Source: a virus
Length of the DNA stretch: 44,674 nucleotides
Virus record (IMG/VR): IMGVR_UViG_3300017788_000045
Coordinates: 1-44,674 of that record
Reading direction: 5' to 3' (one strand)
The stretch's first letter is position 1. The number at the start of each line of letters is the position of its first letter. The notes beneath the pieces were generated by a model, which was given only the letters and a program-made list of their open reading frames with translations, was not told the origin of the DNA and did no database searches. Of this stretch, positions 1-44,674 are shown piece after piece. The position numbers and the translations under genes were made by a program.

Positions 1-1154
1 ATAATCAGATCGGCGGCTGGAACGCTTTGGCATTTGGAAATCCTCAGAGATCAGGAACATGGGTAGCTCTAACAGGTGATAACAGCGATAACGTTTCCAA
101 GATACGGACTGGCGCTAGAGCCAAAGGCAGAGCTGCGGTTGCACAGAACAAGATATTCCTAGTAAGGATATCAGAACCTGGTTCAGGATATGACACAGCA
201 CCAACTATGACAATCACCGATCCTAACAATATCTATGAAGCACCGTTTACTGTAAGAACAGGAAAAGGAGTTCTAGCTACTCCAACATTCTTGAACAGAG
301 GTAGTCAGTTTGTTACAGGTTCAGCTTCTATCGATACCGGCGATGGTTATGCAGATAACTTCCAACCTGGAGGATTCGTAGCAGTTAGAAGAATTACTCA
401 GCGTCCTGCTCCTGGTTCTAACATAGTATTTTCTAATTTACCAGATAGAACTTTTAAATTAGTCAATGTCATAACATTCCTTGGACTAAATGACGGCGCT
501 TATACTGCTTTCTTCCAGGTTAGTCCGATATTAGGTATATCAGAAGCGCCGGGTCACTATGATGGGCTCGAAACCAGGATCAGATACAGCCAGGTTCGCT
601 TGACCGGGCATGATTTCCTAGACATAGGTACTGGTAATTTTGAGGAAACCAATTATCCAGGAGCGCCTCTCGATGATCCGATACCCGACAACGAAACTGT
701 AGGAAACAACGGAGGAAGGGTATTCTTCACATCCACAGACCAAGATGGTAATTTCCGAGTAGGAGACTTGTTTGCTATCGAACAGAGCACGGGTGTTGCG
801 ACATTAAATGCCGATGCGTTTAACATATCTGGTCTGCAAGAACTCAATCTAGGTAATGTTACTCTAGGAGGTGGATCTGCTACAGTCACAGAATTCAGCA
901 CTGATCCATTCTTTACCGCTGATTCAGACAATATAGTTCCTACTCAACGTGCGATAAAGGCCTATATCGCGGCACAGATTGGTGGTGGTGGTGCTAGCTT
1001 AAATGTTAACTCTGTAACAGCAGGTTCTATTTTTATAAGTTCTAATACCATAACCACAACAACACCAAGTGCTATTAACATGCTGGCTACATTCGAATTC
1101 CGCGGCGGAATTACTGGAACACCTTTAGCTTTCAATTACTTCTTAACAAGCTAA
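1..1154 (+). CDS. Large virion structural protein, tail/fibre-associated (5' partial)
   Basis: The reading frame is open to the left edge (codons in phase from base 3), so the window holds only the C-terminal 383 or so residues of a longer protein. The visible part is beta-rich, with Gly, Thr and Ser, and carries a segment 'GGRVFFTSTDQDGNFRVGD' that I associate with very large virion structural proteins of T4-like marine phages. It ends in 'FFTADSDNIVPTQRAIKAYI', a motif frequent near fibre C-termini. The TTG at 27 is an internal Leu codon, not a start. The stop codon lies inside a late-promoter motif serving the next gene. Position just upstream of small fibre and adhesin genes fits a tail-tip or fibre component. 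The structural class is fairly secure; the exact role is not. Confidence 0.7.
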   Translation, partial: NQIGGWNALAFGNPQRSGTWVALTGDNSDNVSKIRTGARAKGRAAVAQNKIFLVRISEPGSGYDTAPTMTITDPNNIYEAPFTVRTGKGVLATPTFLNRGSQFVTGSASIDTGDGYADNFQPGGFVAVRRITQRPAPGSNIVFSNLPDRTFKLVNVITFLGLNDGAYTAFFQVSPILGISEAPGHYDGLETRIRYSQVRLTGHDFLDIGTGNFEETNYPGAPLDDPIPDNETVGNNGGRVFFTSTDQDGNFRVGDLFAIEQSTGVATLNADAFNISGLQELNLGNVTLGGGSATVTEFSTDPFFTADSDNIVPTQRAIKAYIAAQIGGGGASLNVNSVTAGSIFISSNTITTTTPSAINMLATFEFRGGITGTPLAFNYFLTS

Positions 1155-1157
1155 ATA
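1150..1157 (+). promoter_or_regulatory. T4-type late promoter GCTAAATA
   Basis: Octamer GCTAAATA overlaps the stop codon of the upstream structural gene and lies 18 nt before the ATG at 1176. The leader holds GGAG at 1165-1168, so this is the ordinary class with an untranslated leader. Confidence 0.65.
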
Positions 1158-1175
1158 ATATCATGGAGATAACAT

Positions 1176-1496
1176 ATGGCAACAGGTAGATTAGGAATAG
1201 CAGATTTAGTAAGCGGTACAGATACCATCGTATACACAGTCCCCACCGATACTTTTGCGGTAGTAACTGTGAGCGTCGCAAATCGAACTGCTTCGTCGAT
1301 CACTATAAGGATAGCAGTAACAGCTTCAGGAACTCCGGCGGCTGGCGAATATATAGAATTTGAATCTACGATTCCAGCGAATGCTGTTTTGGAAAGAACC
1401 GGTATCGTAATAGATGCAGGAAAAAATATCGTAGTAAGATCTAGTTCTGCATCTGTTTCAGCAGTATGCTGGGGCATAGAGACATCAACAGTTTAA
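1176..1496 (+). CDS. Small beta-rich virion/tail protein
   Basis: A 106-residue protein with almost no charged stretches and alternating Val/Thr/Ser/Ile, the look of a single beta-sandwich. No signal peptide or membrane segment is evident. It has its own late promoter and a GGAG ribosome site, and sits between a large structural protein and two Gly-rich adhesins. Similar small proteins occur beside fibre genes in T4-like marine phages. A fibre-tip or adhesin-support role is inference from context; no catalytic motif is visible. Confidence 0.55.
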   Translation: MATGRLGIADLVSGTDTIVYTVPTDTFAVVTVSVANRTASSITIRIAVTASGTPAAGEYIEFESTIPANAVLERTGIVIDAGKNIVVRSSSASVSAVCWGIETSTV

Positions 1497-1511
1497 AAAT
1501 AGGAGCTAGGA

Positions 1512-3110
1512 ATGGGTCGTTTTGTACCAATAGACGTTACTACAGTAGCTAGCAGAGAAAAAGTCAGAGAATTTAAAGTATCTGGTGGAAAGGGTTATTA
1601 CGACGGTACCCAATGCTGGCAATATAAAGTAGTTTATGATCGACCAGGAAACTATACGTTCACAGTTCCAGAAGGTGTTACCTGCATGAGAACTGTGGTC
1701 GTAGGAGGCGGCGGTAAACCAAGATGTATCACCATAGGGTCCTGTTGCTCAGCAGCAGGTGGAGGCGGAGGATACAGCGATACATGCATGACAGTGAGTC
1801 CTGGAGCAGTCATAGGAATCACCGTAGGAAGACAAGAATCTACGAGTTCTATATCATGTAATAGCGTGGCAGTACATTCTGCCACGGGCGCAAGCGGGTG
1901 TGCTCCTGGCAACGGAGTTGGGGGGACTTGGAACAGTCTCGGCGGATGCGGCGGCTGGGGCTGCAATCACTGTGCAGGATCAGTAAGCCATTGGTGCGGT
2001 AGTTGTAAATATCTCTGTTTCGCTACCTGTTGCGGATATTGCATAGTTTACACCTGCGTAAATGCACAGAATGGAGGGACTACCTGCTGTAATCTCATCG
2101 TCAACGGAGGCGGATCAGCAGGGTCTCCTGTGAGATTATGTGGCGGTGATGCCACCTGTGTCTGCGGATATCTGCACAACGGAGTCGCTGCAGGCGGAGC
2201 TGGAATCGGGGGAAGCACCCATTCTGCTTGGCACTATAACTGCTGCAACTGTATCTGTATTTTCAACAACAACGGCCACGCTGATCATGATTGGCCAAGG
2301 CTACCGCATCCGGGAGCTGCCCAAGGTGGCGGCGGAACGATGGCCCATGCGCATTCCTGCTGCAGGAATTGGCAAGGAGAATGTATCCAGGGCATATGGA
2401 GAGGCGGCGACGGCGGCCCAGGCGGAGACGATATACAAGAATCGGGAGGATGGGTATTTGAATGGGGATGGCATGGTTATTGCTATTGGCCGTTCGGAGT
2501 TAGATGTTCTGCCTGTTTTAGAGAAAGATGTCTAAACAATAATAAATCACCAGTAAGACATGAATGGTGGGACATACAAGATATCAAGGGATCAGGTTCT
2601 CCCGGCAATGTGGCAGAATTCCATCAGAGATTCAGTTGTATGGGTGTGGCATGTGGTCAGAGACCTAACAATTCAGGAGAAGGTGCCGGCACAGGTGGGT
2701 ACATGCTCTATTGCTGCAACGCTATGATGTACGGAGACAATGTGGGAATGGTTAATAACAACGGTGGCCCACAGCTGAATTGGGAGAAAATCTGCAATCT
2801 CGGAGTTACCGGACAGTGCGATGCCGCATATAAGATGGTAGATGCCCTGTTTCCATTCTTTATAACCTGTGCTGGGACGCTAGGTGGATCAGGAGGTGTC
2901 GGACGTTGTGCTTACACTTCTAAAGCGGGCCACGGCGGCGGCGGCGGAGAAGCGAAATGCCAATTCCTCTGCGTTTGTTTTGGAGGAAACTTTGACAGAT
3001 GCAACGGCGGACCTAGCAATCCTTTGCTGGCATTTCCGCCCTGTCTGTTAGATCAATTTGTCAGCAACGCAGGTTGGGGCCTAGCGATTATCTACTATAG
3101 GGAAGCGTAA
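1512..3110 (+). CDS. Gly/Cys-rich tail adhesin, copy 1
   Basis: 532 residues. After a short N-terminal part comes 'PGNYTFTVPEGVTCMRTVVV' (about residues 45-64) followed by GGGG and 'AAGGGGGYSD'. This is the usual entry to phage Gly-rich adhesin domains (gp38-like/Gly-rich receptor-binding tips). The rest is poly-Gly turns mixed with an extraordinary number of cysteines, about 47 (near 9 percent), many as CC, CxC or CxxC. C-terminal signatures 'GGNFDRCNGG' and 'LLAFPPCLLD' recur in the next gene, showing tandem duplication. The start has AGGAG upstream. A long open frame inside it (2140-2535, another phase) is a shadow: the main frame aligns with the paralogue throughout. Receptor binding at the host surface is inferred; whether the cysteines form disulfides or bind metal is unknown. 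Confidence 0.75.
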   Translation: MGRFVPIDVTTVASREKVREFKVSGGKGYYDGTQCWQYKVVYDRPGNYTFTVPEGVTCMRTVVVGGGGKPRCITIGSCCSAAGGGGGYSDTCMTVSPGAVIGITVGRQESTSSISCNSVAVHSATGASGCAPGNGVGGTWNSLGGCGGWGCNHCAGSVSHWCGSCKYLCFATCCGYCIVYTCVNAQNGGTTCCNLIVNGGGSAGSPVRLCGGDATCVCGYLHNGVAAGGAGIGGSTHSAWHYNCCNCICIFNNNGHADHDWPRLPHPGAAQGGGGTMAHAHSCCRNWQGECIQGIWRGGDGGPGGDDIQESGGWVFEWGWHGYCYWPFGVRCSACFRERCLNNNKSPVRHEWWDIQDIKGSGSPGNVAEFHQRFSCMGVACGQRPNNSGEGAGTGGYMLYCCNAMMYGDNVGMVNNNGGPQLNWEKICNLGVTGQCDAAYKMVDALFPFFITCAGTLGGSGGVGRCAYTSKAGHGGGGGEAKCQFLCVCFGGNFDRCNGGPSNPLLAFPPCLLDQFVSNAGWGLAIIYYREA

Positions 3111-3111
3111 T

Positions 3112-4776
3112 ATGGGACGTTATGTAAGTACTGGGTCCGCGCAGGTAAATTCTTGTACAAACAATGCAACAACAACCTGTTATCAGGTCGCCGGACACAA
3201 ATTTAGCTACGCACCGAACGAATGTTGGCAAAATCGAATAATGATCGACGCTCCTGGAAACTATACGTTCACAGTTCCGGCAGGTGTGACCTGCATGAGA
3301 GCTATCGCGATCGGCGGTGGTGGTAAATCTAGAGGACAGAATCCCAACTGTTGCGGTATGGCTGGGGCAGGTGGAGGATATTCTGAAAGAGCGTTCACAG
3401 TTACTGAAGGATGTACAGTAAGCATAGTCGTCGGACGACAAGAAGCTAATACTAGCATTGCATACGCTCCGACAGGAATAACTTTAACAGGAGGCGGTGC
3501 CAACGGTTGTACGGGCGGTACAGCATCAGGCGGAGACTGGAACAGCACAGGGGGTTGTGCTGGATTTAATAGGCTATGGTGCGGCGGTGGTGCTAGCCAC
3601 TACTGTGGTGCCTGCGTCTATACCTACGGACAGATATGCTGCGGTTATTGCGTGGTATGGTCCGGAATAAGCTCGAGACAGTTAGATCCACCTCATGACA
3701 ATGCTGTCTGCTGTCAAGGCATGTACTCCGGTGGAGGCTCTGCAGGATCATGGATTTTTTCTAGAGGTGGAGCAGGAACGCCAGCTTGGAATAATCAAGA
3801 CAACTATGGTCAAGGATATGGTGCTGTCGCAGGTGGAGGTGGCGGCATCGGATATATCGATGTCTGCCCGCTGAGAAATCCAATATGTGCATGTATCTGC
3901 GTAGGACCAGCGTGTAATCACGGTGGTCCGACCCAGCCAAGAACCAGCTATCCGGCGTTTGCCGGAGGTGGTGGCGGAACAAAATGGCAATGCGCTCAGT
4001 GGTGCGTGTGCCAGAACTACGAAGGTTGCTGCCAGTCTGGTAGATATCGTTCAGGCCCAGGAGGTTGGGGCGGCAAAAACAACAACGAAGGTCGTGAAGA
4101 TTGGTGGACCTGGGGATTCCAACACGGATCTCCATGGGGATCAACCATACGACCAAATAGTTGCTATAAGTTGCCCGGTCCAGATCCAAAGTATTACCCG
4201 TGGCATGATATCCATGACATGCAAGGAAGTGGATCAGCTGGTAGAAATATAAACGTGACAAACAATACCTGGGGATACTGTGGTTGGGCCACAGCTAACC
4301 CATATGGTATTAGACCTGCTAGGATCGCAGGCGAAGGAGCCGGTACAGGAGGTGTGGTTTTTCAATGCTGCGATCTCTGTAGCTATGGAATGCAATGCTG
4401 TGTCAGCAACACCCAAGGTGGTAATGCCTGCGGCACAGTAAATTGGTTGTTGGTCTGTTGCCTAGGAACATCGGGCAGGTTCGACTGCGCATGTAGAATG
4501 TACGATTCGTTATTTCCGTTTATTATCAATTGCGCCGGAACGCTGGGTGGTGGTGGCGGAATTGGAAACTGCCATCTAGGTGGCCGAGCAGGGAAAGGGG
4601 GAGGCTCTGGCATATTTAGAAGCTATATCATGTGCATCTGCTACGGCGGAAACTTTGACAGATGCAACAACAGCGGATCAGCTCCATTACTAGCATTTCC
4701 GCCTTGCATACTTGACTGGATGGCCAGCCCTGCAGGAACTGGTATGGCTTTGATCTATTGGAGAGATCCTACTTAA
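3112..4776 (+). CDS. Gly/Cys-rich tail adhesin, copy 2
   Basis: 554 residues, a paralogue of the gene ending one base upstream. Shared landmarks in the same order are 'PGNYTFTVPAGVTCMRAIAI', GGGG blocks, 'CCGYC', 'DIHDMQGSGSAG', 'GEGAGTGG', 'LFPFIINCAGTLGGGGG' and 'GGNFDRCN', ending in 'LLAFPPCILD'. I count about 45 cysteines. The ribosome site AGGGAAG lies in the end of copy 1, so the two are co-translated. The copies differ most in the central region, as expected for receptor-binding specificity. Two simultaneously made tips or alternative tips are both possible. Confidence 0.75.
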   Translation: MGRYVSTGSAQVNSCTNNATTTCYQVAGHKFSYAPNECWQNRIMIDAPGNYTFTVPAGVTCMRAIAIGGGGKSRGQNPNCCGMAGAGGGYSERAFTVTEGCTVSIVVGRQEANTSIAYAPTGITLTGGGANGCTGGTASGGDWNSTGGCAGFNRLWCGGGASHYCGACVYTYGQICCGYCVVWSGISSRQLDPPHDNAVCCQGMYSGGGSAGSWIFSRGGAGTPAWNNQDNYGQGYGAVAGGGGGIGYIDVCPLRNPICACICVGPACNHGGPTQPRTSYPAFAGGGGGTKWQCAQWCVCQNYEGCCQSGRYRSGPGGWGGKNNNEGREDWWTWGFQHGSPWGSTIRPNSCYKLPGPDPKYYPWHDIHDMQGSGSAGRNINVTNNTWGYCGWATANPYGIRPARIAGEGAGTGGVVFQCCDLCSYGMQCCVSNTQGGNACGTVNWLLVCCLGTSGRFDCACRMYDSLFPFIINCAGTLGGGGGIGNCHLGGRAGKGGGSGIFRSYIMCICYGGNFDRCNNSGSAPLLAFPPCILDWMASPAGTGMALIYWRDPT

Positions 4777-4795
4777 TTAACAAAGGAAGAAAATT

Positions 4796-5296
4796 ATGAC
4801 ATGGGCTAGAGTAGTAGATAACGAAATTATAGAAATATTTGAAGAAGATCCCGCCAAATATTTTCATCCAGATGTATTACACGAATGGGTAGATATCCCC
4901 AACGAAGGTGTTCATATCGGCTGGAAATTTAAAAACGGAAGATGGATCAGCGGAGGACAATGGTGGGAAGAGCACTATCAAGAACATCCTCTTCCACCTG
5001 CCGGGCCGCCAACAGCGCAAATTATGGTCGATCATAAAGAGACTAGAACCCACGATCAGTTCGTATTCACCGGAGCGGTCGGCGGTGTAGGAGAAATTGA
5101 CAAATGGACCATTGACGGAAAAGTCTATACGACAGAAGTCGTCGAACTAGAATTTGCCAAAGGCGAAACATTACACACTCTCCAGGTAGAATTAACAGTA
5201 AAAGGTCCAGGAGGTTCGGATACCAAAAAACTCGAAGGTGATCAAGCAGTGATCATAGCTCCGGTATTCGTGCCATTATTTCAATCTAGGTCCTAA
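4796..5296 (+). CDS. Putative tail-fibre accessory/assembly protein with Ig-like C-terminus
   Basis: 166 residues. The N-terminal 60 or so ('MTWARVVDNEIIEIF', then 'GWKFKNGRWI') resemble the short N-terminal domain of phage fibre-assembly and tip proteins. The C-terminal 90 residues ('FTGAVGGVGEIDKWTIDGKV' ... 'LQVELTVKGPGG') look like a PKD/Ig-like beta-sandwich. AAGGAAG precedes the ATG. It follows the two adhesins with a 19-nt gap, which fits a fibre chaperone or a fibre cap. Its last 21 bases overlap the end of the convergent oxygenase gene. The call rests on motif resemblance and position only. Confidence 0.5.
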   Translation: MTWARVVDNEIIEIFEEDPAKYFHPDVLHEWVDIPNEGVHIGWKFKNGRWISGGQWWEEHYQEHPLPPAGPPTAQIMVDHKETRTHDQFVFTGAVGGVGEIDKWTIDGKVYTTEVVELEFAKGETLHTLQVELTVKGPGGSDTKKLEGDQAVIIAPVFVPLFQSRS

Positions 5297-5785
5297 TAAA
5301 AATCCAAATACAACGTACCTAGTACCCGATAATATAGGTGTAACTTTATGAGGTAAAAAGGAAGGGAAAACGAAAAGTTTTCCCTTCCTTGTGGTATTCA
5401 TTTTATCATAGCTTAGAGTTTCTCCGATGATTTCAAAATCTCCTCCTTGATAGTCGTCGTTTAGAAACAAGGTAAAAGAAACTTTTCTTGTTATGATATT
5501 TGGCAAGCTATCTATGTGTATTTTGTCATAGTGATTACCAGTTTCGTATCTAGCGAAATAAATTTCAGAATCGCCATTGAGATCAAAATTAAAGATCTTC
5601 TCGTTTGCTTGGAATAATATATCTTCGAGGCCTCTTATTTCATCTACATCGATCAATTTGATATTGACTTTTCTATACACTGATTGTTCTACGTGTTCGA
5701 GATCATGATCGTATCGGTCGATGATTGTTCGACACTGCTGTTCGTCTAGGAATGGTCGGCTTATCAAACTATAAGGATCTGCCAT
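5276..5785 (-). CDS. 2OG-Fe(II) oxygenase, prolyl-hydroxylase-like
   Basis: 169 residues from the ATG at 5785, chosen over the TTG one codon upstream because GAGG precedes it at good spacing. Double-stranded beta-helix landmarks of the 2-oxoglutarate/Fe(II) superfamily are present: metal ligands H90 and D92 ('HID'), 'FTLFLNDDYQGGDFEI', distal ligand H146 ('FLPHKVTP') and the 2OG-binding R156 ('GTRYVVFGFLLG'). Such enzymes couple 2OG decarboxylation to hydroxylation of a substrate. It is the last of four oxygenase genes on this strand; its start lies inside the preceding gene. A perfect 14-bp inverted repeat lies inside its coding sequence. Substrate unknown. Confidence 0.85.
   Translation of the reverse strand: MADPYSLISRPFLDEQQCRTIIDRYDHDLEHVEQSVYRKVNIKLIDVDEIRGLEDILFQANEKIFNFDLNGDSEIYFARYETGNHYDKIHIDSLPNIITRKVSFTLFLNDDYQGGDFEIIGETLSYDKMNTTRKGKLFVFPSFLPHKVTPILSGTRYVVFGFLLGPRLK
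5358..5390. repeat. Perfect 14-bp inverted repeat inside a CDS
   Basis: Arms 5358-5371 and 5377-5390 are exact reverse complements (AAGGAAGGGAAAAC and its complement) around a 5-nt loop. Read on the minus strand, the stem is followed at once by five T residues, like an intrinsic terminator, yet it lies well before the stop codon of the minus-strand oxygenase. It is also about 60 bp past the end of the plus-strand fibre operon. Confidence 0.85.
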
Positions 5786-6356
5786 CAATGCACCTCATCA
5801 TTATTTTATCAAGAGTATATAGTTGATCTACGGTTTCTACTGTAGAAATTTCCATGTTGACGGCAATACGAAATTCGTCGGAATCGTGATCACATGGTTT
5901 GTGTGGCATCCAAGAAGGCATTATTACTAGATCTCCTGTTTCTGGATAGAACGAATCAATCTTACCTCGATTGTAAATTTCTAATCTTCCCTGATCTTTC
6001 ATATCACTAGGTATATTGAGATAATACACACTATTGATCGTAGAAGTAGTTTGATGATCGTGCATGTTTGTCTGATTTTTTTCTCTGTTGTAGACATTGG
6101 CCCAACACCAATGTTTGTGTTTTACACTGAATCGAAACGGCCCAAAGACATGTTCAGCGATTTTTAAAAATCTATTATATAGATCAGCGAAATCATGATA
6201 AGGATCTAATATCTCAAAAGTATATCCGCCATGATATTCGGCTATGTCTCGCTGTGACAGCACACATTCTATCATTCGCTGACGCACTATACTGTCAAAC
6301 TTAATTTTGGTGTATAATAAATTGGGATTATCTATATGGTAATAAACTTTATTCAT
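5769..6356 (-). CDS. 2OG-Fe(II) oxygenase-like protein
   Basis: 195 residues with the arrangement of the phage-common TIGR02466-type 2OG-Fe(II) oxygenases: 'ANVYNREKNQTNMHDHQ' giving H99 and H101, then 'SVYYLNIP', 'GDLVIMPSWMPHKPC' with H152, and R163 in 'EFRIAVNMEI'. The HxH in place of HxD is usual for this subgroup. It overlaps the next gene by 17 bases and begins inside the end of the preceding one, so the four oxygenases of this strand are translationally coupled. Substrate unknown. Confidence 0.8.
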   Translation of the reverse strand: MNKVYYHIDNPNLLYTKIKFDSIVRQRMIECVLSQRDIAEYHGGYTFEILDPYHDFADLYNRFLKIAEHVFGPFRFSVKHKHWCWANVYNREKNQTNMHDHQTTSTINSVYYLNIPSDMKDQGRLEIYNRGKIDSFYPETGDLVIMPSWMPHKPCDHDSDEFRIAVNMEISTVETVDQLYTLDKIMMRCIDGRSL

Positions 6357-6969
6357 GACAGTTTATATTGAAACTAACAATTTTTCTATTTCGATCTGAT
6401 AAATTAGGATCAGTTTCATGTTTAAGATATCCAGGAAAGATAATAATTTTTCCTGGTATAGGTTCAAACGAAGATATTCTATTACCTCTAAACATGGTAT
6501 TTTCAGGTTCGAAAGCCAGTGCATATTCTTTAGGATCCAATAACATTAGTTCTCCACAGTTAGTATCTGCTTGTGCATAATAAACTCCACTCCAATGCAC
6601 GCCTCTATGATCGTGGCAAGGAACATAAGAATTCTTAGGATATACATTACACCAAGCATTTGTGTAATACCAGTTTTCATTATAATGAAGTTGTTTAAAA
6701 AAATCAATAATTACGGGATTAATAATTTCAAAGAAAAAATTAAAATTTAAATCTTTAGATATATCATGTTCGTTAAATGAACTCCAGCCTAAATCGGTTT
6801 GTATAGCTGATTGAATATTGTTTTTCCATCTATAACTTAAAACACGTTTATGATCCAATCGGTTAAACAGACTTTTTATTTCAGGTACTAATCTGGAATT
6901 AATGTGCTCTGCATTGTCAATGACCATTTCTAAAACAGGAACAGAAAATAGGTTTAATATTTTTTTCAT
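6349..6969 (-). CDS. 2OG-Fe(II) oxygenase-like protein
   Basis: 206 residues. Beta-helix landmarks: 'AWCNVYPKNSYVPCHDHRG' with H119 and H121, 'WSGVYYAQ', 'PGKIIIFPGYLKHETDPN' with H184, and R195 in 'RNRKIVSFNI'. It has the TIGR02466-like pattern of its downstream neighbour, but sequence identity outside the motifs looks low, so the pair is not a recent duplication. The ATG lies 3 bases past the stop of the preceding oxygenase. The coding sequence is visibly more A+T rich than the structural genes. Confidence 0.8.
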   Translation of the reverse strand: MKKILNLFSVPVLEMVIDNAEHINSRLVPEIKSLFNRLDHKRVLSYRWKNNIQSAIQTDLGWSSFNEHDISKDLNFNFFFEIINPVIIDFFKQLHYNENWYYTNAWCNVYPKNSYVPCHDHRGVHWSGVYYAQADTNCGELMLLDPKEYALAFEPENTMFRGNRISSFEPIPGKIIIFPGYLKHETDPNLSDRNRKIVSFNINCHE

Positions 6970-6972
6970 AAT

Positions 6973-7530
6973 TTAGGCAGCGTAACAGTGATAGGCACTA
7001 ATAATGTATTTGTCTCCGATTGTCGGACGAAGACCTCTGTGAGGCCATAGCCACATGGGAGGAAATACAACTATTCTTCCTCCAATGGCATCTACCATTT
7101 TTTCTTGCATCGGAAATTCTGTACCGGCATCAGAATCGTTGAGATAAATCAACACAGCTAAGAATCTGCTGCTGTTCACCAATGTTGAACAGTCAGCATG
7201 TAGCCTGAACTCCTGTTCGTTTTTTTTGTATCTTTTAATTCTGTACGCTTCTTGATCTAGTTTTTTAGGCAACATTGCAAGTAAGTCGTATTTAATTTTA
7301 TATTTTTCGATATACGGCTCGATTAATTCATTTAATTGCTTTGATTCACTAGCCCAATTGTATGGTTTAGGCATTCCTGGAAATTTAGGATTTTTATCGC
7401 ACATACCGATTTGATCCATCCATCCTGGAGCATGCTGTATTTGAGTGTGATGTTTATCAAACAGATCAATCAATTTATTACAAAATTCCAAAGGAATAAC
7501 ATCGTCGTAAATTTCTATATGATCTAGCAT
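6973..7530 (-). CDS. 2OG-Fe(II) oxygenase, prolyl-4-hydroxylase-like
   Basis: 185 residues, first gene of the minus-strand oxygenase operon. 'FRLHADCS' gives H111 and D113, 'LIYLNDSDAGTEFP' is the typical strand-turn, and 'PHRGLRPTIGDKYIISAYH' gives H164 with K174 as probable 2OG ligand; Lys here is normal for prolyl-4-hydroxylase-type enzymes. There is no Shine-Dalgarno; a late-promoter octamer stands 5 nt before the ATG, so the transcript is probably leaderless. Substrate unknown. Confidence 0.85.
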   Translation of the reverse strand: MLDHIEIYDDVIPLEFCNKLIDLFDKHHTQIQHAPGWMDQIGMCDKNPKFPGMPKPYNWASESKQLNELIEPYIEKYKIKYDLLAMLPKKLDQEAYRIKRYKKNEQEFRLHADCSTLVNSSRFLAVLIYLNDSDAGTEFPMQEKMVDAIGGRIVVFPPMWLWPHRGLRPTIGDKYIISAYHCYAA

Positions 7531-7535
7531 GTTGA

Positions 7536-7543
7536 TATTTATT
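7536..7543 (-). promoter_or_regulatory. Late promoter AATAAATA, 5 nt before ATG
   Basis: On the minus strand the sequence reads AATAAATA-TCAAC-ATG, driving the four-oxygenase operon. It is back to back with the plus-strand promoter at 7563-7570. Confidence 0.7.
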
Positions 7544-7562
7544 TGTTGGCCTTGCGGCCTAG

Positions 7563-7570
7563 GTTAAATA
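7563..7570 (+). promoter_or_regulatory. Late promoter GTTAAATA, 5 nt before ATG
   Basis: The plus strand reads GTTAAATA-AAGGC-ATG, with the ATG at 7576. The AAGG is too close to the ATG to act as a normal ribosome site. This placement is a main reason for preferring 7576 over the TTG at 7543, which would put the promoter inside the gene. Confidence 0.7.
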
Positions 7571-7575
7571 AAGGC

Positions 7576-8361
7576 ATGCCTTTACTTGCTGACTTTCCTG
7601 TAATTTTTGTACATTATCCAACCGGAGCAGGCGGATGGTTTTTTTCCAGCTTATTATACAATTGTTTTGATACCTCAGATCCTCTGCTATTCGATCAAGT
7701 GGGGTCTGGACATGCCAATAGGTCCATATCTTATACCACTAATTTTTATAAAGATTTCCTCCAAGAAGATCGAGGACTTGATATAATCTATGACAGAAAT
7801 TATGAAAATTTTACCAAATCACAGAGAGTAGATTATATAAGAAATAAACTGTTAGTGGCTCCCGATGCCGATATCAGCACACATGTGATTTCAATACATT
7901 GCAAGAATATTAACGTTTTTTTAGAAGCACTACCTTTGCTGAAAGTCGTCCAGATCAATATAACAGACGGCGATCTTCTAAGATGCACATATAATTATTT
8001 GTATAAAGTTTTATCTCAGACTCCGCTAAACTTTCATACGTTTTGTGAAGAACGTGGAATAACTGGCAGTGAACTAGAAATCGCTCGACAAAAAATACAA
8101 AACCTCAACAAAGAAAACATAGAATACTTTCGTTGGGTAATTCCTTTTATCCAAGAAACCAATCAAACGATTCCTAATGATGCAAAATTCGTTTCTAGGA
8201 TATATTCAATGATGTATGAAGATTATATGACGATAGATCCAGGAATCATGATGAAAGAAGTTTTAGATTTTGTTCAATGCGAATATGATCGAGATTTATT
8301 CGAAACAGCATGCGGCCACATTCTATCGTATAGGATGACCCAACCAATATTTCCAGAATGA
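7576..8361 (+). CDS. Sulfotransferase-like P-loop protein
   Basis: 261 residues from the ATG at 7576. The N-terminus 'PVIFVHYPTGAGGWFFSSLL' has the hydrophobic strand, Gly-rich loop and helix expected of a nucleotide/PAPS-binding loop at the start of sulfotransferase-like folds. A mid-protein strand 'HVISIHCKN' could hold the second site, but I see no clear 3'-phosphate-binding signature. It overlaps the next gene by 4 bases (ATGA) and opens the long plus-strand operon. If a true sulfotransferase, it would move sulfate from PAPS to a hydroxyl or amine; the assignment is fold-level only. Confidence 0.45.
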   Translation: MPLLADFPVIFVHYPTGAGGWFFSSLLYNCFDTSDPLLFDQVGSGHANRSISYTTNFYKDFLQEDRGLDIIYDRNYENFTKSQRVDYIRNKLLVAPDADISTHVISIHCKNINVFLEALPLLKVVQINITDGDLLRCTYNYLYKVLSQTPLNFHTFCEERGITGSELEIARQKIQNLNKENIEYFRWVIPFIQETNQTIPNDAKFVSRIYSMMYEDYMTIDPGIMMKEVLDFVQCEYDRDLFETACGHILSYRMTQPIFPE

Positions 8362-9494
8362 ACGTACTAATTTTAACTCCTGATCGCGTAGGATCAACTT
8401 TCTTACAGAGATTTATCACCATAATCATGCAGCAATATGATTACGGAAAACCTGTAATCAATCTACATGAGCTCACTAACGGAATTCAAAAAAATTACAG
8501 CGATCATTTTAAAATCGAGATGTTAGGTAAACCTCCTAAAGATGAATGGGGCTACCATCAGAAATTAGATGAAATAGTAGATCTATTGAAATCTGCAGAT
8601 CATTTTAAAACCAGCAGATTGGCTCTATACCATCTTAATAATCGTAAAGATTCGCTAGAAGATCAGTTGAGTTTTTACAAGTATCTCAATGATAATTTTT
8701 ACATTATTTCGGCTAAAAGGAAAAATCTTTTCGAACATGGGTTAAGTTGGTGCATAGTCAACGAATCGAAAAATCTAAATATTTTTAGCCACGAAGAAAA
8801 AATTAAAATATTTCAAGACATTTACAAAAGAGGAATATATGTAGACACAGAGGTAATGATCAATTATCTTGACAGATATCTGGAATATCTTGATTGGGTT
8901 AGGAATCATTTCAATGTCAGCACCTATTTTCATTATGAAAAAGACATGAATGATATTGAGAATTTCGTTCAACGACTCAATATATTCCCGCCTGATCAAG
9001 CTCCTGGGGGATGGGAAAGGATGTTCGGCGTTTCATGGAACGATTGGAATCGATGCCATTATTTGATCAGCGACATGAGCGGATTTTCTAAAAAAGTCGA
9101 AATGATCACTAACGAACCGAATAGCCCTCTTTTAGAAAATTTTACCGAAATAGATGAGTCAGCTATATTAAATAACCAGACTCCGTTGCCCGCTTTGTTA
9201 AAAAGAAATAGTTTAAGCGTTGATAATCAAAAATTTTTGCAAGAAAATATTAAAAAATATTCTGATATTTATTATCAAATTACTGATCTAGAAAGCGCAA
9301 AAGTTTTAACATCTGCCATGCCAATTAAATTGCAGACATTCGCAGAAAAGGCCATGCTAATCAAAAATTTTCCAGAATGCTTAGATGCATATAACAGTTG
9401 GTGCGACAAAAATCAAAAGGAAGGAAGATTAGACAAAGAAGGAATTTTGCAAGACGCGCTCAACGAACTGAAATTTTGGTATGGAAAGATCTAG
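8358..9494 (+). CDS. Sulfotransferase-like protein
   Basis: 378 residues. The N-terminus 'MNVLILTPDRVGSTFLQRFI' matches the 5'-phosphosulfate-binding loop pattern of sulfotransferases (strand, then R-x-G-S/T-T, then helix). A second element, 'FYIISAKRKNLFEHGLSW', resembles the 3'-phosphate-binding RxxNL...S motif. Both halves of a PAPS site are thus plausible in the right order. Related proteins occur in T4-like marine phages, usually unannotated. The gene overlaps both neighbours (4 and 14 bases). Acceptor unknown. Confidence 0.6.
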   Translation: MNVLILTPDRVGSTFLQRFITIIMQQYDYGKPVINLHELTNGIQKNYSDHFKIEMLGKPPKDEWGYHQKLDEIVDLLKSADHFKTSRLALYHLNNRKDSLEDQLSFYKYLNDNFYIISAKRKNLFEHGLSWCIVNESKNLNIFSHEEKIKIFQDIYKRGIYVDTEVMINYLDRYLEYLDWVRNHFNVSTYFHYEKDMNDIENFVQRLNIFPPDQAPGGWERMFGVSWNDWNRCHYLISDMSGFSKKVEMITNEPNSPLLENFTEIDESAILNNQTPLPALLKRNSLSVDNQKFLQENIKKYSDIYYQITDLESAKVLTSAMPIKLQTFAEKAMLIKNFPECLDAYNSWCDKNQKEGRLDKEGILQDALNELKFWYGKI

Positions 9495-10200
9495 ACTTTT
9501 TCTCGAATCGTACTCTGAAAAATTTTTTATTGAACTGGGCATAGATAGTTATGAGCAATGCCTCGATAAAGAATTGTTTAAAAACTATCCTTATCCTGTT
9601 TTTTACTTTTTTAATAAGCGAGGTTTCAGAGACGACGAGTGGTCTGAGGATTTGACTGACAAGATATGGTGCATAGGTGATAGTTTCACAGTGGGGTTGG
9701 GGCTTCAGTTTGAACATATATGGCCTAAATTAATTCCGAATTCTATCAATATCAGCTTGAACGGGGCTAGCAATGATTGGATTGCCAAGCAAGCTGTGTA
9801 TATTTTAGAAGAATTAAAACCTAGAGCTGTACTGATACAATGGAGTTATCTTCATCGGAGAGAAAGCAAAGACGAATCTAAAGATGACATCATGAGAATG
9901 ATGCATTATGACGAAAATGATCCCGATGATATCGAAAATTTTAAAAAGAATTTTCGTAGTATAAAAAAATATTTCGGAGTAGTTCCTATCATAGAATCTT
10001 TTATTCCTAAATTTCACAGCCTAGAATCCGATAACGATCAAGATATTTCAATATATAATTTTTTAAACGAAGAAAATGCTGATTTTTTTCCGGAAATTAT
10101 CCCAACTGATTTAGCTAGAGACGGTCATCATTACGGAAAAGAAACTTCACAGCAGTGTGCAAATGAGTACAAACGAAGATTAAAAAATTATGGATTGTGA
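9481..10200 (+). CDS. SGNH/GDSL-type hydrolase-like protein
   Basis: 239 residues. Block I is 'CIGDSFTVGLGL' (nucleophile Ser near residue 64), block III 'LNGASNDWI' supplies the Asn, and block V 'RDGHHYG' gives the Asp-x-x-His pair near the C-terminus. All core residues of an SGNH esterase/acyltransferase are therefore present. No signal peptide is visible, so it should act in the cytoplasm. Likely roles are adding or removing an acyl group, for example O-acetyl on a sugar; the substrate is not evident. It overlaps the preceding gene by 14 bases and the following by 11. Confidence 0.75.
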   Translation: MERSRLFLESYSEKFFIELGIDSYEQCLDKELFKNYPYPVFYFFNKRGFRDDEWSEDLTDKIWCIGDSFTVGLGLQFEHIWPKLIPNSINISLNGASNDWIAKQAVYILEELKPRAVLIQWSYLHRRESKDESKDDIMRMMHYDENDPDDIENFKKNFRSIKKYFGVVPIIESFIPKFHSLESDNDQDISIYNFLNEENADFFPEIIPTDLARDGHHYGKETSQQCANEYKRRLKNYGL

Positions 10201-10783
10201 GATCATAGAAAACAATAGAGAATTTAGATATATGATTTTTAAATCTAAATTTATAGAAGATAATTTATCTGATATCAAATATCAAACTAATGTAATTGCA
10301 GATGTATTGAAAGAAAGATTAAATTCCGAAAGCTCTGACGTTACTTGGCTGTATAAAAAATATAACATTTTTAATTATGCCTCGGGTAGCCCAGCATATT
10401 ATCAAATTTTTAAAGATGCTGTAAACTGTATCAAACAATATTGTACAGAATATTCGGCTCCTACATTTAATCTATGGATGAGAAATTGGTTGAATTTTCA
10501 CGAGTACGATGAGGTTTTAAAACTCCACGGCCATGATGTTACTTTTCACGGATATATATCGATAAACCCGCAATATACTGAAACGATTTTTGTCGATGAT
10601 TTAAATCAAGAAAGATATAAAATTGTTAACCGGGTCGGGCAAATTTATTTAGGACCCGGAAGAAGAAATCATTACGTGAAAAATATCAAAGAATATGAAG
10701 AAAAAAGAATTACGATAGGCATGGATCTAGAAACAAACATAGCGCCCGGTATTAATCTCGGTTGTTTACCGGTACTTATATAA
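10190..10783 (+). CDS. 2OG-Fe(II) oxygenase-like protein
   Basis: 197 residues. 'LWMRNWLNFHEYDEVLKLHG' leads to H113 and H115 (HGH), then 'GYISINPQYTETIF', 'GQIYLGPGRRNHYVKN' with H161, and R173 in 'KRITIGMDL'. This is the common phage TIGR02466-like layout. The ATG at 10190 lies inside the SGNH gene; an in-frame ATG at 10232 is an alternative and would lose only 14 residues. Its stop shares a base with the next start (TAATG). Confidence 0.75.
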   Translation: MDCEIIENNREFRYMIFKSKFIEDNLSDIKYQTNVIADVLKERLNSESSDVTWLYKKYNIFNYASGSPAYYQIFKDAVNCIKQYCTEYSAPTFNLWMRNWLNFHEYDEVLKLHGHDVTFHGYISINPQYTETIFVDDLNQERYKIVNRVGQIYLGPGRRNHYVKNIKEYEEKRITIGMDLETNIAPGINLGCLPVLI

Positions 10784-11346
10784 TGAAAATTACAAATTTT
10801 TTTCCGACGAGAATTCTAACTGATTTTAATCATGAATTCATTCCTAAACTCTTGCCCCTCTGCGACAAATATACAGCAATGACCGAAACCGACTTGTTAG
10901 GTGTAGGAAATTATCCATCGACATTAGCCAACGGAGATCTTAATCAACTTGTCAACGACGAACCAGCAGTAAAAGAATTTTTCGAGTACATGATAGAAAG
11001 CTATGCTCGACCGTTAATAGAAGCCAAAGGAGTTGAATTTGATAGATCGGTGTATAAGCCTTACGGGTTTTTCAGTTCAATGAAACGTCATGCATATTTG
11101 AGCAAGCATGCTCATCAATATTGCACCTTCAGTGGAACTTATTATCTAGATATAGGAAAAAATGTACCTGCATTAGTAATACATGATCCTAGACCCCATT
11201 CGAAATTTGATTTCAATCAGTTGCAGAGTCAAGTTATCGTAAATCCGCAAAACGGACTTTTTATTATGTGGGATTTTTATGTCGAGCACGAAGTTTTTCA
11301 AAAGACCAACGACGAATCACGTAAAGTCTTTTCTTTTAACATCTAG
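10783..11346 (+). CDS. 2OG-Fe(II) oxygenase-like protein
   Basis: 187 residues from the ATG at 10783, chosen because it forms a TAATG junction with the upstream stop; an earlier in-frame ATG at 10762 would overlap by 22 bases. Motifs: 'YLSKHAHQYCTFSGTYYLDI' with H109 and H111, 'NGLFIMWDFYVEHEV' with H169, and R180 in 'ESRKVFSFNI'. TIGR02466-like. It immediately precedes the halogenase, 8 bases away, so the two are probably co-expressed. Confidence 0.8.
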   Translation: MKITNFFPTRILTDFNHEFIPKLLPLCDKYTAMTETDLLGVGNYPSTLANGDLNQLVNDEPAVKEFFEYMIESYARPLIEAKGVEFDRSVYKPYGFFSSMKRHAYLSKHAHQYCTFSGTYYLDIGKNVPALVIHDPRPHSKFDFNQLQSQVIVNPQNGLFIMWDFYVEHEVFQKTNDESRKVFSFNI

Positions 11347-11354
11347 GATTATCA

Positions 11355-12965
11355 ATGAATATAAAAAAATTAACTATCATAGGCGGGGGATCGTCTGGGT
11401 GGATGGCAGCTTCTACTATCGTAAAATTATGTCCGCATATTGATGTACATATCGTGGAATCTAAAAATTATCCAACTATAGGAGTGGGAGAATCAACACT
11501 AGGACATATAAACAGATGGTTATCTATGCTCGATATCACCGACGACATGTGGATGAAGGATTGTAAAGCCACATATAAAAATACTATTAGATTTACGAAT
11601 TTTAGACAAAATGACGGCTCATATTTTGAATATCCCTTTGGCGATTGGGATCCGGCATACAAACACAATGGCATAAACAGTTGGTCTGAGATCGCTGCGG
11701 CTTTTCCGGAAGAATTTCCTCCTCAAACGTTTGCTGAATTTATGAATACCAGTAATACTTTCTTAGCCAAGCACAATAGACAGACCAAAAACGAAGATGG
11801 TATATTAAGACATTTTAATTTCCAGTTTGACACAGCATATCACATGGATGCTACAGCATTCGGACAATGGTTAAAACACAAGTATGCATTGCCTCGAGGA
11901 GTTAATCTTATACAAAACGATATCGTATCATGCGAAAAAGATGACGACGGCAATATCGTTAAAATAATCTGCGAAGATGGCCTGGTACTAGAATCCGACC
12001 TTTGGATAGATTGCACTGGATTTAAATCTTTGTTATTAGAACAGTGGATGGGACAGAAATTTATAGATTTCAAAAATCAATTAGCCAATGACAGCGCCTG
12101 GGCCGGTCCTATACAGATAGAAGATCGAATCAACGAAATACAAAATACCACGAATTGCACGGCACTAGGAAATGGATGGGTATGGAATACTCCTTTATGG
12201 TCTAGGATCGGGACCGGTTATGTTTTTTCTAGCAAGTTTACTGATAAAGATTCTGCTCTAAAAGAATTTAAAACGCATCTAAAAACAAAATACGGAGAAG
12301 AACGAGTTGAAAATACTGATTTTCGACACATAGATATTAAACACGGATATCGAGAAAAATGTTGGGTAAAGAACGTTGTAGGAATCGGTCTGTCTTACGG
12401 CTTTATAGAACCATTAGAATCCACCGGATTGCTGACCACTCATGAAAATTTGATTAGATTGTCAGATATATTAAATCGTCGAAACGGATATGTATCATAT
12501 TCTGAAAAACAAGGATTTAATTTTACGGTAGAAAACATCTTGTTAGGGTTTAGAGATTTTGTATCCATGCATTATGCGTTTTCTACGAGAACAGATACTC
12601 CCTATTGGAGATGGTGTACACAGGAAAATGATTATCGACCAGAAATCTTTGACAGGCATGTTTTAAAAGAGGGAGGATGGGTTACTATTTTAAGTAATTT
12701 AACTTTAACAAATACGTATCCAGATAATATGCCTGGAGCTACGTTTATTACAGCCGGTCTAGGAATTAAATCGGTATCTACAAAAGAAATAACTGAAACT
12801 ATTTTTAAATTGTACAAGATGGATATAAATCTCTTAGAAGAAGAAAAACAAAAATACTACGAATACAGAAATAATGTAGAAACATATATTAAAACATTAC
12901 CGACCCACTATCAATTTTTGCTGGATAATATCTACGGCGAAGATGAATATGCAAAAAAAATATAA
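11355..12965 (+). CDS. Flavin-dependent halogenase (tryptophan-halogenase family)
   Basis: 536 residues, normal family length. FAD-binding GGGSSGW at 10-16; 'IGVGEST' at 42-48; 'CKATYKNTIRF', where K75 aligns with the catalytic lysine that forms the halogenating chloramine (K79 in PrnA/RebH); the family WxWxIP motif is present as WVWNTP at 265-270, with Thr for Ile; and 'GLSYGFIEPLESTG' near 335-348. These enzymes use FADH2, O2 and halide to halogenate electron-rich substrates. A viral member, VirX1 of cyanophage Syn10, has been reported to iodinate diverse substrates. No flavin reductase is visible here, so reduced flavin would come from the host. AGGA precedes the ATG; the gene overlaps the next by 23 bases. 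Confidence 0.9.
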   Translation: MNIKKLTIIGGGSSGWMAASTIVKLCPHIDVHIVESKNYPTIGVGESTLGHINRWLSMLDITDDMWMKDCKATYKNTIRFTNFRQNDGSYFEYPFGDWDPAYKHNGINSWSEIAAAFPEEFPPQTFAEFMNTSNTFLAKHNRQTKNEDGILRHFNFQFDTAYHMDATAFGQWLKHKYALPRGVNLIQNDIVSCEKDDDGNIVKIICEDGLVLESDLWIDCTGFKSLLLEQWMGQKFIDFKNQLANDSAWAGPIQIEDRINEIQNTTNCTALGNGWVWNTPLWSRIGTGYVFSSKFTDKDSALKEFKTHLKTKYGEERVENTDFRHIDIKHGYREKCWVKNVVGIGLSYGFIEPLESTGLLTTHENLIRLSDILNRRNGYVSYSEKQGFNFTVENILLGFRDFVSMHYAFSTRTDTPYWRWCTQENDYRPEIFDRHVLKEGGWVTILSNLTLTNTYPDNMPGATFITAGLGIKSVSTKEITETIFKLYKMDINLLEEEKQKYYEYRNNVETYIKTLPTHYQFLLDNIYGEDEYAKKI

Positions 12966-13719
12966 AAATCTCTATGCTAACGGCGATTCTTTTGTGTTTG
13001 GAATGGAAAGCATAGAGGATTGCTCGACCGTAGAAGAAAATAAAAATTATTCTTTTCCCAAGTATCTATCTAATTTGCTAGATTGCGATTCATATATCAA
13101 TAACTCTTATTGCGGTGCATCTAACGATTTTATTTTTAGGCAAACTGTATTTGATGTCGTAAATGAAAATTTTGTTCCCAGCGAAACTTTCGTGATAATA
13201 GGGTGGACCAGTTTAAATAGGATAGATGTAGGCAGCCAAGGATATCTCGATCAGCTTCCTGAATTTTTAATATCTAAAGACGGTCCTTTAGGCCAATCAG
13301 CGCCAAAAGAACACAAGGATTACGGTATCATGTTTGTAAATCCGGGTTGGGATCTATCGTTTAAAAAAGATGACATAACAATCAATCCAGGCAAGGAAAT
13401 CGTAGATTGGTGTACGAAATATCTATGGACAGATCAGTTGCAGGTTCCTCTTATAGAATCTAAAATGATCAGCCTTCATTATATGCTGGAATACCTAGGA
13501 TACGATCATCTATTTGTTAATACCGTGTCAAATCTACCATTTACAAAACATATAGATATAAACTGCAAAAATTTTTATGATTTAGATAGAGATTCTTTTT
13601 TCCAATGGTCGATAAAAAATTTTTCAAAACACCATCGACGCTGGAATCATTTTGGCCATACAGCGCATAATGAATATGCTAAAAAACTATATGAACATAT
13701 CTCTAAGCAGTTCAAATAA
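12943..13719 (+). CDS. SGNH-like protein, tandem copy 1
   Basis: 258 residues. Block I 'YANGDSFVFGMES' and block III 'NSYCGASNDFIFR' are clear, and 'VIIGWTSLNR' follows as the next core strand. At the C-terminus 'RWNHFGHTAHNEYAKKL' aligns with 'KNHFDEIPHKDYADLLL' of the next gene: the His is kept but the Asp position is Gly. Hydrolase activity is therefore uncertain. It begins inside the end of the halogenase gene; ATG 12949 is a possible alternative start. Confidence 0.65.
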   Translation: MNMQKKYKNLYANGDSFVFGMESIEDCSTVEENKNYSFPKYLSNLLDCDSYINNSYCGASNDFIFRQTVFDVVNENFVPSETFVIIGWTSLNRIDVGSQGYLDQLPEFLISKDGPLGQSAPKEHKDYGIMFVNPGWDLSFKKDDITINPGKEIVDWCTKYLWTDQLQVPLIESKMISLHYMLEYLGYDHLFVNTVSNLPFTKHIDINCKNFYDLDRDSFFQWSIKNFSKHHRRWNHFGHTAHNEYAKKLYEHISKQFK

Positions 13720-14476
13720 AATTCTCTATGCTAATGGTGATTCTTTCGTATTTGGAATGGAGATACTCGGCAACGACGATCGAAATTTCGAAAACAAAAA
13801 TAAATCTTTCGCAGCCCATCTTGCCAATTCATTGGGCAGAACGTTGATTAATAATTCTTATAATTCTTGCACTAATGATTTTATTTTTAGAAAAACCATA
13901 ATAGATCTAGAAAATTTTATCAAAGAGGGAACGAAACCGGATGATATTTTTGTAGTAATAGGTTGGACAGCATTACATAGAGAAGAAATCGTAGCTAGGC
14001 ATGTACTGGATTATTATCATGCAGGCAAGGCCTATAAGTTTAAATCGGACAGCCAAGAACATACTGATTTTGGAACTTTTTTTATTAGCCCGAGCCACAG
14101 CCAAAAAATGAGAATCGTGGCCAATGGCACTGTACAAACCATCGATATAGTCAAAGATGCCGCAGAATTTTGTTCTATGTTTTTTTGGGAAGATGATTTC
14201 CAGCAAGAAAAAGCAGAATCAAAAATTTTAGCTCTGCAGAACTATTTAGAACACAAAGGATTCAGATATCTTTTCGTTAATACCTGTGGCACATACAAAG
14301 AATTTAAGTTAATAGATCATACGAATCCTAGAATTTTTTCTTTTGCACACAGTTTCTTCGAATGGGGTAAAGAAAAATATCCAAAAAATATAAGATTAAA
14401 AAATCATTTTGACGAAATCCCGCACAAGGATTATGCAGACCTTTTGCTTGACTACATAACCAAGAACAGCTTATAA
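13691..14476 (+). CDS. SGNH-like protein, tandem copy 2
   Basis: 261 residues from the ATG at 13691, which gives the N-terminus most like copy 1 (short tail, then 'ILYANGDSFVFGMEI'); an ATG at 13652 would add 13 residues inside copy 1. Block III reads 'NSCTNDFIF', with Gly-Ala replaced by Cys-Thr, and 'VVIGWTALHR' follows. The C-terminal 'HFDEIPH' keeps both Asp and His. The two copies are collinear, indicating tandem duplication and divergence. Function unknown beyond the fold; it is the last gene of the long plus-strand operon. Confidence 0.65.
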   Translation: MNISLSSSNKILYANGDSFVFGMEILGNDDRNFENKNKSFAAHLANSLGRTLINNSYNSCTNDFIFRKTIIDLENFIKEGTKPDDIFVVIGWTALHREEIVARHVLDYYHAGKAYKFKSDSQEHTDFGTFFISPSHSQKMRIVANGTVQTIDIVKDAAEFCSMFFWEDDFQQEKAESKILALQNYLEHKGFRYLFVNTCGTYKEFKLIDHTNPRIFSFAHSFFEWGKEKYPKNIRLKNHFDEIPHKDYADLLLDYITKNSL

Positions 14477-14490
14477 TCATTAAAACAGCA

Positions 14491-14498
14491 TATAAATA
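14491..14498 (+). promoter_or_regulatory. Consensus T4 late promoter TATAAATA
   Basis: A perfect T4-type late octamer in the 47-bp gap after the SGNH pair. The 25-nt leader to the ATG at 14524 carries AAAGGA, so this is the class with a ribosome-binding site. Confidence 0.8.
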
Positions 14499-14523
14499 TC
14501 TACCTGAAGGGCAAAGGAATAAT

Positions 14524-15447
14524 ATGAAAAAAGTGTTTTTTATTAATGGAGGTGCAGGTAGAGTTATAGCCAGCATACCTTCTCTAGAAGAATCGGAAAA
14601 ACGAGGAGAATTAGCGGGAATAGTCTGTGAGGGAGGTATGGAATTTTATCTAGGCCATCCTACTCTACAAGATAAAGCGTTTGACGTAAATCATAAAGGA
14701 CTGTTCGACCTCATCATAAAAAATAATATTTGTGTTAGTCCTGAACCTTACAGGGATATTGAATACTATAATCAGCGATCGAGCCTACAACACAGTTTTT
14801 GGTTTGAGATCGTAGGTGAAAGAAATAATAAAAATCATAAACCTAATATCTTTTTGAATAAACAAGAAGAAATGACTGCTATAGATATATTAGGGCAGGT
14901 AAGATCTCAGCATCAAAAAGAAAAAACCATAGTTATACAGCCATTTGGAAGAAGCAGCCAAATGGGAGCAGGTATCGTATACGATGGCAGCACTAGAAGC
15001 CTCGAACAATCTACCTTTATTGATCTAGTCGGCGAACTTTCCAAAGAATATAACATCATTTATATGGGTGAACATAAGTTAGAAGTGGTAAATCTTCCTA
15101 TTTTCCAACCTAACGATATTATGCCGTTGAGAAATTGGGCAGCGATCATCGAGGCCTCAGACTATTTCATTGGCTGCGACAGCGTAGGTCAACACATCGC
15201 TTATGCGTTTGATAAGCCAGGAACAGTTATCTGCGGATCAACTTTCCCTATAAACACAACTTATCCAGAACATTTCAACATCATCGAAAAGAAAGATTCT
15301 CAACGAGCTTATAGTCCTATCAGAATAGCAGGTTTCGGTTGCGAGGAAGCTGATCGGCTGAATGATATGCTAATGACTTTTGATAAAGATGAACTCAAAA
15401 TCATCATCCAGAGCATCAAAGATCATATCAAGAAAACAACAAAATAA
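14524..15447 (+). CDS. GT9-like glycosyltransferase (heptosyltransferase fold)
   Basis: 307 residues. 'KVFFINGGAGRVIASIPSLE' is the N-terminal Rossmann start of a GT-B enzyme. 'KTIVIQPFGRSS' opens the second domain, and 'ASDYFIGCDSVGQHIAYAF' followed by 'PGTVICGST' matches the nucleotide-sugar site of glycosyltransferase family 9, where a D-S-x-x-x-H pattern is typical. GT9 enzymes transfer heptose or related sugars to LPS core. The gene has its own late promoter and lies 9 bases before the carbamoyltransferase, so the two likely act on the same sugar. The donor is not predictable. Confidence 0.65.
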   Translation: MKKVFFINGGAGRVIASIPSLEESEKRGELAGIVCEGGMEFYLGHPTLQDKAFDVNHKGLFDLIIKNNICVSPEPYRDIEYYNQRSSLQHSFWFEIVGERNNKNHKPNIFLNKQEEMTAIDILGQVRSQHQKEKTIVIQPFGRSSQMGAGIVYDGSTRSLEQSTFIDLVGELSKEYNIIYMGEHKLEVVNLPIFQPNDIMPLRNWAAIIEASDYFIGCDSVGQHIAYAFDKPGTVICGSTFPINTTYPEHFNIIEKKDSQRAYSPIRIAGFGCEEADRLNDMLMTFDKDELKIIIQSIKDHIKKTTK

Positions 15448-15456
15448 GGAAATCGC

Positions 15457-17154
15457 ATGTGGCTTTTAGGTATTAATGTAGGACACAATGGGGCTACAGC
15501 TCTGTTTCATAATGACGAATTGATTTTTTATATCGAGGAAGATAGATTATCGAGATTGAAATACGATGGAAATCCCTTTGCTGGCATGCTACTCGCCTAC
15601 GATTATACAGACAAAATAGACTATCTAATTTTATGTGCTACCAGAAATGCCTTTGGCATGGTACCATGGACCGGTGAGGATGCTTATACTTGTTTCATTA
15701 GAAAAATGCAGCCCGGCCATAATGTAGAAACGGTTAAACTAGGCGATGACCATCATTTAACTCATGCTTATACTGCTTTTTATAACAGTGGATTTAAAGA
15801 AGCGGCCGCATTGATTATCGACGGCGCAGGAAGCGGCTGTAGAGTGAGTCAAGAACTTATGCATCAGACTTGGGAAGTAGAATCTATTTGGAAGATGGCA
15901 TACCCTGCTGCACATCAGTGTATGTACAAAAACTATGGTACTAATCTAGTAGATAGTTTTTCTATACAAGAAGAGGAGTTTCCTATAGAAATTTCCGACA
16001 TGCACGGCATAACCAAAAGTTATGAAGCAGTTACGCAGTTTCTAGGTTTCCATGCTATCGAAGCAGGTAAGACTATGGGGTTAGCACCGTACGGTAAACC
16101 TAATCCGAATATCAAAATAAACGATGGTAGATTCAGCAACAGATCTTTTATCAAACCAAACTATCCTGCCGGAAGTTATATAAGATGCGATCTCGATCCG
16201 GAACTTTCTAAACTTAATGGGGATATTTCTTGGCACGACGATCCTGATCTAGTAGGAGACTTCAGAAAAGACATCGCATATGCAGTTCAAAAATCATCTG
16301 AAAAGCGAGTTTTTGATCTAATTAGTAAAACGATCGAAATAACAGGAATGAAAAAAATAGTCATGGCCGGAGGCTACGGACTGAACTGTGTGGCCAATTA
16401 TGAATATCTTAAAGAATTTCCAGATGTAGATTTTTATAACGAACCGATCGCTCACGACGGAGGAAACGTTATTGGAGCATGCCTTTATATCTATAGATTA
16501 GTTTCAGAAACATCTAATATCAGACCGCTGACCTCGTTGTATCTAGGTCCTGATAGAAGCAAAGATTATGATTCTATGGATACAGAGGGATTTGAGATAA
16601 AAGAATCAAATGCGGCAGAAGTAGCAAGGCTGATTGCAGACGGTAATATCGTATGCTTGTTCCAAGGTAGGTCTGAAGCAGGACCTCGAGCATTGGGCAA
16701 TAGAAGCATTTTGTACGATCCGTCGGTAATCAATGGCAAAGACATCGTTAATATAGTCAAGAAAAGAGAATGGTTCAGGCCGTTTGCCGGATCCTGTTTA
16801 GCAGAAAAAGCCAACGAATGGTTCGACCTACGAACTAAAAAAGAAACTCCATTTATGATGTATGCTGTCGATGTGCTGCCAGAAAAAAGAGATATCATTC
16901 CGGCGATCACTCATGTAGATGGAACCTGCAGAGTGCAAACAGTTGCAAGAGATCAAAACCCTCATTATTACGATCTCATCGATGAATTTGATAAGATCAA
17001 AGGAATCCCTATCCTGTTTAACACCAGTTTTAATCTAGCAGGTGATCCTTTGGTAGAAAAAATCAGTGAGGCAACCAATACACTCAAGAAATCAGATCTC
17101 AAGTATCTTTGGTTGCCTGAAGTAGGTAAATTACTGATTAAGAAAGAGGATTAA
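15457..17154 (+). CDS. Carbamoyltransferase, NodU/CmcH/TobZ family
   Basis: 565 residues, full family length. The ASKHA-type N-terminus 'GINVGHNGATALFHNDELIF' is followed by the metal-binding HHLTHA at 99-104, 'VMAGGYGLNCVANYEYL', 'GRSEAGPRALGNRSIL' around 405-416 and the C-terminal YrdC-like part with 'FRPFAGSCL'. Enzymes of this family carbamoylate a hydroxyl on sugars (NodU on Nod factors, TobZ on tobramycin) or other scaffolds (CmcH on cephems) from carbamoyl phosphate and ATP. AAGGAAA precedes the ATG. Its stop overlaps the stop of the convergent methyltransferase in a TTAA palindrome. NodU-type genes are known in T4-like cyanophages. Confidence 0.9.
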   Translation: MWLLGINVGHNGATALFHNDELIFYIEEDRLSRLKYDGNPFAGMLLAYDYTDKIDYLILCATRNAFGMVPWTGEDAYTCFIRKMQPGHNVETVKLGDDHHLTHAYTAFYNSGFKEAAALIIDGAGSGCRVSQELMHQTWEVESIWKMAYPAAHQCMYKNYGTNLVDSFSIQEEEFPIEISDMHGITKSYEAVTQFLGFHAIEAGKTMGLAPYGKPNPNIKINDGRFSNRSFIKPNYPAGSYIRCDLDPELSKLNGDISWHDDPDLVGDFRKDIAYAVQKSSEKRVFDLISKTIEITGMKKIVMAGGYGLNCVANYEYLKEFPDVDFYNEPIAHDGGNVIGACLYIYRLVSETSNIRPLTSLYLGPDRSKDYDSMDTEGFEIKESNAAEVARLIADGNIVCLFQGRSEAGPRALGNRSILYDPSVINGKDIVNIVKKREWFRPFAGSCLAEKANEWFDLRTKKETPFMMYAVDVLPEKRDIIPAITHVDGTCRVQTVARDQNPHYYDLIDEFDKIKGIPILFNTSFNLAGDPLVEKISEATNTLKKSDLKYLWLPEVGKLLIKKED

Positions 17155-17678
17155 CCTCTATACCACTCGCAGTAGAGCCTTACTACTTTACCATCAGATT
17201 CTATTTGGAAATTCTCCATACGGAAAAGATACAGATCAGCGAACCGTTTTAATTCTGCTTCGGACCAAGGATAGAAGTCGATCTGCTTACAGATGTCGTT
17301 TCCGTGATCTTGTCTTCCGGGATTGACCCTCCAGTAAATTCTGGATTTAGGTTTCAGCCAATCGCACACCGAAGTGATCTGTTTATGGATATCCAGTTCT
17401 GTGCCGAAATTGATACTACCGAGACAGGCAGCGACATCAAATCTACGATCTGCGACATAATCTTCGATGGTAGTTTTAATATCAGCCTCGTCAAACGCAG
17501 GATCTATTCCTATGACATTCTTTACCAAGCCCTTGAAAGGATTCTTTCCGCACCCAACGTCCAATAACCATTCGTCATCTTTGATTTTAGATGCTATAGT
17601 TTTTGGAGAACTGAATGCATAAACTCCAGCGGGGTTCCAATGATTTTTAAAATAATCATTAAGAAAATCTTGATTCAT
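17151..17678 (-). CDS. SAM-dependent methyltransferase, class I
   Basis: 175 residues. 'WLLDVGCGKNPFKG' is SAM motif I, 'VIGIDP' ends strand 2 with an acidic residue, 'FDVAACLGSINF' is motif post-II/III, and 'KSRIYWRVNPGRQD' lies after. The same block series appears in the gene just upstream on this strand, so they are paralogues. TAAGGAG precedes the ATG. Small size and lack of a substrate domain leave the target (sugar, small molecule or protein) open. Confidence 0.75.
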   Translation of the reverse strand: MNQDFLNDYFKNHWNPAGVYAFSSPKTIASKIKDDEWLLDVGCGKNPFKGLVKNVIGIDPAFDEADIKTTIEDYVADRRFDVAACLGSINFGTELDIHKQITSVCDWLKPKSRIYWRVNPGRQDHGNDICKQIDFYPWSEAELKRFADLYLFRMENFQIESDGKVVRLYCEWYRG

Positions 17679-17721
17679 TTTTGTTAGCTCCTTAAATTAT
17701 GGTAAAAAAATCAATCTGTAT

Positions 17722-18450
17722 TTATTTTTCATAAACGAAAAATAAACGATCGTTGTTGTCTTTTTTAAATGTCAGCAATTTCAACCCTAATCGTTTAGCG
17801 ATGTTGTTAGCATGTTCGAAATTCCACGGAAATATATCTATCCACGGTCCAGTTTTCCATTGTATTCCCGGATTGGCTCGAAGATAAATTTTGCCGCCGT
17901 CGGTTAACAGGTCTGTACACTTTTTAAGATTATTTTGAATATCGAGTATCTCATTGAAATTTATAGATCCTAAAGCCAGTATATGATCGTACTTTTCTTC
18001 TACAACATAATCTGCTATACTGACCATGTAATCTGCGCAGTTATTAAACGGATCGATCCCTACTAGATTTTCGATCCTATTTTTAAACTGATTATAACCG
18101 CAGCCTACATCTAGCACTGCTCGGGGATTCTGTTTATTGATTTCGTCGACTAGACTCCATCCCGAATACATGTATACGTCAGTGTTAGGGCGCCAGATTT
18201 CGGAAAAAAATCTAGCCATATAAAGATTATCCAATCTATCAGTGATTTCTTTCACCGACCCCGTAAATTCTATATGTAAATCTAACGGTTGTTCAACAGC
18301 AGCTTTGAATTTTTCGTATCTCGCCGGCGTCCACGGGAGGAAATCGATCCTGGTATCCGGACTTAATGTTTCAAGAACTGCGGAATATTTAGGTAAATTA
18401 AAGGCGGACTTTAAATTTTTTGTAATTAGTTGAAAAATTTTCGTATTCAT
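17722..18450 (-). CDS. SAM-dependent methyltransferase, paralogue with N-terminal extension
   Basis: 242 residues. The C-terminal 150 hold 'VLDVGCGYNQFKNRI', 'LVGIDPFNNCADY', 'YDHILALGSINFNEI' and 'GKIYLRANPG', matching the neighbouring methyltransferase block for block. The first 85 or so residues are an extra region ('TRIDFLPWTPARYEKFKAAV') without a motif I recognise. No Shine-Dalgarno is visible. It is transcribed toward its shorter paralogue across a 43-bp gap, forming a two-gene minus-strand unit between two plus-strand operons. Partner-type or sequential methylation is conceivable. Confidence 0.75.
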   Translation of the reverse strand: MNTKIFQLITKNLKSAFNLPKYSAVLETLSPDTRIDFLPWTPARYEKFKAAVEQPLDLHIEFTGSVKEITDRLDNLYMARFFSEIWRPNTDVYMYSGWSLVDEINKQNPRAVLDVGCGYNQFKNRIENLVGIDPFNNCADYMVSIADYVVEEKYDHILALGSINFNEILDIQNNLKKCTDLLTDGGKIYLRANPGIQWKTGPWIDIFPWNFEHANNIAKRLGLKLLTFKKDNNDRLFFVYEK

Positions 18451-18523
18451 AAGATTTTTTTTACTTTTGCTAAATAAATTTGTAAAAACGTAAAAAAAAT
18501 TAGTTCTTACAAATTTTTCAACT
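18428..18523. repeat. Nested inverted repeats in a divergent intergenic region
   Basis: A 13-bp perfect inverted repeat (18428-18440 with 18511-18523, core TTGAAAAATTT) encloses a 10-bp one (18476-18485 with 18507-18516, AAATTTGTAA). The outer left arm lies in the first codons of the minus-strand methyltransferase. The area is very A+T rich, which raises the chance of accidental palindromes. Confidence 0.5.
18469..18476 (+). promoter_or_regulatory. Late promoter GCTAAATA
   Basis: Same octamer as before the sheath gene, 61 nt upstream of the ATG at 18538. The leader has no clear Shine-Dalgarno and contains part of the nested inverted repeats. Likely promoter of the sulfotransferase-like/TctA/TctC/oxygenase operon. 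Confidence 0.55.
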
Positions 18524-18537
18524 GTATTTAATCACTT

Positions 18538-19119
18538 ATGCTACCAAATAAAATATTCATGATAGGAGCTCCGGGCAGTAGGTGGAGCGGAATCGCGCAA
18601 AATATCGAGGACAATATACCTGGTTTTAACGTCAGCGATAGAACTCAACAACGTCAATATTCACATCACGCATTTTCTGGACATCTAGGAATTTACTTCG
18701 GAACAGGATGGGAAAATGACACTAGCCTAGATCAAGAAAATCTCGATCTCGGATTTGAGAATGTCAACGGAACTAGGATATTGAAAAGCCATGAGTGGGC
18801 CTATCAATTAGACGAAATCAAACAACGCTACCCCGATGATTGGATCATGCTGGTTTATAGACCGGAAATGAGTTGTTATAGTTGGTGGCACGAAGCTGGC
18901 GGATTTACTATCAAGTATCCAGATTATCGTCCCTATTATCAAGACAGCGTAAAGATGCTTAACGAAATTATGAGGATGAATCAATCAATATTTAAATTCT
19001 CACAAAAACATAATCTCGTGTGGCAACACATATCCGCTGATTGGATCGAAGAGAATTTCGGTAAACGCATAGAGCCATCCGTGAAACTCCCAGACACGTT
19101 AGTTACTCTGTTGAAATAA
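18538..19119 (+). CDS. Sulfotransferase-like P-loop protein (GAPGSRWSG type)
   Basis: 193 residues. 'IFMIGAPGSRWSGIAQNI' is a strand-loop-helix resembling the PAPS-binding loop, and 'DWIMLVYRPEMSCYSWWHEA' could be the second motif with Arg and Ser in the 3'-phosphate position. I recall proteins with this GAPGSRWSG start from marine T4-like phages, usually unassigned. Its stop codon shares a base with the TctA start (TAATG), so it is co-translated with the transporter. Enzymatic activity is inference. Confidence 0.5.
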   Translation: MLPNKIFMIGAPGSRWSGIAQNIEDNIPGFNVSDRTQQRQYSHHAFSGHLGIYFGTGWENDTSLDQENLDLGFENVNGTRILKSHEWAYQLDEIKQRYPDDWIMLVYRPEMSCYSWWHEAGGFTIKYPDYRPYYQDSVKMLNEIMRMNQSIFKFSQKHNLVWQHISADWIEENFGKRIEPSVKLPDTLVTLLK

Positions 19120-20555
19120 TGGAATATATAATCTGGTTAATGTTAGGAACTGTATATGGTACTATAGTGGGAGTCATTCCTGTCGCAGGAGCCACGATCG
19201 GCCTATTGGCTGTTTTTGGAATGATCGATAGCTTTCTAGGAAATCCCTATCTGGGTGTTGTTTTCATGACTGCTTTTCTTGGAGCGGTTAGCAGCAGCGA
19301 TAGCTTCACCAGCATACTAACTGGAATACCGGGTTCAGGAAGCACCGCGGCATCGATTATTGACGGATACCCAATGGCAAGGAACGGTCAGGGTGCCAGG
19401 GCCGTAGGTATCGCATTGATGGATTCTACTGTTAATGGTTTGTTTTGGGGGTTGTTAGCATTTGGCCTCATGCCATTTTACAGCAAATTAATTCTATTTT
19501 TTGGTATACCAGAATTTGCAGCTTTAATGTTATTAAGTCTTGCATGTGTAGGATTTATCACTGTTAAAAATCCCATGTTGAGCATCGCAAGTGTAGCTTT
19601 GGGTTTATTTCTCGGAATGATAGGTCAGGATCCCGGAACCGGCGCATATAGATTTACTTTTGGTTGGGATTATCTCGCTGCCGGTATACAAATCGTTCCG
19701 ATCATTGCAGGCCTGTTTGCTGTTCCAGAGATCATAGACTGCCTACGGGGAAAAATGAAAAAACCACCCCCTATGGTCGACTATTGGTCACAGTTAAAAC
19801 AAGGCTTTAGCGATTGCTGGCAACATCGACGTGATATGATGAGAGGCGGTGTGATAGGATTTTTTACAGGGATACTTCCCGGTATAGGCGGTAGTGCAGG
19901 GGATATGATGGCCTACGGTGCCACTGTGGCAAAGCACCCAAAAGAACAGTTTGGTAACGGAAATGTAAAAGGCCTTATTGGCTGCGAAGGGGCCAACAAT
20001 GCACAAAAGCCTGCAAGTTTAATTCCGACAATATTGTTTGGAATTCCTGGAGCACCATTCGCTGCGATAATGATGGCGGTATGTATAATGTTAGGGCTTG
20101 AATTAGGAACTCCGTCTCTGCTAGAAGATCAAAAATTTATGTGGGCTATTGCTGGTGGTTTTTTAATCAGTACTGTAATAAGTTTTATAATTTGTATATT
20201 CATTGCCCGATGGATAGTAAAGATTTTAGAAATTCCCACATGGATCTATGCGGCTGTAATTTCAACTGTGGTCGTTTGGAGCAGTTTTCAATATTCCGGA
20301 ACTATCAATGATTTATATATTTTGGTTGTTTGTGGAATTATTGGTTTTTTTGCCAAACAAATCGGATTAAGCAGACCGGCGATTTTATTAGCTTATGTGG
20401 TTGCAGAAAAATTTGAAAACTATACACAACAAAGTTTTACTCTATATACCTGGAGTGAAATCTTATCGAGGCCGCTGACACTGGCCTTGTTGATTGTTTC
20501 TATATTAATAGTGATCAACAGCGTAAGAAAATTTAATGGTATAAACTTTAATTAG
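19119..20555 (+). CDS. tctA: TctA-family permease, tripartite tricarboxylate transporter
   Basis: 478 residues, close to the usual length of about 500 for TctA. The protein is almost wholly hydrophobic, with roughly ten to twelve membrane spans. Hallmarks: 'GTVYGTIVGVIPVAGATIG' near the N-terminus, 'SILTGIPGSGSTAASIIDGY', the internal repeat 'GVIGFFTGILPGIGGSAGDM' near 245-264, and 'PTILFGIPGAPFAAIMM'. TctA is the large inner-membrane subunit that moves carboxylates such as citrate, driven by ion gradients, with TctB and the periplasmic binder TctC. A TctC-like gene follows after 8 bases; no TctB is present. It looks intact, not decayed. Substrate cannot be read from sequence. Confidence 0.9.
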   Translation: MEYIIWLMLGTVYGTIVGVIPVAGATIGLLAVFGMIDSFLGNPYLGVVFMTAFLGAVSSSDSFTSILTGIPGSGSTAASIIDGYPMARNGQGARAVGIALMDSTVNGLFWGLLAFGLMPFYSKLILFFGIPEFAALMLLSLACVGFITVKNPMLSIASVALGLFLGMIGQDPGTGAYRFTFGWDYLAAGIQIVPIIAGLFAVPEIIDCLRGKMKKPPPMVDYWSQLKQGFSDCWQHRRDMMRGGVIGFFTGILPGIGGSAGDMMAYGATVAKHPKEQFGNGNVKGLIGCEGANNAQKPASLIPTILFGIPGAPFAAIMMAVCIMLGLELGTPSLLEDQKFMWAIAGGFLISTVISFIICIFIARWIVKILEIPTWIYAAVISTVVVWSSFQYSGTINDLYILVVCGIIGFFAKQIGLSRPAILLAYVVAEKFENYTQQSFTLYTWSEILSRPLTLALLIVSILIVINSVRKFNGINFN

Positions 20556-20563
20556 GAGATGTC

Positions 20564-21619
20564 ATGAAAAAAATATTAATAGCATTTTTGCTATCTTTAA
20601 ATTTACCAGCACTTGCTGAATTTAGAATGATAGTACCACAAGCAGCGGGCAACGGAACTGCTGTTTGGGCAGATATCATAGCCAGACATTTAGAAAAACA
20701 GTTAGGCGAAAAAATAGTTATACAACATATTCCGGGAGCCAAAGATATCTCCGGTTTCAATGAATTTCATAACAAATTAAGATTTGATGAAAAGACAATC
20801 ATGGTCAGTCATGGCGGCAACGGGATAGGCTATCTGGTGGATCGCGTTGATTATGATTATAAACACTATGATTCCATCGGAATGATGAATCTCAATATCG
20901 TGGTCGGCAAAAAGAAAGGCGCAGAAATGCAAGGACAGAAAGCCAGGATAGCAGGTAGCAGCGGACAAGAAACAGACGGAATGGCTATTGCGCTATTACT
21001 CTGCGGCAATTTACCGACTATGCAGACCTATTTAGATTGTTGGAATCAAAATGCTATTTGGGTGAACGGAGTTAAAGGCAGCGAACGAAGACTGGGGTTT
21101 ATGAGAGGCGAATTTAACGTTGCTCGCGAATCGGTCGTAGCATGGTTTAAACACTACACAAGCCCAGAAAGCAATGCAGAAATTTGGTTCCATCACGGCG
21201 TCTATGATCTTAATACCAGGCGGCAAAATGAAGATCCTAATTTTCCTCGAGGATACCGATTTGAAACACAGTTTAAAAACGTGCATGGAGTAGATCCAAA
21301 AGGTCCCCTATACGATGCCTATACATTAAGTAGGAATTTCAGAGATGTTCTACAAAAGGCACTATGGGTTAACAAAGGCAATCCTAACACAGAAAGACTT
21401 CGAGCCGCTCTAACTAAAATGATCACGGATCCCGAAGCAGCCGCTGCACTGGAAAAAGACACCGGCAAATATGAATGGATTATAGGCGATGCTGGAAACC
21501 AAGTAGTTGATCGTATACGCCGTAATATAACCGAACAAAAACTTAAAGACATGGTTTGGTGGCACGAAAACGCCTATAAATTCCCCAGCGTATACAAGCC
21601 GGAGTTGATAATCAAGTAA
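20564..21619 (+). CDS. tctC: TctC/Bug-family periplasmic solute-binding protein
   Basis: 351 residues. A signal peptide 'MKKILIAFLLSLNLPALA' precedes a predicted cleavage after ALA at residue 18, so the product should be exported to the periplasm. The mature start 'FRMIVPQAAGNGTAVWADII' followed by 'LGEKIVIQHIPGA' follows the TctC/Bug pattern (P-x-A-x-G-x-x-D, then VVxNxPGA). The usual Asp after the Gly-rich loop is replaced, so ligand preference may differ. AGGAG precedes the ATG. Pairing with TctA supports function as a binding-protein-dependent carboxylate importer placed in the host envelope during infection. Confidence 0.8.
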   Translation: MKKILIAFLLSLNLPALAEFRMIVPQAAGNGTAVWADIIARHLEKQLGEKIVIQHIPGAKDISGFNEFHNKLRFDEKTIMVSHGGNGIGYLVDRVDYDYKHYDSIGMMNLNIVVGKKKGAEMQGQKARIAGSSGQETDGMAIALLLCGNLPTMQTYLDCWNQNAIWVNGVKGSERRLGFMRGEFNVARESVVAWFKHYTSPESNAEIWFHHGVYDLNTRRQNEDPNFPRGYRFETQFKNVHGVDPKGPLYDAYTLSRNFRDVLQKALWVNKGNPNTERLRAALTKMITDPEAAAALEKDTGKYEWIIGDAGNQVVDRIRRNITEQKLKDMVWWHENAYKFPSVYKPELIIK

Positions 21620-21641
21620 TCGATCGCAAATAAGTATATGC

Positions 21642-22250
21642 ATGATCATCGATTATAACAAAGGAATACACCCAGATAGCGGCAAAACTTACACAGTCCA
21701 TAAAGATCTCATCACTGTACCTTTTTGGACGGAAGAATTTTGCCGCGGTCTGATCGATTTAGCAGAATTTCACGATCATAGATTCCACTCTCATGAACAA
21801 AAAGATGAGGATTTAGGCTATAACGCTCTGTATTTCTCTCACATTAGCCAATATCTATTCGAAGATTATGTCCAGCACTACGTTCGAGATCTAATTCCCG
21901 TAATCAAAGAAGTTTGGCCCTACGCGAGAATTCCGGGATGGCAAAGTCCGTTTATATTAAAGTACCATAAGAACGGAAAGCGGCATCTAAATCCACATCA
22001 TGATTTAAGTGCGATTAGCTGGAATATCAAATTAAACGATGGGTATCAGGGAGCTTGTTTAGAATTCCCTAGGCAAGAATTCAACAATAAAGAAACTCCC
22101 GTAGGGCATCTGCTCATGTGGCCGTCGACTATCACGCATTATCATCAGGTACCCCCTATAGAGCAGGGAACAAAATATTCAGTCACTGGCTGGACATGGC
22201 CATCGGGGGCAGCCGAATGGCACGGAATTAAAAATATTTTTACGGATTAA
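21642..22250 (+). CDS. 2OG-Fe(II) oxygenase, procollagen-lysyl/prolyl-hydroxylase-like
   Basis: 202 residues. 'NPHHDLSAISWNIKLNDGYQ' gives H119 and D121, then 'GACLEFPRQ', 'GHLLMWPSTITHYHQVPPI' with H168 and K178 in 'GTKYSVTGWTW'. This is the lysyl/prolyl-hydroxylase-type layout with Lys as probable 2OG ligand. It lies 22 bases after the TctC gene, in the same apparent operon as the transporter. Substrate unknown. Confidence 0.8.
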   Translation: MIIDYNKGIHPDSGKTYTVHKDLITVPFWTEEFCRGLIDLAEFHDHRFHSHEQKDEDLGYNALYFSHISQYLFEDYVQHYVRDLIPVIKEVWPYARIPGWQSPFILKYHKNGKRHLNPHHDLSAISWNIKLNDGYQGACLEFPRQEFNNKETPVGHLLMWPSTITHYHQVPPIEQGTKYSVTGWTWPSGAAEWHGIKNIFTD

Positions 22251-22253
22251 AAA

Positions 22254-22904
22254 ATGTACAATCATATATTTCCTATCACATATATCCAGGCCAACATATC
22301 TTTAGAATTAGATATGGCTGAAATTGAAAACATATTAAAAGATTTAGAAAAAGATTACAAAGATCCAAGATTAATTGAAAATAAAGCTGGAAACAAAATG
22401 ACTTTTGATAAGCTGTTGTTGACCGACAGATATAAAAACAGTCAACTAACAAAAATCATAACGAAATATCTAAACCAATACAGATATGATATACTGGGCG
22501 TCGAAGATAATGATCTTGAAATAACCGAAAGCTGGGTAAATTTTTGTCAACCGGGCGCCGGACATCATATGCATAATCATTTTAATTCTGTGTTAAGCGG
22601 AACATTTTATTTAGACATAGAAGAAGAGCGCGGTGGAGAAGTTGTTATCGTAGATAACAGGTCCAAGGGAACGATTCATCACCGAGGAATTCCAAATTAT
22701 CATAACGTTACAGAAATTTTTGTTTCTCCTAAAAAATTTGATCTTTTAATTTTTCCTTCATATATGTATCATTGGGTTACTCCTAACCTGGGAGAAAAAA
22801 ATAGGAAAAGTCTAGCCTTTAATAGTTTTTATAATAAACCTATCAGTTCGGATCCCATAGGTTATAGCTGCACTGGGTTAAATTTTACTTTGAACCAGCC
22901 ATGA
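22254..22904 (+). CDS. 2OG-Fe(II) oxygenase-like protein
   Basis: 216 residues, TIGR02466-like. 'SWVNFCQPGAGHHMHNHFNS' holds H107 and H109, then 'LSGTFYLDI', 'FDLLIFPSYMYHWVTPN' with H173, and R184 in 'KNRKSLAFNSF'. It begins 3 bases after the preceding stop and overlaps the luciferase-like gene by 4 bases (ATGA). The run of His before the HxH is a local peculiarity. Confidence 0.8.
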   Translation: MYNHIFPITYIQANISLELDMAEIENILKDLEKDYKDPRLIENKAGNKMTFDKLLLTDRYKNSQLTKIITKYLNQYRYDILGVEDNDLEITESWVNFCQPGAGHHMHNHFNSVLSGTFYLDIEEERGGEVVIVDNRSKGTIHHRGIPNYHNVTEIFVSPKKFDLLIFPSYMYHWVTPNLGEKNRKSLAFNSFYNKPISSDPIGYSCTGLNFTLNQP

Positions 22905-23902
22905 AATTATCTATATTAGATCAGTCTATCGTCAATGATTCGATCCCCCAAAGTCAAGCTATTATCGAATCGATCGAAATGGCTAAGAATTGCGAAAGAT
23001 TAGGCTATTATAGATACTGGGTATCTGAACATCACAATAGTCCTACAGTCGCCGGAACTGCTCCGGAAATCCTAGTTTCGGCTATTGCAGCGTCTACAAA
23101 AAAAATAAGAGTAGGTAGCGCAGGAGTATTGCTGCATTTTTATAGCCCTTATAAAGTAGCAGAGCAATTTTCGGTGATAGAATCCTTCGCTCCAGATAGG
23201 ATAGATCTGGGGGTAGGCCGAGCTCCCGGTGCAGACGGATTATCAGCAAGAGCTATCAACGAAAATTTCGATCCGTCTAGCGATTATAAAATGAAAATTA
23301 GAGAACTACTGCATTGGTTAGATGGAATACCGCTGCCAGAAGACCATATACACGGCCACGGAATGATCACTGCGAATCCTTTAGGATATTCGAGCCCAGA
23401 ACTATGGTTGTTAGGCAGCAGCGTAGAAAGTGCGACCATCGCCGCAGAGCTAGGATTACCTTATTCATTCGCTCATTTTTTCAATGACGGCGCAGGAATG
23501 CCGGAAGCATTAGACATATATAGAAATGAATATATCTCTAGCAAAAGATTTCCTACTCCGAAATTGAACGTCTGTATTTCCTGCATAGCAGCTGACAGCT
23601 ATGAAAAAGCTCTATGGTTGAATTCTACGAGAAATCATTGGAGAACACAGTTCGAAAACGGCATGCGTACAGCACTGAAGCACCCCGATGAGCTAATAAA
23701 TTACAATTATAGCGACGAAGAAAAAGAAAAAATCGATGAATGGAATTCTAATGCGATTATCGGAACCGTAGATCAGATCGAATTTAGATTAAAAGAGTTA
23801 TCTCTAAAATTCGACATAACAGAATTCGTATTAAATACTTGGACATATGATCTCAAAGATCGATTCGATTCTTATTTTTTGATGTCAAGATTGATAACAT
23901 GA
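22901..23902 (+). CDS. Luciferase-like (LLM) flavin-dependent monooxygenase
   Basis: 333 residues, normal length for the class. The N-terminus 'MKLSILDQSIVNDSIPQSQA' and 'YWVSEHHNSPTVAGTAPEIL' are characteristic of the LLM subgroup near YhbW/MsnO8. 'KIRVGSAGVLLHFYSPYKVA' and 'RIDLGVGRAPGADG' complete the TIM-barrel FMN site. These enzymes use reduced FMN and O2 to oxidise organic substrates; true light emission is limited to LuxA/LuxB and is not implied. It overlaps an oxygenase on each side by 4 bases, so three oxidative enzymes are co-translated. No dedicated flavin reductase is nearby. Confidence 0.85.
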   Translation: MKLSILDQSIVNDSIPQSQAIIESIEMAKNCERLGYYRYWVSEHHNSPTVAGTAPEILVSAIAASTKKIRVGSAGVLLHFYSPYKVAEQFSVIESFAPDRIDLGVGRAPGADGLSARAINENFDPSSDYKMKIRELLHWLDGIPLPEDHIHGHGMITANPLGYSSPELWLLGSSVESATIAAELGLPYSFAHFFNDGAGMPEALDIYRNEYISSKRFPTPKLNVCISCIAADSYEKALWLNSTRNHWRTQFENGMRTALKHPDELINYNYSDEEKEKIDEWNSNAIIGTVDQIEFRLKELSLKFDITEFVLNTWTYDLKDRFDSYFLMSRLIT

Positions 23903-24483
23903 AAACAACGACAACAAATTATTGCATGATCTGCGATGACTTTCTTGATGAAGAACAGCAGAATCTTATAATATCTAGAATAGATAATCCTAATTTTATA
24001 TGGACAGTTGCCTGCGACCACACTGTGGGGTATGACTTATCAAAAGAATTCGAAAATGACACGAGATTCAAAGAAACTCCTCAGCTGGTTTCTTTAGTTA
24101 TGACTGACAATAATCCTAGCTGTGTATTTCATCAAGATTTTACCAATGTACTAAAAACTTTTCTAGTTAAAAATAATTTTCGAGCAGAATTTATACACAG
24201 AATCAAGGTGAATAATCAAGAATTAGATCTATCATTCACAGACGATATGTTCAATACTCCGCATGTAGACTGGAATTTTCCTCACAATGTGATGTTATAT
24301 TATGCCATCGATTCTGATGGGGACACTGCGTTATTTGATCGCATAGACGGACATTTGACAATCGTCGAACGCATCACTCCTAGAAAAGGTAGAGCAGTCC
24401 TCTTTGATGGTCAAACCTTACATGCCGGAAGACCGCCGTCGACTAGTACTAGGAGGTTAATAATAAATTATAATTTTCGATGA
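23899..24483 (+). CDS. 2OG-Fe(II) oxygenase
   Basis: 194 residues. 'MFNTPHVDWNFPHNVMLYYA' gives H122 and D124, followed by 'DSDGDTALFDR', 'KGRAVLFDGQTLHAGRPP' with H175 and R185 or R186 for 2OG. The triad is complete. The N-terminal 'MICDDFLDEEQQNLIISRI' is the usual opening of this family. It ends the 18538-24483 operon and its stop abuts the end of the convergent HAD-like gene without any gap. Substrate unknown. Confidence 0.8.
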   Translation: MKTTTTNYCMICDDFLDEEQQNLIISRIDNPNFIWTVACDHTVGYDLSKEFENDTRFKETPQLVSLVMTDNNPSCVFHQDFTNVLKTFLVKNNFRAEFIHRIKVNNQELDLSFTDDMFNTPHVDWNFPHNVMLYYAIDSDGDTALFDRIDGHLTIVERITPRKGRAVLFDGQTLHAGRPPSTSTRRLIINYNFR

Positions 24484-25080
24484 TTACGAATATGTCGAAG
24501 ATACAGAAGATGCGAAATCGACTAGATTATTATATTCTTGGACTTTAACGTTATTAGTTAATTCAAAACTTTTAAATTTTAGATCTTTATTTGTTTCGCT
24601 TCGAATTATGACCGGAATGGCCTTCATTTTTGCAGCGCATTTGATATCTGCGGTTTCAACACCGATAAAATAAGATCCTTCCCAGACAATCTGCGATTCA
24701 TTTTGTGCTCTTTCGAACATTCCGGTGTTGGGTTTTACATAAGGATCATTTTTATCGGTAGAAGGTGCGTAGTAGGCATTTTTGATCTGGCCTCCTAGCT
24801 TCTGTATGAGATCTCTGGCAGATCCTAATATATTGTCAAAGTCCTGGATTTCGAGATTTTTGGTTCTCAAAGGAGGCTGACCTGATATTATTAAGAAATC
24901 ATAACCTTTCTGAGCCAGCATCTGTAGTCCTAGTTCTGCGCCTTCGGCGATCTTAAGCATGTTTCCAGGAGTAAAAGGTGTGCTATTATCGAAAATAACA
25001 CCAAATAAACTGATACCTATAGGTTTTTTCTTTGCACGGATTTTCCAAATTTCGTCAAAATACGCTTTATATCTTCCCAT
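24484..25080 (-). CDS. HAD-superfamily protein lacking catalytic aspartates
   Basis: 198 residues. The layout follows GmhB-like HAD phosphatases: strand 1 'PIGISLFGVIFDN', motif II 'DFLIISGQPPL', a loop with Lys 'YVKPNTGMFERA' matching RKPxPGM, and 'YFIGVETADIKCAAKMKAIP' matching GDxxxDIxAA. In motif I the expected D-x-D-G-V-I is S24-L-F-G-V-I, so both the nucleophile and the acid/base Asp are lost, and the first Asp of motif IV is Val. It should not be a normal phosphatase. A binding or regulatory role, or a changed chemistry, is possible. AGGAG precedes the ATG. Confidence 0.65.
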   Translation of the reverse strand: MGRYKAYFDEIWKIRAKKKPIGISLFGVIFDNSTPFTPGNMLKIAEGAELGLQMLAQKGYDFLIISGQPPLRTKNLEIQDFDNILGSARDLIQKLGGQIKNAYYAPSTDKNDPYVKPNTGMFERAQNESQIVWEGSYFIGVETADIKCAAKMKAIPVIIRSETNKDLKFKSFELTNNVKVQEYNNLVDFASSVSSTYS

Positions 25081-25100
25081 AAAAACTCCTCTTCATGTTT

Positions 25101-25108
25101 AATTTATC
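25101..25108 (-). promoter_or_regulatory. Weak late-promoter-like GATAAATT
   Basis: On the minus strand GATAAATT (one mismatch to NATAAATA) lies 20 nt before the ATG of the HAD-like gene, with AGGAG between. Tentative. Confidence 0.3.
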
Positions 25109-25140
25109 ACTTTTCTTATTCGTGATTCAAAATAATGAAC

Positions 25141-25148
25141 GATAAATA
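25141..25148 (+). promoter_or_regulatory. Late promoter GATAAATA
   Basis: Octamer 23 nt upstream of the ATG at 25172; the leader has only a weak purine run (GAAGAAA). Drives the fibre-like gene. Confidence 0.65.
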
Positions 25149-25171
25149 TATCATATAACTGCGAAGAAACT

Positions 25172-27280
25172 ATGTCGACAACACCTACATTTAATTTTTA
25201 TCGGGTTTTGCCTAGGGATGCCGCCTATCTAGATAGGAGATCCGGCAACAAAGGTGAAATTTTTTACGATTTCGATAATCAAACTTTACGTATCTTTGAC
25301 GGAACTCGGCAAGGCGGATTTTCCTTTATAACTGAAAACAATATAAGACAAGAACTAGTTGTAGCTGACATAGCTAAGGTAATCTTTGACTTTACCGTAG
25401 TTGCCCCGCAGATTGGCAACTCTGGAAACAAGTATCAGGTAGACGGAGAATATTGGCCGGAATTGACGATGGTCGTTGGATATACCTATGTATTCGACCA
25501 GTCAGATTTAACTAACGTTTTTTTTCCTAATCCTAACAATAGCACAGTTAATCCTCATCCCGTAAACTTTTCTGCTGATAACGCTAATGGAGCATTAGGC
25601 GGAGGTACTGCATACGTCGATAATGTTGTGTACCGGTTAAACGGAAAATCGGTTAGCAGATCTAGGTATAATGGCGTGGAATTTAATACTTCTACATCTA
25701 GGCAAGTATGGATAACTGTGACCAACGACACTCCTTCGACTTTATATTACCACTGTTATTATCATGTCAATATGGGGTCTTCGATTTCTATTTCAAATCC
25801 TGGAACAGGATCTAGTGGCATCGGAGACTTACAAGCCGGCACGGGTATTTCGATCGCTATCAGCGATGGTACTGCTACTATATCGAATTCGGGGGTGATA
25901 GATATCGAAGCAGGGTCGGGGATTTCGTTGGTTGTAAACCAAGGAGTTTACACTATAAATTCCACAGCATCGGCAGGAGATTTAGAGTTTTCTGGAAACA
26001 CTATAACATCCTCTGATAGCAGTGCTATTACTTTTATACCTGCTGTGAATTTTGAATCAGATGTCGTTATCGGTAATGAATTGGTATTTCCGGATGGCAG
26101 CCGACAGATCACAGCGACCCTGCAAGGACCAGAAGGACCAGAAGGGCCTCCCGGTGCCGGAGGTGCAGGAACCGGGGATGTTAGTTCGGTGCTAGGCGGT
26201 TATGTCAATAATGCCATAGTGAGATACAGCGGAACCAGCGGCAACAATATCAAAAACAGCACCGCGTCAATCAATGATGCCGGAGTTATCACTGCTTCTG
26301 GATTTTCTGGCTCTGGAACAACATTAACTAATCTAGATGCTGACAATCTAAGTTCAGGAACCCTACCAAATGCTCGTTTCCCAGCCACATTGCCTGCATT
26401 AAGTGGTGCGAATCTTACTTCTCTCAATGCCACGAATCTCGGATCAGGTACGGTTCCAGTCTTAAGATTAGGTACAGCAGGAACCAGAGACGCTACAACA
26501 TTCTTAAGAGGCGACAATACCTGGGCGGTGGTCGCAGGAGGCGGTGGAGCCTCTGATAGTTTTAGCACCATTGCTGTAGCTGGCCAATCAAGCGTGGTAG
26601 CAGATTCCAGCACAGATACATTGACCTTGGTAGCAGGCACAGGTATTACCATCACCACCAATGCGGGCACAGATACGATAACCATCACCAACAGTGGTAA
26701 TGCGTCTGATAGTTTTACTACCATAGCCGTCGCCGGTCAGAGCAATGTCGTGGCAGATTCCGCTACGGACACCCTGACACTGGCAGCAGGTACGGGCATC
26801 TCTATAACCACAAACGACAGCACAGACACTGTGACTATCACCAGCACCGTCAGCGCAGGAGTTACAGCATTTACTGGCCTGAGCGATTCTGCAGGAACTA
26901 CGGTAGATACGATCTACATGCCTGCCATAACCATGCTATCAGTGACCAATCAAGGTGCCAGTGCCTACAGATTCGATCAATACGGAACCACAGACAATCC
27001 TACCGTCTATGCCCTAAACGGAGCAACCATAGCATTCAAACTGTCAGTGTCCGGACATCCTTTCTTGATACAGACTGGAGCGGGCGCGAACTACAGTACC
27101 GGGCTGATTCATGTCTCTACCACTGGCGTGGTTTCTACAGGTTCGTCGGCCCAAGGCCAGACTTCTGGTACATTGTACTGGAAGATCCCTGACAGTATTT
27201 CCGGTGGATATCGTTATCAGTGTAGTGCTCATGTTGGTATGGTAGGTAGTATTAGTATAAAGAATTTTGCTTCGATCTAA
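25172..27280 (+). CDS. Virion fibre-like protein with collagen-like stretch and cupredoxin-like domains
   Basis: 702 residues. In order: an N-terminal attachment-like part 'RVLPRDAAYLDRRSGNKGEI'; a first cupredoxin-like domain (about 65-210) with H129, C195, H198 and M201 ('HCYYHVNMG'); a collagen-like run 'GPEGPEGPPG' near 319-328; fibre-type 'SSGTLPNARFPATLP' and 'FLRGDNTW'; two 51-residue tandem repeats at 460-561; and a C-terminal second cupredoxin-like domain with H629, C684, H687 and M690 ('CSAHVGMVGSISI'). Such mosaics are typical of tail or head fibres in marine T4-like phages. The copper-site spacing is C-x2-H-x2-M, not the classical C-x2-H-x4-M, so metal binding is uncertain. It ends convergently with a 4-base overlap. 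Confidence 0.75.
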   Translation: MSTTPTFNFYRVLPRDAAYLDRRSGNKGEIFYDFDNQTLRIFDGTRQGGFSFITENNIRQELVVADIAKVIFDFTVVAPQIGNSGNKYQVDGEYWPELTMVVGYTYVFDQSDLTNVFFPNPNNSTVNPHPVNFSADNANGALGGGTAYVDNVVYRLNGKSVSRSRYNGVEFNTSTSRQVWITVTNDTPSTLYYHCYYHVNMGSSISISNPGTGSSGIGDLQAGTGISIAISDGTATISNSGVIDIEAGSGISLVVNQGVYTINSTASAGDLEFSGNTITSSDSSAITFIPAVNFESDVVIGNELVFPDGSRQITATLQGPEGPEGPPGAGGAGTGDVSSVLGGYVNNAIVRYSGTSGNNIKNSTASINDAGVITASGFSGSGTTLTNLDADNLSSGTLPNARFPATLPALSGANLTSLNATNLGSGTVPVLRLGTAGTRDATTFLRGDNTWAVVAGGGGASDSFSTIAVAGQSSVVADSSTDTLTLVAGTGITITTNAGTDTITITNSGNASDSFTTIAVAGQSNVVADSATDTLTLAAGTGISITTNDSTDTVTITSTVSAGVTAFTGLSDSAGTTVDTIYMPAITMLSVTNQGASAYRFDQYGTTDNPTVYALNGATIAFKLSVSGHPFLIQTGAGANYSTGLIHVSTTGVVSTGSSAQGQTSGTLYWKIPDSISGGYRYQCSAHVGMVGSISIKNFASI
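26549..26854 (+). repeat. Two tandem 153-bp coding repeats in the fibre gene
   Basis: Copies 26549-26701 and 26702-26854 encode 51 residues each, opening ASDSFSTIAVAGQS and ASDSFTTIAVAGQS and ending in a TGITITTN/TGISITTN strand. DNA differs at many third positions, so the duplication is old or maintained by selection. Confidence 0.8.
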
Positions 27281-27549
27281 TATCGTCTAAGATTCTCGTA
27301 TTCCCTCAGTCTAAGATCTATCTTTTTTCTTAAATCGAATAATTTGGTTCTAGGATCATCTCCAGGGGTCGGCATTTTTGATCGCATAGCCAATAATTCG
27401 TGTTTCTTATCGATATCTTTAACTGTTGATACCATCTCGTTAAGTAATCCCATAAGGTCTGATTTTTGTTGCTCGTTTTGAATTTTTTCGATTCTAGTTT
27501 TAAAATTCGAATACTCGTTCAGAAATTTTTCATTTTGCGATAAAAGCAT
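27277..27549 (-). CDS. Small helical hypothetical protein
   Basis: 90 residues, strongly charged and probably coiled coil over the first 55 ('LLSQNEKFLNEYSNFKTRIE'), then a Pro-Gly break ('MPTPGDDPRTK') and a basic C-terminal helix. It overlaps the Nudix-like gene by 20 bases and is the last gene of the gp14-gp15 transcription unit. I do not recognise a family. A small structural or assembly role is guesswork from position. Confidence 0.5.
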   Translation of the reverse strand: MLLSQNEKFLNEYSNFKTRIEKIQNEQQKSDLMGLLNEMVSTVKDIDKKHELLAMRSKMPTPGDDPRTKLFDLRKKIDLRLREYENLRRY

Positions 27550-27934
27550 TTTCTAACTCCAATATAGTTTCTATTTTAATCTTAATAGTTTGATCATTCA
27601 ATGTATTCTTTAGTCCGCCATGAAGATTTTTCGGTAAGTGATCTAAAGAACTCCATGAGTAGGTTGATGCTACCTCGGTTAAAAATTCCTGTTCTACCAA
27701 GCAAACATAAGTCCCGTATTCAAAACCGTTGTCTTTTGATAGATAAAGCTCAATAGGAACAATTTTTCCTCTCCCGTAATTTTTAAGAAGATCTTCTGCA
27801 TCATCTAAGATAACAGTCTTTCTTGGAAAGGTAGGAACCGTCCAATATTGATTTTCTAAAATCAAAAAGATTCTTCCTGATTTTTTAGAAAGAAATAGTA
27901 AACCGGCACGCTGTTGCATACCTTTAATTATCAT
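27530..27934 (-). CDS. Degenerate Nudix-fold protein
   Basis: 134 residues. 'QQRAGLLFLSKKSGRIFLIL' and 'YWTVPTFPRK' match strands before a Nudix box, and the C-terminal 'YSWSSLDHLPKNLHGGLKNT' matches the end of Nudix proteins I associate with marine T4-like phages. The Nudix box itself (G-x5-E-x7-REVxEExGU) is gone: the segment reads 'TVILDDAEDLLKNYGRG' and has no REVEE-type metal-binding glutamates. Pyrophosphohydrolase activity is therefore unlikely. The gene overlaps gp15 by 4 bases (ATGA). Confidence 0.6.
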   Translation of the reverse strand: MIIKGMQQRAGLLFLSKKSGRIFLILENQYWTVPTFPRKTVILDDAEDLLKNYGRGKIVPIELYLSKDNGFEYGTYVCLVEQEFLTEVASTYSWSSLDHLPKNLHGGLKNTLNDQTIKIKIETILELENAFIAK

Positions 27935-29427
27935 GCTTCGAGATCAAATCTCCAGTATCCTGGTGCATATTCGCCTTCGAATGCCTTGAGCCACTGTCCG
28001 TCTGTCCATCTGTACTTTATCAAGGTTCGAAGATTCTGTATAATAGTATTCCCTGATGCGGCAGACGGATTAAATATCACTTTCCACGATGCCCCATCCC
28101 ACTCTATAATACTATTAGCAGGTATAAATGGATCTGTACCGTTTAGATTCTTCCAGGCGTCTGGACCATCATACGGATCCCGGCTGCTACCGTCCGCAGG
28201 ATCTTGCCCATATTTTATTAAACCGCCACGATTAATACTAGGATTAACGTCATCTAACATTAGATATCTAACTCCTAGCGTTCTTCCATCGGGTCTAGAT
28301 AACGGGTTGAACTTATAAGGATCTACGATAGCATCAACGGTACCTTTGCTAGGCATCCCAGTAATCGAACTGGCTATCAGTGTATTTTGTGGTATAGTGT
28401 CTTGATCGAAACTTGCTACTATTATTGTAGGATCAACTGGGTTAACTGCAAACGTACCTGACATTTCATTTCCGGATGATTGTGTAAAGATAATTCTACT
28501 AGTTGCAGTATAACCTCCCAACAGTTCTAATATCTGATACCAATTTAATTTTCCGCCCACTTTGATATCTTTTTCTGGAATCTTCATCGCCTTTATAGTG
28601 GCCGGTGGATCGATTATAGACACATCGTAGTCATTAGACTGGCCGTTTTGACTTTTAAATAGCAGCACTCTAAATTTTTCAGAACCCCATACTGCTGTAC
28701 CGACCTGCTGATTAAAAATCAAACTATCGAGATCTACTATATTTCCTTCTTCAGAAAAAATGTTAGCTACTATGGATTTTACGATTCCTAATTTTTTAAC
28801 TTTAGCAGGAGGACTGATGTATATGGGGATTTCAAAATCCATGCTAAGGATGTCAATCTCTGATTCGGTCCCCACGGGAATAGATCTATTTGTAAAACCT
28901 ATTTGTTTTAGATCTACTACGGTTAAACTAGTCCAATCTAGGTAATTATCTGTGGTCTGTATTTCTAGGCTAGGATGGAACAACACTGCTATCTGTTCAA
29001 AAAATTGCAATTTCTGATCTACATTCGAAGTCCATATATCAGCTTTCATGGTCATTTTATATGGAGTAGGTAACAATCTTTCTACAGTATAGCTGCCTCC
29101 CTGATAGTTTTGATATTCAACTTCGCCGGTTTCTTCGTCTTGAGTGTAAGCTCGTTGTCTTACATTCACTTTGCTAACGAAGCTCGGATCAGATATTCGA
29201 CTCGTATCTAATTCTAATCCTGTAATATAGCAGGCGATACGAGGCACCGATGGCAATTTGTTTTCTGAGTTTTCTCTTATGAGAGTAGCTACTTGTCTGC
29301 TCATATCCCCATAAGTTACTGGTGCGGTTTTTAATTCTCCGTCGCCGGCCTGATATTTGAATCCTATGAAAATACGCATAAATTGAGTTACATATCTTCG
29401 TATTTGACCGTCGTAAAAATGTTCCAT
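27931..29427 (-). CDS. 15: Tail sheath stabilizer/completion protein, gp15-like
   Basis: 498 residues, against 272 in T4 gp15. The N-terminus 'EHFYDGQIRRYVTQFMRIFI' then 'APVTYGDMSRQV' parallels T4 gp15 (FYN-x-x-FRRY, then VPITY). 'LPSVPRIACYITGLELD' and 'LPTPYKMTMKADIWTSNVDQ' followed by 'FFEQIAVLFHP' match the later conserved blocks. gp15 caps the tail tube and sheath and joins the tail to the neck. The extra C-terminal 230 or so residues, beyond 'FEIPIYISPPAKVKKLG', are not in T4 and end in a WRFDLEA tail. The start overlaps the gp14 stop (TAATG). Confidence 0.7.
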   Translation of the reverse strand: MEHFYDGQIRRYVTQFMRIFIGFKYQAGDGELKTAPVTYGDMSRQVATLIRENSENKLPSVPRIACYITGLELDTSRISDPSFVSKVNVRQRAYTQDEETGEVEYQNYQGGSYTVERLLPTPYKMTMKADIWTSNVDQKLQFFEQIAVLFHPSLEIQTTDNYLDWTSLTVVDLKQIGFTNRSIPVGTESEIDILSMDFEIPIYISPPAKVKKLGIVKSIVANIFSEEGNIVDLDSLIFNQQVGTAVWGSEKFRVLLFKSQNGQSNDYDVSIIDPPATIKAMKIPEKDIKVGGKLNWYQILELLGGYTATSRIIFTQSSGNEMSGTFAVNPVDPTIIVASFDQDTIPQNTLIASSITGMPSKGTVDAIVDPYKFNPLSRPDGRTLGVRYLMLDDVNPSINRGGLIKYGQDPADGSSRDPYDGPDAWKNLNGTDPFIPANSIIEWDGASWKVIFNPSAASGNTIIQNLRTLIKYRWTDGQWLKAFEGEYAPGYWRFDLEA

Positions 29428-30806
29428 TATTCGTCTGCCTCTGGTCTAAGAGCCTTGCTTAGACTCTGTCTTTCTTTGATGACCTTTCCGTTAATTATAC
29501 CTGTGTTATTATTGTTGATAAACGTAGATTTTTGGTTCTGTCTGACGTCTTTGCCCTCAAACGGTGCTACCGCTCCAACATCACTAGAACCGAGATTGCT
29601 CATAGTCATTCTTAAATTGTCTTCTAATTTTACCCATCTATTTCCGTTATATCGAAAAAGACGATTGGGATGATAATCTGTCCGAAGAGCATATTGTCCC
29701 TTGATGGGATTGATCGGGAACGCGATACCGCTGCTGAATGCTGCACCATTTGGTGGAATACCGTCTCCTACTAGATAACCTTCATACCCGTTTTTTTCGG
29801 CCGACTGAAATTGGCTGCTGGCCGAAACCGACATGTATATTTCGTTTCCTTGGTCGTCGAGAAGAGGATTTCCATTCGCATCAGTGCTGGGAATAATAGT
29901 ATCTGCGGCACTGGCCAAAGATAGTTCGATATTTCCACTTTCGTCTTTTTGTATAGTATAAAATTTAGTAGTGTCATAACCGCTTTTTGGAACGTCTGCC
30001 TCGGCTTGGTCCAATACTGCTTTGGTGATCTGCATTTCTCTATTGTAAGTAGAAATGATATCTCTAAGGCTGTCAGCTAATTCAAAATAATCAGAGTCGG
30101 GAGGAGATATTCCAGATACTTCATCTACGATCACAGTGTAGTTTTTTCCGTCACTGCCTACTACCACATCATTTTTATAGTAGGTTAGATTTTCTTCCCA
30201 GACTCCTTTAAAGTTATCTTCGTCGGCGACCCTGTCTAAAATCTGTTTAAATTCTTGGCTATCTACTAATGGTTTGCATTTAGCTCTGTATAAATGCGGA
30301 TACCAGAGATTGCTGAATCCTTCGGCGGCCCTATTCACATCTTCTATGACATAAAATCTTTTAAGGGCGAATTGTAGATCGTTGAGAGCATGTTCATCTT
30401 TGAGATGAGGAAGTTCTATAACATCACCGCTGATTAGTTTTCTTCCTAATTTTTCTACTGTGTCGTTTATATGGAACGTGACAAAAACCGTATCATTTTG
30501 TAAAAATAAACCGAACTGACTCAGATTGAAATCAGCATCTTGAACATTATATACTCCCCTTAAAATATAAACATCAGGATCATATTTCCTGTCTCTATTT
30601 TCTAAAAAAAGAAGATCTTGTATCTGAAAAGGATCGGTGGTAGGATATTTAGGCTGGCTCGGAGAACCCTTTTCGGGGGTAAGAGTACCTAGATATTTGT
30701 GGATCAGCACATCTGTGCCCCCTACTTGGAACATTTCCCAAATAGTTTTATCTACGAATCTGTAATCGCTGGTTTTTTCTGGTCTATAGAGACTTAATCT
30801 TGGCAT
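29427..30806 (-). CDS. 14: Neck protein, gp14-like
   Basis: 459 residues, against 256 in T4. 'GGTDVLIHKYLG' near the N-terminus, 'FQIQDLLFLENRDRKYD', and 'LISGDVIELPHLKDE' followed by 'ALKRFYVIEDVNRAAEG' and 'LWYPHLYRAKCKPL' fit the gp14 pattern (IxGD-x-I-x-hP ... FEI-x-x-VE). gp14 forms the neck with gp13 and receives the gp15-capped tail. The extra length is a central and C-terminal insertion of low-complexity loops. It is co-transcribed with gp15 and diverges from gp13 across 34 bp. Assignment rests on motifs plus the gp13/gp15 neighbours. Confidence 0.65.
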   Translation of the reverse strand: MPRLSLYRPEKTSDYRFVDKTIWEMFQVGGTDVLIHKYLGTLTPEKGSPSQPKYPTTDPFQIQDLLFLENRDRKYDPDVYILRGVYNVQDADFNLSQFGLFLQNDTVFVTFHINDTVEKLGRKLISGDVIELPHLKDEHALNDLQFALKRFYVIEDVNRAAEGFSNLWYPHLYRAKCKPLVDSQEFKQILDRVADEDNFKGVWEENLTYYKNDVVVGSDGKNYTVIVDEVSGISPPDSDYFELADSLRDIISTYNREMQITKAVLDQAEADVPKSGYDTTKFYTIQKDESGNIELSLASAADTIIPSTDANGNPLLDDQGNEIYMSVSASSQFQSAEKNGYEGYLVGDGIPPNGAAFSSGIAFPINPIKGQYALRTDYHPNRLFRYNGNRWVKLEDNLRMTMSNLGSSDVGAVAPFEGKDVRQNQKSTFINNNNTGIINGKVIKERQSLSKALRPEADE

Positions 30807-30813
30807 AGTTATA

Positions 30814-30821
30814 TATTTACC
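30814..30821 (-). promoter_or_regulatory. Late promoter GGTAAATA
   Basis: On the minus strand GGTAAATA stands 7 nt before the gp14 ATG with no Shine-Dalgarno. Together with the plus-strand promoter 6 bp away it forms a compact divergent late promoter pair. Confidence 0.5.
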
Positions 30822-30827
30822 CGCTAC

Positions 30828-30835
30828 GATAAATA
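30828..30835 (+). promoter_or_regulatory. Late promoter GATAAATA, 5 nt before ATG
   Basis: Reads GATAAATA-CTGCT-ATG before gp13. The last 14 bases (TAAATACTGCTATG) are identical to those before the HNH-like gene on the other strand. Confidence 0.75.
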
Positions 30836-30840
30836 CTGCT

Positions 30841-31599
30841 ATGAACTCAAACGATCAAGATAAACAAGAAGTTTTTAATTATTGCAGATTAATGTTGGGC
30901 TCTGGAATGATAGATGTAGAGCTAGATCCAGAACATTATTCGATAGCACTAGAACGATCTCTTGCGGTTTTTAGACAACGATCTGACAATTCTGTAGAAG
31001 AAAGTTATGCATTTTTAACACTTACAGAAAGTGAAAATGATTATATACTTCCTTCAGAAATACAACAGGTAAGACAGATTTTCCGAAGGAGCGTGGGTAG
31101 CCGTACAGGCAATGGCACAGGAGGTACGGTTTTCGAGCCTTTTAATCTAGCCTATACTAATACCTATCTCCTTAGCTCTACGAATATGGGCGGACTTTTG
31201 ACTTACGAACTTTTTGCAGGCTATCAAGAACTAGTAGGTAAGATGTTTGGATCGTTTATAAACTTTACTTGGCATCCTCAGGCTCATAAATTAACTATTC
31301 ATCAGCGCCCAAGAGGCGACGAGCAGGTGATGCTACAGGTATACAATGTGAAACCCGATTTCGCTATAATCACAGACACATATGCAGGACAATGGATCAA
31401 AGATTATTCTTTGGCCAACTGCAAAATCATGCTGGGCCAGGCTCGCGAAAAATTCGCCAGTATCGCCGGACCGACGGGCGGCACAGCGCTTAACGGAGCT
31501 GCTATGAAAGCAGAAGGGCAGGCCGATATAGAAAGATTAACGCAAGAACTAGTAACACAGGTACCAGGTGGTTCGGGATACACCTGGATCAAAGGATGA
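30841..31599 (+). CDS. 13: Neck protein, gp13-like
   Basis: 252 residues, against 309 in T4. 'EVFNYCRLMLGSGMIDVELD' and 'YSIALERSLAVFRQRSDNSV' are the typical N-terminus of marine T4-like gp13, followed by 'YILPSEIQQVRQIFRR' and 'WHPQAHKLTIHQRPRGDEQV'. gp13 forms the head-tail connector ring with gp14. Residues near the C-terminus are Gly-rich. A late promoter lies 5 nt before the ATG, without a Shine-Dalgarno. It overlaps the following small gene by 4 bases (ATGA). Confidence 0.8.
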   Translation: MNSNDQDKQEVFNYCRLMLGSGMIDVELDPEHYSIALERSLAVFRQRSDNSVEESYAFLTLTESENDYILPSEIQQVRQIFRRSVGSRTGNGTGGTVFEPFNLAYTNTYLLSSTNMGGLLTYELFAGYQELVGKMFGSFINFTWHPQAHKLTIHQRPRGDEQVMLQVYNVKPDFAIITDTYAGQWIKDYSLANCKIMLGQAREKFASIAGPTGGTALNGAAMKAEGQADIERLTQELVTQVPGGSGYTWIKG

Positions 31600-31931
31600 A
31601 AGCTTCAGAATTTATTTTCGAAGAGGACGAAGAGTTTTACGAGACCGCGAAAATGGTCTGGGGCGTCGGTAAACACGATACCAAAGGTGGGGCCACTAAA
31701 TTAAAATTCCGTTGCACCACAGGTCCTAGGTCGGGTAGACAAGTTAGCCATCCATCGAAATGCCATACACCTATAGATATAGCACAGGCTCAGCGAATGA
31801 AAACTACCAGAGCCAGGACCAAAGTACAAGCAGCTCGCAGAACACAAAGAACCAAAACTATCAACACCGCCAGTGTATTAGCCAATCGACTAAACACGGG
31901 CAAACCAAAAACTCCAAAGCCCTACTATTGA
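31596..31931 (+). CDS. Small basic protein, conserved in marine T4-like phages
   Basis: 111 residues: an acidic first 20 (FIFEEDEEFYE), then 'KLKFRCTTGPRSGRQVSHPS' with two cysteines (C39 and C56), and a very basic C-terminal half (TTRARTKVQAARRTQRTKT). I associate the RSGR-x-V-S-x-P pattern with small proteins near the neck genes of T4-like marine phages. The basic tail suggests nucleic-acid contact. Function is not established. It is translationally coupled to gp13. Confidence 0.55.
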   Translation: MKASEFIFEEDEEFYETAKMVWGVGKHDTKGGATKLKFRCTTGPRSGRQVSHPSKCHTPIDIAQAQRMKTTRARTKVQAARRTQRTKTINTASVLANRLNTGKPKTPKPYY

Positions 31932-31932
31932 T

Positions 31933-31961
31933 TTGACATTGCATTAAAACTATAATATAAT
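31933..31961 (+). promoter_or_regulatory. Consensus sigma-70 promoter (TTGACA-17-TATAAT)
   Basis: TTGACA at 31933-31938 and TATAAT at 31956-31961 with a 17-bp spacer: a full match to the bacterial housekeeping consensus. A start near 31968 gives a leader of about 14 nt that includes AGGAG before the ATG at 31982. An overlapping second TATAAT at 31951 has only 12-bp spacing. Confidence 0.85.
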
Positions 31962-31981
31962 TTCTCTAAGAGGAGATAATT

Positions 31982-32638
31982 ATGATCATAGGTATTTGTG
32001 GATTTATAGGTTCAGGCAAAGACACTATCGCCGATTATTTGGTTAACTTTCATGAGTTTCGTAGAGAAAGTTTCGCATCCACACTAAAAGACGCAGTATC
32101 CTCGGTGTTCGGATGGGATAGGACCATGCTGGAAGGGCGTACCAAGGAAGCCCGAGAATGGCGAGAGCAGGTAGATCCATGGTGGGCGGAGAGATTGTCC
32201 ATGCCTACTCTCACACCACGATGGGTTCTGCAATATTGGGGTACTGAAGTCTGCCGCAAAGCCTTCCATGATGATATCTGGATCGCTAGCCTAGAAAATA
32301 AACTTCGTAACTCTCGAGATCACGTTGTGATTTCTGACTGCCGTTTTCCTAATGAAATACAGAGCATACGCAATGCCGGCGGAAAGATTATTTGGGTACA
32401 GCGCGGTGAATTACCCGATTGGTATCAATATGCTCTAGCCGCTAACCAGCTAGGCAGCAACATGGCGTTTAACGAGTTAAAGATGCGCAAAATACATGCT
32501 TCCGAAACTGCTTGGGTAGGTACGAATTTCGATGCTGTCGTTGACAATAACTGTCTGATCAGCCAGTTATATATGAATATGGAAGAGTTAGTTAAAAATT
32601 TTAGTAGTCAGCAACAAGATCACCTTGTCTCCATGTAA
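31982..32638 (+). CDS. 1: Deoxynucleoside monophosphate kinase, gp1-like
   Basis: 218 residues. The P-loop 'GFIGSGKDTIADYL' (residues 7-20) with 'FRRESFASTLKDAVSSVFGW', 'LTPRWVLQYWGTEVCR' and 'DHVVISDCRFPNEIQSIRNA' is the T4 gp1/dNMP-kinase pattern. The enzyme phosphorylates dNMPs for phage DNA synthesis, normally an early function. It sits among late virion genes but has its own perfect sigma-70 promoter. Its 3' end overlaps the convergent HNH-like gene by 38 bases. Confidence 0.9.
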   Translation: MIIGICGFIGSGKDTIADYLVNFHEFRRESFASTLKDAVSSVFGWDRTMLEGRTKEAREWREQVDPWWAERLSMPTLTPRWVLQYWGTEVCRKAFHDDIWIASLENKLRNSRDHVVISDCRFPNEIQSIRNAGGKIIWVQRGELPDWYQYALAANQLGSNMAFNELKMRKIHASETAWVGTNFDAVVDNNCLISQLYMNMEELVKNFSSQQQDHLVSM

Positions 32639-32936
32639 TTCCCTCTTTGCCTAATATTTGAGAGCAATTACAGCAGATAGTTTTTAGATTGCCAGGCCTG
32701 CAGTTATCTAGATTTCCGTCTAAATGAAACACTCGAAATACTTCAGGATGAGGGCTTCGATGCCCGCATTTTTCGCATCGATCTTTCTTTTTATAACCGG
32801 ATCTAGCCCAACGAGGAATACCGTGATAAAGACCGTTTGCCAAACAGATTTCACACAGGCTCCGATAATACAATTTTCCATTCTTTCTGTAATTGATCGC
32901 TCTTGGGCGTTGGCCGCATTTACATAGTGGTCTCAT
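32601..32936 (-). CDS. HNH/zinc-finger endonuclease-like protein
   Basis: 111 residues. Two zinc knuckles are visible: 'PLCKCGQRP' with 'CEICL', and 'RCEKCGHRS' with 'CCNCSQ'. Between them lies the HNH-like core 'VFHLDGNLDNCRPGNLKTIC' (H, N, N). The 'GITWRQGDLVADY' C-terminus is familiar from conserved proteins of marine T4-like phages. It could be a structure-specific nuclease or a homing-type relict; conservation favours a phage function. A late promoter stands 5 nt before its ATG and its message runs antisense to the dNMP kinase end. Confidence 0.65.
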   Translation of the reverse strand: MRPLCKCGQRPRAINYRKNGKLYYRSLCEICLANGLYHGIPRWARSGYKKKDRCEKCGHRSPHPEVFRVFHLDGNLDNCRPGNLKTICCNCSQILGKEGITWRQGDLVADY

Positions 32937-32941
32937 AGCAG

Positions 32942-32949
32942 TATTTAAT
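32942..32949 (-). promoter_or_regulatory. Late promoter ATTAAATA, 5 nt before ATG
   Basis: On the minus strand ATTAAATA-CTGCT-ATG precedes the HNH-like gene. It shares the 14-base string TAAATACTGCTATG with the gp13 start. Confidence 0.65.
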
Positions 32950-33010
32950 GATTTTAAACCTTTTCTACCCCTTTAAGTGCTTGTATAACTACCCAAAATT
33001 TAGATCTGCC

Positions 33011-33018
33011 GCTAAATA
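33011..33018 (+). promoter_or_regulatory. Late promoter GCTAAATA for the sheath gene
   Basis: 31 nt before the ATG at 33050; the leader contains AGGAGA at good spacing, as expected for a very highly expressed protein. Confidence 0.75.
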
Positions 33019-33049
33019 ATACAAGCAACTATTACCAGGAGAAAAAGTA

Positions 33050-36000
33050 ATGGGCACACTAGTATCCCCAGGCGTACAAGTTACGGTAATTGACGAGAGT
33101 TTTTATACACCAGCCGAACCTGGTACTACTCCTCTTATCGTAGTAGCTACCGCTCAGAATAAAATCAATGCTGCTGGAACAGGTCCAGCAGTAGGTACCT
33201 TGCAAGAAAATGCAGGCAAAGCATTTAGAATGACTAGCCAAAGAGATCTTATAGATTTCTTTGGTGTGCCATTCTTTGAAAAAACTGCTACAGCAAGCCC
33301 CATACACGGTGGCGAGAGAAACGAATATGGACTGTTAGCGGCCTATAGTCTGTTAGGAGTCACAAATTCTGCATTTATTGTCAGAGCCAATGTTGATCTG
33401 GATCAGCTAGAACCGGAATCAAGAGCTCCTGGCTCCGAGCCAGACGATGGTCAATGGTGGGTAGATACAGCAACATCTAGTTGGGGTATCAAACAATGGA
33501 ACGGTGCCGGCAAAGATACCACAGGCGGTCAGAAATTCGCCAATAAAACTCCGATAGTATTAAATGACGACGACAGCGCGAAAATCGTCAGCGGTACCGG
33601 ATATCCACAAGGATCCGTAGGCAGCATAGGCGATTACGCTGTGGTATATCGTGCAGATGTAGACGGCATAGCCAGAATGTTTTACAAGTCCCCAGGTGGC
33701 CCTGTAGGTTCAGGGGTAAGTGCAGGAGATTGGGTCCCGGTTGGCAGCGAAGAATGGTCTTTGAGTTGGCCTACGATCATCGGAACAGAAACCGTGACAG
33801 TGATCAACAACTCCGACACCTTTACAATTAACGGTACGACTATTAATAATTTAGGTACCACTTTAGATTCTTTAGTTATTCGAATCAACCAGTTGGTAGG
33901 AGACACTAACCAAGGAGTGTTTGCTAGAGCAGTAAGCGGCAAATTATATCTATATACCACTGGTGATATTTCATCAGAAGATTCGACAGCCAGCGACGCC
34001 ATAATTATAGGTGCAGGCACCGGAGATATTTTAGATGATGTTGGGATAGATACAGCAACTTATCACGGTCCCGCACTTCAACAGACTCCTCATACTCAAG
34101 TGCCTAATTGGAAATTAACAGATGGAGCTCCGAGACCGACAGGATCGGTTTGGATCAACACCACAGAGCCTAACAGTGGTGCTAGATTAAGAGTTAAAAA
34201 ATACAGTACCGCGTTAGCAGCCTTTGAACCAGTAGAGTCTCCTATGTATTCCAGCGCAGCTTCAGCTTTGTACTTTCTAGACAGAGCAGGCGGTGGACTA
34301 AACTTGGCTTCGAACCTATTATTCACCCAAACTAATGCTATAGAATATACTGGTAAAGAAAATAATAAACAGACTACGGCCGAATTTAAGATCTGGAGAA
34401 GAGCTAACACTGGACCTACTACTGCTACATCTGTGATAATAACGACCGGATCATTGACATTGGCCGGTGCTGCTCCCGGAATCGATAACAAGTTTACACT
34501 GTTCGAAAGCATCAAAGGTCAAGAAGCACTCAGCGCAGGGATAGAAGTAACATTTAAAGCTCAAGGAAATGCCGCAGATTCGGTTAGGATGGCATCAGCC
34601 ATAAATGCTGCCGGATTCACACATATCGAAGCTTCTGTTAGCGATGACAACCGAGTGATAATTTCTCACAAAACGGGCGGAGAGATCAGGGTGAAAGACG
34701 GAGTAGGTACTCCGTTCGCACTGTTGTTCCCGATGTCTATCGCTAATTTATATGGTGTTCCTCAAGGTTCAAGCAGTGATTTTGACTTTATCGTCTCGAA
34801 CTGGGAACCTTTAACTGTAGTGGGATTCGATGCAAGCAGAACATCGCCGACTAATGAGCCAATCGATGGTCAACTCTGGTACAATCCAGAATTTAGCCAA
34901 ATTGATATTTTAGTACACGACGGCGACACATGGGTAGGTTATAAAAATGCTTATCCTACTTCAGATCCAGCAGGTCCACAAGTAGCAGCTACAGCTCCTA
35001 CAACACAAAGCGACGGAACAGATCTAGCAGAAGGCGATTTGTGGATCAGTACCGCTGATCTAGAAAACTTCCCAACTATCTATCGTTGGGACGCAACAAG
35101 CCTACAGTGGAATCTAGTTGATAAGACAGATCAAACCACAGAAGAAGGTGTTTTATTTGCCGATGCGAGATACGGTTCGAGCGGTGCTAATGGTAATACC
35201 GCAGCCTCTATCGTAGATCTACTAACAGAAGATTTTGTAGATCCAGATACTCCTGATCCAGCACTATATCCTAAAGGTATGCTGCTGTGGAACACTCGAA
35301 GAAGCGGCGGAAATGTAAAAAGATATGCCAACAATTACATCGATACGACATCGGACAATCTACGATTTGATCCACTAAACTCTGGTGGCGAGAGTATGAT
35401 GGCTTATGCAACAGATCGTTGGGTAACAGCTTCACCTAATAACGAAGACGGTTCCGGATCATTCGGTCGTAAAGCACAGCGAGGTGTTGTGGTTCGTGCT
35501 ATGAAGAGCGTGATCGATACCAGCCAGGAGATACGCGATACAGAAAGACGTAATTTCAATATCATAGCTGCTCCAGGATATCCAGAATTGCTCAGCAATC
35601 TGATAAATCTAAATCTAGATAGAGGTTTGTTAGCATTTGTAATAGGTGATACACCTTTGAGATTACCTAGTGATGCTACTTCTCTGATTAATTGGGGTAC
35701 TAATGCTAACCTGGTATTGGACAACGGTGATGACGGTATCGTCAGCTACGATGAATATTGTGCGGTCTATTATCCAAACGGATTTACCACAGATCTAGGT
35801 GGTAGCAATGCTGTTGTTCCGGCCAGCCATATGATGTTAAGAACAATCACACTCAGTGATCAGGCTAGTTTTCCATGGTTCGCTCCGGCTGGAACACGTC
35901 GTGGTGGAATCACCAATGCCACAGCAGTTGGTTATATCGATAGCTTAACCGGAGAATTCGAAACAGTGGCTCTCAACGAAGGCCAGCGTGATGTGCTCTA

Positions 36001-36400
36001 TGATCTAAAAGTTAATCCGATTCCGTTCTTTGTTGGAGTTGGATTAGTGGCTTATGGTCAGAAAACTCGCGCAAGGAATGCCAGTGCTTTAGATCGCATA
36101 AATGTAGCACGTCTAGTAGTCTACCTACGTAGTCAATTACAAAAATTAGCTCGTCCTTATATTTTCGAACCTAACGATAAATTAACCAGAGACGAAGTTA
36201 AACAGGCTGTAGAGAGTCTGTTATTAGAACTAGTAGGTCTACGAGCTATCTTTGACTTTGCAGTGGTCTGCGACGAGTCAAACAATACACCGAGCAGGAT
36301 TGATAGAAACGAACTTTGGGTAGACATAGCCATTGAGCCAGTCAAAGCCGTTGAGTTCATTTACATTCCTCTACGTGTCAAGAACACAGGAGAAATCTAA
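33050..36400 (+). CDS. 18: Tail sheath protein, gp18
   Basis: 1116 residues, far longer than T4 gp18 (659). N-terminus 'LVSPGVQVTVIDESFYTP' and C-terminus 'RIDRNELWVDIAIEPVKAVE' then 'FIYIPLRVKNTG' are diagnostic. The region before the C-terminal domain has 'GVVVRAMKSVIDTSQEIRDT' and 'AAPGYPEL'. Between about residues 120 and 700 lie repeated 'DGQWWVDT', 'DGQLWYNP' and 'EGDLWIST' modules, surface insertions outside the contractile core. The sheath contracts to drive the tube into the host. It overlaps gp19 by 1 base. Confidence 0.95.
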   Translation: MGTLVSPGVQVTVIDESFYTPAEPGTTPLIVVATAQNKINAAGTGPAVGTLQENAGKAFRMTSQRDLIDFFGVPFFEKTATASPIHGGERNEYGLLAAYSLLGVTNSAFIVRANVDLDQLEPESRAPGSEPDDGQWWVDTATSSWGIKQWNGAGKDTTGGQKFANKTPIVLNDDDSAKIVSGTGYPQGSVGSIGDYAVVYRADVDGIARMFYKSPGGPVGSGVSAGDWVPVGSEEWSLSWPTIIGTETVTVINNSDTFTINGTTINNLGTTLDSLVIRINQLVGDTNQGVFARAVSGKLYLYTTGDISSEDSTASDAIIIGAGTGDILDDVGIDTATYHGPALQQTPHTQVPNWKLTDGAPRPTGSVWINTTEPNSGARLRVKKYSTALAAFEPVESPMYSSAASALYFLDRAGGGLNLASNLLFTQTNAIEYTGKENNKQTTAEFKIWRRANTGPTTATSVIITTGSLTLAGAAPGIDNKFTLFESIKGQEALSAGIEVTFKAQGNAADSVRMASAINAAGFTHIEASVSDDNRVIISHKTGGEIRVKDGVGTPFALLFPMSIANLYGVPQGSSSDFDFIVSNWEPLTVVGFDASRTSPTNEPIDGQLWYNPEFSQIDILVHDGDTWVGYKNAYPTSDPAGPQVAATAPTTQSDGTDLAEGDLWISTADLENFPTIYRWDATSLQWNLVDKTDQTTEEGVLFADARYGSSGANGNTAASIVDLLTEDFVDPDTPDPALYPKGMLLWNTRRSGGNVKRYANNYIDTTSDNLRFDPLNSGGESMMAYATDRWVTASPNNEDGSGSFGRKAQRGVVVRAMKSVIDTSQEIRDTERRNFNIIAAPGYPELLSNLINLNLDRGLLAFVIGDTPLRLPSDATSLINWGTNANLVLDNGDDGIVSYDEYCAVYYPNGFTTDLGGSNAVVPASHMMLRTITLSDQASFPWFAPAGTRRGGITNATAVGYIDSLTGEFETVALNEGQRDVLYDLKVNPIPFFVGVGLVAYGQKTRARNASALDRINVARLVVYLRSQLQKLARPYIFEPNDKLTRDEVKQAVESLLLELVGLRAIFDFAVVCDESNNTPSRIDRNELWVDIAIEPVKAVEFIYIPLRVKNTGEI

Positions 36401-37044
36401 TGCCAATTACATCTTTAAATAGATTCAGCGTACCTACCGATGGATCAGTGACTAACCAGAGTCTTCTGATGCCTAAACTAAAATATCGCTTTAGGGTGGT
36501 ATTTACAGGTTTTGGCGTGACAGCAGGGGACGTTGTTGAATTAACCAAACAAGTAGTAGATGTTACTAGACCCAGCGTAACTTTTGAAGAAATGACCTTA
36601 GATGTTTACAATTCAAAGGTCTTTTTGGCAGGTAAGCATAGTTTCGAAGCTATTTCAGTGAACCTAAGAGATGACGCTACTGGACTGGTTCAACGAGTTG
36701 TCGGCGAGCAGCTACAGAAACAATTCGATTTCTTAGAACAGGCATCAGCTCGTTCAGGTATCGATTACAAATTTACCACGAGAATCGATGTGTTAGACGG
36801 CGGCAACGGAGCCAAAGAAGTAAACACACTAGAATCAGTAAATTTATGGGGGTGTTTCTTGACTAACGTCAATTACGGTGATTTGAATTATGCTACCAAC
36901 GAGCCTGCAACCGTCGCTCTAAGCATACGATTCGATAATATGACACAACTCAAGGGAGGAACTACTTCTGTTCTCGAGGGGGTTGGAAGAGACATCGGAG
37001 AGAGAACCTTAGGAAGCCTAACTACAGGCGGCGGCGCAGCTTAA
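36400..37044 (+). CDS. 19: Tail tube protein, gp19
   Basis: 214 residues. 'PKLKYRFRVVFTGFG', 'VDVTRPSVTFEEMTLDVYNS' and 'ISVNLRDDATGLVQRVVGEQ' are typical of T4-like tube proteins, followed by 'ESVNLWGCFLTNVNYGDLNY'. It polymerises into the tube inside the sheath through which DNA passes. T4 gp19 is 163 residues; the extra length is at the Gly-rich C-terminus. It is coupled to gp18 and followed by a strong intrinsic terminator 18 bases on. Confidence 0.9.
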   Translation: MPITSLNRFSVPTDGSVTNQSLLMPKLKYRFRVVFTGFGVTAGDVVELTKQVVDVTRPSVTFEEMTLDVYNSKVFLAGKHSFEAISVNLRDDATGLVQRVVGEQLQKQFDFLEQASARSGIDYKFTTRIDVLDGGNGAKEVNTLESVNLWGCFLTNVNYGDLNYATNEPATVALSIRFDNMTQLKGGTTSVLEGVGRDIGERTLGSLTTGGGAA

Positions 37045-37061
37045 CGCTAACTGCGCTGATC

Positions 37062-37090
37062 AAAAAAGCCCGGTTTTTACCGGGTTTTTT
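37062..37090 (+). terminator. Intrinsic terminator after gp19
   Basis: GCCCGGT at 37068-37074 pairs with ACCGGG(T) at 37079-37085 around a TTTT loop, with an A6 tract before and a T6 tract after. A textbook rho-independent terminator. Confidence 0.9.
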
Positions 37091-37095
37091 GTTTA

Positions 37096-37103
37096 TATAA
37101 ATA
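37096..37103 (+). promoter_or_regulatory. Late promoter TATAAATA, 5 nt before ATG
   Basis: Perfect T4 late octamer; reads TATAAATA-ATCAT-ATG. It starts 6 bp after the terminator T-tract. Confidence 0.85.
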
Positions 37104-37108
37104 ATCAT

Positions 37109-38194
37109 ATGGCAAATAAATTCACGAGATTTCTTAGTGGTGTAGGACAAGGTTTGACTAATCCCAAAGGTGTAGTTTCTGATTGGCGACATGGTCGAAG
37201 ATTGTTCATCGATGATACATTTAGATTATCACCAAGACAAAAATTCTTGTTCTATGTTAATTTCGAATTAGATAAAACCGCCGTTAGGTCTACGAAATTT
37301 GTCGACAAACATGCCAACGAAATAGGCTATCTAGTAAAAACTGCTGATATGCCGAAATATACATTCGATTCTGTGTTAAAAAATCAATACAACAGAAAGA
37401 AAATAATTTACAAGCAGATCAATTATGATCCTATAAATCTTTCTTTTCATGACGATAGTGCTGGAATCGTGAATGCTATGTGGGCGTTGTATTATGGCTA
37501 TTATATCAAAGATCGACACAATCCTTTAGCCGCATACAACAGCAATCATTACAGGCAGACCCAGACTCCGCAAGATAATTTTAGATACGGAATGGATAAT
37601 CAAATAACCGTTCCATTTTTAAAGACCGTAAATCTTTATACTATGAGTCGTAGAAGATTTTTGGGCTATACTTTGGTTAATCCTAGAATTAAAACTTGGG
37701 CGCATGGAAGCGGAGATTATGCTTCCAGTGAAGGTGTAGAAAATACCATGACTCTAGAATACGAAGCAGTGATATATTCCGGAGGTACTGTCAGTATAGG
37801 AAATCCTAAAGGTTTCGCGACTCTGCACTACGACACAACACCTTCTCCTCTTTCGGTGGCTGGAGGCGGAACCAGAACACTGCTAGGTGAAGGAGGAGTT
37901 CTCGATGGTCTCGAAAGTATCTTTGGAGATATCGCTAGCGGAACCGCGTTTGACAGTCCTGGCGGATTTCTGTCAACTGCGATCAAAATAGCTAATACAT
38001 ATAAAAATGCCAAAGGATTAGGCAAAGACCAATTAAAAGCCGAAGCTGTCAATATCCTAAGGAGTCCTGCAGGACTAAATGCTGCAGCCGGAATCATTGG
38101 CGGAGTAGCGAATGCTGTTTTTCCTAAAAGAGATTCTGCTAACGAACAGACTAAAGCTAACCAGCGAGTAATAGTTAGCCAGGAAGGAGAATAA
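37109..38194 (+). CDS. Tail tube-fold protein, possible gp54-like tube initiator
   Basis: 361 residues. 'LSPRQKFLFYVNFELDKTAV', 'YLVKTADMPKYTFD', 'YNRKKIIYKQINYDPINLSF' and 'DDSAGIVNAMWALYYGYYI' form a tube-like beta-barrel pattern resembling tail tube and tube-initiator (gp54/gp48) proteins. The last 130 residues are Gly/Ala-rich and probably helical ('AAAGIIGGVANAVFP'). A late promoter lies 5 nt before the ATG and no Shine-Dalgarno is seen. It overlaps the next gene by 1 base. gp54 is the best guess; an unassigned tube-associated protein is the alternative. Confidence 0.55.
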   Translation: MANKFTRFLSGVGQGLTNPKGVVSDWRHGRRLFIDDTFRLSPRQKFLFYVNFELDKTAVRSTKFVDKHANEIGYLVKTADMPKYTFDSVLKNQYNRKKIIYKQINYDPINLSFHDDSAGIVNAMWALYYGYYIKDRHNPLAAYNSNHYRQTQTPQDNFRYGMDNQITVPFLKTVNLYTMSRRRFLGYTLVNPRIKTWAHGSGDYASSEGVENTMTLEYEAVIYSGGTVSIGNPKGFATLHYDTTPSPLSVAGGGTRTLLGEGGVLDGLESIFGDIASGTAFDSPGGFLSTAIKIANTYKNAKGLGKDQLKAEAVNILRSPAGLNAAAGIIGGVANAVFPKRDSANEQTKANQRVIVSQEGE

Positions 38195-38565
38195 TGTCAA
38201 ACACGAATTTGCCCTCTCCGGAGATAGCCGACAACGCCGAAGCGACCAAACTTTTTTTTGATAGTTATGGTATCGCCCCTCTAGAATTTAGATCAGTCGA
38301 TGTGGACGCAACATTGACTTTTTTTAAAAGTCGAGGCTTCAATGATGATGCCGCGTTAGCTACTTCGGCGGTTTTGTTAAAACAAGCAAAATTGGATCAA
38401 ATGAACATCAATAGTCTGTTAGAGACTCTCGGAGGATTTGATGAACTACAAATTTCTTCTCTCGTAGGAGAAATTATGAACAATAATCGTTTATCGACTT
38501 CTACGTTAGGATATAAATCGCAGCCCACAAGAAGCGACAGTGTTTCGAGAAACGTTTTAGCATGA
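38194..38565 (+). CDS. Conserved T4-like marine phage protein
   Basis: 123 residues, mostly helical. 'TLTFFKSRGFNDDAALATSA' then 'VLLKQAKLDQMNINSLLETL' and 'NNRLSTSTLGYK' form a pattern I associate with small proteins between tube and head-completion genes in marine T4-like phages. It overlaps both neighbours (1 and 4 bases), so it is made together with the tube-fold protein and gp4. No enzymatic motif. A virion assembly role is inferred from position. Confidence 0.55.
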   Translation: MSNTNLPSPEIADNAEATKLFFDSYGIAPLEFRSVDVDATLTFFKSRGFNDDAALATSAVLLKQAKLDQMNINSLLETLGGFDELQISSLVGEIMNNNRLSTSTLGYKSQPTRSDSVSRNVLA

Positions 38566-38999
38566 AATTCGCTCAGGGACGTTTTGAAATGAAAAATCCC
38601 GGAAAGTACATCGGGAACAAAACACCGTTGGCTAGAAGCAGCTGGGAATTCGTGTTCATGCGTATGTTAGATGAGCATCCAGGAGTGCAAAATTGGGCCA
38701 GCGAAAGCATACAGATCCCTTATAGAGATCCATTAACGGGCAGACAGACTATCTATGTTCCGGATTTTTTCATCGTCTATAACGACAAAAACGGAAAAAA
38801 ACACGCCGAGGTAGTAGAAGTGAAACCTGCTGGTCAAACTCTAAGAGAACGGGTAGGTAAAAGTCTTTATAATCAAGAACAATATGTAAAAAATCAGGCC
38901 AAATGGGAAGCAGCCGGTGCCTGGTGCAAACAGAAAAATGTAAAATTCAGGGTGATCAACGAAGATGATATTTTTCATCAGGGAAAAAAACGCCGATAA
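38562..38999 (+). CDS. 4: Head completion protein, gp4-like (nuclease fold)
   Basis: 145 residues. 'NKTPLARSSWEFVFMRMLDE', 'ESIQIPYRDPLTGRQTIYVP', 'DFFIVYNDKNGKKHAEVVEV' and KP-x-GQT fit T4 gp4 and its TnsA/restriction-endonuclease-like fold: E28 in the first helix, then D67 and an ExK-like 'EVVEVK' at the catalytic places. gp4 acts on filled heads after packaging, before tail joining. The ATG overlaps the previous stop (ATGA). Confidence 0.85.
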   Translation: MKFAQGRFEMKNPGKYIGNKTPLARSSWEFVFMRMLDEHPGVQNWASESIQIPYRDPLTGRQTIYVPDFFIVYNDKNGKKHAEVVEVKPAGQTLRERVGKSLYNQEQYVKNQAKWEAAGAWCKQKNVKFRVINEDDIFHQGKKRR

Positions 39000-39007
39000 G
39001 TAAAATT

Positions 39008-39484
39008 ATGACTAAAAAATTAGAAGACCTTTTCAACCTTGAAAAAAAAGATTCCGGTGAATCAACTATCGCCGAGAAAAAAAATCATGAAGAAGTAGAT
39101 TCTGCAGAAGCCAGTTATAGAGCTGTCGAAGAAATCACCAAATCCTTACCAGTTATAAAAGAACTAGACACCTTAGATGAGAAAGAGTTAGATGCACTAG
39201 CATCCAAGGCAGAACAGGCCTATGATGATTTAATGGATCTAGGAATGAACGTAGAAGTGAGGTACAGCGGACGTATTTTTGAAGTGGCAGGTACTATGCT
39301 CAAAAATGCTATAGATGCTAAATCTCAAAAAATCGACAAGAAGCTAAAAGCTGTAGAATTACAGTTGAAAAAATTAAAAATAGACAAAGACAGCAACGAT
39401 GACCCCAATGATATCATCAACGGCCAGGGTTATATAATTGCAGATAGAAATGAATTAATGAAAAAACTAAGTCAAAAGAGCTAA
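39008..39484 (+). CDS. 16: Terminase small subunit, gp16-like
   Basis: 158 residues, nearly the length of T4 gp16 (164). The central part 'EASYRAVEEITKSLPVIKEL' ... 'SGRIFEVAGTMLKNAIDAKS' followed by a long basic coiled coil 'KKLKAVELQLKKLKI' follows the gp16 layout (helical hairpin with R-x-x-EV-x-x-x-x-LK). The acidic N-terminus and 'GYIIADRNELMKKL' tail fit too. The small subunit regulates gp17 and DNA recognition. It is separated from gp17 by three genes, unlike T4. The stop codon lies in the next late promoter. Confidence 0.7.
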   Translation: MTKKLEDLFNLEKKDSGESTIAEKKNHEEVDSAEASYRAVEEITKSLPVIKELDTLDEKELDALASKAEQAYDDLMDLGMNVEVRYSGRIFEVAGTMLKNAIDAKSQKIDKKLKAVELQLKKLKIDKDSNDDPNDIINGQGYIIADRNELMKKLSQKS

Positions 39485-39487
39485 ATA
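39480..39487 (+). promoter_or_regulatory. Late promoter GCTAAATA, 5 nt before ATG
   Basis: Overlaps the gp16 stop codon and reads GCTAAATA-TTACT-ATG. No Shine-Dalgarno can fit between. Confidence 0.7.
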
Positions 39488-39492
39488 TTACT

Positions 39493-40071
39493 ATGAAAAC
39501 TTTAAAAGATTATCTAATCGAAAACAAAAAAGTCTACAGCTTTAAAGTTAAAGTGGCTGGCGATTTGCCTGAAAATTTTCAAGAAAATCTCAAAAAGAGC
39601 CTTGAAAAATACAGCGTAGTGACTTTTGAAAAAATTCAGACCCCAGTCCAAGAAAGTCCATTAGACTTTCCTGAATTACACAATAAAGAAATAACCATAT
39701 TCGATATGGTGGTTGAATATCCAATAACCGCTCCGGAAATTTCTAATTTTGTTAAGAGCATCGGATTAGACGAAGAATGTTTCAGAGTAAGAGGCAGCGG
39801 TGAACCTTCTGAAATAGACCAGCTTTCTTTAGATGATGATATCAAAGGAAAATCTATTCTGACAGATCCTTATTACAAAGAATCTACCAAGATAAAGCAT
39901 AAAGAGTACTTTGGAGATGAATTTAATAAAGGATTTCTCAAAGATTTAGAAAAAACACTCAAAGAAAGAAAAAAAGAATTAGGACACGATAAAGGAAATC
40001 CCGATGTGCTTGGATCCGCTCCTAAAATCACCGTAGATAAAGCAGGCGTAAAAAGCGCGATAGGGAGTTAA
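39493..40071 (+). CDS. Conserved T4-like phage protein, function unknown
   Basis: 192 residues. The N-terminus 'MKTLKDYLIENKKVYSFKVK' is followed by 'VAGDLPENFQENLKKSLEKY', 'LDFPELHNKEITIFDMVVEY' and 'YPITAPEISNFVKSIGLDEE', probably one alpha/beta domain of about 115 residues, then a charged tail with 'LKDLEKTLKERKKELGHDKG'. I recall this N-terminal pattern from T4-like marine phages, always unassigned. It lies between terminase subunit genes. A packaging or head role is possible but unsupported by motif. Confidence 0.55.
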   Translation: MKTLKDYLIENKKVYSFKVKVAGDLPENFQENLKKSLEKYSVVTFEKIQTPVQESPLDFPELHNKEITIFDMVVEYPITAPEISNFVKSIGLDEECFRVRGSGEPSEIDQLSLDDDIKGKSILTDPYYKESTKIKHKEYFGDEFNKGFLKDLEKTLKERKKELGHDKGNPDVLGSAPKITVDKAGVKSAIGS

Positions 40072-40075
40072 CACG

Positions 40076-40828
40076 ATGGATTTTCATCAATTATTAGCCA
40101 AAATGCAGGAACTAGACCGTCCTGCGAATCAACCAACAGCAGAGGAATGTGGAATGATGCCTCCTGCATCACCGATGGGGATGCCACCGGGGATGCCACC
40201 TAAACCTGAAACGCCTCCCCCTTCGATGAGCGTCAATCTCAATGCGCAGGGCATGGACAACATCGAACAGATGATGAAATTGTTCCAGAAAGTCAATCCG
40301 GACATGATGCCTAAGATAGATCCTATGCCTTCTATGGCACCTCCTCCTAGCATCATGAGTATTAAGCCCAGCTTACCTCCCTTAAAGATGCTGCCTGATT
40401 TAGACGCAGATAACGACGATAAAATCGGTGGCGAAAAGGATATGGACGAACCCAAAGACGTTATGATTAAAATGGGTGGTGAGGATAAAGAAGAAGACGA
40501 TGAAGGATCTCAGCCCGGAGGTTTAGGTGCTAGCCTGGATCGAGATGGGGACGGAGATCATGACATGGACGATCATGACCTAGAACCTGACGACGACGAA
40601 GATAAAAAAGAAGCCTGGGTTAATGAACCCGAAGAGGAAGAAAAAGACATCGATTACATGGTTAATAAGCTAGCTGGCGGTATGAACAAGAGTCATGGAA
40701 CCTATCCTAAAGTCTCTGTGGGTGATAACCCTATGCAAAAAATTACCCGCATGGGAGAGAACGATCTTCGTAGTCAAATCCGTGCCGAACTACAGAAAAG
40801 GCTAGCAGAAACAAAAGGAGCGAAATAA
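40076..40828 (+). CDS. Acidic Met/Pro-rich protein with calcium-loop-like motifs
   Basis: 250 residues of low complexity: a Met/Pro-rich first third (MMPPASPMGMPPGMPPKP), 'VNLNAQGMDNIEQMMKLF', then acidic stretches with 'DLDADNDDKIGG' and 'LDRDGDGDHDMDDHDLEPDD', which look like DxDxDG calcium loops, and a C-terminal helix 'LRSQIRAELQKRLAET'. Similar proteins are found in marine T4-like phages next to packaging genes. High acidity and disorder would fit a head scaffold or internal protein; this is inference. GGGAG precedes the ATG. Confidence 0.5.
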   Translation: MDFHQLLAKMQELDRPANQPTAEECGMMPPASPMGMPPGMPPKPETPPPSMSVNLNAQGMDNIEQMMKLFQKVNPDMMPKIDPMPSMAPPPSIMSIKPSLPPLKMLPDLDADNDDKIGGEKDMDEPKDVMIKMGGEDKEEDDEGSQPGGLGASLDRDGDGDHDMDDHDLEPDDDEDKKEAWVNEPEEEEKDIDYMVNKLAGGMNKSHGTYPKVSVGDNPMQKITRMGENDLRSQIRAELQKRLAETKGAK

Positions 40829-41283
40829 TGGCAGATTTATACGGTTTAGCGATCGGCGGCGGTCTAACAGGCAATATTGATGATAATGCTAGAAAACTAT
40901 TAGGTGATGGGGTCAGCGGTATAGGCCCTTATACGAGATTCGGTACACCACAATTACAGGCTATCAAAGTTATATCGTCTGCCTATAATTTTACTACCAC
41001 ACCTGCAGCAGCAAACAGCAACCTTTCCAAGGCTGTAAGAGGTCTGCAACAGCTAGGTGAGATCTATTATGTAGGCGTTCCTACAGCATCCGGTGCTAAT
41101 CAATTTATTGCACTGATAAATCGCAATAACACATATAATGGTGCTAGCCAGGGCTCGGGGACCACAGAAGCCAGTGCTAATAGTTCGTATGATGCGGTCG
41201 AAGCAGATGTACTAGCAGAGTTAGGTGGCAGCGGCTCGGTAACTATTACTGACAGCACACTGACCGGTCTATCATTTAATTAA
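40828..41283 (+). CDS. Small virion-type protein
   Basis: 151 residues. 'LYGLAIGGGLTGNIDDNARK' is followed by 'YTRFGTPQLQAIKVISS' and a Ser/Gly/Asn-rich second half ending 'GSVTITDSTLTGLSFN'. This is the composition of a small capsid or tail decoration protein; no known domain is recognised. It overlaps the acidic gene by 1 base with GGAG upstream, and a strong terminator follows after 13 bases. Confidence 0.5.
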   Translation: MADLYGLAIGGGLTGNIDDNARKLLGDGVSGIGPYTRFGTPQLQAIKVISSAYNFTTTPAAANSNLSKAVRGLQQLGEIYYVGVPTASGANQFIALINRNNTYNGASQGSGTTEASANSSYDAVEADVLAELGGSGSVTITDSTLTGLSFN

Positions 41284-41296
41284 TATTTCAAATACC

Positions 41297-41324
41297 AAAT
41301 AGGCTCTTCGGAGCCTATTTTTTT
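41297..41324 (+). terminator. Intrinsic terminator with TTCG tetraloop
   Basis: AAATAGGCTC at 41297-41306 and GAGCCTATTT at 41311-41320 form a perfect 10-bp stem around TTCG, followed by four more T. Confidence 0.92.
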
Positions 41325-41325
41325 C

Positions 41326-41333
41326 TGTAAATA
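41326..41333 (+). promoter_or_regulatory. Late promoter TGTAAATA, 5 nt before ATG
   Basis: Reads TGTAAATA-ACTAT-ATG just after the terminator. No Shine-Dalgarno precedes the terminase gene. Confidence 0.65.
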
Positions 41334-41338
41334 ACTAT

Positions 41339-42925
41339 ATGGGAAAATCATTAGATGGAGTACTGGTTAAAAAAGCCTTCGCTCCGCAGAAATATACACT
41401 AGAAGAAGTTAAACATATAGAGGCCTGCATGGATCCGATAAACGGGCCTTTATATTTTATGAAAAATTTTTTAAAAATACAGCACCCTGTTCGAGGTGCT
41501 ATTGCCTTTGCCCCCTATGATTATCAAGAAAGGTTGATCGGTGCTTATCATGGAAACAAGCAGTGTATCGCTATGTTGCCAAGGCAAATGGGAAAAACTA
41601 CCTGTGCCACTGGTTATCTATTATGGTATACCATGTTCATACCCGAGGCGCAGATCCTGATTGCTGCGCACAAATATGAGGGTGCGCAAGACATAATGAA
41701 CCGATATCGCTACGGTTATGAGAATCTGCCCGATTTCATCCGTGCGGGTGTACACAGTTATAATCGTAATACTATAGAATACGACAACGGTGCTCGTATA
41801 CAAGCCACAACAACCACAGAAAATACCGGCCGCGGCAAATCGTTGTCATTAATTTACTGCGATGAGTTCGCGTTCGTGCAGCCGCCTGAAAAAGCCAAAG
41901 AGTTTTGGACTGCATTATCGCCCACACTGTCAACTGGTGGTAAATGTATCATCACTTCTACTCCTAACTCAGACGAAGATCAGTTCGCGGTGATATGGAC
42001 CGAAGCTAATCAAAAATTCGATGAGTACGGCAACGAACAAAATTTAGGAATCAATGGATTTTTTCCATATTTTGCACACTGGTCAGAGCACCCTGATAGA
42101 GATGAGAAATGGGCACAGATAGAACGTGCTAAAATCGGCGAAGAAAGATTTAGAAGAGAATTTGACTGCGAGTTCTTGATCTTTGATGAAACTCTCATAA
42201 ATGCGGTTAAATTGTCAGAAATGCAAGGTGTTGACCCCGTAATGTCTATGGGACAAACACGATGGTATAACGACATTAATCCACATGCTACCTATCTAGT
42301 AGCTCTTGATCCTAGTTTAGGTACAGGCGGAGATTATGGGGCGATACAGGTTTTTGAAATGCCCAGGATGATCCAAGTAGCGGAATGGCATCATAATTTA
42401 ACACCTATACAATCCCAAGTAAAACACATGAGAGAAATATTAAAATATATACAACAGACTGCAGCCGAGAAAGGTGGGAATCCTCAAATATATTACTCGG
42501 TGGAAAATAACACACTAGGAGAAGCTGCGCTGATAGTAATTCGTGATATCGGAGAAGAAAATTTTCCAGGTTTATTTTTAAGTGAGCCTATACGTAAAGG
42601 GCATGTGCGAAAATTTCGAAAAGGATTTAATACTACTCATCGGAGTAAAATCGCAGCTTGTAGCCAATTAAAAAATCTTATAGAAAATAAAAAAATGCAG
42701 ATTAGATCTAAACCTCTATTATCAGAGCTTAAAACCTACGTAGCTCACGGTGTTGGTTTTGGTGCTAAATCAGGAGAAAACGACGATCTGATCAGTGCAA
42801 CTCTGCTAATAATACGCATGGCAAATTTATTAGCTGATTGGGATCCTAAAATTTATGATACAATTACCGAAAAAATCTCAGAAGAGCAGATGCCCATGCC
42901 AATTTTTATTAGCACGAGTTTTTGA
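41339..42925 (+). CDS. 17: Terminase large subunit, gp17
   Basis: 528 residues (T4 gp17 has 610). ATPase: Walker A 'MLPRQMGKTT' at 79-88, Walker B 'LIYCDEFAFV' with D175 and E176, and motif III 'TSTPN' at 206-210. Nuclease: 'YLVALDPSLGTGGDYGAI' with the first catalytic Asp near 323, 'VENNTLGEAAL', and 'SGENDDLISATLLIIRMA' near the C-terminus. It pumps DNA into the prohead and cuts concatemers. The stop codon lies in the next late promoter. Confidence 0.95.
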   Translation: MGKSLDGVLVKKAFAPQKYTLEEVKHIEACMDPINGPLYFMKNFLKIQHPVRGAIAFAPYDYQERLIGAYHGNKQCIAMLPRQMGKTTCATGYLLWYTMFIPEAQILIAAHKYEGAQDIMNRYRYGYENLPDFIRAGVHSYNRNTIEYDNGARIQATTTTENTGRGKSLSLIYCDEFAFVQPPEKAKEFWTALSPTLSTGGKCIITSTPNSDEDQFAVIWTEANQKFDEYGNEQNLGINGFFPYFAHWSEHPDRDEKWAQIERAKIGEERFRREFDCEFLIFDETLINAVKLSEMQGVDPVMSMGQTRWYNDINPHATYLVALDPSLGTGGDYGAIQVFEMPRMIQVAEWHHNLTPIQSQVKHMREILKYIQQTAAEKGGNPQIYYSVENNTLGEAALIVIRDIGEENFPGLFLSEPIRKGHVRKFRKGFNTTHRSKIAACSQLKNLIENKKMQIRSKPLLSELKTYVAHGVGFGAKSGENDDLISATLLIIRMANLLADWDPKIYDTITEKISEEQMPMPIFISTSF

Positions 42926-42931
42926 TAAATA
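42924..42931 (+). promoter_or_regulatory. Late promoter GATAAATA, 5 nt before ATG
   Basis: Overlaps the gp17 stop and reads GATAAATA-CTATC-ATG, with the ATG at 42937. Confidence 0.75.
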
Positions 42932-42936
42932 CTATC

Positions 42937-44674
42937 ATGGACGGAAGAAATAATATCGCTAACGATCTATTCTTTAAAATAAGAAGTAGATTTTCAGGGT
43001 TGAAACTCGGTGAAGAAACAGGAGCTGTTACAATCAACCCTGAAGCAGCTAGGTTTTTCGATTTTGATTATCAAGATCGAGGAAGTTCTATAGGTCATGT
43101 TACTATTAGTCTCGCAGAGCCTAATTCCATGAAAGTTTATTTCAGCACTGGTATAACAGAATCTATGGATGGAAAGCAAAAAGATAAATGGTACGGTTTT
43201 CTAAGAGAGCTTCGCAATTTTGCCAAACGTAGATTAATGGCTTTTGACACCAGGGATATTTCTAAAGACAACCTAGACAAACGAGATTTTACATATCTCA
43301 CTGTCAGTAATCAACCAACAGCGGCAACAGATACAATATTAAAACCAGTCGGAGAATCAGTCATGAACGAAAGTCAACTATACGGAACCAAAACCGTAAG
43401 TTATCAAAACTTAATGGATACAAAATTAATTATTAAACATAATCAAGCGGTCATGGACGATTCCCAGCCAGGCGCAAGAAGTCGTAATATTTCTGCGTTA
43501 TTCGTAGAGAACCAGGACGGGGAAAGATTTAAATATCCGTTCATACATCTAGCCGGCGCTAGAGCTATGCAACGACATGTGGCTAATGGCGGTCTACCTT
43601 ATGATTCCATAGGAAAAAGCATCATAGAAATGAGCGAACAAATAGCTCAACTTAAAAGTTTCAGTAATTATGTTGTACGCAACGATTTAATGAATTCTGA
43701 CACTAATCAAATTATAGAAACGTCACAGCAAGCATTACAAAGATTAAGAGAAACTATTTTTAGGCTAGCCAAACAAGGTTATTATGAAAGTTATAAAGAA
43801 TCTTTCCAAGAACAACAACCTGTCGATGTTCCTAATAGTGTAATTGAAGATTATAAAGAAAAATTTACAGTAAGAAATTTCAAAGAAGACATCAAATCAG
43901 TATTTCCTGTATTGTACAAACTTATGCAAGAAAACAACATAGTGGATTATGATGACATAGTCGGCCTAACCACAGAAAATTTCGACGAAAATGAAGATCA
44001 AGATGAAATCAAAAAGGTCAGCGAGCTTGAAAAATTTGAAAATTGGATACAAAATTTAGGTGAGAACAGCCCGATACAGAGCGATGAAGATCAATTAGTG
44101 GCGATAGATTCATTGAATAAACTTATAGCAAACACATTTCCTGCAGGAGTAGATGGCAACAACGCCATCGAAAGTCTCAAAGGAATTATCGAAGATCCCC
44201 TGCTGTTTAAAGAAATCAAAGATGCTGCGAAATCTAATCCCCAAGAAGACGTAAGACCTATGATAAAAGCATGGGTAGATGAAAATGCCAAAGAAATCGC
44301 AACAGAATTAGACTTTGGAGACATGGAACAAGCTGTAGATGAACCTGCAGCAGAAGAGCCGGCTGCCACAGGCAAAGAAGAACCTGCCACAGACGATGCA
44401 GCCGCAGCAGGCGATGCCGCAGTAGCAGCGGCCACAGGTGGTGGTGAGCAGGTAGTCACGCAGAGTGACGACAACGAGACTAGAGGCGAAGGCCGCAGAT
44501 TGAATGTCCGAGAACTGGCAGAATTCATACAGTCATTCTACGATCGTGATTCAGGCACATTCCCCAAAGGTCCAGAAGGTGTTGTAGTGATGGTAGGCAA
44601 GAAGTTTGGCGAGCAGGCGGAACAGGTCGCTCGCAAGTTCGTAGAGCGCATGGCTCCACATCAGGAAGCAGGCG
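42937..44674 (+). CDS. Large conserved phage protein (3' partial)
   Basis: Open from the ATG at 42937 to the right edge, 579 codons without a stop. The N-terminus 'RNNIANDLFFKIRSRFSGLK' and 'GITESMDGKQKDKWYGFLRE' then 'LRNFAKRRLMAFDTRDISKD' look like a conserved protein of T4-like marine phages. The middle is helical and charged. Around residues 465-515 lies an Ala/Glu/Gly low-complexity linker (AAEEPAATGKEEPATDDAAA), then 'RRLNVRELAEFIQSFYDRDS' and 'VVMVGKKFGEQAEQVARKFV'. No catalytic motif recognised; structural or packaging-associated by position after gp17. Confidence 0.7.
   Translation, partial: MDGRNNIANDLFFKIRSRFSGLKLGEETGAVTINPEAARFFDFDYQDRGSSIGHVTISLAEPNSMKVYFSTGITESMDGKQKDKWYGFLRELRNFAKRRLMAFDTRDISKDNLDKRDFTYLTVSNQPTAATDTILKPVGESVMNESQLYGTKTVSYQNLMDTKLIIKHNQAVMDDSQPGARSRNISALFVENQDGERFKYPFIHLAGARAMQRHVANGGLPYDSIGKSIIEMSEQIAQLKSFSNYVVRNDLMNSDTNQIIETSQQALQRLRETIFRLAKQGYYESYKESFQEQQPVDVPNSVIEDYKEKFTVRNFKEDIKSVFPVLYKLMQENNIVDYDDIVGLTTENFDENEDQDEIKKVSELEKFENWIQNLGENSPIQSDEDQLVAIDSLNKLIANTFPAGVDGNNAIESLKGIIEDPLLFKEIKDAAKSNPQEDVRPMIKAWVDENAKEIATELDFGDMEQAVDEPAAEEPAATGKEEPATDDAAAAGDAAVAAATGGGEQVVTQSDDNETRGEGRRLNVRELAEFIQSFYDRDSGTFPKGPEGVVVMVGKKFGEQAEQVARKFVERMAPHQEAG

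Follow-up and report, generated by a model that had tools for sequence, protein, structure and literature searches.

Late promoters five nucleotides before start codons predict leaderless or nearly leaderless late messages in a clade of jumbo phages

We found that a subset of late genes in a clade of T4-related jumbo phages carries the late promoter element TAAATA about five nucleotides before the start codon, with no Shine-Dalgarno (SD) site between the two. The late mRNAs of these short-spacer genes are very probably leaderless, or begin with a leader of 0–3 nt, which is the best reading of the sequence evidence. We word the prediction in this way because the spacing is not equally exact everywhere (4 or 6 nt at some sites, and 5–8 nt in one subclade).

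The window analysed here is a 44.7-kb IMG/VR virus fragment, one piece of a jumbo phage genome. Its large terminase is nearest to that of PA5oct (54% identity), with Phosso at 51% and CBB-like jumbo phages at 42–44%, and its order of neck, sheath, tube and terminase genes is that of PA5oct. The label ‘marine T4-like’, given in the earlier note, is therefore too narrow. In a terminase tree, the cultured jumbo relatives fall apart from all environmental sequences, with long branches and an unsure placement. The clade is known here only from metagenomes. We scanned 38 close loci and 79 further loci with terminases 59–86% identical to that of the window; two large contigs were scanned whole, and the clade set comprised 118 IMG/VR sequences (2.0 Mb). 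The window gave no matches in Rfam and tRNA scans.

Promoter sites in the window

All eight gene starts at which TAAATA had been placed 5 nt before ATG were confirmed. On the plus strand these are 7565–7570, before ATG 7576 (a 261-aa ORF); 30830–30835, before ATG 30841 (head-tail adaptor Ad2); 37098–37103, before ATG 37109 (tail-tube-like protein); 39482–39487, which overlaps the stop codon of the preceding gene, before ATG 39493 (virion structural protein); 41328–41333, before ATG 41339 (large terminase); and 42926–42931, before ATG 42937 (a head/virion protein that continues past the window end). On the minus strand they are 7536–7541, before ATG 7530 (2OG-Fe(II) oxygenase, 6973–7530), and 32942–32947, before ATG 32936 (small Cys-rich protein, 32601–32936). 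The position of a further minus-strand element, 30814–30819, also stood; it lies 7 nt before ATG 30806 (virion structural protein, 29427–30806) and is divergent from the promoter at 30830. The spacers match those listed before, with CTGCT used twice, so that eight sites have seven different spacers, while the NTAAATA that had been called an octamer is a heptamer. Two more gene starts with the 5-nt spacing had been overlooked because their element is the variant TAAGTA: 21631–21636, before ATG 21642 (202-aa ORF), and 38997–39002, before ATG 39008 (small-terminase-like), both on the plus strand.

The window contains 11 matches to the pattern TAARTA-N5-ATG, where 1.7 would be expected, and not one shuffle out of 100 gave as many. 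Ten of the matches are at gene starts, and one (1152) involves an out-of-frame ATG within the leader of a leadered gene. TAAATA itself is rarer in the window than expected (36 vs 62.7), so the copies close to ATG do not arise from AT-richness. The weakest case is the start at 7576, for which a search for relatives of the ORF found none and which could be replaced by an alternative in-frame TTG upstream, at 7543.

Two of the promoter regions are divergent pairs. The pair at 30814–30835 has a 10-bp centre, CCCGCTACGA, of which CCGCTACG is kept in two of the large contigs (G001 and G004), and the pair at 7536–7570 has a hairpin, GGCC-TTGC-GGCC, between both -10 elements. Several other genes of the window are of note. 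A number of ORFs resembling 2OG-Fe(II)/prolyl-hydroxylases occur at 5276–7530 and 21642–22904 (one, 6973–7530, confirmed by Pfam), together with a carbamoyltransferase (15457) and, by eye, a halogenase-like ORF (11355); methyltransferase-like ORFs lie at 17151 and 17722 (by eye). At 19119–21619 the phage carries a TctA-family tripartite tricarboxylate transporter gene (PF01970, E 7e-97), followed by an ORF that by eye resembles its binding protein. The Cys-rich protein encoded at 32601–32936 is a conserved 111-aa protein (MRPLCKCGQRP) with no match in Pfam or PHROG.

Spacing and promoter geometry across the clade

The distance histogram in relatives that the earlier note had proposed shows a sharp peak at 5 nt. 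Among 1,553 TAAATA sites in the 118 sequences, 889 have an ORF ATG within 60 nt; 355 stand exactly 5 nt before it, 60 at 4 nt and 48 at 6 nt. Scrambled hexamers give nothing comparable: the best of 14 other permutations of the hexamer has 38 of 2,371 sites at 5 nt. As many loci are orthologous, these site counts are not independent, and we also counted gene families: a 5-nt spacing occurs in 25, 4 nt in 21 and 6 nt in 16, against 2–4 for any one distance in the range 9–16 nt. The claim that the spacing is fixed thus holds in part: spacing rather than sequence is conserved, but its exactness is not universal, with sites at 4 and 6 nt and a subclade (L097–L113) whose late promoters stand 5–8 nt before ATG without a sharp maximum at 5. 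An 8-nt family in that subclade (MSEELARITKLAG) was rejected as a promoter, as by eye it looks like conserved coding sequence. The short-spacer trait is a property of a clade.

The T4 late promoter consensus, TATAAATA, is numbered -13 to -6 (PMC2988020). It therefore ends 5 nt before +1, placing +1 six bases past the last A, and when this numbering is applied to the 5-nt sites, +1 falls on the A of ATG. As in T4-type late promoters, roughly one turn of the helix separates the TAAATA core of the clade from the downstream start site predicted in this way. The TA at -13/-12 of the consensus is not kept, with A at -12 in about half of the sites and a mixed -13; we do not take this as excluding a gp55 promoter, because phage Aeh1 also deviates at these positions (PMC2988020). 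A gp55-type late sigma factor (phrog_12791) is encoded in all six large clade contigs (E 1e-77 to 1e-85), the window being a fragment, and the clade sigma matches gp55 of PDB 7d7c with an E of 5e-5. A search for a gp45 homologue with T4 gp45 as the query gave nothing significant.

The bases around the predicted start site are consistent with this geometry. A pyrimidine immediately precedes the ATG at 81 of 82 non-redundant 5-nt sites, against 36 of 63 leadered genes, and does so in 22 of 25 families by majority. A pyrimidine at -1 fits an expected transcription start site and alone is no proof, because a U before AUG could also aid translation. At leadered promoters +1 has no clear purine bias, which leaves room for a start site that shifts by 1–2 nt. 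Of 76 operon-first genes, 18 have a short-spacer start, vs 10 of 225 genes that follow the preceding gene by no more than 12 nt (the gene calls are crude). This roughly fivefold excess at operon-first genes is the pattern expected of a promoter.

Such variation in the start site raises the possibility that the messages are not strictly leaderless and carry very short leaders (1–5 nt) with a near-terminal AUG. We consider this somewhat unlikely. Scatter of start sites is ordinary, the 30806 gene has its element at 7 nt, and sites at 6–8 nt are common in the L097–L113 subclade; however, the peak in the main clade is sharp (334 sites at 5 nt, against 57 at 4, 23 at 6 and 18 at 7), and the almost invariant pyrimidine before the A points to a start on that base. 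The 4-nt sites would require a shift of the start site to be read as leaderless.

Terminators next to the promoters

Further evidence for the position of the 5′ end comes from intrinsic terminators. In the window, one at 37063–37090 (plus strand) has its T-run adjoining the 37098 promoter of the tail-tube-like gene, and another at 41297–41324 (plus strand), which covaries across relatives, adjoins the 41328 promoter of the large terminase. Intrinsic terminators lie no more than 70 nt upstream of 27 of 103 short-spacer sites, 3 of 122 leadered sites and 32 of 2,000 random places. The terminase hairpin was scored in 79 of 114 loci, one of which (L001) is apparently spurious, leaving about 78 of 114. 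Among 39 distinct terminase hairpins, compensating pair exchanges occur at all six inner positions, and a conserved GC hairpin with a T-run beside the promoter identifies the element as an intrinsic terminator. Its stem ends 17–22 nt before the terminase ATG, so the message starts in that stretch or arises by readthrough; barring readthrough, the leader is very short wherever the RNA starts. With terminators right before their promoters, the terminase and tail-tube-like genes should be expressed mainly from the short-leader transcript. In PA5oct, the annotated large-terminase start (L064:38847) sits within a terminator-like hairpin, and the homologous start (MAAEDYL) lies some tens of nucleotides downstream, preceded by neither an SD nor TAAATA.

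These terminators also bear on the proposal that TAAATA at -11 acts in the RNA, as an AU-rich, non-SD ribosome site in a message begun further upstream. The motif does stand in for the SD, and a few closely packed genes, among them 39493 and 42937, have it as well. Yet a message begun upstream would meet the terminators that end just before the motif at the terminase and tail-tube-like genes; the same TAAATA is found with leaders of 16–40 nt and an SD; it is the promoter consensus of gp55, which the clade encodes; and both its preference for operon-first genes and its one-base precision, unusual in a ribosome site, argue against such a role, which we regard as very unlikely. In the 39493 family, an AGGA-like stretch often lies upstream of TAAATA (median SD energy -3.7), so readthrough messages might be translated too.

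Two classes of late gene and comparison with known systems

The leadered late promoters that the earlier note had described were confirmed, all on the plus strand: 1152–1157 (18-nt leader with GGAG, ORF 1176), 14493–14498 (25-nt leader with AAAGGA, ORF 14524), 25143–25148 (23-nt leader, ORF 25172) and 33013–33018 (TAAATA, 31-nt leader with CAGGAG, tail sheath ATG 33050). Three of the four have a clear SD, the exception being 25143. Across the clade, TAAATA–ATG distances are bimodal, at 4–6 nt without an SD or at 16–40 nt mostly with one. The window and six large contigs each have 7–22 genes at 4–6 nt, 2–7 at 7–15 nt and 6–35 at 16–40 nt, and the median SD duplex energy is +0.3 to +0.8 at 4–6 nt vs -4.6 to -6.3 at 16–40 nt. 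This split in distance and SD strength backs the earlier proposal of two translation classes of late message. Start codons at 5-nt sites are ATG in 396 cases, GTG in 6 and TTG in 2, and in their first coding bases the short-spacer genes are no less structured than leadered genes.

The classes follow gene identity. The terminase, 42937, tail-tube-like, 32936 and nucleotidyltransferase-like families are mostly short-spacer (32936 in 37 of 38 members), while the 39493 and small-terminase-like families are mixed. The tail sheath gene is leadered in 40 of 41 members (median SD energy -7.4) and the tube gene in 32 of 41; an AAGGAG-type SD precedes the major capsid gene in six of six contigs, with TAAATA just upstream only in G010. 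The split suggests that expression is tuned gene by gene, perhaps to keep low-copy proteins at a low output, and not switched in time. Although every short-spacer gene belongs to the late-promoter class, as would be expected if late ribosomes were globally altered towards leaderless messages, the late sheath, tube and capsid genes retain their SD sites, and a search of nine records for phage-encoded bS21 and IF3 found neither. On these grounds the switch in initiation late in infection that had been envisaged is not supported, and we hold it to be highly improbable.

The cultured phages examined use leaders at several of the same genes. No 4–6 nt cases were found in the 50-kb late regions of PA5oct, Phosso, Atu_ph07, CBB, Munch and S-RIM2. 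The T4 late region has a single 5-nt match, inside uvsW, and another T4 region, made up largely of early genes, adds two that are off annotated gene starts; none of these seven phages has a convincing 4–6 nt class. The region of Vibrio phage 2.275 scanned has a single 5-nt match, near an annotated gene start. Orthologues of neck Ad2 have leaders of 24–41 nt with an SD, and those of 39493 leaders of 23–32 nt, in PA5oct, Phosso, Atu_ph07 and Vibrio 2.275; orthologues of 30806 have 19–28 nt in three cultured phages, and those of 42937 have 21 nt (Phosso) and 30 nt (CBB). Leaders were therefore lost in the clade, or gained in the others. The terminase and tail-tube-like genes stand outside this comparison, since their cultured orthologues have no TAAATA leader promoter. 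The orthologues also make it scarcely credible that the real start codons lie elsewhere, as the 7576 ORF alone might suggest, because the N-termini of 39493 (MKTLKDYL) and 30806 (MPRLSLY) align with those of leadered orthologues (MKTLQDYL in Atu_ph07 and MKSFRDYY in PA5oct; MARLSLW in PA5oct).

The leaderless geometry first proposed for the window is thus backed by the 5-nt peak, the abutting terminators, the pyrimidine at -1, the orthologue comparison and gp55. A gp55-type late sigma on the host RNA polymerase would read TAARTA as a -10 element, and the RNA would begin about 6 nt past its last A, at the A of the start codon. The messages would start with pppAUG, or with at most 1–3 extra bases, and would be translated without an SD. 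They would form a fixed late set (the large terminase, small-terminase-like, neck Ad2 and tail-tube-like genes, several head/virion genes and a few non-structural genes), beside sheath, tube and major capsid genes that keep leaders or SD sites. The purpose may be low output for low-copy proteins, or insulation of each gene. Both marks of a leaderless mRNA, the lack of an SD and the AUG start, are found here, and the 5′ end is a prediction from the geometry of the promoter and the place of the terminator; we infer the exact +1 and the use of the 5′-AUG pathway. It is quite improbable, if conceivable, that the clade uses leaderless translation as a dedicated expression channel, in which the phage or host makes late ribosomes favour 5′-AUG messages (or the phage escapes an attack on SD-led messages) and packaging and neck proteins are scheduled apart from the SD-led capsid and sheath.

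The clade shares with T4 gp55 late promoters a TAAATA core without a fixed -35 element, an AT-rich downstream region, use on both strands at virion genes and an encoded gp55 homologue, but T4 and the cultured jumbo relatives examined have leaders of roughly 16–40 nt with an SD, whereas a subset of clade genes has none. The nearest cultured kin by terminase, PA5oct (Arenbergviridae), Sinorhizobium phage Phosso and Agrobacterium phage Atu_ph07, share the sheath–tubes–terminase order and the TAAATA late motif, yet their orthologues have leaders of 19–32 nt with an SD and there is no 4–6 nt class. Leaderless mRNAs elsewhere (lambda cI, mycobacteria, Caulobacter, archaea) likewise lack an SD, use AUG almost exclusively and have it at or near the 5′ end, as predicted in the clade; the clade differs in that one phage sigma would serve a fixed late virion subset beside SD-led late genes. 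The poxvirus late promoter TAAATG also overlaps or adjoins the start codon, and poxvirus late messages gain a poly(A) leader by slippage at an A-run. Such a leader was rejected here from the sequence, as the A follows a pyrimidine and no A-run is present at +1. In phiKZ-type phages, too, a late promoter element lies near the start site, but they use a phage-encoded multisubunit RNA polymerase and the motif TATG, whose G is the start site (PMC5312081). Our search of the open literature found no account of systematic, gene-specific leaderless messages in T4-type late transcription.

As the trait runs through a large clade and is absent from the cultured relatives examined, in which several of the orthologues are leadered, it offers a clean natural experiment on swapping SD leaders for 5′-AUG starts. 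The leaderless reading predicts 5′ ends to the base and provides a start-codon rule for annotating phages of the clade. It also raises the question of whether the levels of low-copy assembly proteins may be set by weak leaderless initiation.

Follow-up and report, generated by a model that had tools for sequence, protein, structure and literature searches.

A virus-borne TTT-type permease gene paired with a divergent TctC-like binding protein gene and linked to putative modifying enzymes

The window, the whole stretch of DNA analysed here, comprises all 44,674 bases of an IMG/VR record, all of them viral. The record has matches to terminase, tail sheath, tail tube, head closure and tail-fibre proteins, and judged by its terminase, tail and head-closure matches it is a fragment of a T4-like myovirus. 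The first-pass annotation had described a seven-gene plus-strand operon at positions 18538-24483. All seven genes were found there in the order described; adjacent genes overlap by 1-4 bases or are separated by no more than 22.

The first gene of the operon, ST (18538-19119), encodes a short P-loop protein (GAPGSRWSG) that appears sulfotransferase-like from weak PF13469 matches in its relatives. It overlaps by 1 base with TctA (19119-20555), which encodes a membrane permease of the TTT family (PF01970). After an 8-base gap comes the gene for a TctC-like, putatively periplasmic solute-binding protein (20564-21619), recognised by its predicted fold. Two Fe(II)/2OG oxygenase genes follow: OXA (21642-22250; PF13640 2e-7, phrog_61) after a gap of 22 bases and OXB (22254-22904; PF13759 5e-21, phrog_81) after a gap of 3. 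LUC (22901-23902), which overlaps OXB by 4 bases, encodes a luciferase-like oxidoreductase of the MsnO8 family (PF00296 9e-29, TIGR03558 1e-100). The last gene, OXC (23899-24483; PF13640 8e-7), overlaps LUC by 4 bases and encodes a third Fe(II)/2OG oxygenase. All three oxygenases matched PF13640 or PF13759 above the curated cut-off. Upstream, two genes on the minus strand are divergent neighbours of the operon. MT1 (17151-17678) encodes a small protein that seems to be SAM-methyltransferase-like (weak PF13489 match, below cut-off) and travels with the module. MT2 (17722-18450) encodes a second candidate of the same kind, from the MT1 family, with weak matches to tRNA methyltransferase families only.

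The identity of TctA held firmly. It matched PF01970 with an E value of 6.7e-97 and 325 bits, against a curated cut-off of 28.9, over positions 1-423 of the 423-position profile. A profile scan of viral contigs, from uncultured aquatic viruses, found TctA relatives in at least 138 contigs. We analysed the loci of the best 80 of these, and neighbours were counted on the 30 loci left after dereplication at 85% TctA identity. The viral TctAs formed one clade, split from 24 sampled bacterial TctAs with support of 1.0 and a long stem (0.98), and the window TctA shared no more than 32% identity with any one of the 24. The median dN/dS was 0.06 in viral TctA pairs and 0.11 in viral TctC-like pairs. 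The viral TctAs are thus under strong purifying selection, and the viral TctC-like genes compared are under purifying selection.

TctA and the TctC-like gene occurred as a pair in 78 of the 80 best viral TctA loci, and both exceptions were cut by the end of the contig. The spacing was mostly a few bases, and the gene order was reversed in 28 of the 78 pairs. In the dereplicated set the TctC-like gene was present in 30/30 loci. Because the whole record is viral and carries structural genes, and because the pair recurs in so many other viral loci, the operon is not a chance assembly.

The protein called TctC by the first-pass annotation has the fold of that family without its Pfam signature. A PF03401 search of the window's record gave no match, so the protein was identified by its fold. 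Neither it nor any of its 37 viral relatives (38 family members in all) had a Pfam match, PF03401 included, and we therefore call it TctC-like and not a PF03401 member. Its N-terminus reads as a signal peptide, MKKILIAFLLSLNLPALA/E. Searched against the PDB, a profile of the 38 sequences gave only weak, though collinear, matches to TTT proteins, BugD among them. An AlphaFold model of the protein (pLDDT 92.6) was compared with solved structures. The top 11 matches were all TTT/Bug binding proteins, with Z scores of 19.8-22.0 over 267-277 residues, and the next protein scored only 13.2. The best matches were Bug27 (22.0), BugD (21.7), Rpa4515 (21.5) and MatC (20.9), and TphC was also among the 11. 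The modelled fold is clearly that of the TTT/Bug binding proteins.

In BugD, an Ala-Gly-Gly...Asp loop (residues 15, 16, 17 and 20) between strand 1 and helix 1 holds a carboxylate of the ligand through two waters (PMC5812351). Alignment with BugD placed AAGNGTA at this loop in the window protein, and across the family the Asp is replaced by Ala, Ser or Thr. The ligand can therefore not be read by analogy with BugD.

TctB (PF07331), a poorly conserved family, was found neither in the window, whose record is a fragment, nor beside TctAC in the 33 viral records searched. One of the 33 had a PF07331 match elsewhere in its genome. A 117-aa hydrophobic protein encoded after TctC at one locus (L054) was considered as a TctB and rejected by Pfam. 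With no recognisable TctB nearby, this subunit would be dispensable or supplied by the host.

Two other gene families accompany viral TctA. The MT1/MT2 family was near TctA in 23 of the 30 dereplicated loci, and MT2 is 58% identical to a minus-strand gene of one locus (L001). The ST family was near TctA in 19 of the 30. The name sulfotransferase is weakly grounded: 9 of 21 ST relatives matched PF13469 (Sulfotransfer_3), with a best E value of 2e-4, whereas the window protein itself had no Pfam match. The ST profile had no match among PDB sequences either. The family conserves the motifs GxPGSxW and KSH. Since the matches behind them are weak, both ST and MT are putative names.

A third companion, OXN, was near TctA in 18 of the 30 loci. 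It has no member in the window, and its members have no Pfam match. The OXN model (pLDDT 88) is predicted to have the double-stranded beta-helix fold of Fe(II)/2OG dioxygenases: the structure matches listed were 2OG-oxygenase-fold proteins, the best being proline 3-hydroxylase (Z 11.8). H143, D145, H199 and R209 are invariant, giving an HxD...H motif plus Arg.

We also looked at the linkage from anchors other than TctA. In a scan of viral contigs that used only OXN as query, the best 80 of at least 593 matches yielded 51 loci that remained after dereplication and had sufficient flank. Within four genes of OXN, a TTT-type binding protein was present at 45 of the 51 loci, ST at 44 and MT at 36. 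Of the 45 binding proteins, 33 were canonical TctC. TctA was found in 3 of 29 OXN records and an orphan PF03401 protein in 25 of the 29, so a binding protein supplied alone is common. The binding proteins of these TctA-less viruses matched PF03401 at 1e-18 to 1e-36. Two distinct TctC lineages thus fill the same slot beside MT, ST and OXN. In each of the 25 records that had a PF03401 protein, the nearest one lay no more than 2.5 kb from OXN, against 2.6 records expected with random placement. The records were picked by OXN alone, blind to binding proteins; they share ancestry, which makes the nominal probability too small to be taken at face value. The distance between TctAC and OXN was at most 1.5 kb in 14 of 16 records (1.4 expected), which is given as illustration only, because the OXN profile was built from TctA neighbours and the test is partly circular.

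An ST-anchored scan was done in the same way, with 47 loci from the best 80 of at least 588. Within four genes of ST, MT was present at 46 of the 47 loci, the binding protein at 31 and OXN at 7. At some ST loci without OXN, a protein predicted from its sequence to be a ferritin-like di-iron protein was encoded nearby. The counts from the two anchors make MT and ST the core, followed by the binding protein and then by the iron oxygenase. The enzyme set is not fixed, since OXN is absent from the window and present at only 7 of the 47 ST loci. The slot next to TctC that OXN often takes in other viruses may be filled by OXA in the window, and there an oxygenase role is possible. Neighbourhoods are inherited together, so these linkage counts are not independent, and with the best 80 matches per scan and many fragments among the records the loci are not a random sample. 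We rejected the idea that the module always lies with tail genes: it does so in the window, but at one locus (L125) it adjoins DNA polymerase.

The families were then sought in reference collections. Neither the TctA nor the TctC-like protein of the window had a matching family in PHROGs. Among the INPHARED phage records, there was no match to the TctC-like protein, one distant match to Bug, one partial cyanophage match to OXN and one match to ST, from a single-cell virus. TctA had 7 matches, all distant (24-31% identity). These came from human-faecal phage contigs and Salmonella/Escherichia records, and we judged them bacterial-type. These searches yielded no cultured model. When 85,000 bacterial genomes were scanned by pattern, TctC-like loci turned up in only two places: one (L086) resembles a phage contig inside a Pelagibacter MAG, and the other (L085) is a block on a bacterial-looking contig. 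Distant TctC relatives were present in 9 other genomes of the 197 in the same order as the Pelagibacter MAG.

A binding protein found constantly with modifying enzymes, and in two TctC lineages, is best explained by a compound that they share, which is imported and then modified. We propose that the viral TctA and TctC-like protein form the uptake arm of a TTT-type importer and supply linked tailoring enzymes with an acidic substrate, a reading to which we give an even chance. The imported molecules would be small and probably acidic. The TctC-like protein would be exported to the periplasm and capture the metabolite there, from where TctA would bring it through the inner membrane, with TctB dispensable or contributed by the host. 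MT, ST and often an iron oxygenase (OXA here, OXN or the ferritin-like protein elsewhere) would then act on the imported compound or a derivative. In viruses lacking TctA, the orphan canonical TctC would work through membrane subunits of the host. There is a bacterial precedent: TTT genes, orphan or complete, lie beside arylmalonate decarboxylases and have been read as importing the substrate of these enzymes (PMC5812351).

A rival account is plain scavenging. Here the binding protein, of high affinity and with or without TctA, would feed the infected cell with carbon or nitrogen, as cyanophage PstS probably does with phosphate, and MT, ST and the oxygenase would do separate jobs in a shared island. 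Most TTT ligands known so far are carboxylates, among them citrate, aspartate and glutamate (PMC5812351), and the excess of orphan PF03401 proteins over TctA in the OXN records fits a binding protein that serves uptake by itself. This account leaves unexplained why two TctC lineages occupy one slot beside MT, ST and OXN, and we think it possible but rather unlikely.

The genes could also be functionally unrelated and lie together only because they are inherited as parts of a single variable island. The flanks and the genome position do vary, as the window and L125 show, and so does gene content outside the core. Against this, the linkage holds across TctAs of less than 85% identity, in both gene orders, with both TctC lineages and at different genome positions, and the genes compared are under purifying selection. 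Hitch-hiking of this kind is improbable.

The first-pass annotation had suggested that import of citrate, iron-citrate or a 2OG precursor by TctAC serves the 2OG/Fe(II) oxygenases of the virus in general. It had counted nine such oxygenases in the window, of which eight were supported and the ninth was not. Besides OXA, OXB and OXC, these are four encoded on the minus strand at 5276-5788, 5769-6356, 6349-6969 and 6973-7530, and one at 10762-11346. Their number favours a supply role. Citrate is also the commonest ligand of characterised TTT systems (PMC5812351), and the binding protein is indeed linked to OXN across viruses. General supply, however, predicts that TctA viruses are rich in oxygenases and that oxygenase-rich phages carry TctA, and neither holds. 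The window is an outlier in oxygenase number: only 10 of 33 TctA-bearing records had PF13640 and 7 of 33 had PF13759, mostly one each, so the notion that all TctA viruses are oxygenase-rich was rejected. Phages with tctA/tctC and no oxygenases had been named as evidence against the idea, and three TctA records of 57-157 kb do lack PF13640, PF13759 and OXN. Conversely, the 39 records of cyanophages and pelagiphages that carry OXB-like oxygenases include none of the only 7 phage records with a TctA match. OXN was lacking within four genes at 40 of the 47 ST loci, and the tightest companions, MT and ST, are members of enzyme classes in which 2OG and iron play no part. The expectation that viral tctA/tctC would lie beside oxygenases was borne out for OXN and failed for the families of the window. 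Few relatives of OXA and OXB, and none of LUC or OXC, were near the other viral TctAs examined; these four genes are not regular companions of TctAC. With few Pfam-recognised oxygenases in most TctA viruses, and oxygenase-bearing cyanophages without TctA, what survives of the suggestion is the link between binding protein and OXN; a general supply of 2OG or iron is quite doubtful.

That the binding protein senses or blocks, signalling to host receptors or altering the surface against other phages, seems very improbable: TctC homologues can join bacterial signalling, as BctC of Bordetella pertussis does (PMC5812351), and many viruses have the binding protein without TctA, but in the window and its relatives its gene adjoins that of a conserved permease.

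The viral pair resembles TctCBA of Salmonella and BctCBA of Bordetella (TC 2.A.80), which likewise encode TctA and a signal-peptide protein of the TctC fold side by side. It differs in having no recognisable TctB beside it, in a TctC too divergent for PF03401, in its viral setting and in its companions, MT, ST and an oxygenase. The orphan Bug and AMDase-linked TTT genes of proteobacteria (PMC5812351, PMC5994714) are also close, as an orphan or a set with membrane components lies there beside enzymes thought to use the acid. Here, in contrast, the genomes are viral, the enzymes are others and the transport role is a proposed one. In 2014 a tctA domain match and a 2OG-FeII oxygenase were reported as viral auxiliary genes in marine SUP05 viral contigs (PMC4164917). 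The available part of that source gives the tctA as a single domain match of unknown role and describes no TctC partner or conserved module. Our literature search for viral TTT genes returned only this paper and a review citing it. A search for Bug proteins in phages returned nothing.

Most known effects of viruses on uptake involve phosphate. Cyanophage PstS is a phage-supplied periplasmic binding protein that probably redirects host uptake by feeding phosphate to the infected cell; it differs from the present case in being an ABC-type phosphate protein, encoded by one gene and with a known ligand. PstS in viral genomes has been mentioned in the literature (PMC6359870).

These results suggest that virus-borne TTT-type importers form a large family with its own divergent TctC lineage, one not found in the cultured phage records searched and seldom met in 85,000 bacterial genomes. 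We suggest, tentatively and as a rather long shot, that aquatic phages use a TTT-type binding protein of their own, in many cases together with their own TctA, to import an acidic metabolite and then hydroxylate, sulfate and methylate it with the linked enzymes, the product aiding infection; this would be a widespread and undescribed pathway. Because the importer is tied to a defined set of enzymes, one binding assay could show which dissolved acid these aquatic phages target.

Four consecutive 2OG oxygenase genes occupy positions 5276-7530 of the window on the minus strand. The other TctA records that we examined lacked this four-gene run, which is a local expansion. The cargo region that holds oxygenases also includes a tryptophan halogenase homologue (11355-12965; match to phrog_2928, E 3e-146). 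Two adjacent, overlapping genes at 12943-14476 both show similarity to DUF6071, and this pair possibly arose by duplication. A NodU-like carbamoyltransferase is encoded at 15457-17154 (match to phrog_1601, E 3e-154).

The surroundings of the transporter genes were compared with those in other viral loci. In one viral locus (L016), a single TctA gene is flanked by two different TctC-like genes (7315-8361 and 10660-11745). A few loci carry a gene for a hydrophobic protein behind TctC, as in L054, where the 117-aa protein is encoded at 12964-13317. Pfam did not support this protein as TctB, the small membrane subunit of the family; it could be a divergent TctB substitute. In some loci that lack OXN, the oxygenase family found near TctA/TctC in other viruses, the sulfotransferase-like gene is followed by one whose product, roughly 231 aa long, was identified by eye as a ferritin-like di-iron protein (L229 7601-8296 and similar).

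Related genes were also found on bacterial contigs. TctA, TctC, sulfotransferase-like and methyltransferase-like genes are grouped at 6497-10337 of L085, a bacterial-looking contig from a MAG of marine bacterium B5-7. This block is either an island or a prophage remnant. At their 3′ ends, L179 and L180 carry bacterial relatives of TctA/TctC, adjoined by a gene that, by its look, may encode a PrpF-type tautomerase. The TctA frames in these two loci are long (651-668 aa) and may represent TctA-TctB fusions.

Follow-up and report, generated by a model that had tools for sequence, protein, structure and literature searches.

The stretch of DNA analysed here (hereafter the window), positions 1-44,674 of the linear IMG/VR record IMGVR_UViG_3300017788_000045, from whose first base all positions are counted, carries the gene of a TctA-type permease followed by that of a divergent TctC-type solute-binding protein. 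With a probability of roughly 60%, this pair is a reduced uptake system of the tripartite tricarboxylate transporter (TTT) type, belonging to an old, phage-specific clade that lacks TctB and importing a probable carboxylate during infection. In such a system the secreted TctC-like protein would capture a small periplasmic ligand, probably a carboxylate, and pass it on to TctA, whose 12 helices would form the permease that moves it, powered by an ion gradient, into the infected cell. The import would benefit the phage, for instance by supplying central metabolism or the 2-oxoglutarate-dependent oxygenases that are often its neighbours. We infer that TctA and TctC act as a joint importer, that this importer either manages without TctB or uses a substitute for it, that its substrate is a carboxylate and that the phage profits from the uptake; the carboxylate uptake function is likely, judging from family membership.

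The source is a marine, jumbo-like phage. The window contains a set of T4-type structural and packaging genes (Table 1). Jumbo myoviruses of 286-490 kb, such as PA5oct, Phosso and Atu_ph07, have the nearest counterparts of its terminase (54% identity) and of its unusually long sheath, and the 44.7-kb record therefore probably covers little of a jumbo phage genome. The transporter genes belong to a metabolic island of low GC which sits between the tail-fibre and the baseplate genes.

Table 1. Features of the window around the transporter gene pair
Feature	Position	Strand	Remarks
Tryptophan halogenase (PF04820)	11355-12965		In the metabolic island
Nol-like carbamoyltransferase	15457-17154		In the metabolic island
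SAM-methyltransferase-like gene	17722-18450	-	Divergent from the operon; member of a viral family
Upstream gene, GAPGS-R/K-W family	18538-19119	+	Its stop codon and the start of tctA share 1 nt; no Pfam match
TctA-type permease	19119-20555	+	Full length (478 aa); some 12 hydrophobic segments; without TctB domain
Divergent TctC-type solute-binding protein	20564-21619	+	351 aa; signal-like N-terminus
2OG-Fe(II) oxygenase (PF13640)	21642-22250	+	E 2.1e-07; 22 nt after tctC
2OG-Fe(II) oxygenase (PF13759)	22254-22904	+	E 4.6e-21; apparent tct operon
Luciferase-like monooxygenase (PF00296)	22901-23902	+	NCBIfam TIGR03558 above its cut-off; apparent tct operon
2OG-Fe(II) oxygenase (PF13640)	23899-24483	+	E 8.2e-07; last gene of the apparent operon
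Baseplate connector	25172-27280		T4-type structural gene
Sheath stabiliser	27931-29427		T4-type structural gene
Tail sheath	33050-36400		T4-type structural gene
Terminase	41339-42925		Structural/packaging hallmark, T4-type set

The permease matches PF01970 over the entire profile (1-423 of 423; E 6.7e-97, 325 bits against a curated cut-off of 28.9) and its hydropathy gives 12 hydrophobic segments; no solved TctA structure was found in the PDB by sequence. Both genes are intact and only 8 nt separate tctA from tctC, which bears out the preliminary description of a full-length permease adjacent to a binding protein with a signal peptide.

The binding protein begins with a signal-like stretch ending in LPALA before EF. 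It gave zero matches to PF03401 even at E 10, and this profile also scores weakly or not at all on some of the nearest cellular homologues. A profile built from the viral TctC relatives reaches BugD, although weakly (E 0.0048), as well as cellular TctCs from canonical and fused operons (E 1e-11 to 1e-33). Moreover, the best 11 structural neighbours of the AlphaFold model (pLDDT 89, pTM 0.87) are all TTT binding proteins (Z 18.3-20.2, the next family having Z 12.5), the closest solved structures being Bug27, BugD, MatC, TphC and Rpa4515, and the predicted fold is the two-lobed one of TTT binding proteins.

In BugD, Asp20 of the ligand loop (beta1-alpha1) helps to bind the carboxylate (PMC5812351), and this residue aligns with Ala33 of the window protein. 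The replacement of the Asp, which had been taken earlier as a hint of changed specificity, is real; however, Ser (93), Thr (28) or Ala (13) stand at this position in 134 of the 149 distinct viral TctCs, with Asp in the other 15, and Ala is also present in some cellular TctCs of the fused class. As the change is thus common to viral TctCs and some cellular relatives, the lost Asp is by itself no sign of altered specificity. The ligand class is nevertheless unsure, because the residue that binds carboxylate in BugD is mostly Ser or Thr in the viral proteins. The loss of the Asp can also be read as favouring another purpose of the pair, such as membrane exclusion of other phages, sensing or efflux, and phages often repurpose host membrane proteins. 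Such a role is quite improbable given that both proteins keep the whole family architecture under strong purifying selection and that the binding protein keeps its two-lobed fold.

No TctB (PF07331) was found in the 44.7-kb record and no small membrane protein is present among the neighbours of the pair, so that the absence of TctB beside TctA, on which the preliminary description had insisted, holds within this fragment. Neither was a TctB gene elsewhere in the genome, also considered there, found by PF07331 in 38 whole viral records of up to 343 kb, the window record included, all of which have TctA; most viral records are fragments, terminase and T4-type sheath being seen in only about one third of the 38, with the viral status of the rest being the IMG/VR assignment. 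The controls of this search (E. coli, C. glutamicum and Haloferax) were found above the cut-off. In addition, the ORFs of the fetched viral loci were searched with a profile built from 27 cellular TctBs, and none matched. The TctB that a three-component TTT transporter should have, either free or fused, was thus found neither in the window record nor in the 37 other viral records.

A free or highly divergent TctB might still be encoded in the part of the phage genome outside the record, which is linear and probably covers little of a jumbo genome. This is very improbable, as records of 307, 323 and 343 kb that hold the pair together with a terminase and a T4-type sheath have zero TctB matches, and no TctB-like ORF lies near any viral pair. 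What speaks against a two-part importer is that TctB and the analogous subunit of TRAP transporters, DctQ, are generally taken as needed, DctQ having been shown to be essential (reviewed in PMC5812351).

Two small phage membrane proteins recur beside the viral tct genes. M117, a four-helix protein of about 117 aa with no Pfam name, is often encoded directly beside tctC or tctA (L002:8539-8889, L104:4698-5051, L135:7641-7997), and several copies of M75 (DUF6552, PF20189; about 75 aa) directly follow tctC (L185:5749-5976, L083:9044-9262, L098:1073-1297). Since a small phage membrane protein adjoins the pair in many relatives, two parts may not always suffice, and one of these non-homologous proteins could replace TctB. 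Of the 59 loci retrieved with M117 alone, 35 have tctA or tctC no more than 10 kb away and 13 no more than 30 bp away; for the 75 loci retrieved with M75 alone, these numbers are 46 and 22. The M117 model is confident (pLDDT 91) and has four helices, the same number as TctB, and the closest relative of the window (L002, TctA 77%) encodes M117 5 bp after tctC. Moreover, M117 occurs in 13 and strongly matching M75 in nine of the 38 records, with no overlap, a mutual exclusion that is suggestive only because the records are related. Replacement is unlikely all the same: neither protein is present in the window or in 16 of the 38 records (strong M75 matches counted), including records of 138-167 kb which may be fragments, one or the other lies within 50 bp in only 12 of the 58 TctA lineages, and DUF6552 lies away from TTT genes in all five bacterial loci that were inspected.

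M117 and M75 were also considered as divergent TctBs and rejected, since hhalign against the TctB profile gave 0.2 and 0.6%, respectively (97.8% for the positive control, the C-terminal domain of fused transporters), and the M117 model matched no PDB fold. A broader reading, in which phages have evolved a TTT importer class of their own with TctB lost and often replaced by the unrelated M117 or DUF6552/M75, is tentative and on the whole rather unlikely. If it were true, the purpose of the small subunit would become testable and nutrient import would be a standing function of large T4-like phages.

The pair is widespread among viral relatives. Profile scans of viral contigs confirmed 527 TctA and 471 TctC loci, of which 80 of each were kept. 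The fetched TctAs fall into 60 groups at 85% identity, or 58 after leaving out two groups from metagenome-assembled genomes (MAGs), and TctC is encoded near TctA in 57 of these 58 divergent viral lineages. Of the 60 representatives, 46 have the order tctA-tctC and 13 the order tctC-tctA, and the two genes are a median of 9 nt apart. In a mirror-tree comparison the distances of TctA and TctC correlate at 0.79 (at most 0.21 after shuffling), a correlation that is partly expected from physical linkage alone.

The viral TctA and TctC are co-inherited and under strong purifying selection. The median pairwise dN/dS is 0.07 for TctA (396 pairs) and 0.09 for TctC (349 pairs), values which are approximate because they were obtained by the Nei-Gojobori method with a median dS of about 0.9, and which lie far below 1, the check across viral copies that had been proposed beforehand. 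No internally truncated copies were found among 267 TctA and 274 TctC matches, and the frameshifted relatives that had been suggested as a mark of transient cargo were not seen. Decaying cargo is ruled out by the low dN/dS together with this lack of internal truncation.

In a tree of 100 TctAs, built by a quick method and with SH-aLRT support only, the viral TctAs and four MAG sequences form one clade (SH-aLRT 100) on a stem of 1.9 changes per column, neighbouring cellular TctA-TctB fusion transporters, the nearest sampled cellular relatives of both viral proteins. The loci of these fusions (for example L396-L404) match the viral profiles with E 1e-95 to 1e-110 for TctA and 1e-19 to 1e-33 for TctC, and the C-terminal domain of the fusion proteins is TctB (hhalign 97.8%; PF07331 E 7e-06 in one of them). 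The fused TctAs measure 650-675 aa and their TctCs 365-410 aa, whereas the viral TctA ends at about 478 aa, the point where the TctB domain starts in the fused relatives. From these comparisons a sister relation of the viral clade and the fusions is likely but not proven, because long-branch joins are possible in the tree. The most parsimonious explanation is either a loss of the TctB domain in the viral lineage or a split of this lineage ahead of the fusion, and both fit equally.

The tree, which had been proposed as a means of finding the donor of the viral gene, indicated no recent one, and recent capture from a host is ruled out by the depth and long stem of the single clade that unites the viral TctAs. 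As hundreds of environmental phage sequences share an intact two-part version without the third part, viruses appear to have their own stripped-down TTT lineage. Scanning of genome contigs with the viral TctA gave four MAG loci, two of which (L192 and L194) are in phage-like neighbourhoods, and the same scan with the viral TctC confirmed no relative. The locus L191:5995-9835 on contig BQJD01000039.1 of the Marine bacterium B5-7 MAG, looks cellular, with dsrM/dsrK-like genes recognised by eye, and the contig bears a viral-clade tctA and tctC as well as phage GAPGS and methyltransferase-like genes; it is perhaps a phage-to-bacterium transfer or a misbinned piece.

The phage could also provide only TctA and TctC, with a resident TctABC system of the host giving the small subunit. 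Alphaproteobacteria commonly have tctB (above the cut-off in 25 of 76 genomes), and a Pelagibacter MAG has tctB between a tctC-like gene and tctA in an assembly that also includes a contig with a viral pair. However, in the closest cellular relatives of the viral TctA the TctB is part of the same protein, so that a free TctB partner for this type of TctA is not known, and many host genomes are without any TctB. Completion of the complex by the host is accordingly judged unlikely, and the reduced uptake system of a clade without TctB remains our preferred reading.

The pair lies within an apparent operon of seven genes on the + strand (18538-24483), cotranscription being judged from spacing. 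The first gene product starts with a P-loop-like GAPGS(K/R)W motif and belongs to a conserved family; by eye it is perhaps nucleotide-binding or sulfotransferase-like, and its gene is probably cotranscribed with tctA. The family is not specific to tct: 42 of the 58 TctA lineages have it, and so do 23 of 35 related loci that lack tct. The same applies to the divergently encoded methyltransferase-like family, which is common in these phages (23 of the 35 loci without tct) and for which a weak Methyltransf_23 match was obtained in the sister gene at 17151-17678 and in a relative. A dedicated sulfotransferase-methyltransferase-transporter module was rejected, both families being about as frequent in loci without tct.

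A further family, OX, is enriched beside tct, where it is found in 106 of 134 loci against eight of the 35 related loci without tct, and it lies no more than 1 kb from tct genes in 35 of the 58 lineages (for example L051:7922-8626, L192:3454-4110 and L012:5958-6614). An invariant HxD..H..R motif by itself makes these proteins likely 2OG-Fe(II) oxygenases, and comparisons with Pfam, PHROGs, PDB sequences and, by hhalign, the oxygenases of the window gave no support. The family is absent from the window. With three oxygenases downstream of the pair in the window and OX enriched elsewhere, we hypothesise a link between the transporter and enzymes that use 2-oxoglutarate.

The viral pair resembles the TTT systems (TctABC; PF01970, PF07331 and PF03401) in its TctA permease family, its TctC-type fold and its adjacent genes. 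It differs from them in being without TctB, in having a binding protein below PF03401 detection and in occurring nearly always in phages. TRAP transporters (DctPQM) share binding-protein-dependent secondary transport and a large and a small membrane subunit, but they are unrelated in sequence (PMC5812351) and the viral TctC model fits TTT binding proteins far better.

Viral TTT components had been thought undescribed when the window was first read, yet a tctA domain hit on SUP05 viral contigs was reported in 2014 (eLife, PMC4164917; also in the review PMC6359870), tricarboxylate-transport genes adjoin viral norB/nirK in a marine myovirus (ISME J 2020, PMC8115048), and UniProt has phage proteins named 'PBP2_Bug_TTT'. 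The reports PMC4164917 and PMC8115048 likewise place TTT components on marine phage contigs, but as a domain hit or genomic context only, with no TctC pairing, TctB question or phylogeny. The open-access literature searched gave no account of a viral TctA-TctC clade without TctB, most subscription papers and bioRxiv lying outside the search; it is this clade that appears new here, viral tctA being already known. The role of TctB in TTT transporters is unsettled, and the viral clade offers natural minimal systems in which the small subunit can be tested. The clade also suggests that many large T4-like phages, mostly marine as it appears, repeatedly need to import a particular solute.

Several viral loci carry additional copies or remnants. 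In five related loci (L147-L151:6722-6907) a 61-aa TctA remnant lies upstream of a complete tctC-tctA pair and records either a duplication or a recombination between gene orders. A second, divergent TctA paralogue of about 430 aa is present in some viral records (L031:6408-7703, G018:C1:8608-9840 and G033:C1:59761-60948), in L031 directly after tctA-tctC-M75, and L052 has two divergent TctC copies (4623-5669 and 7968-9053) with one TctA. A further periplasmic binding protein in phage is the family-3 extracellular solute-binding protein (PF00497) encoded at L036:2513-3562, about 570 bp upstream of tctA.
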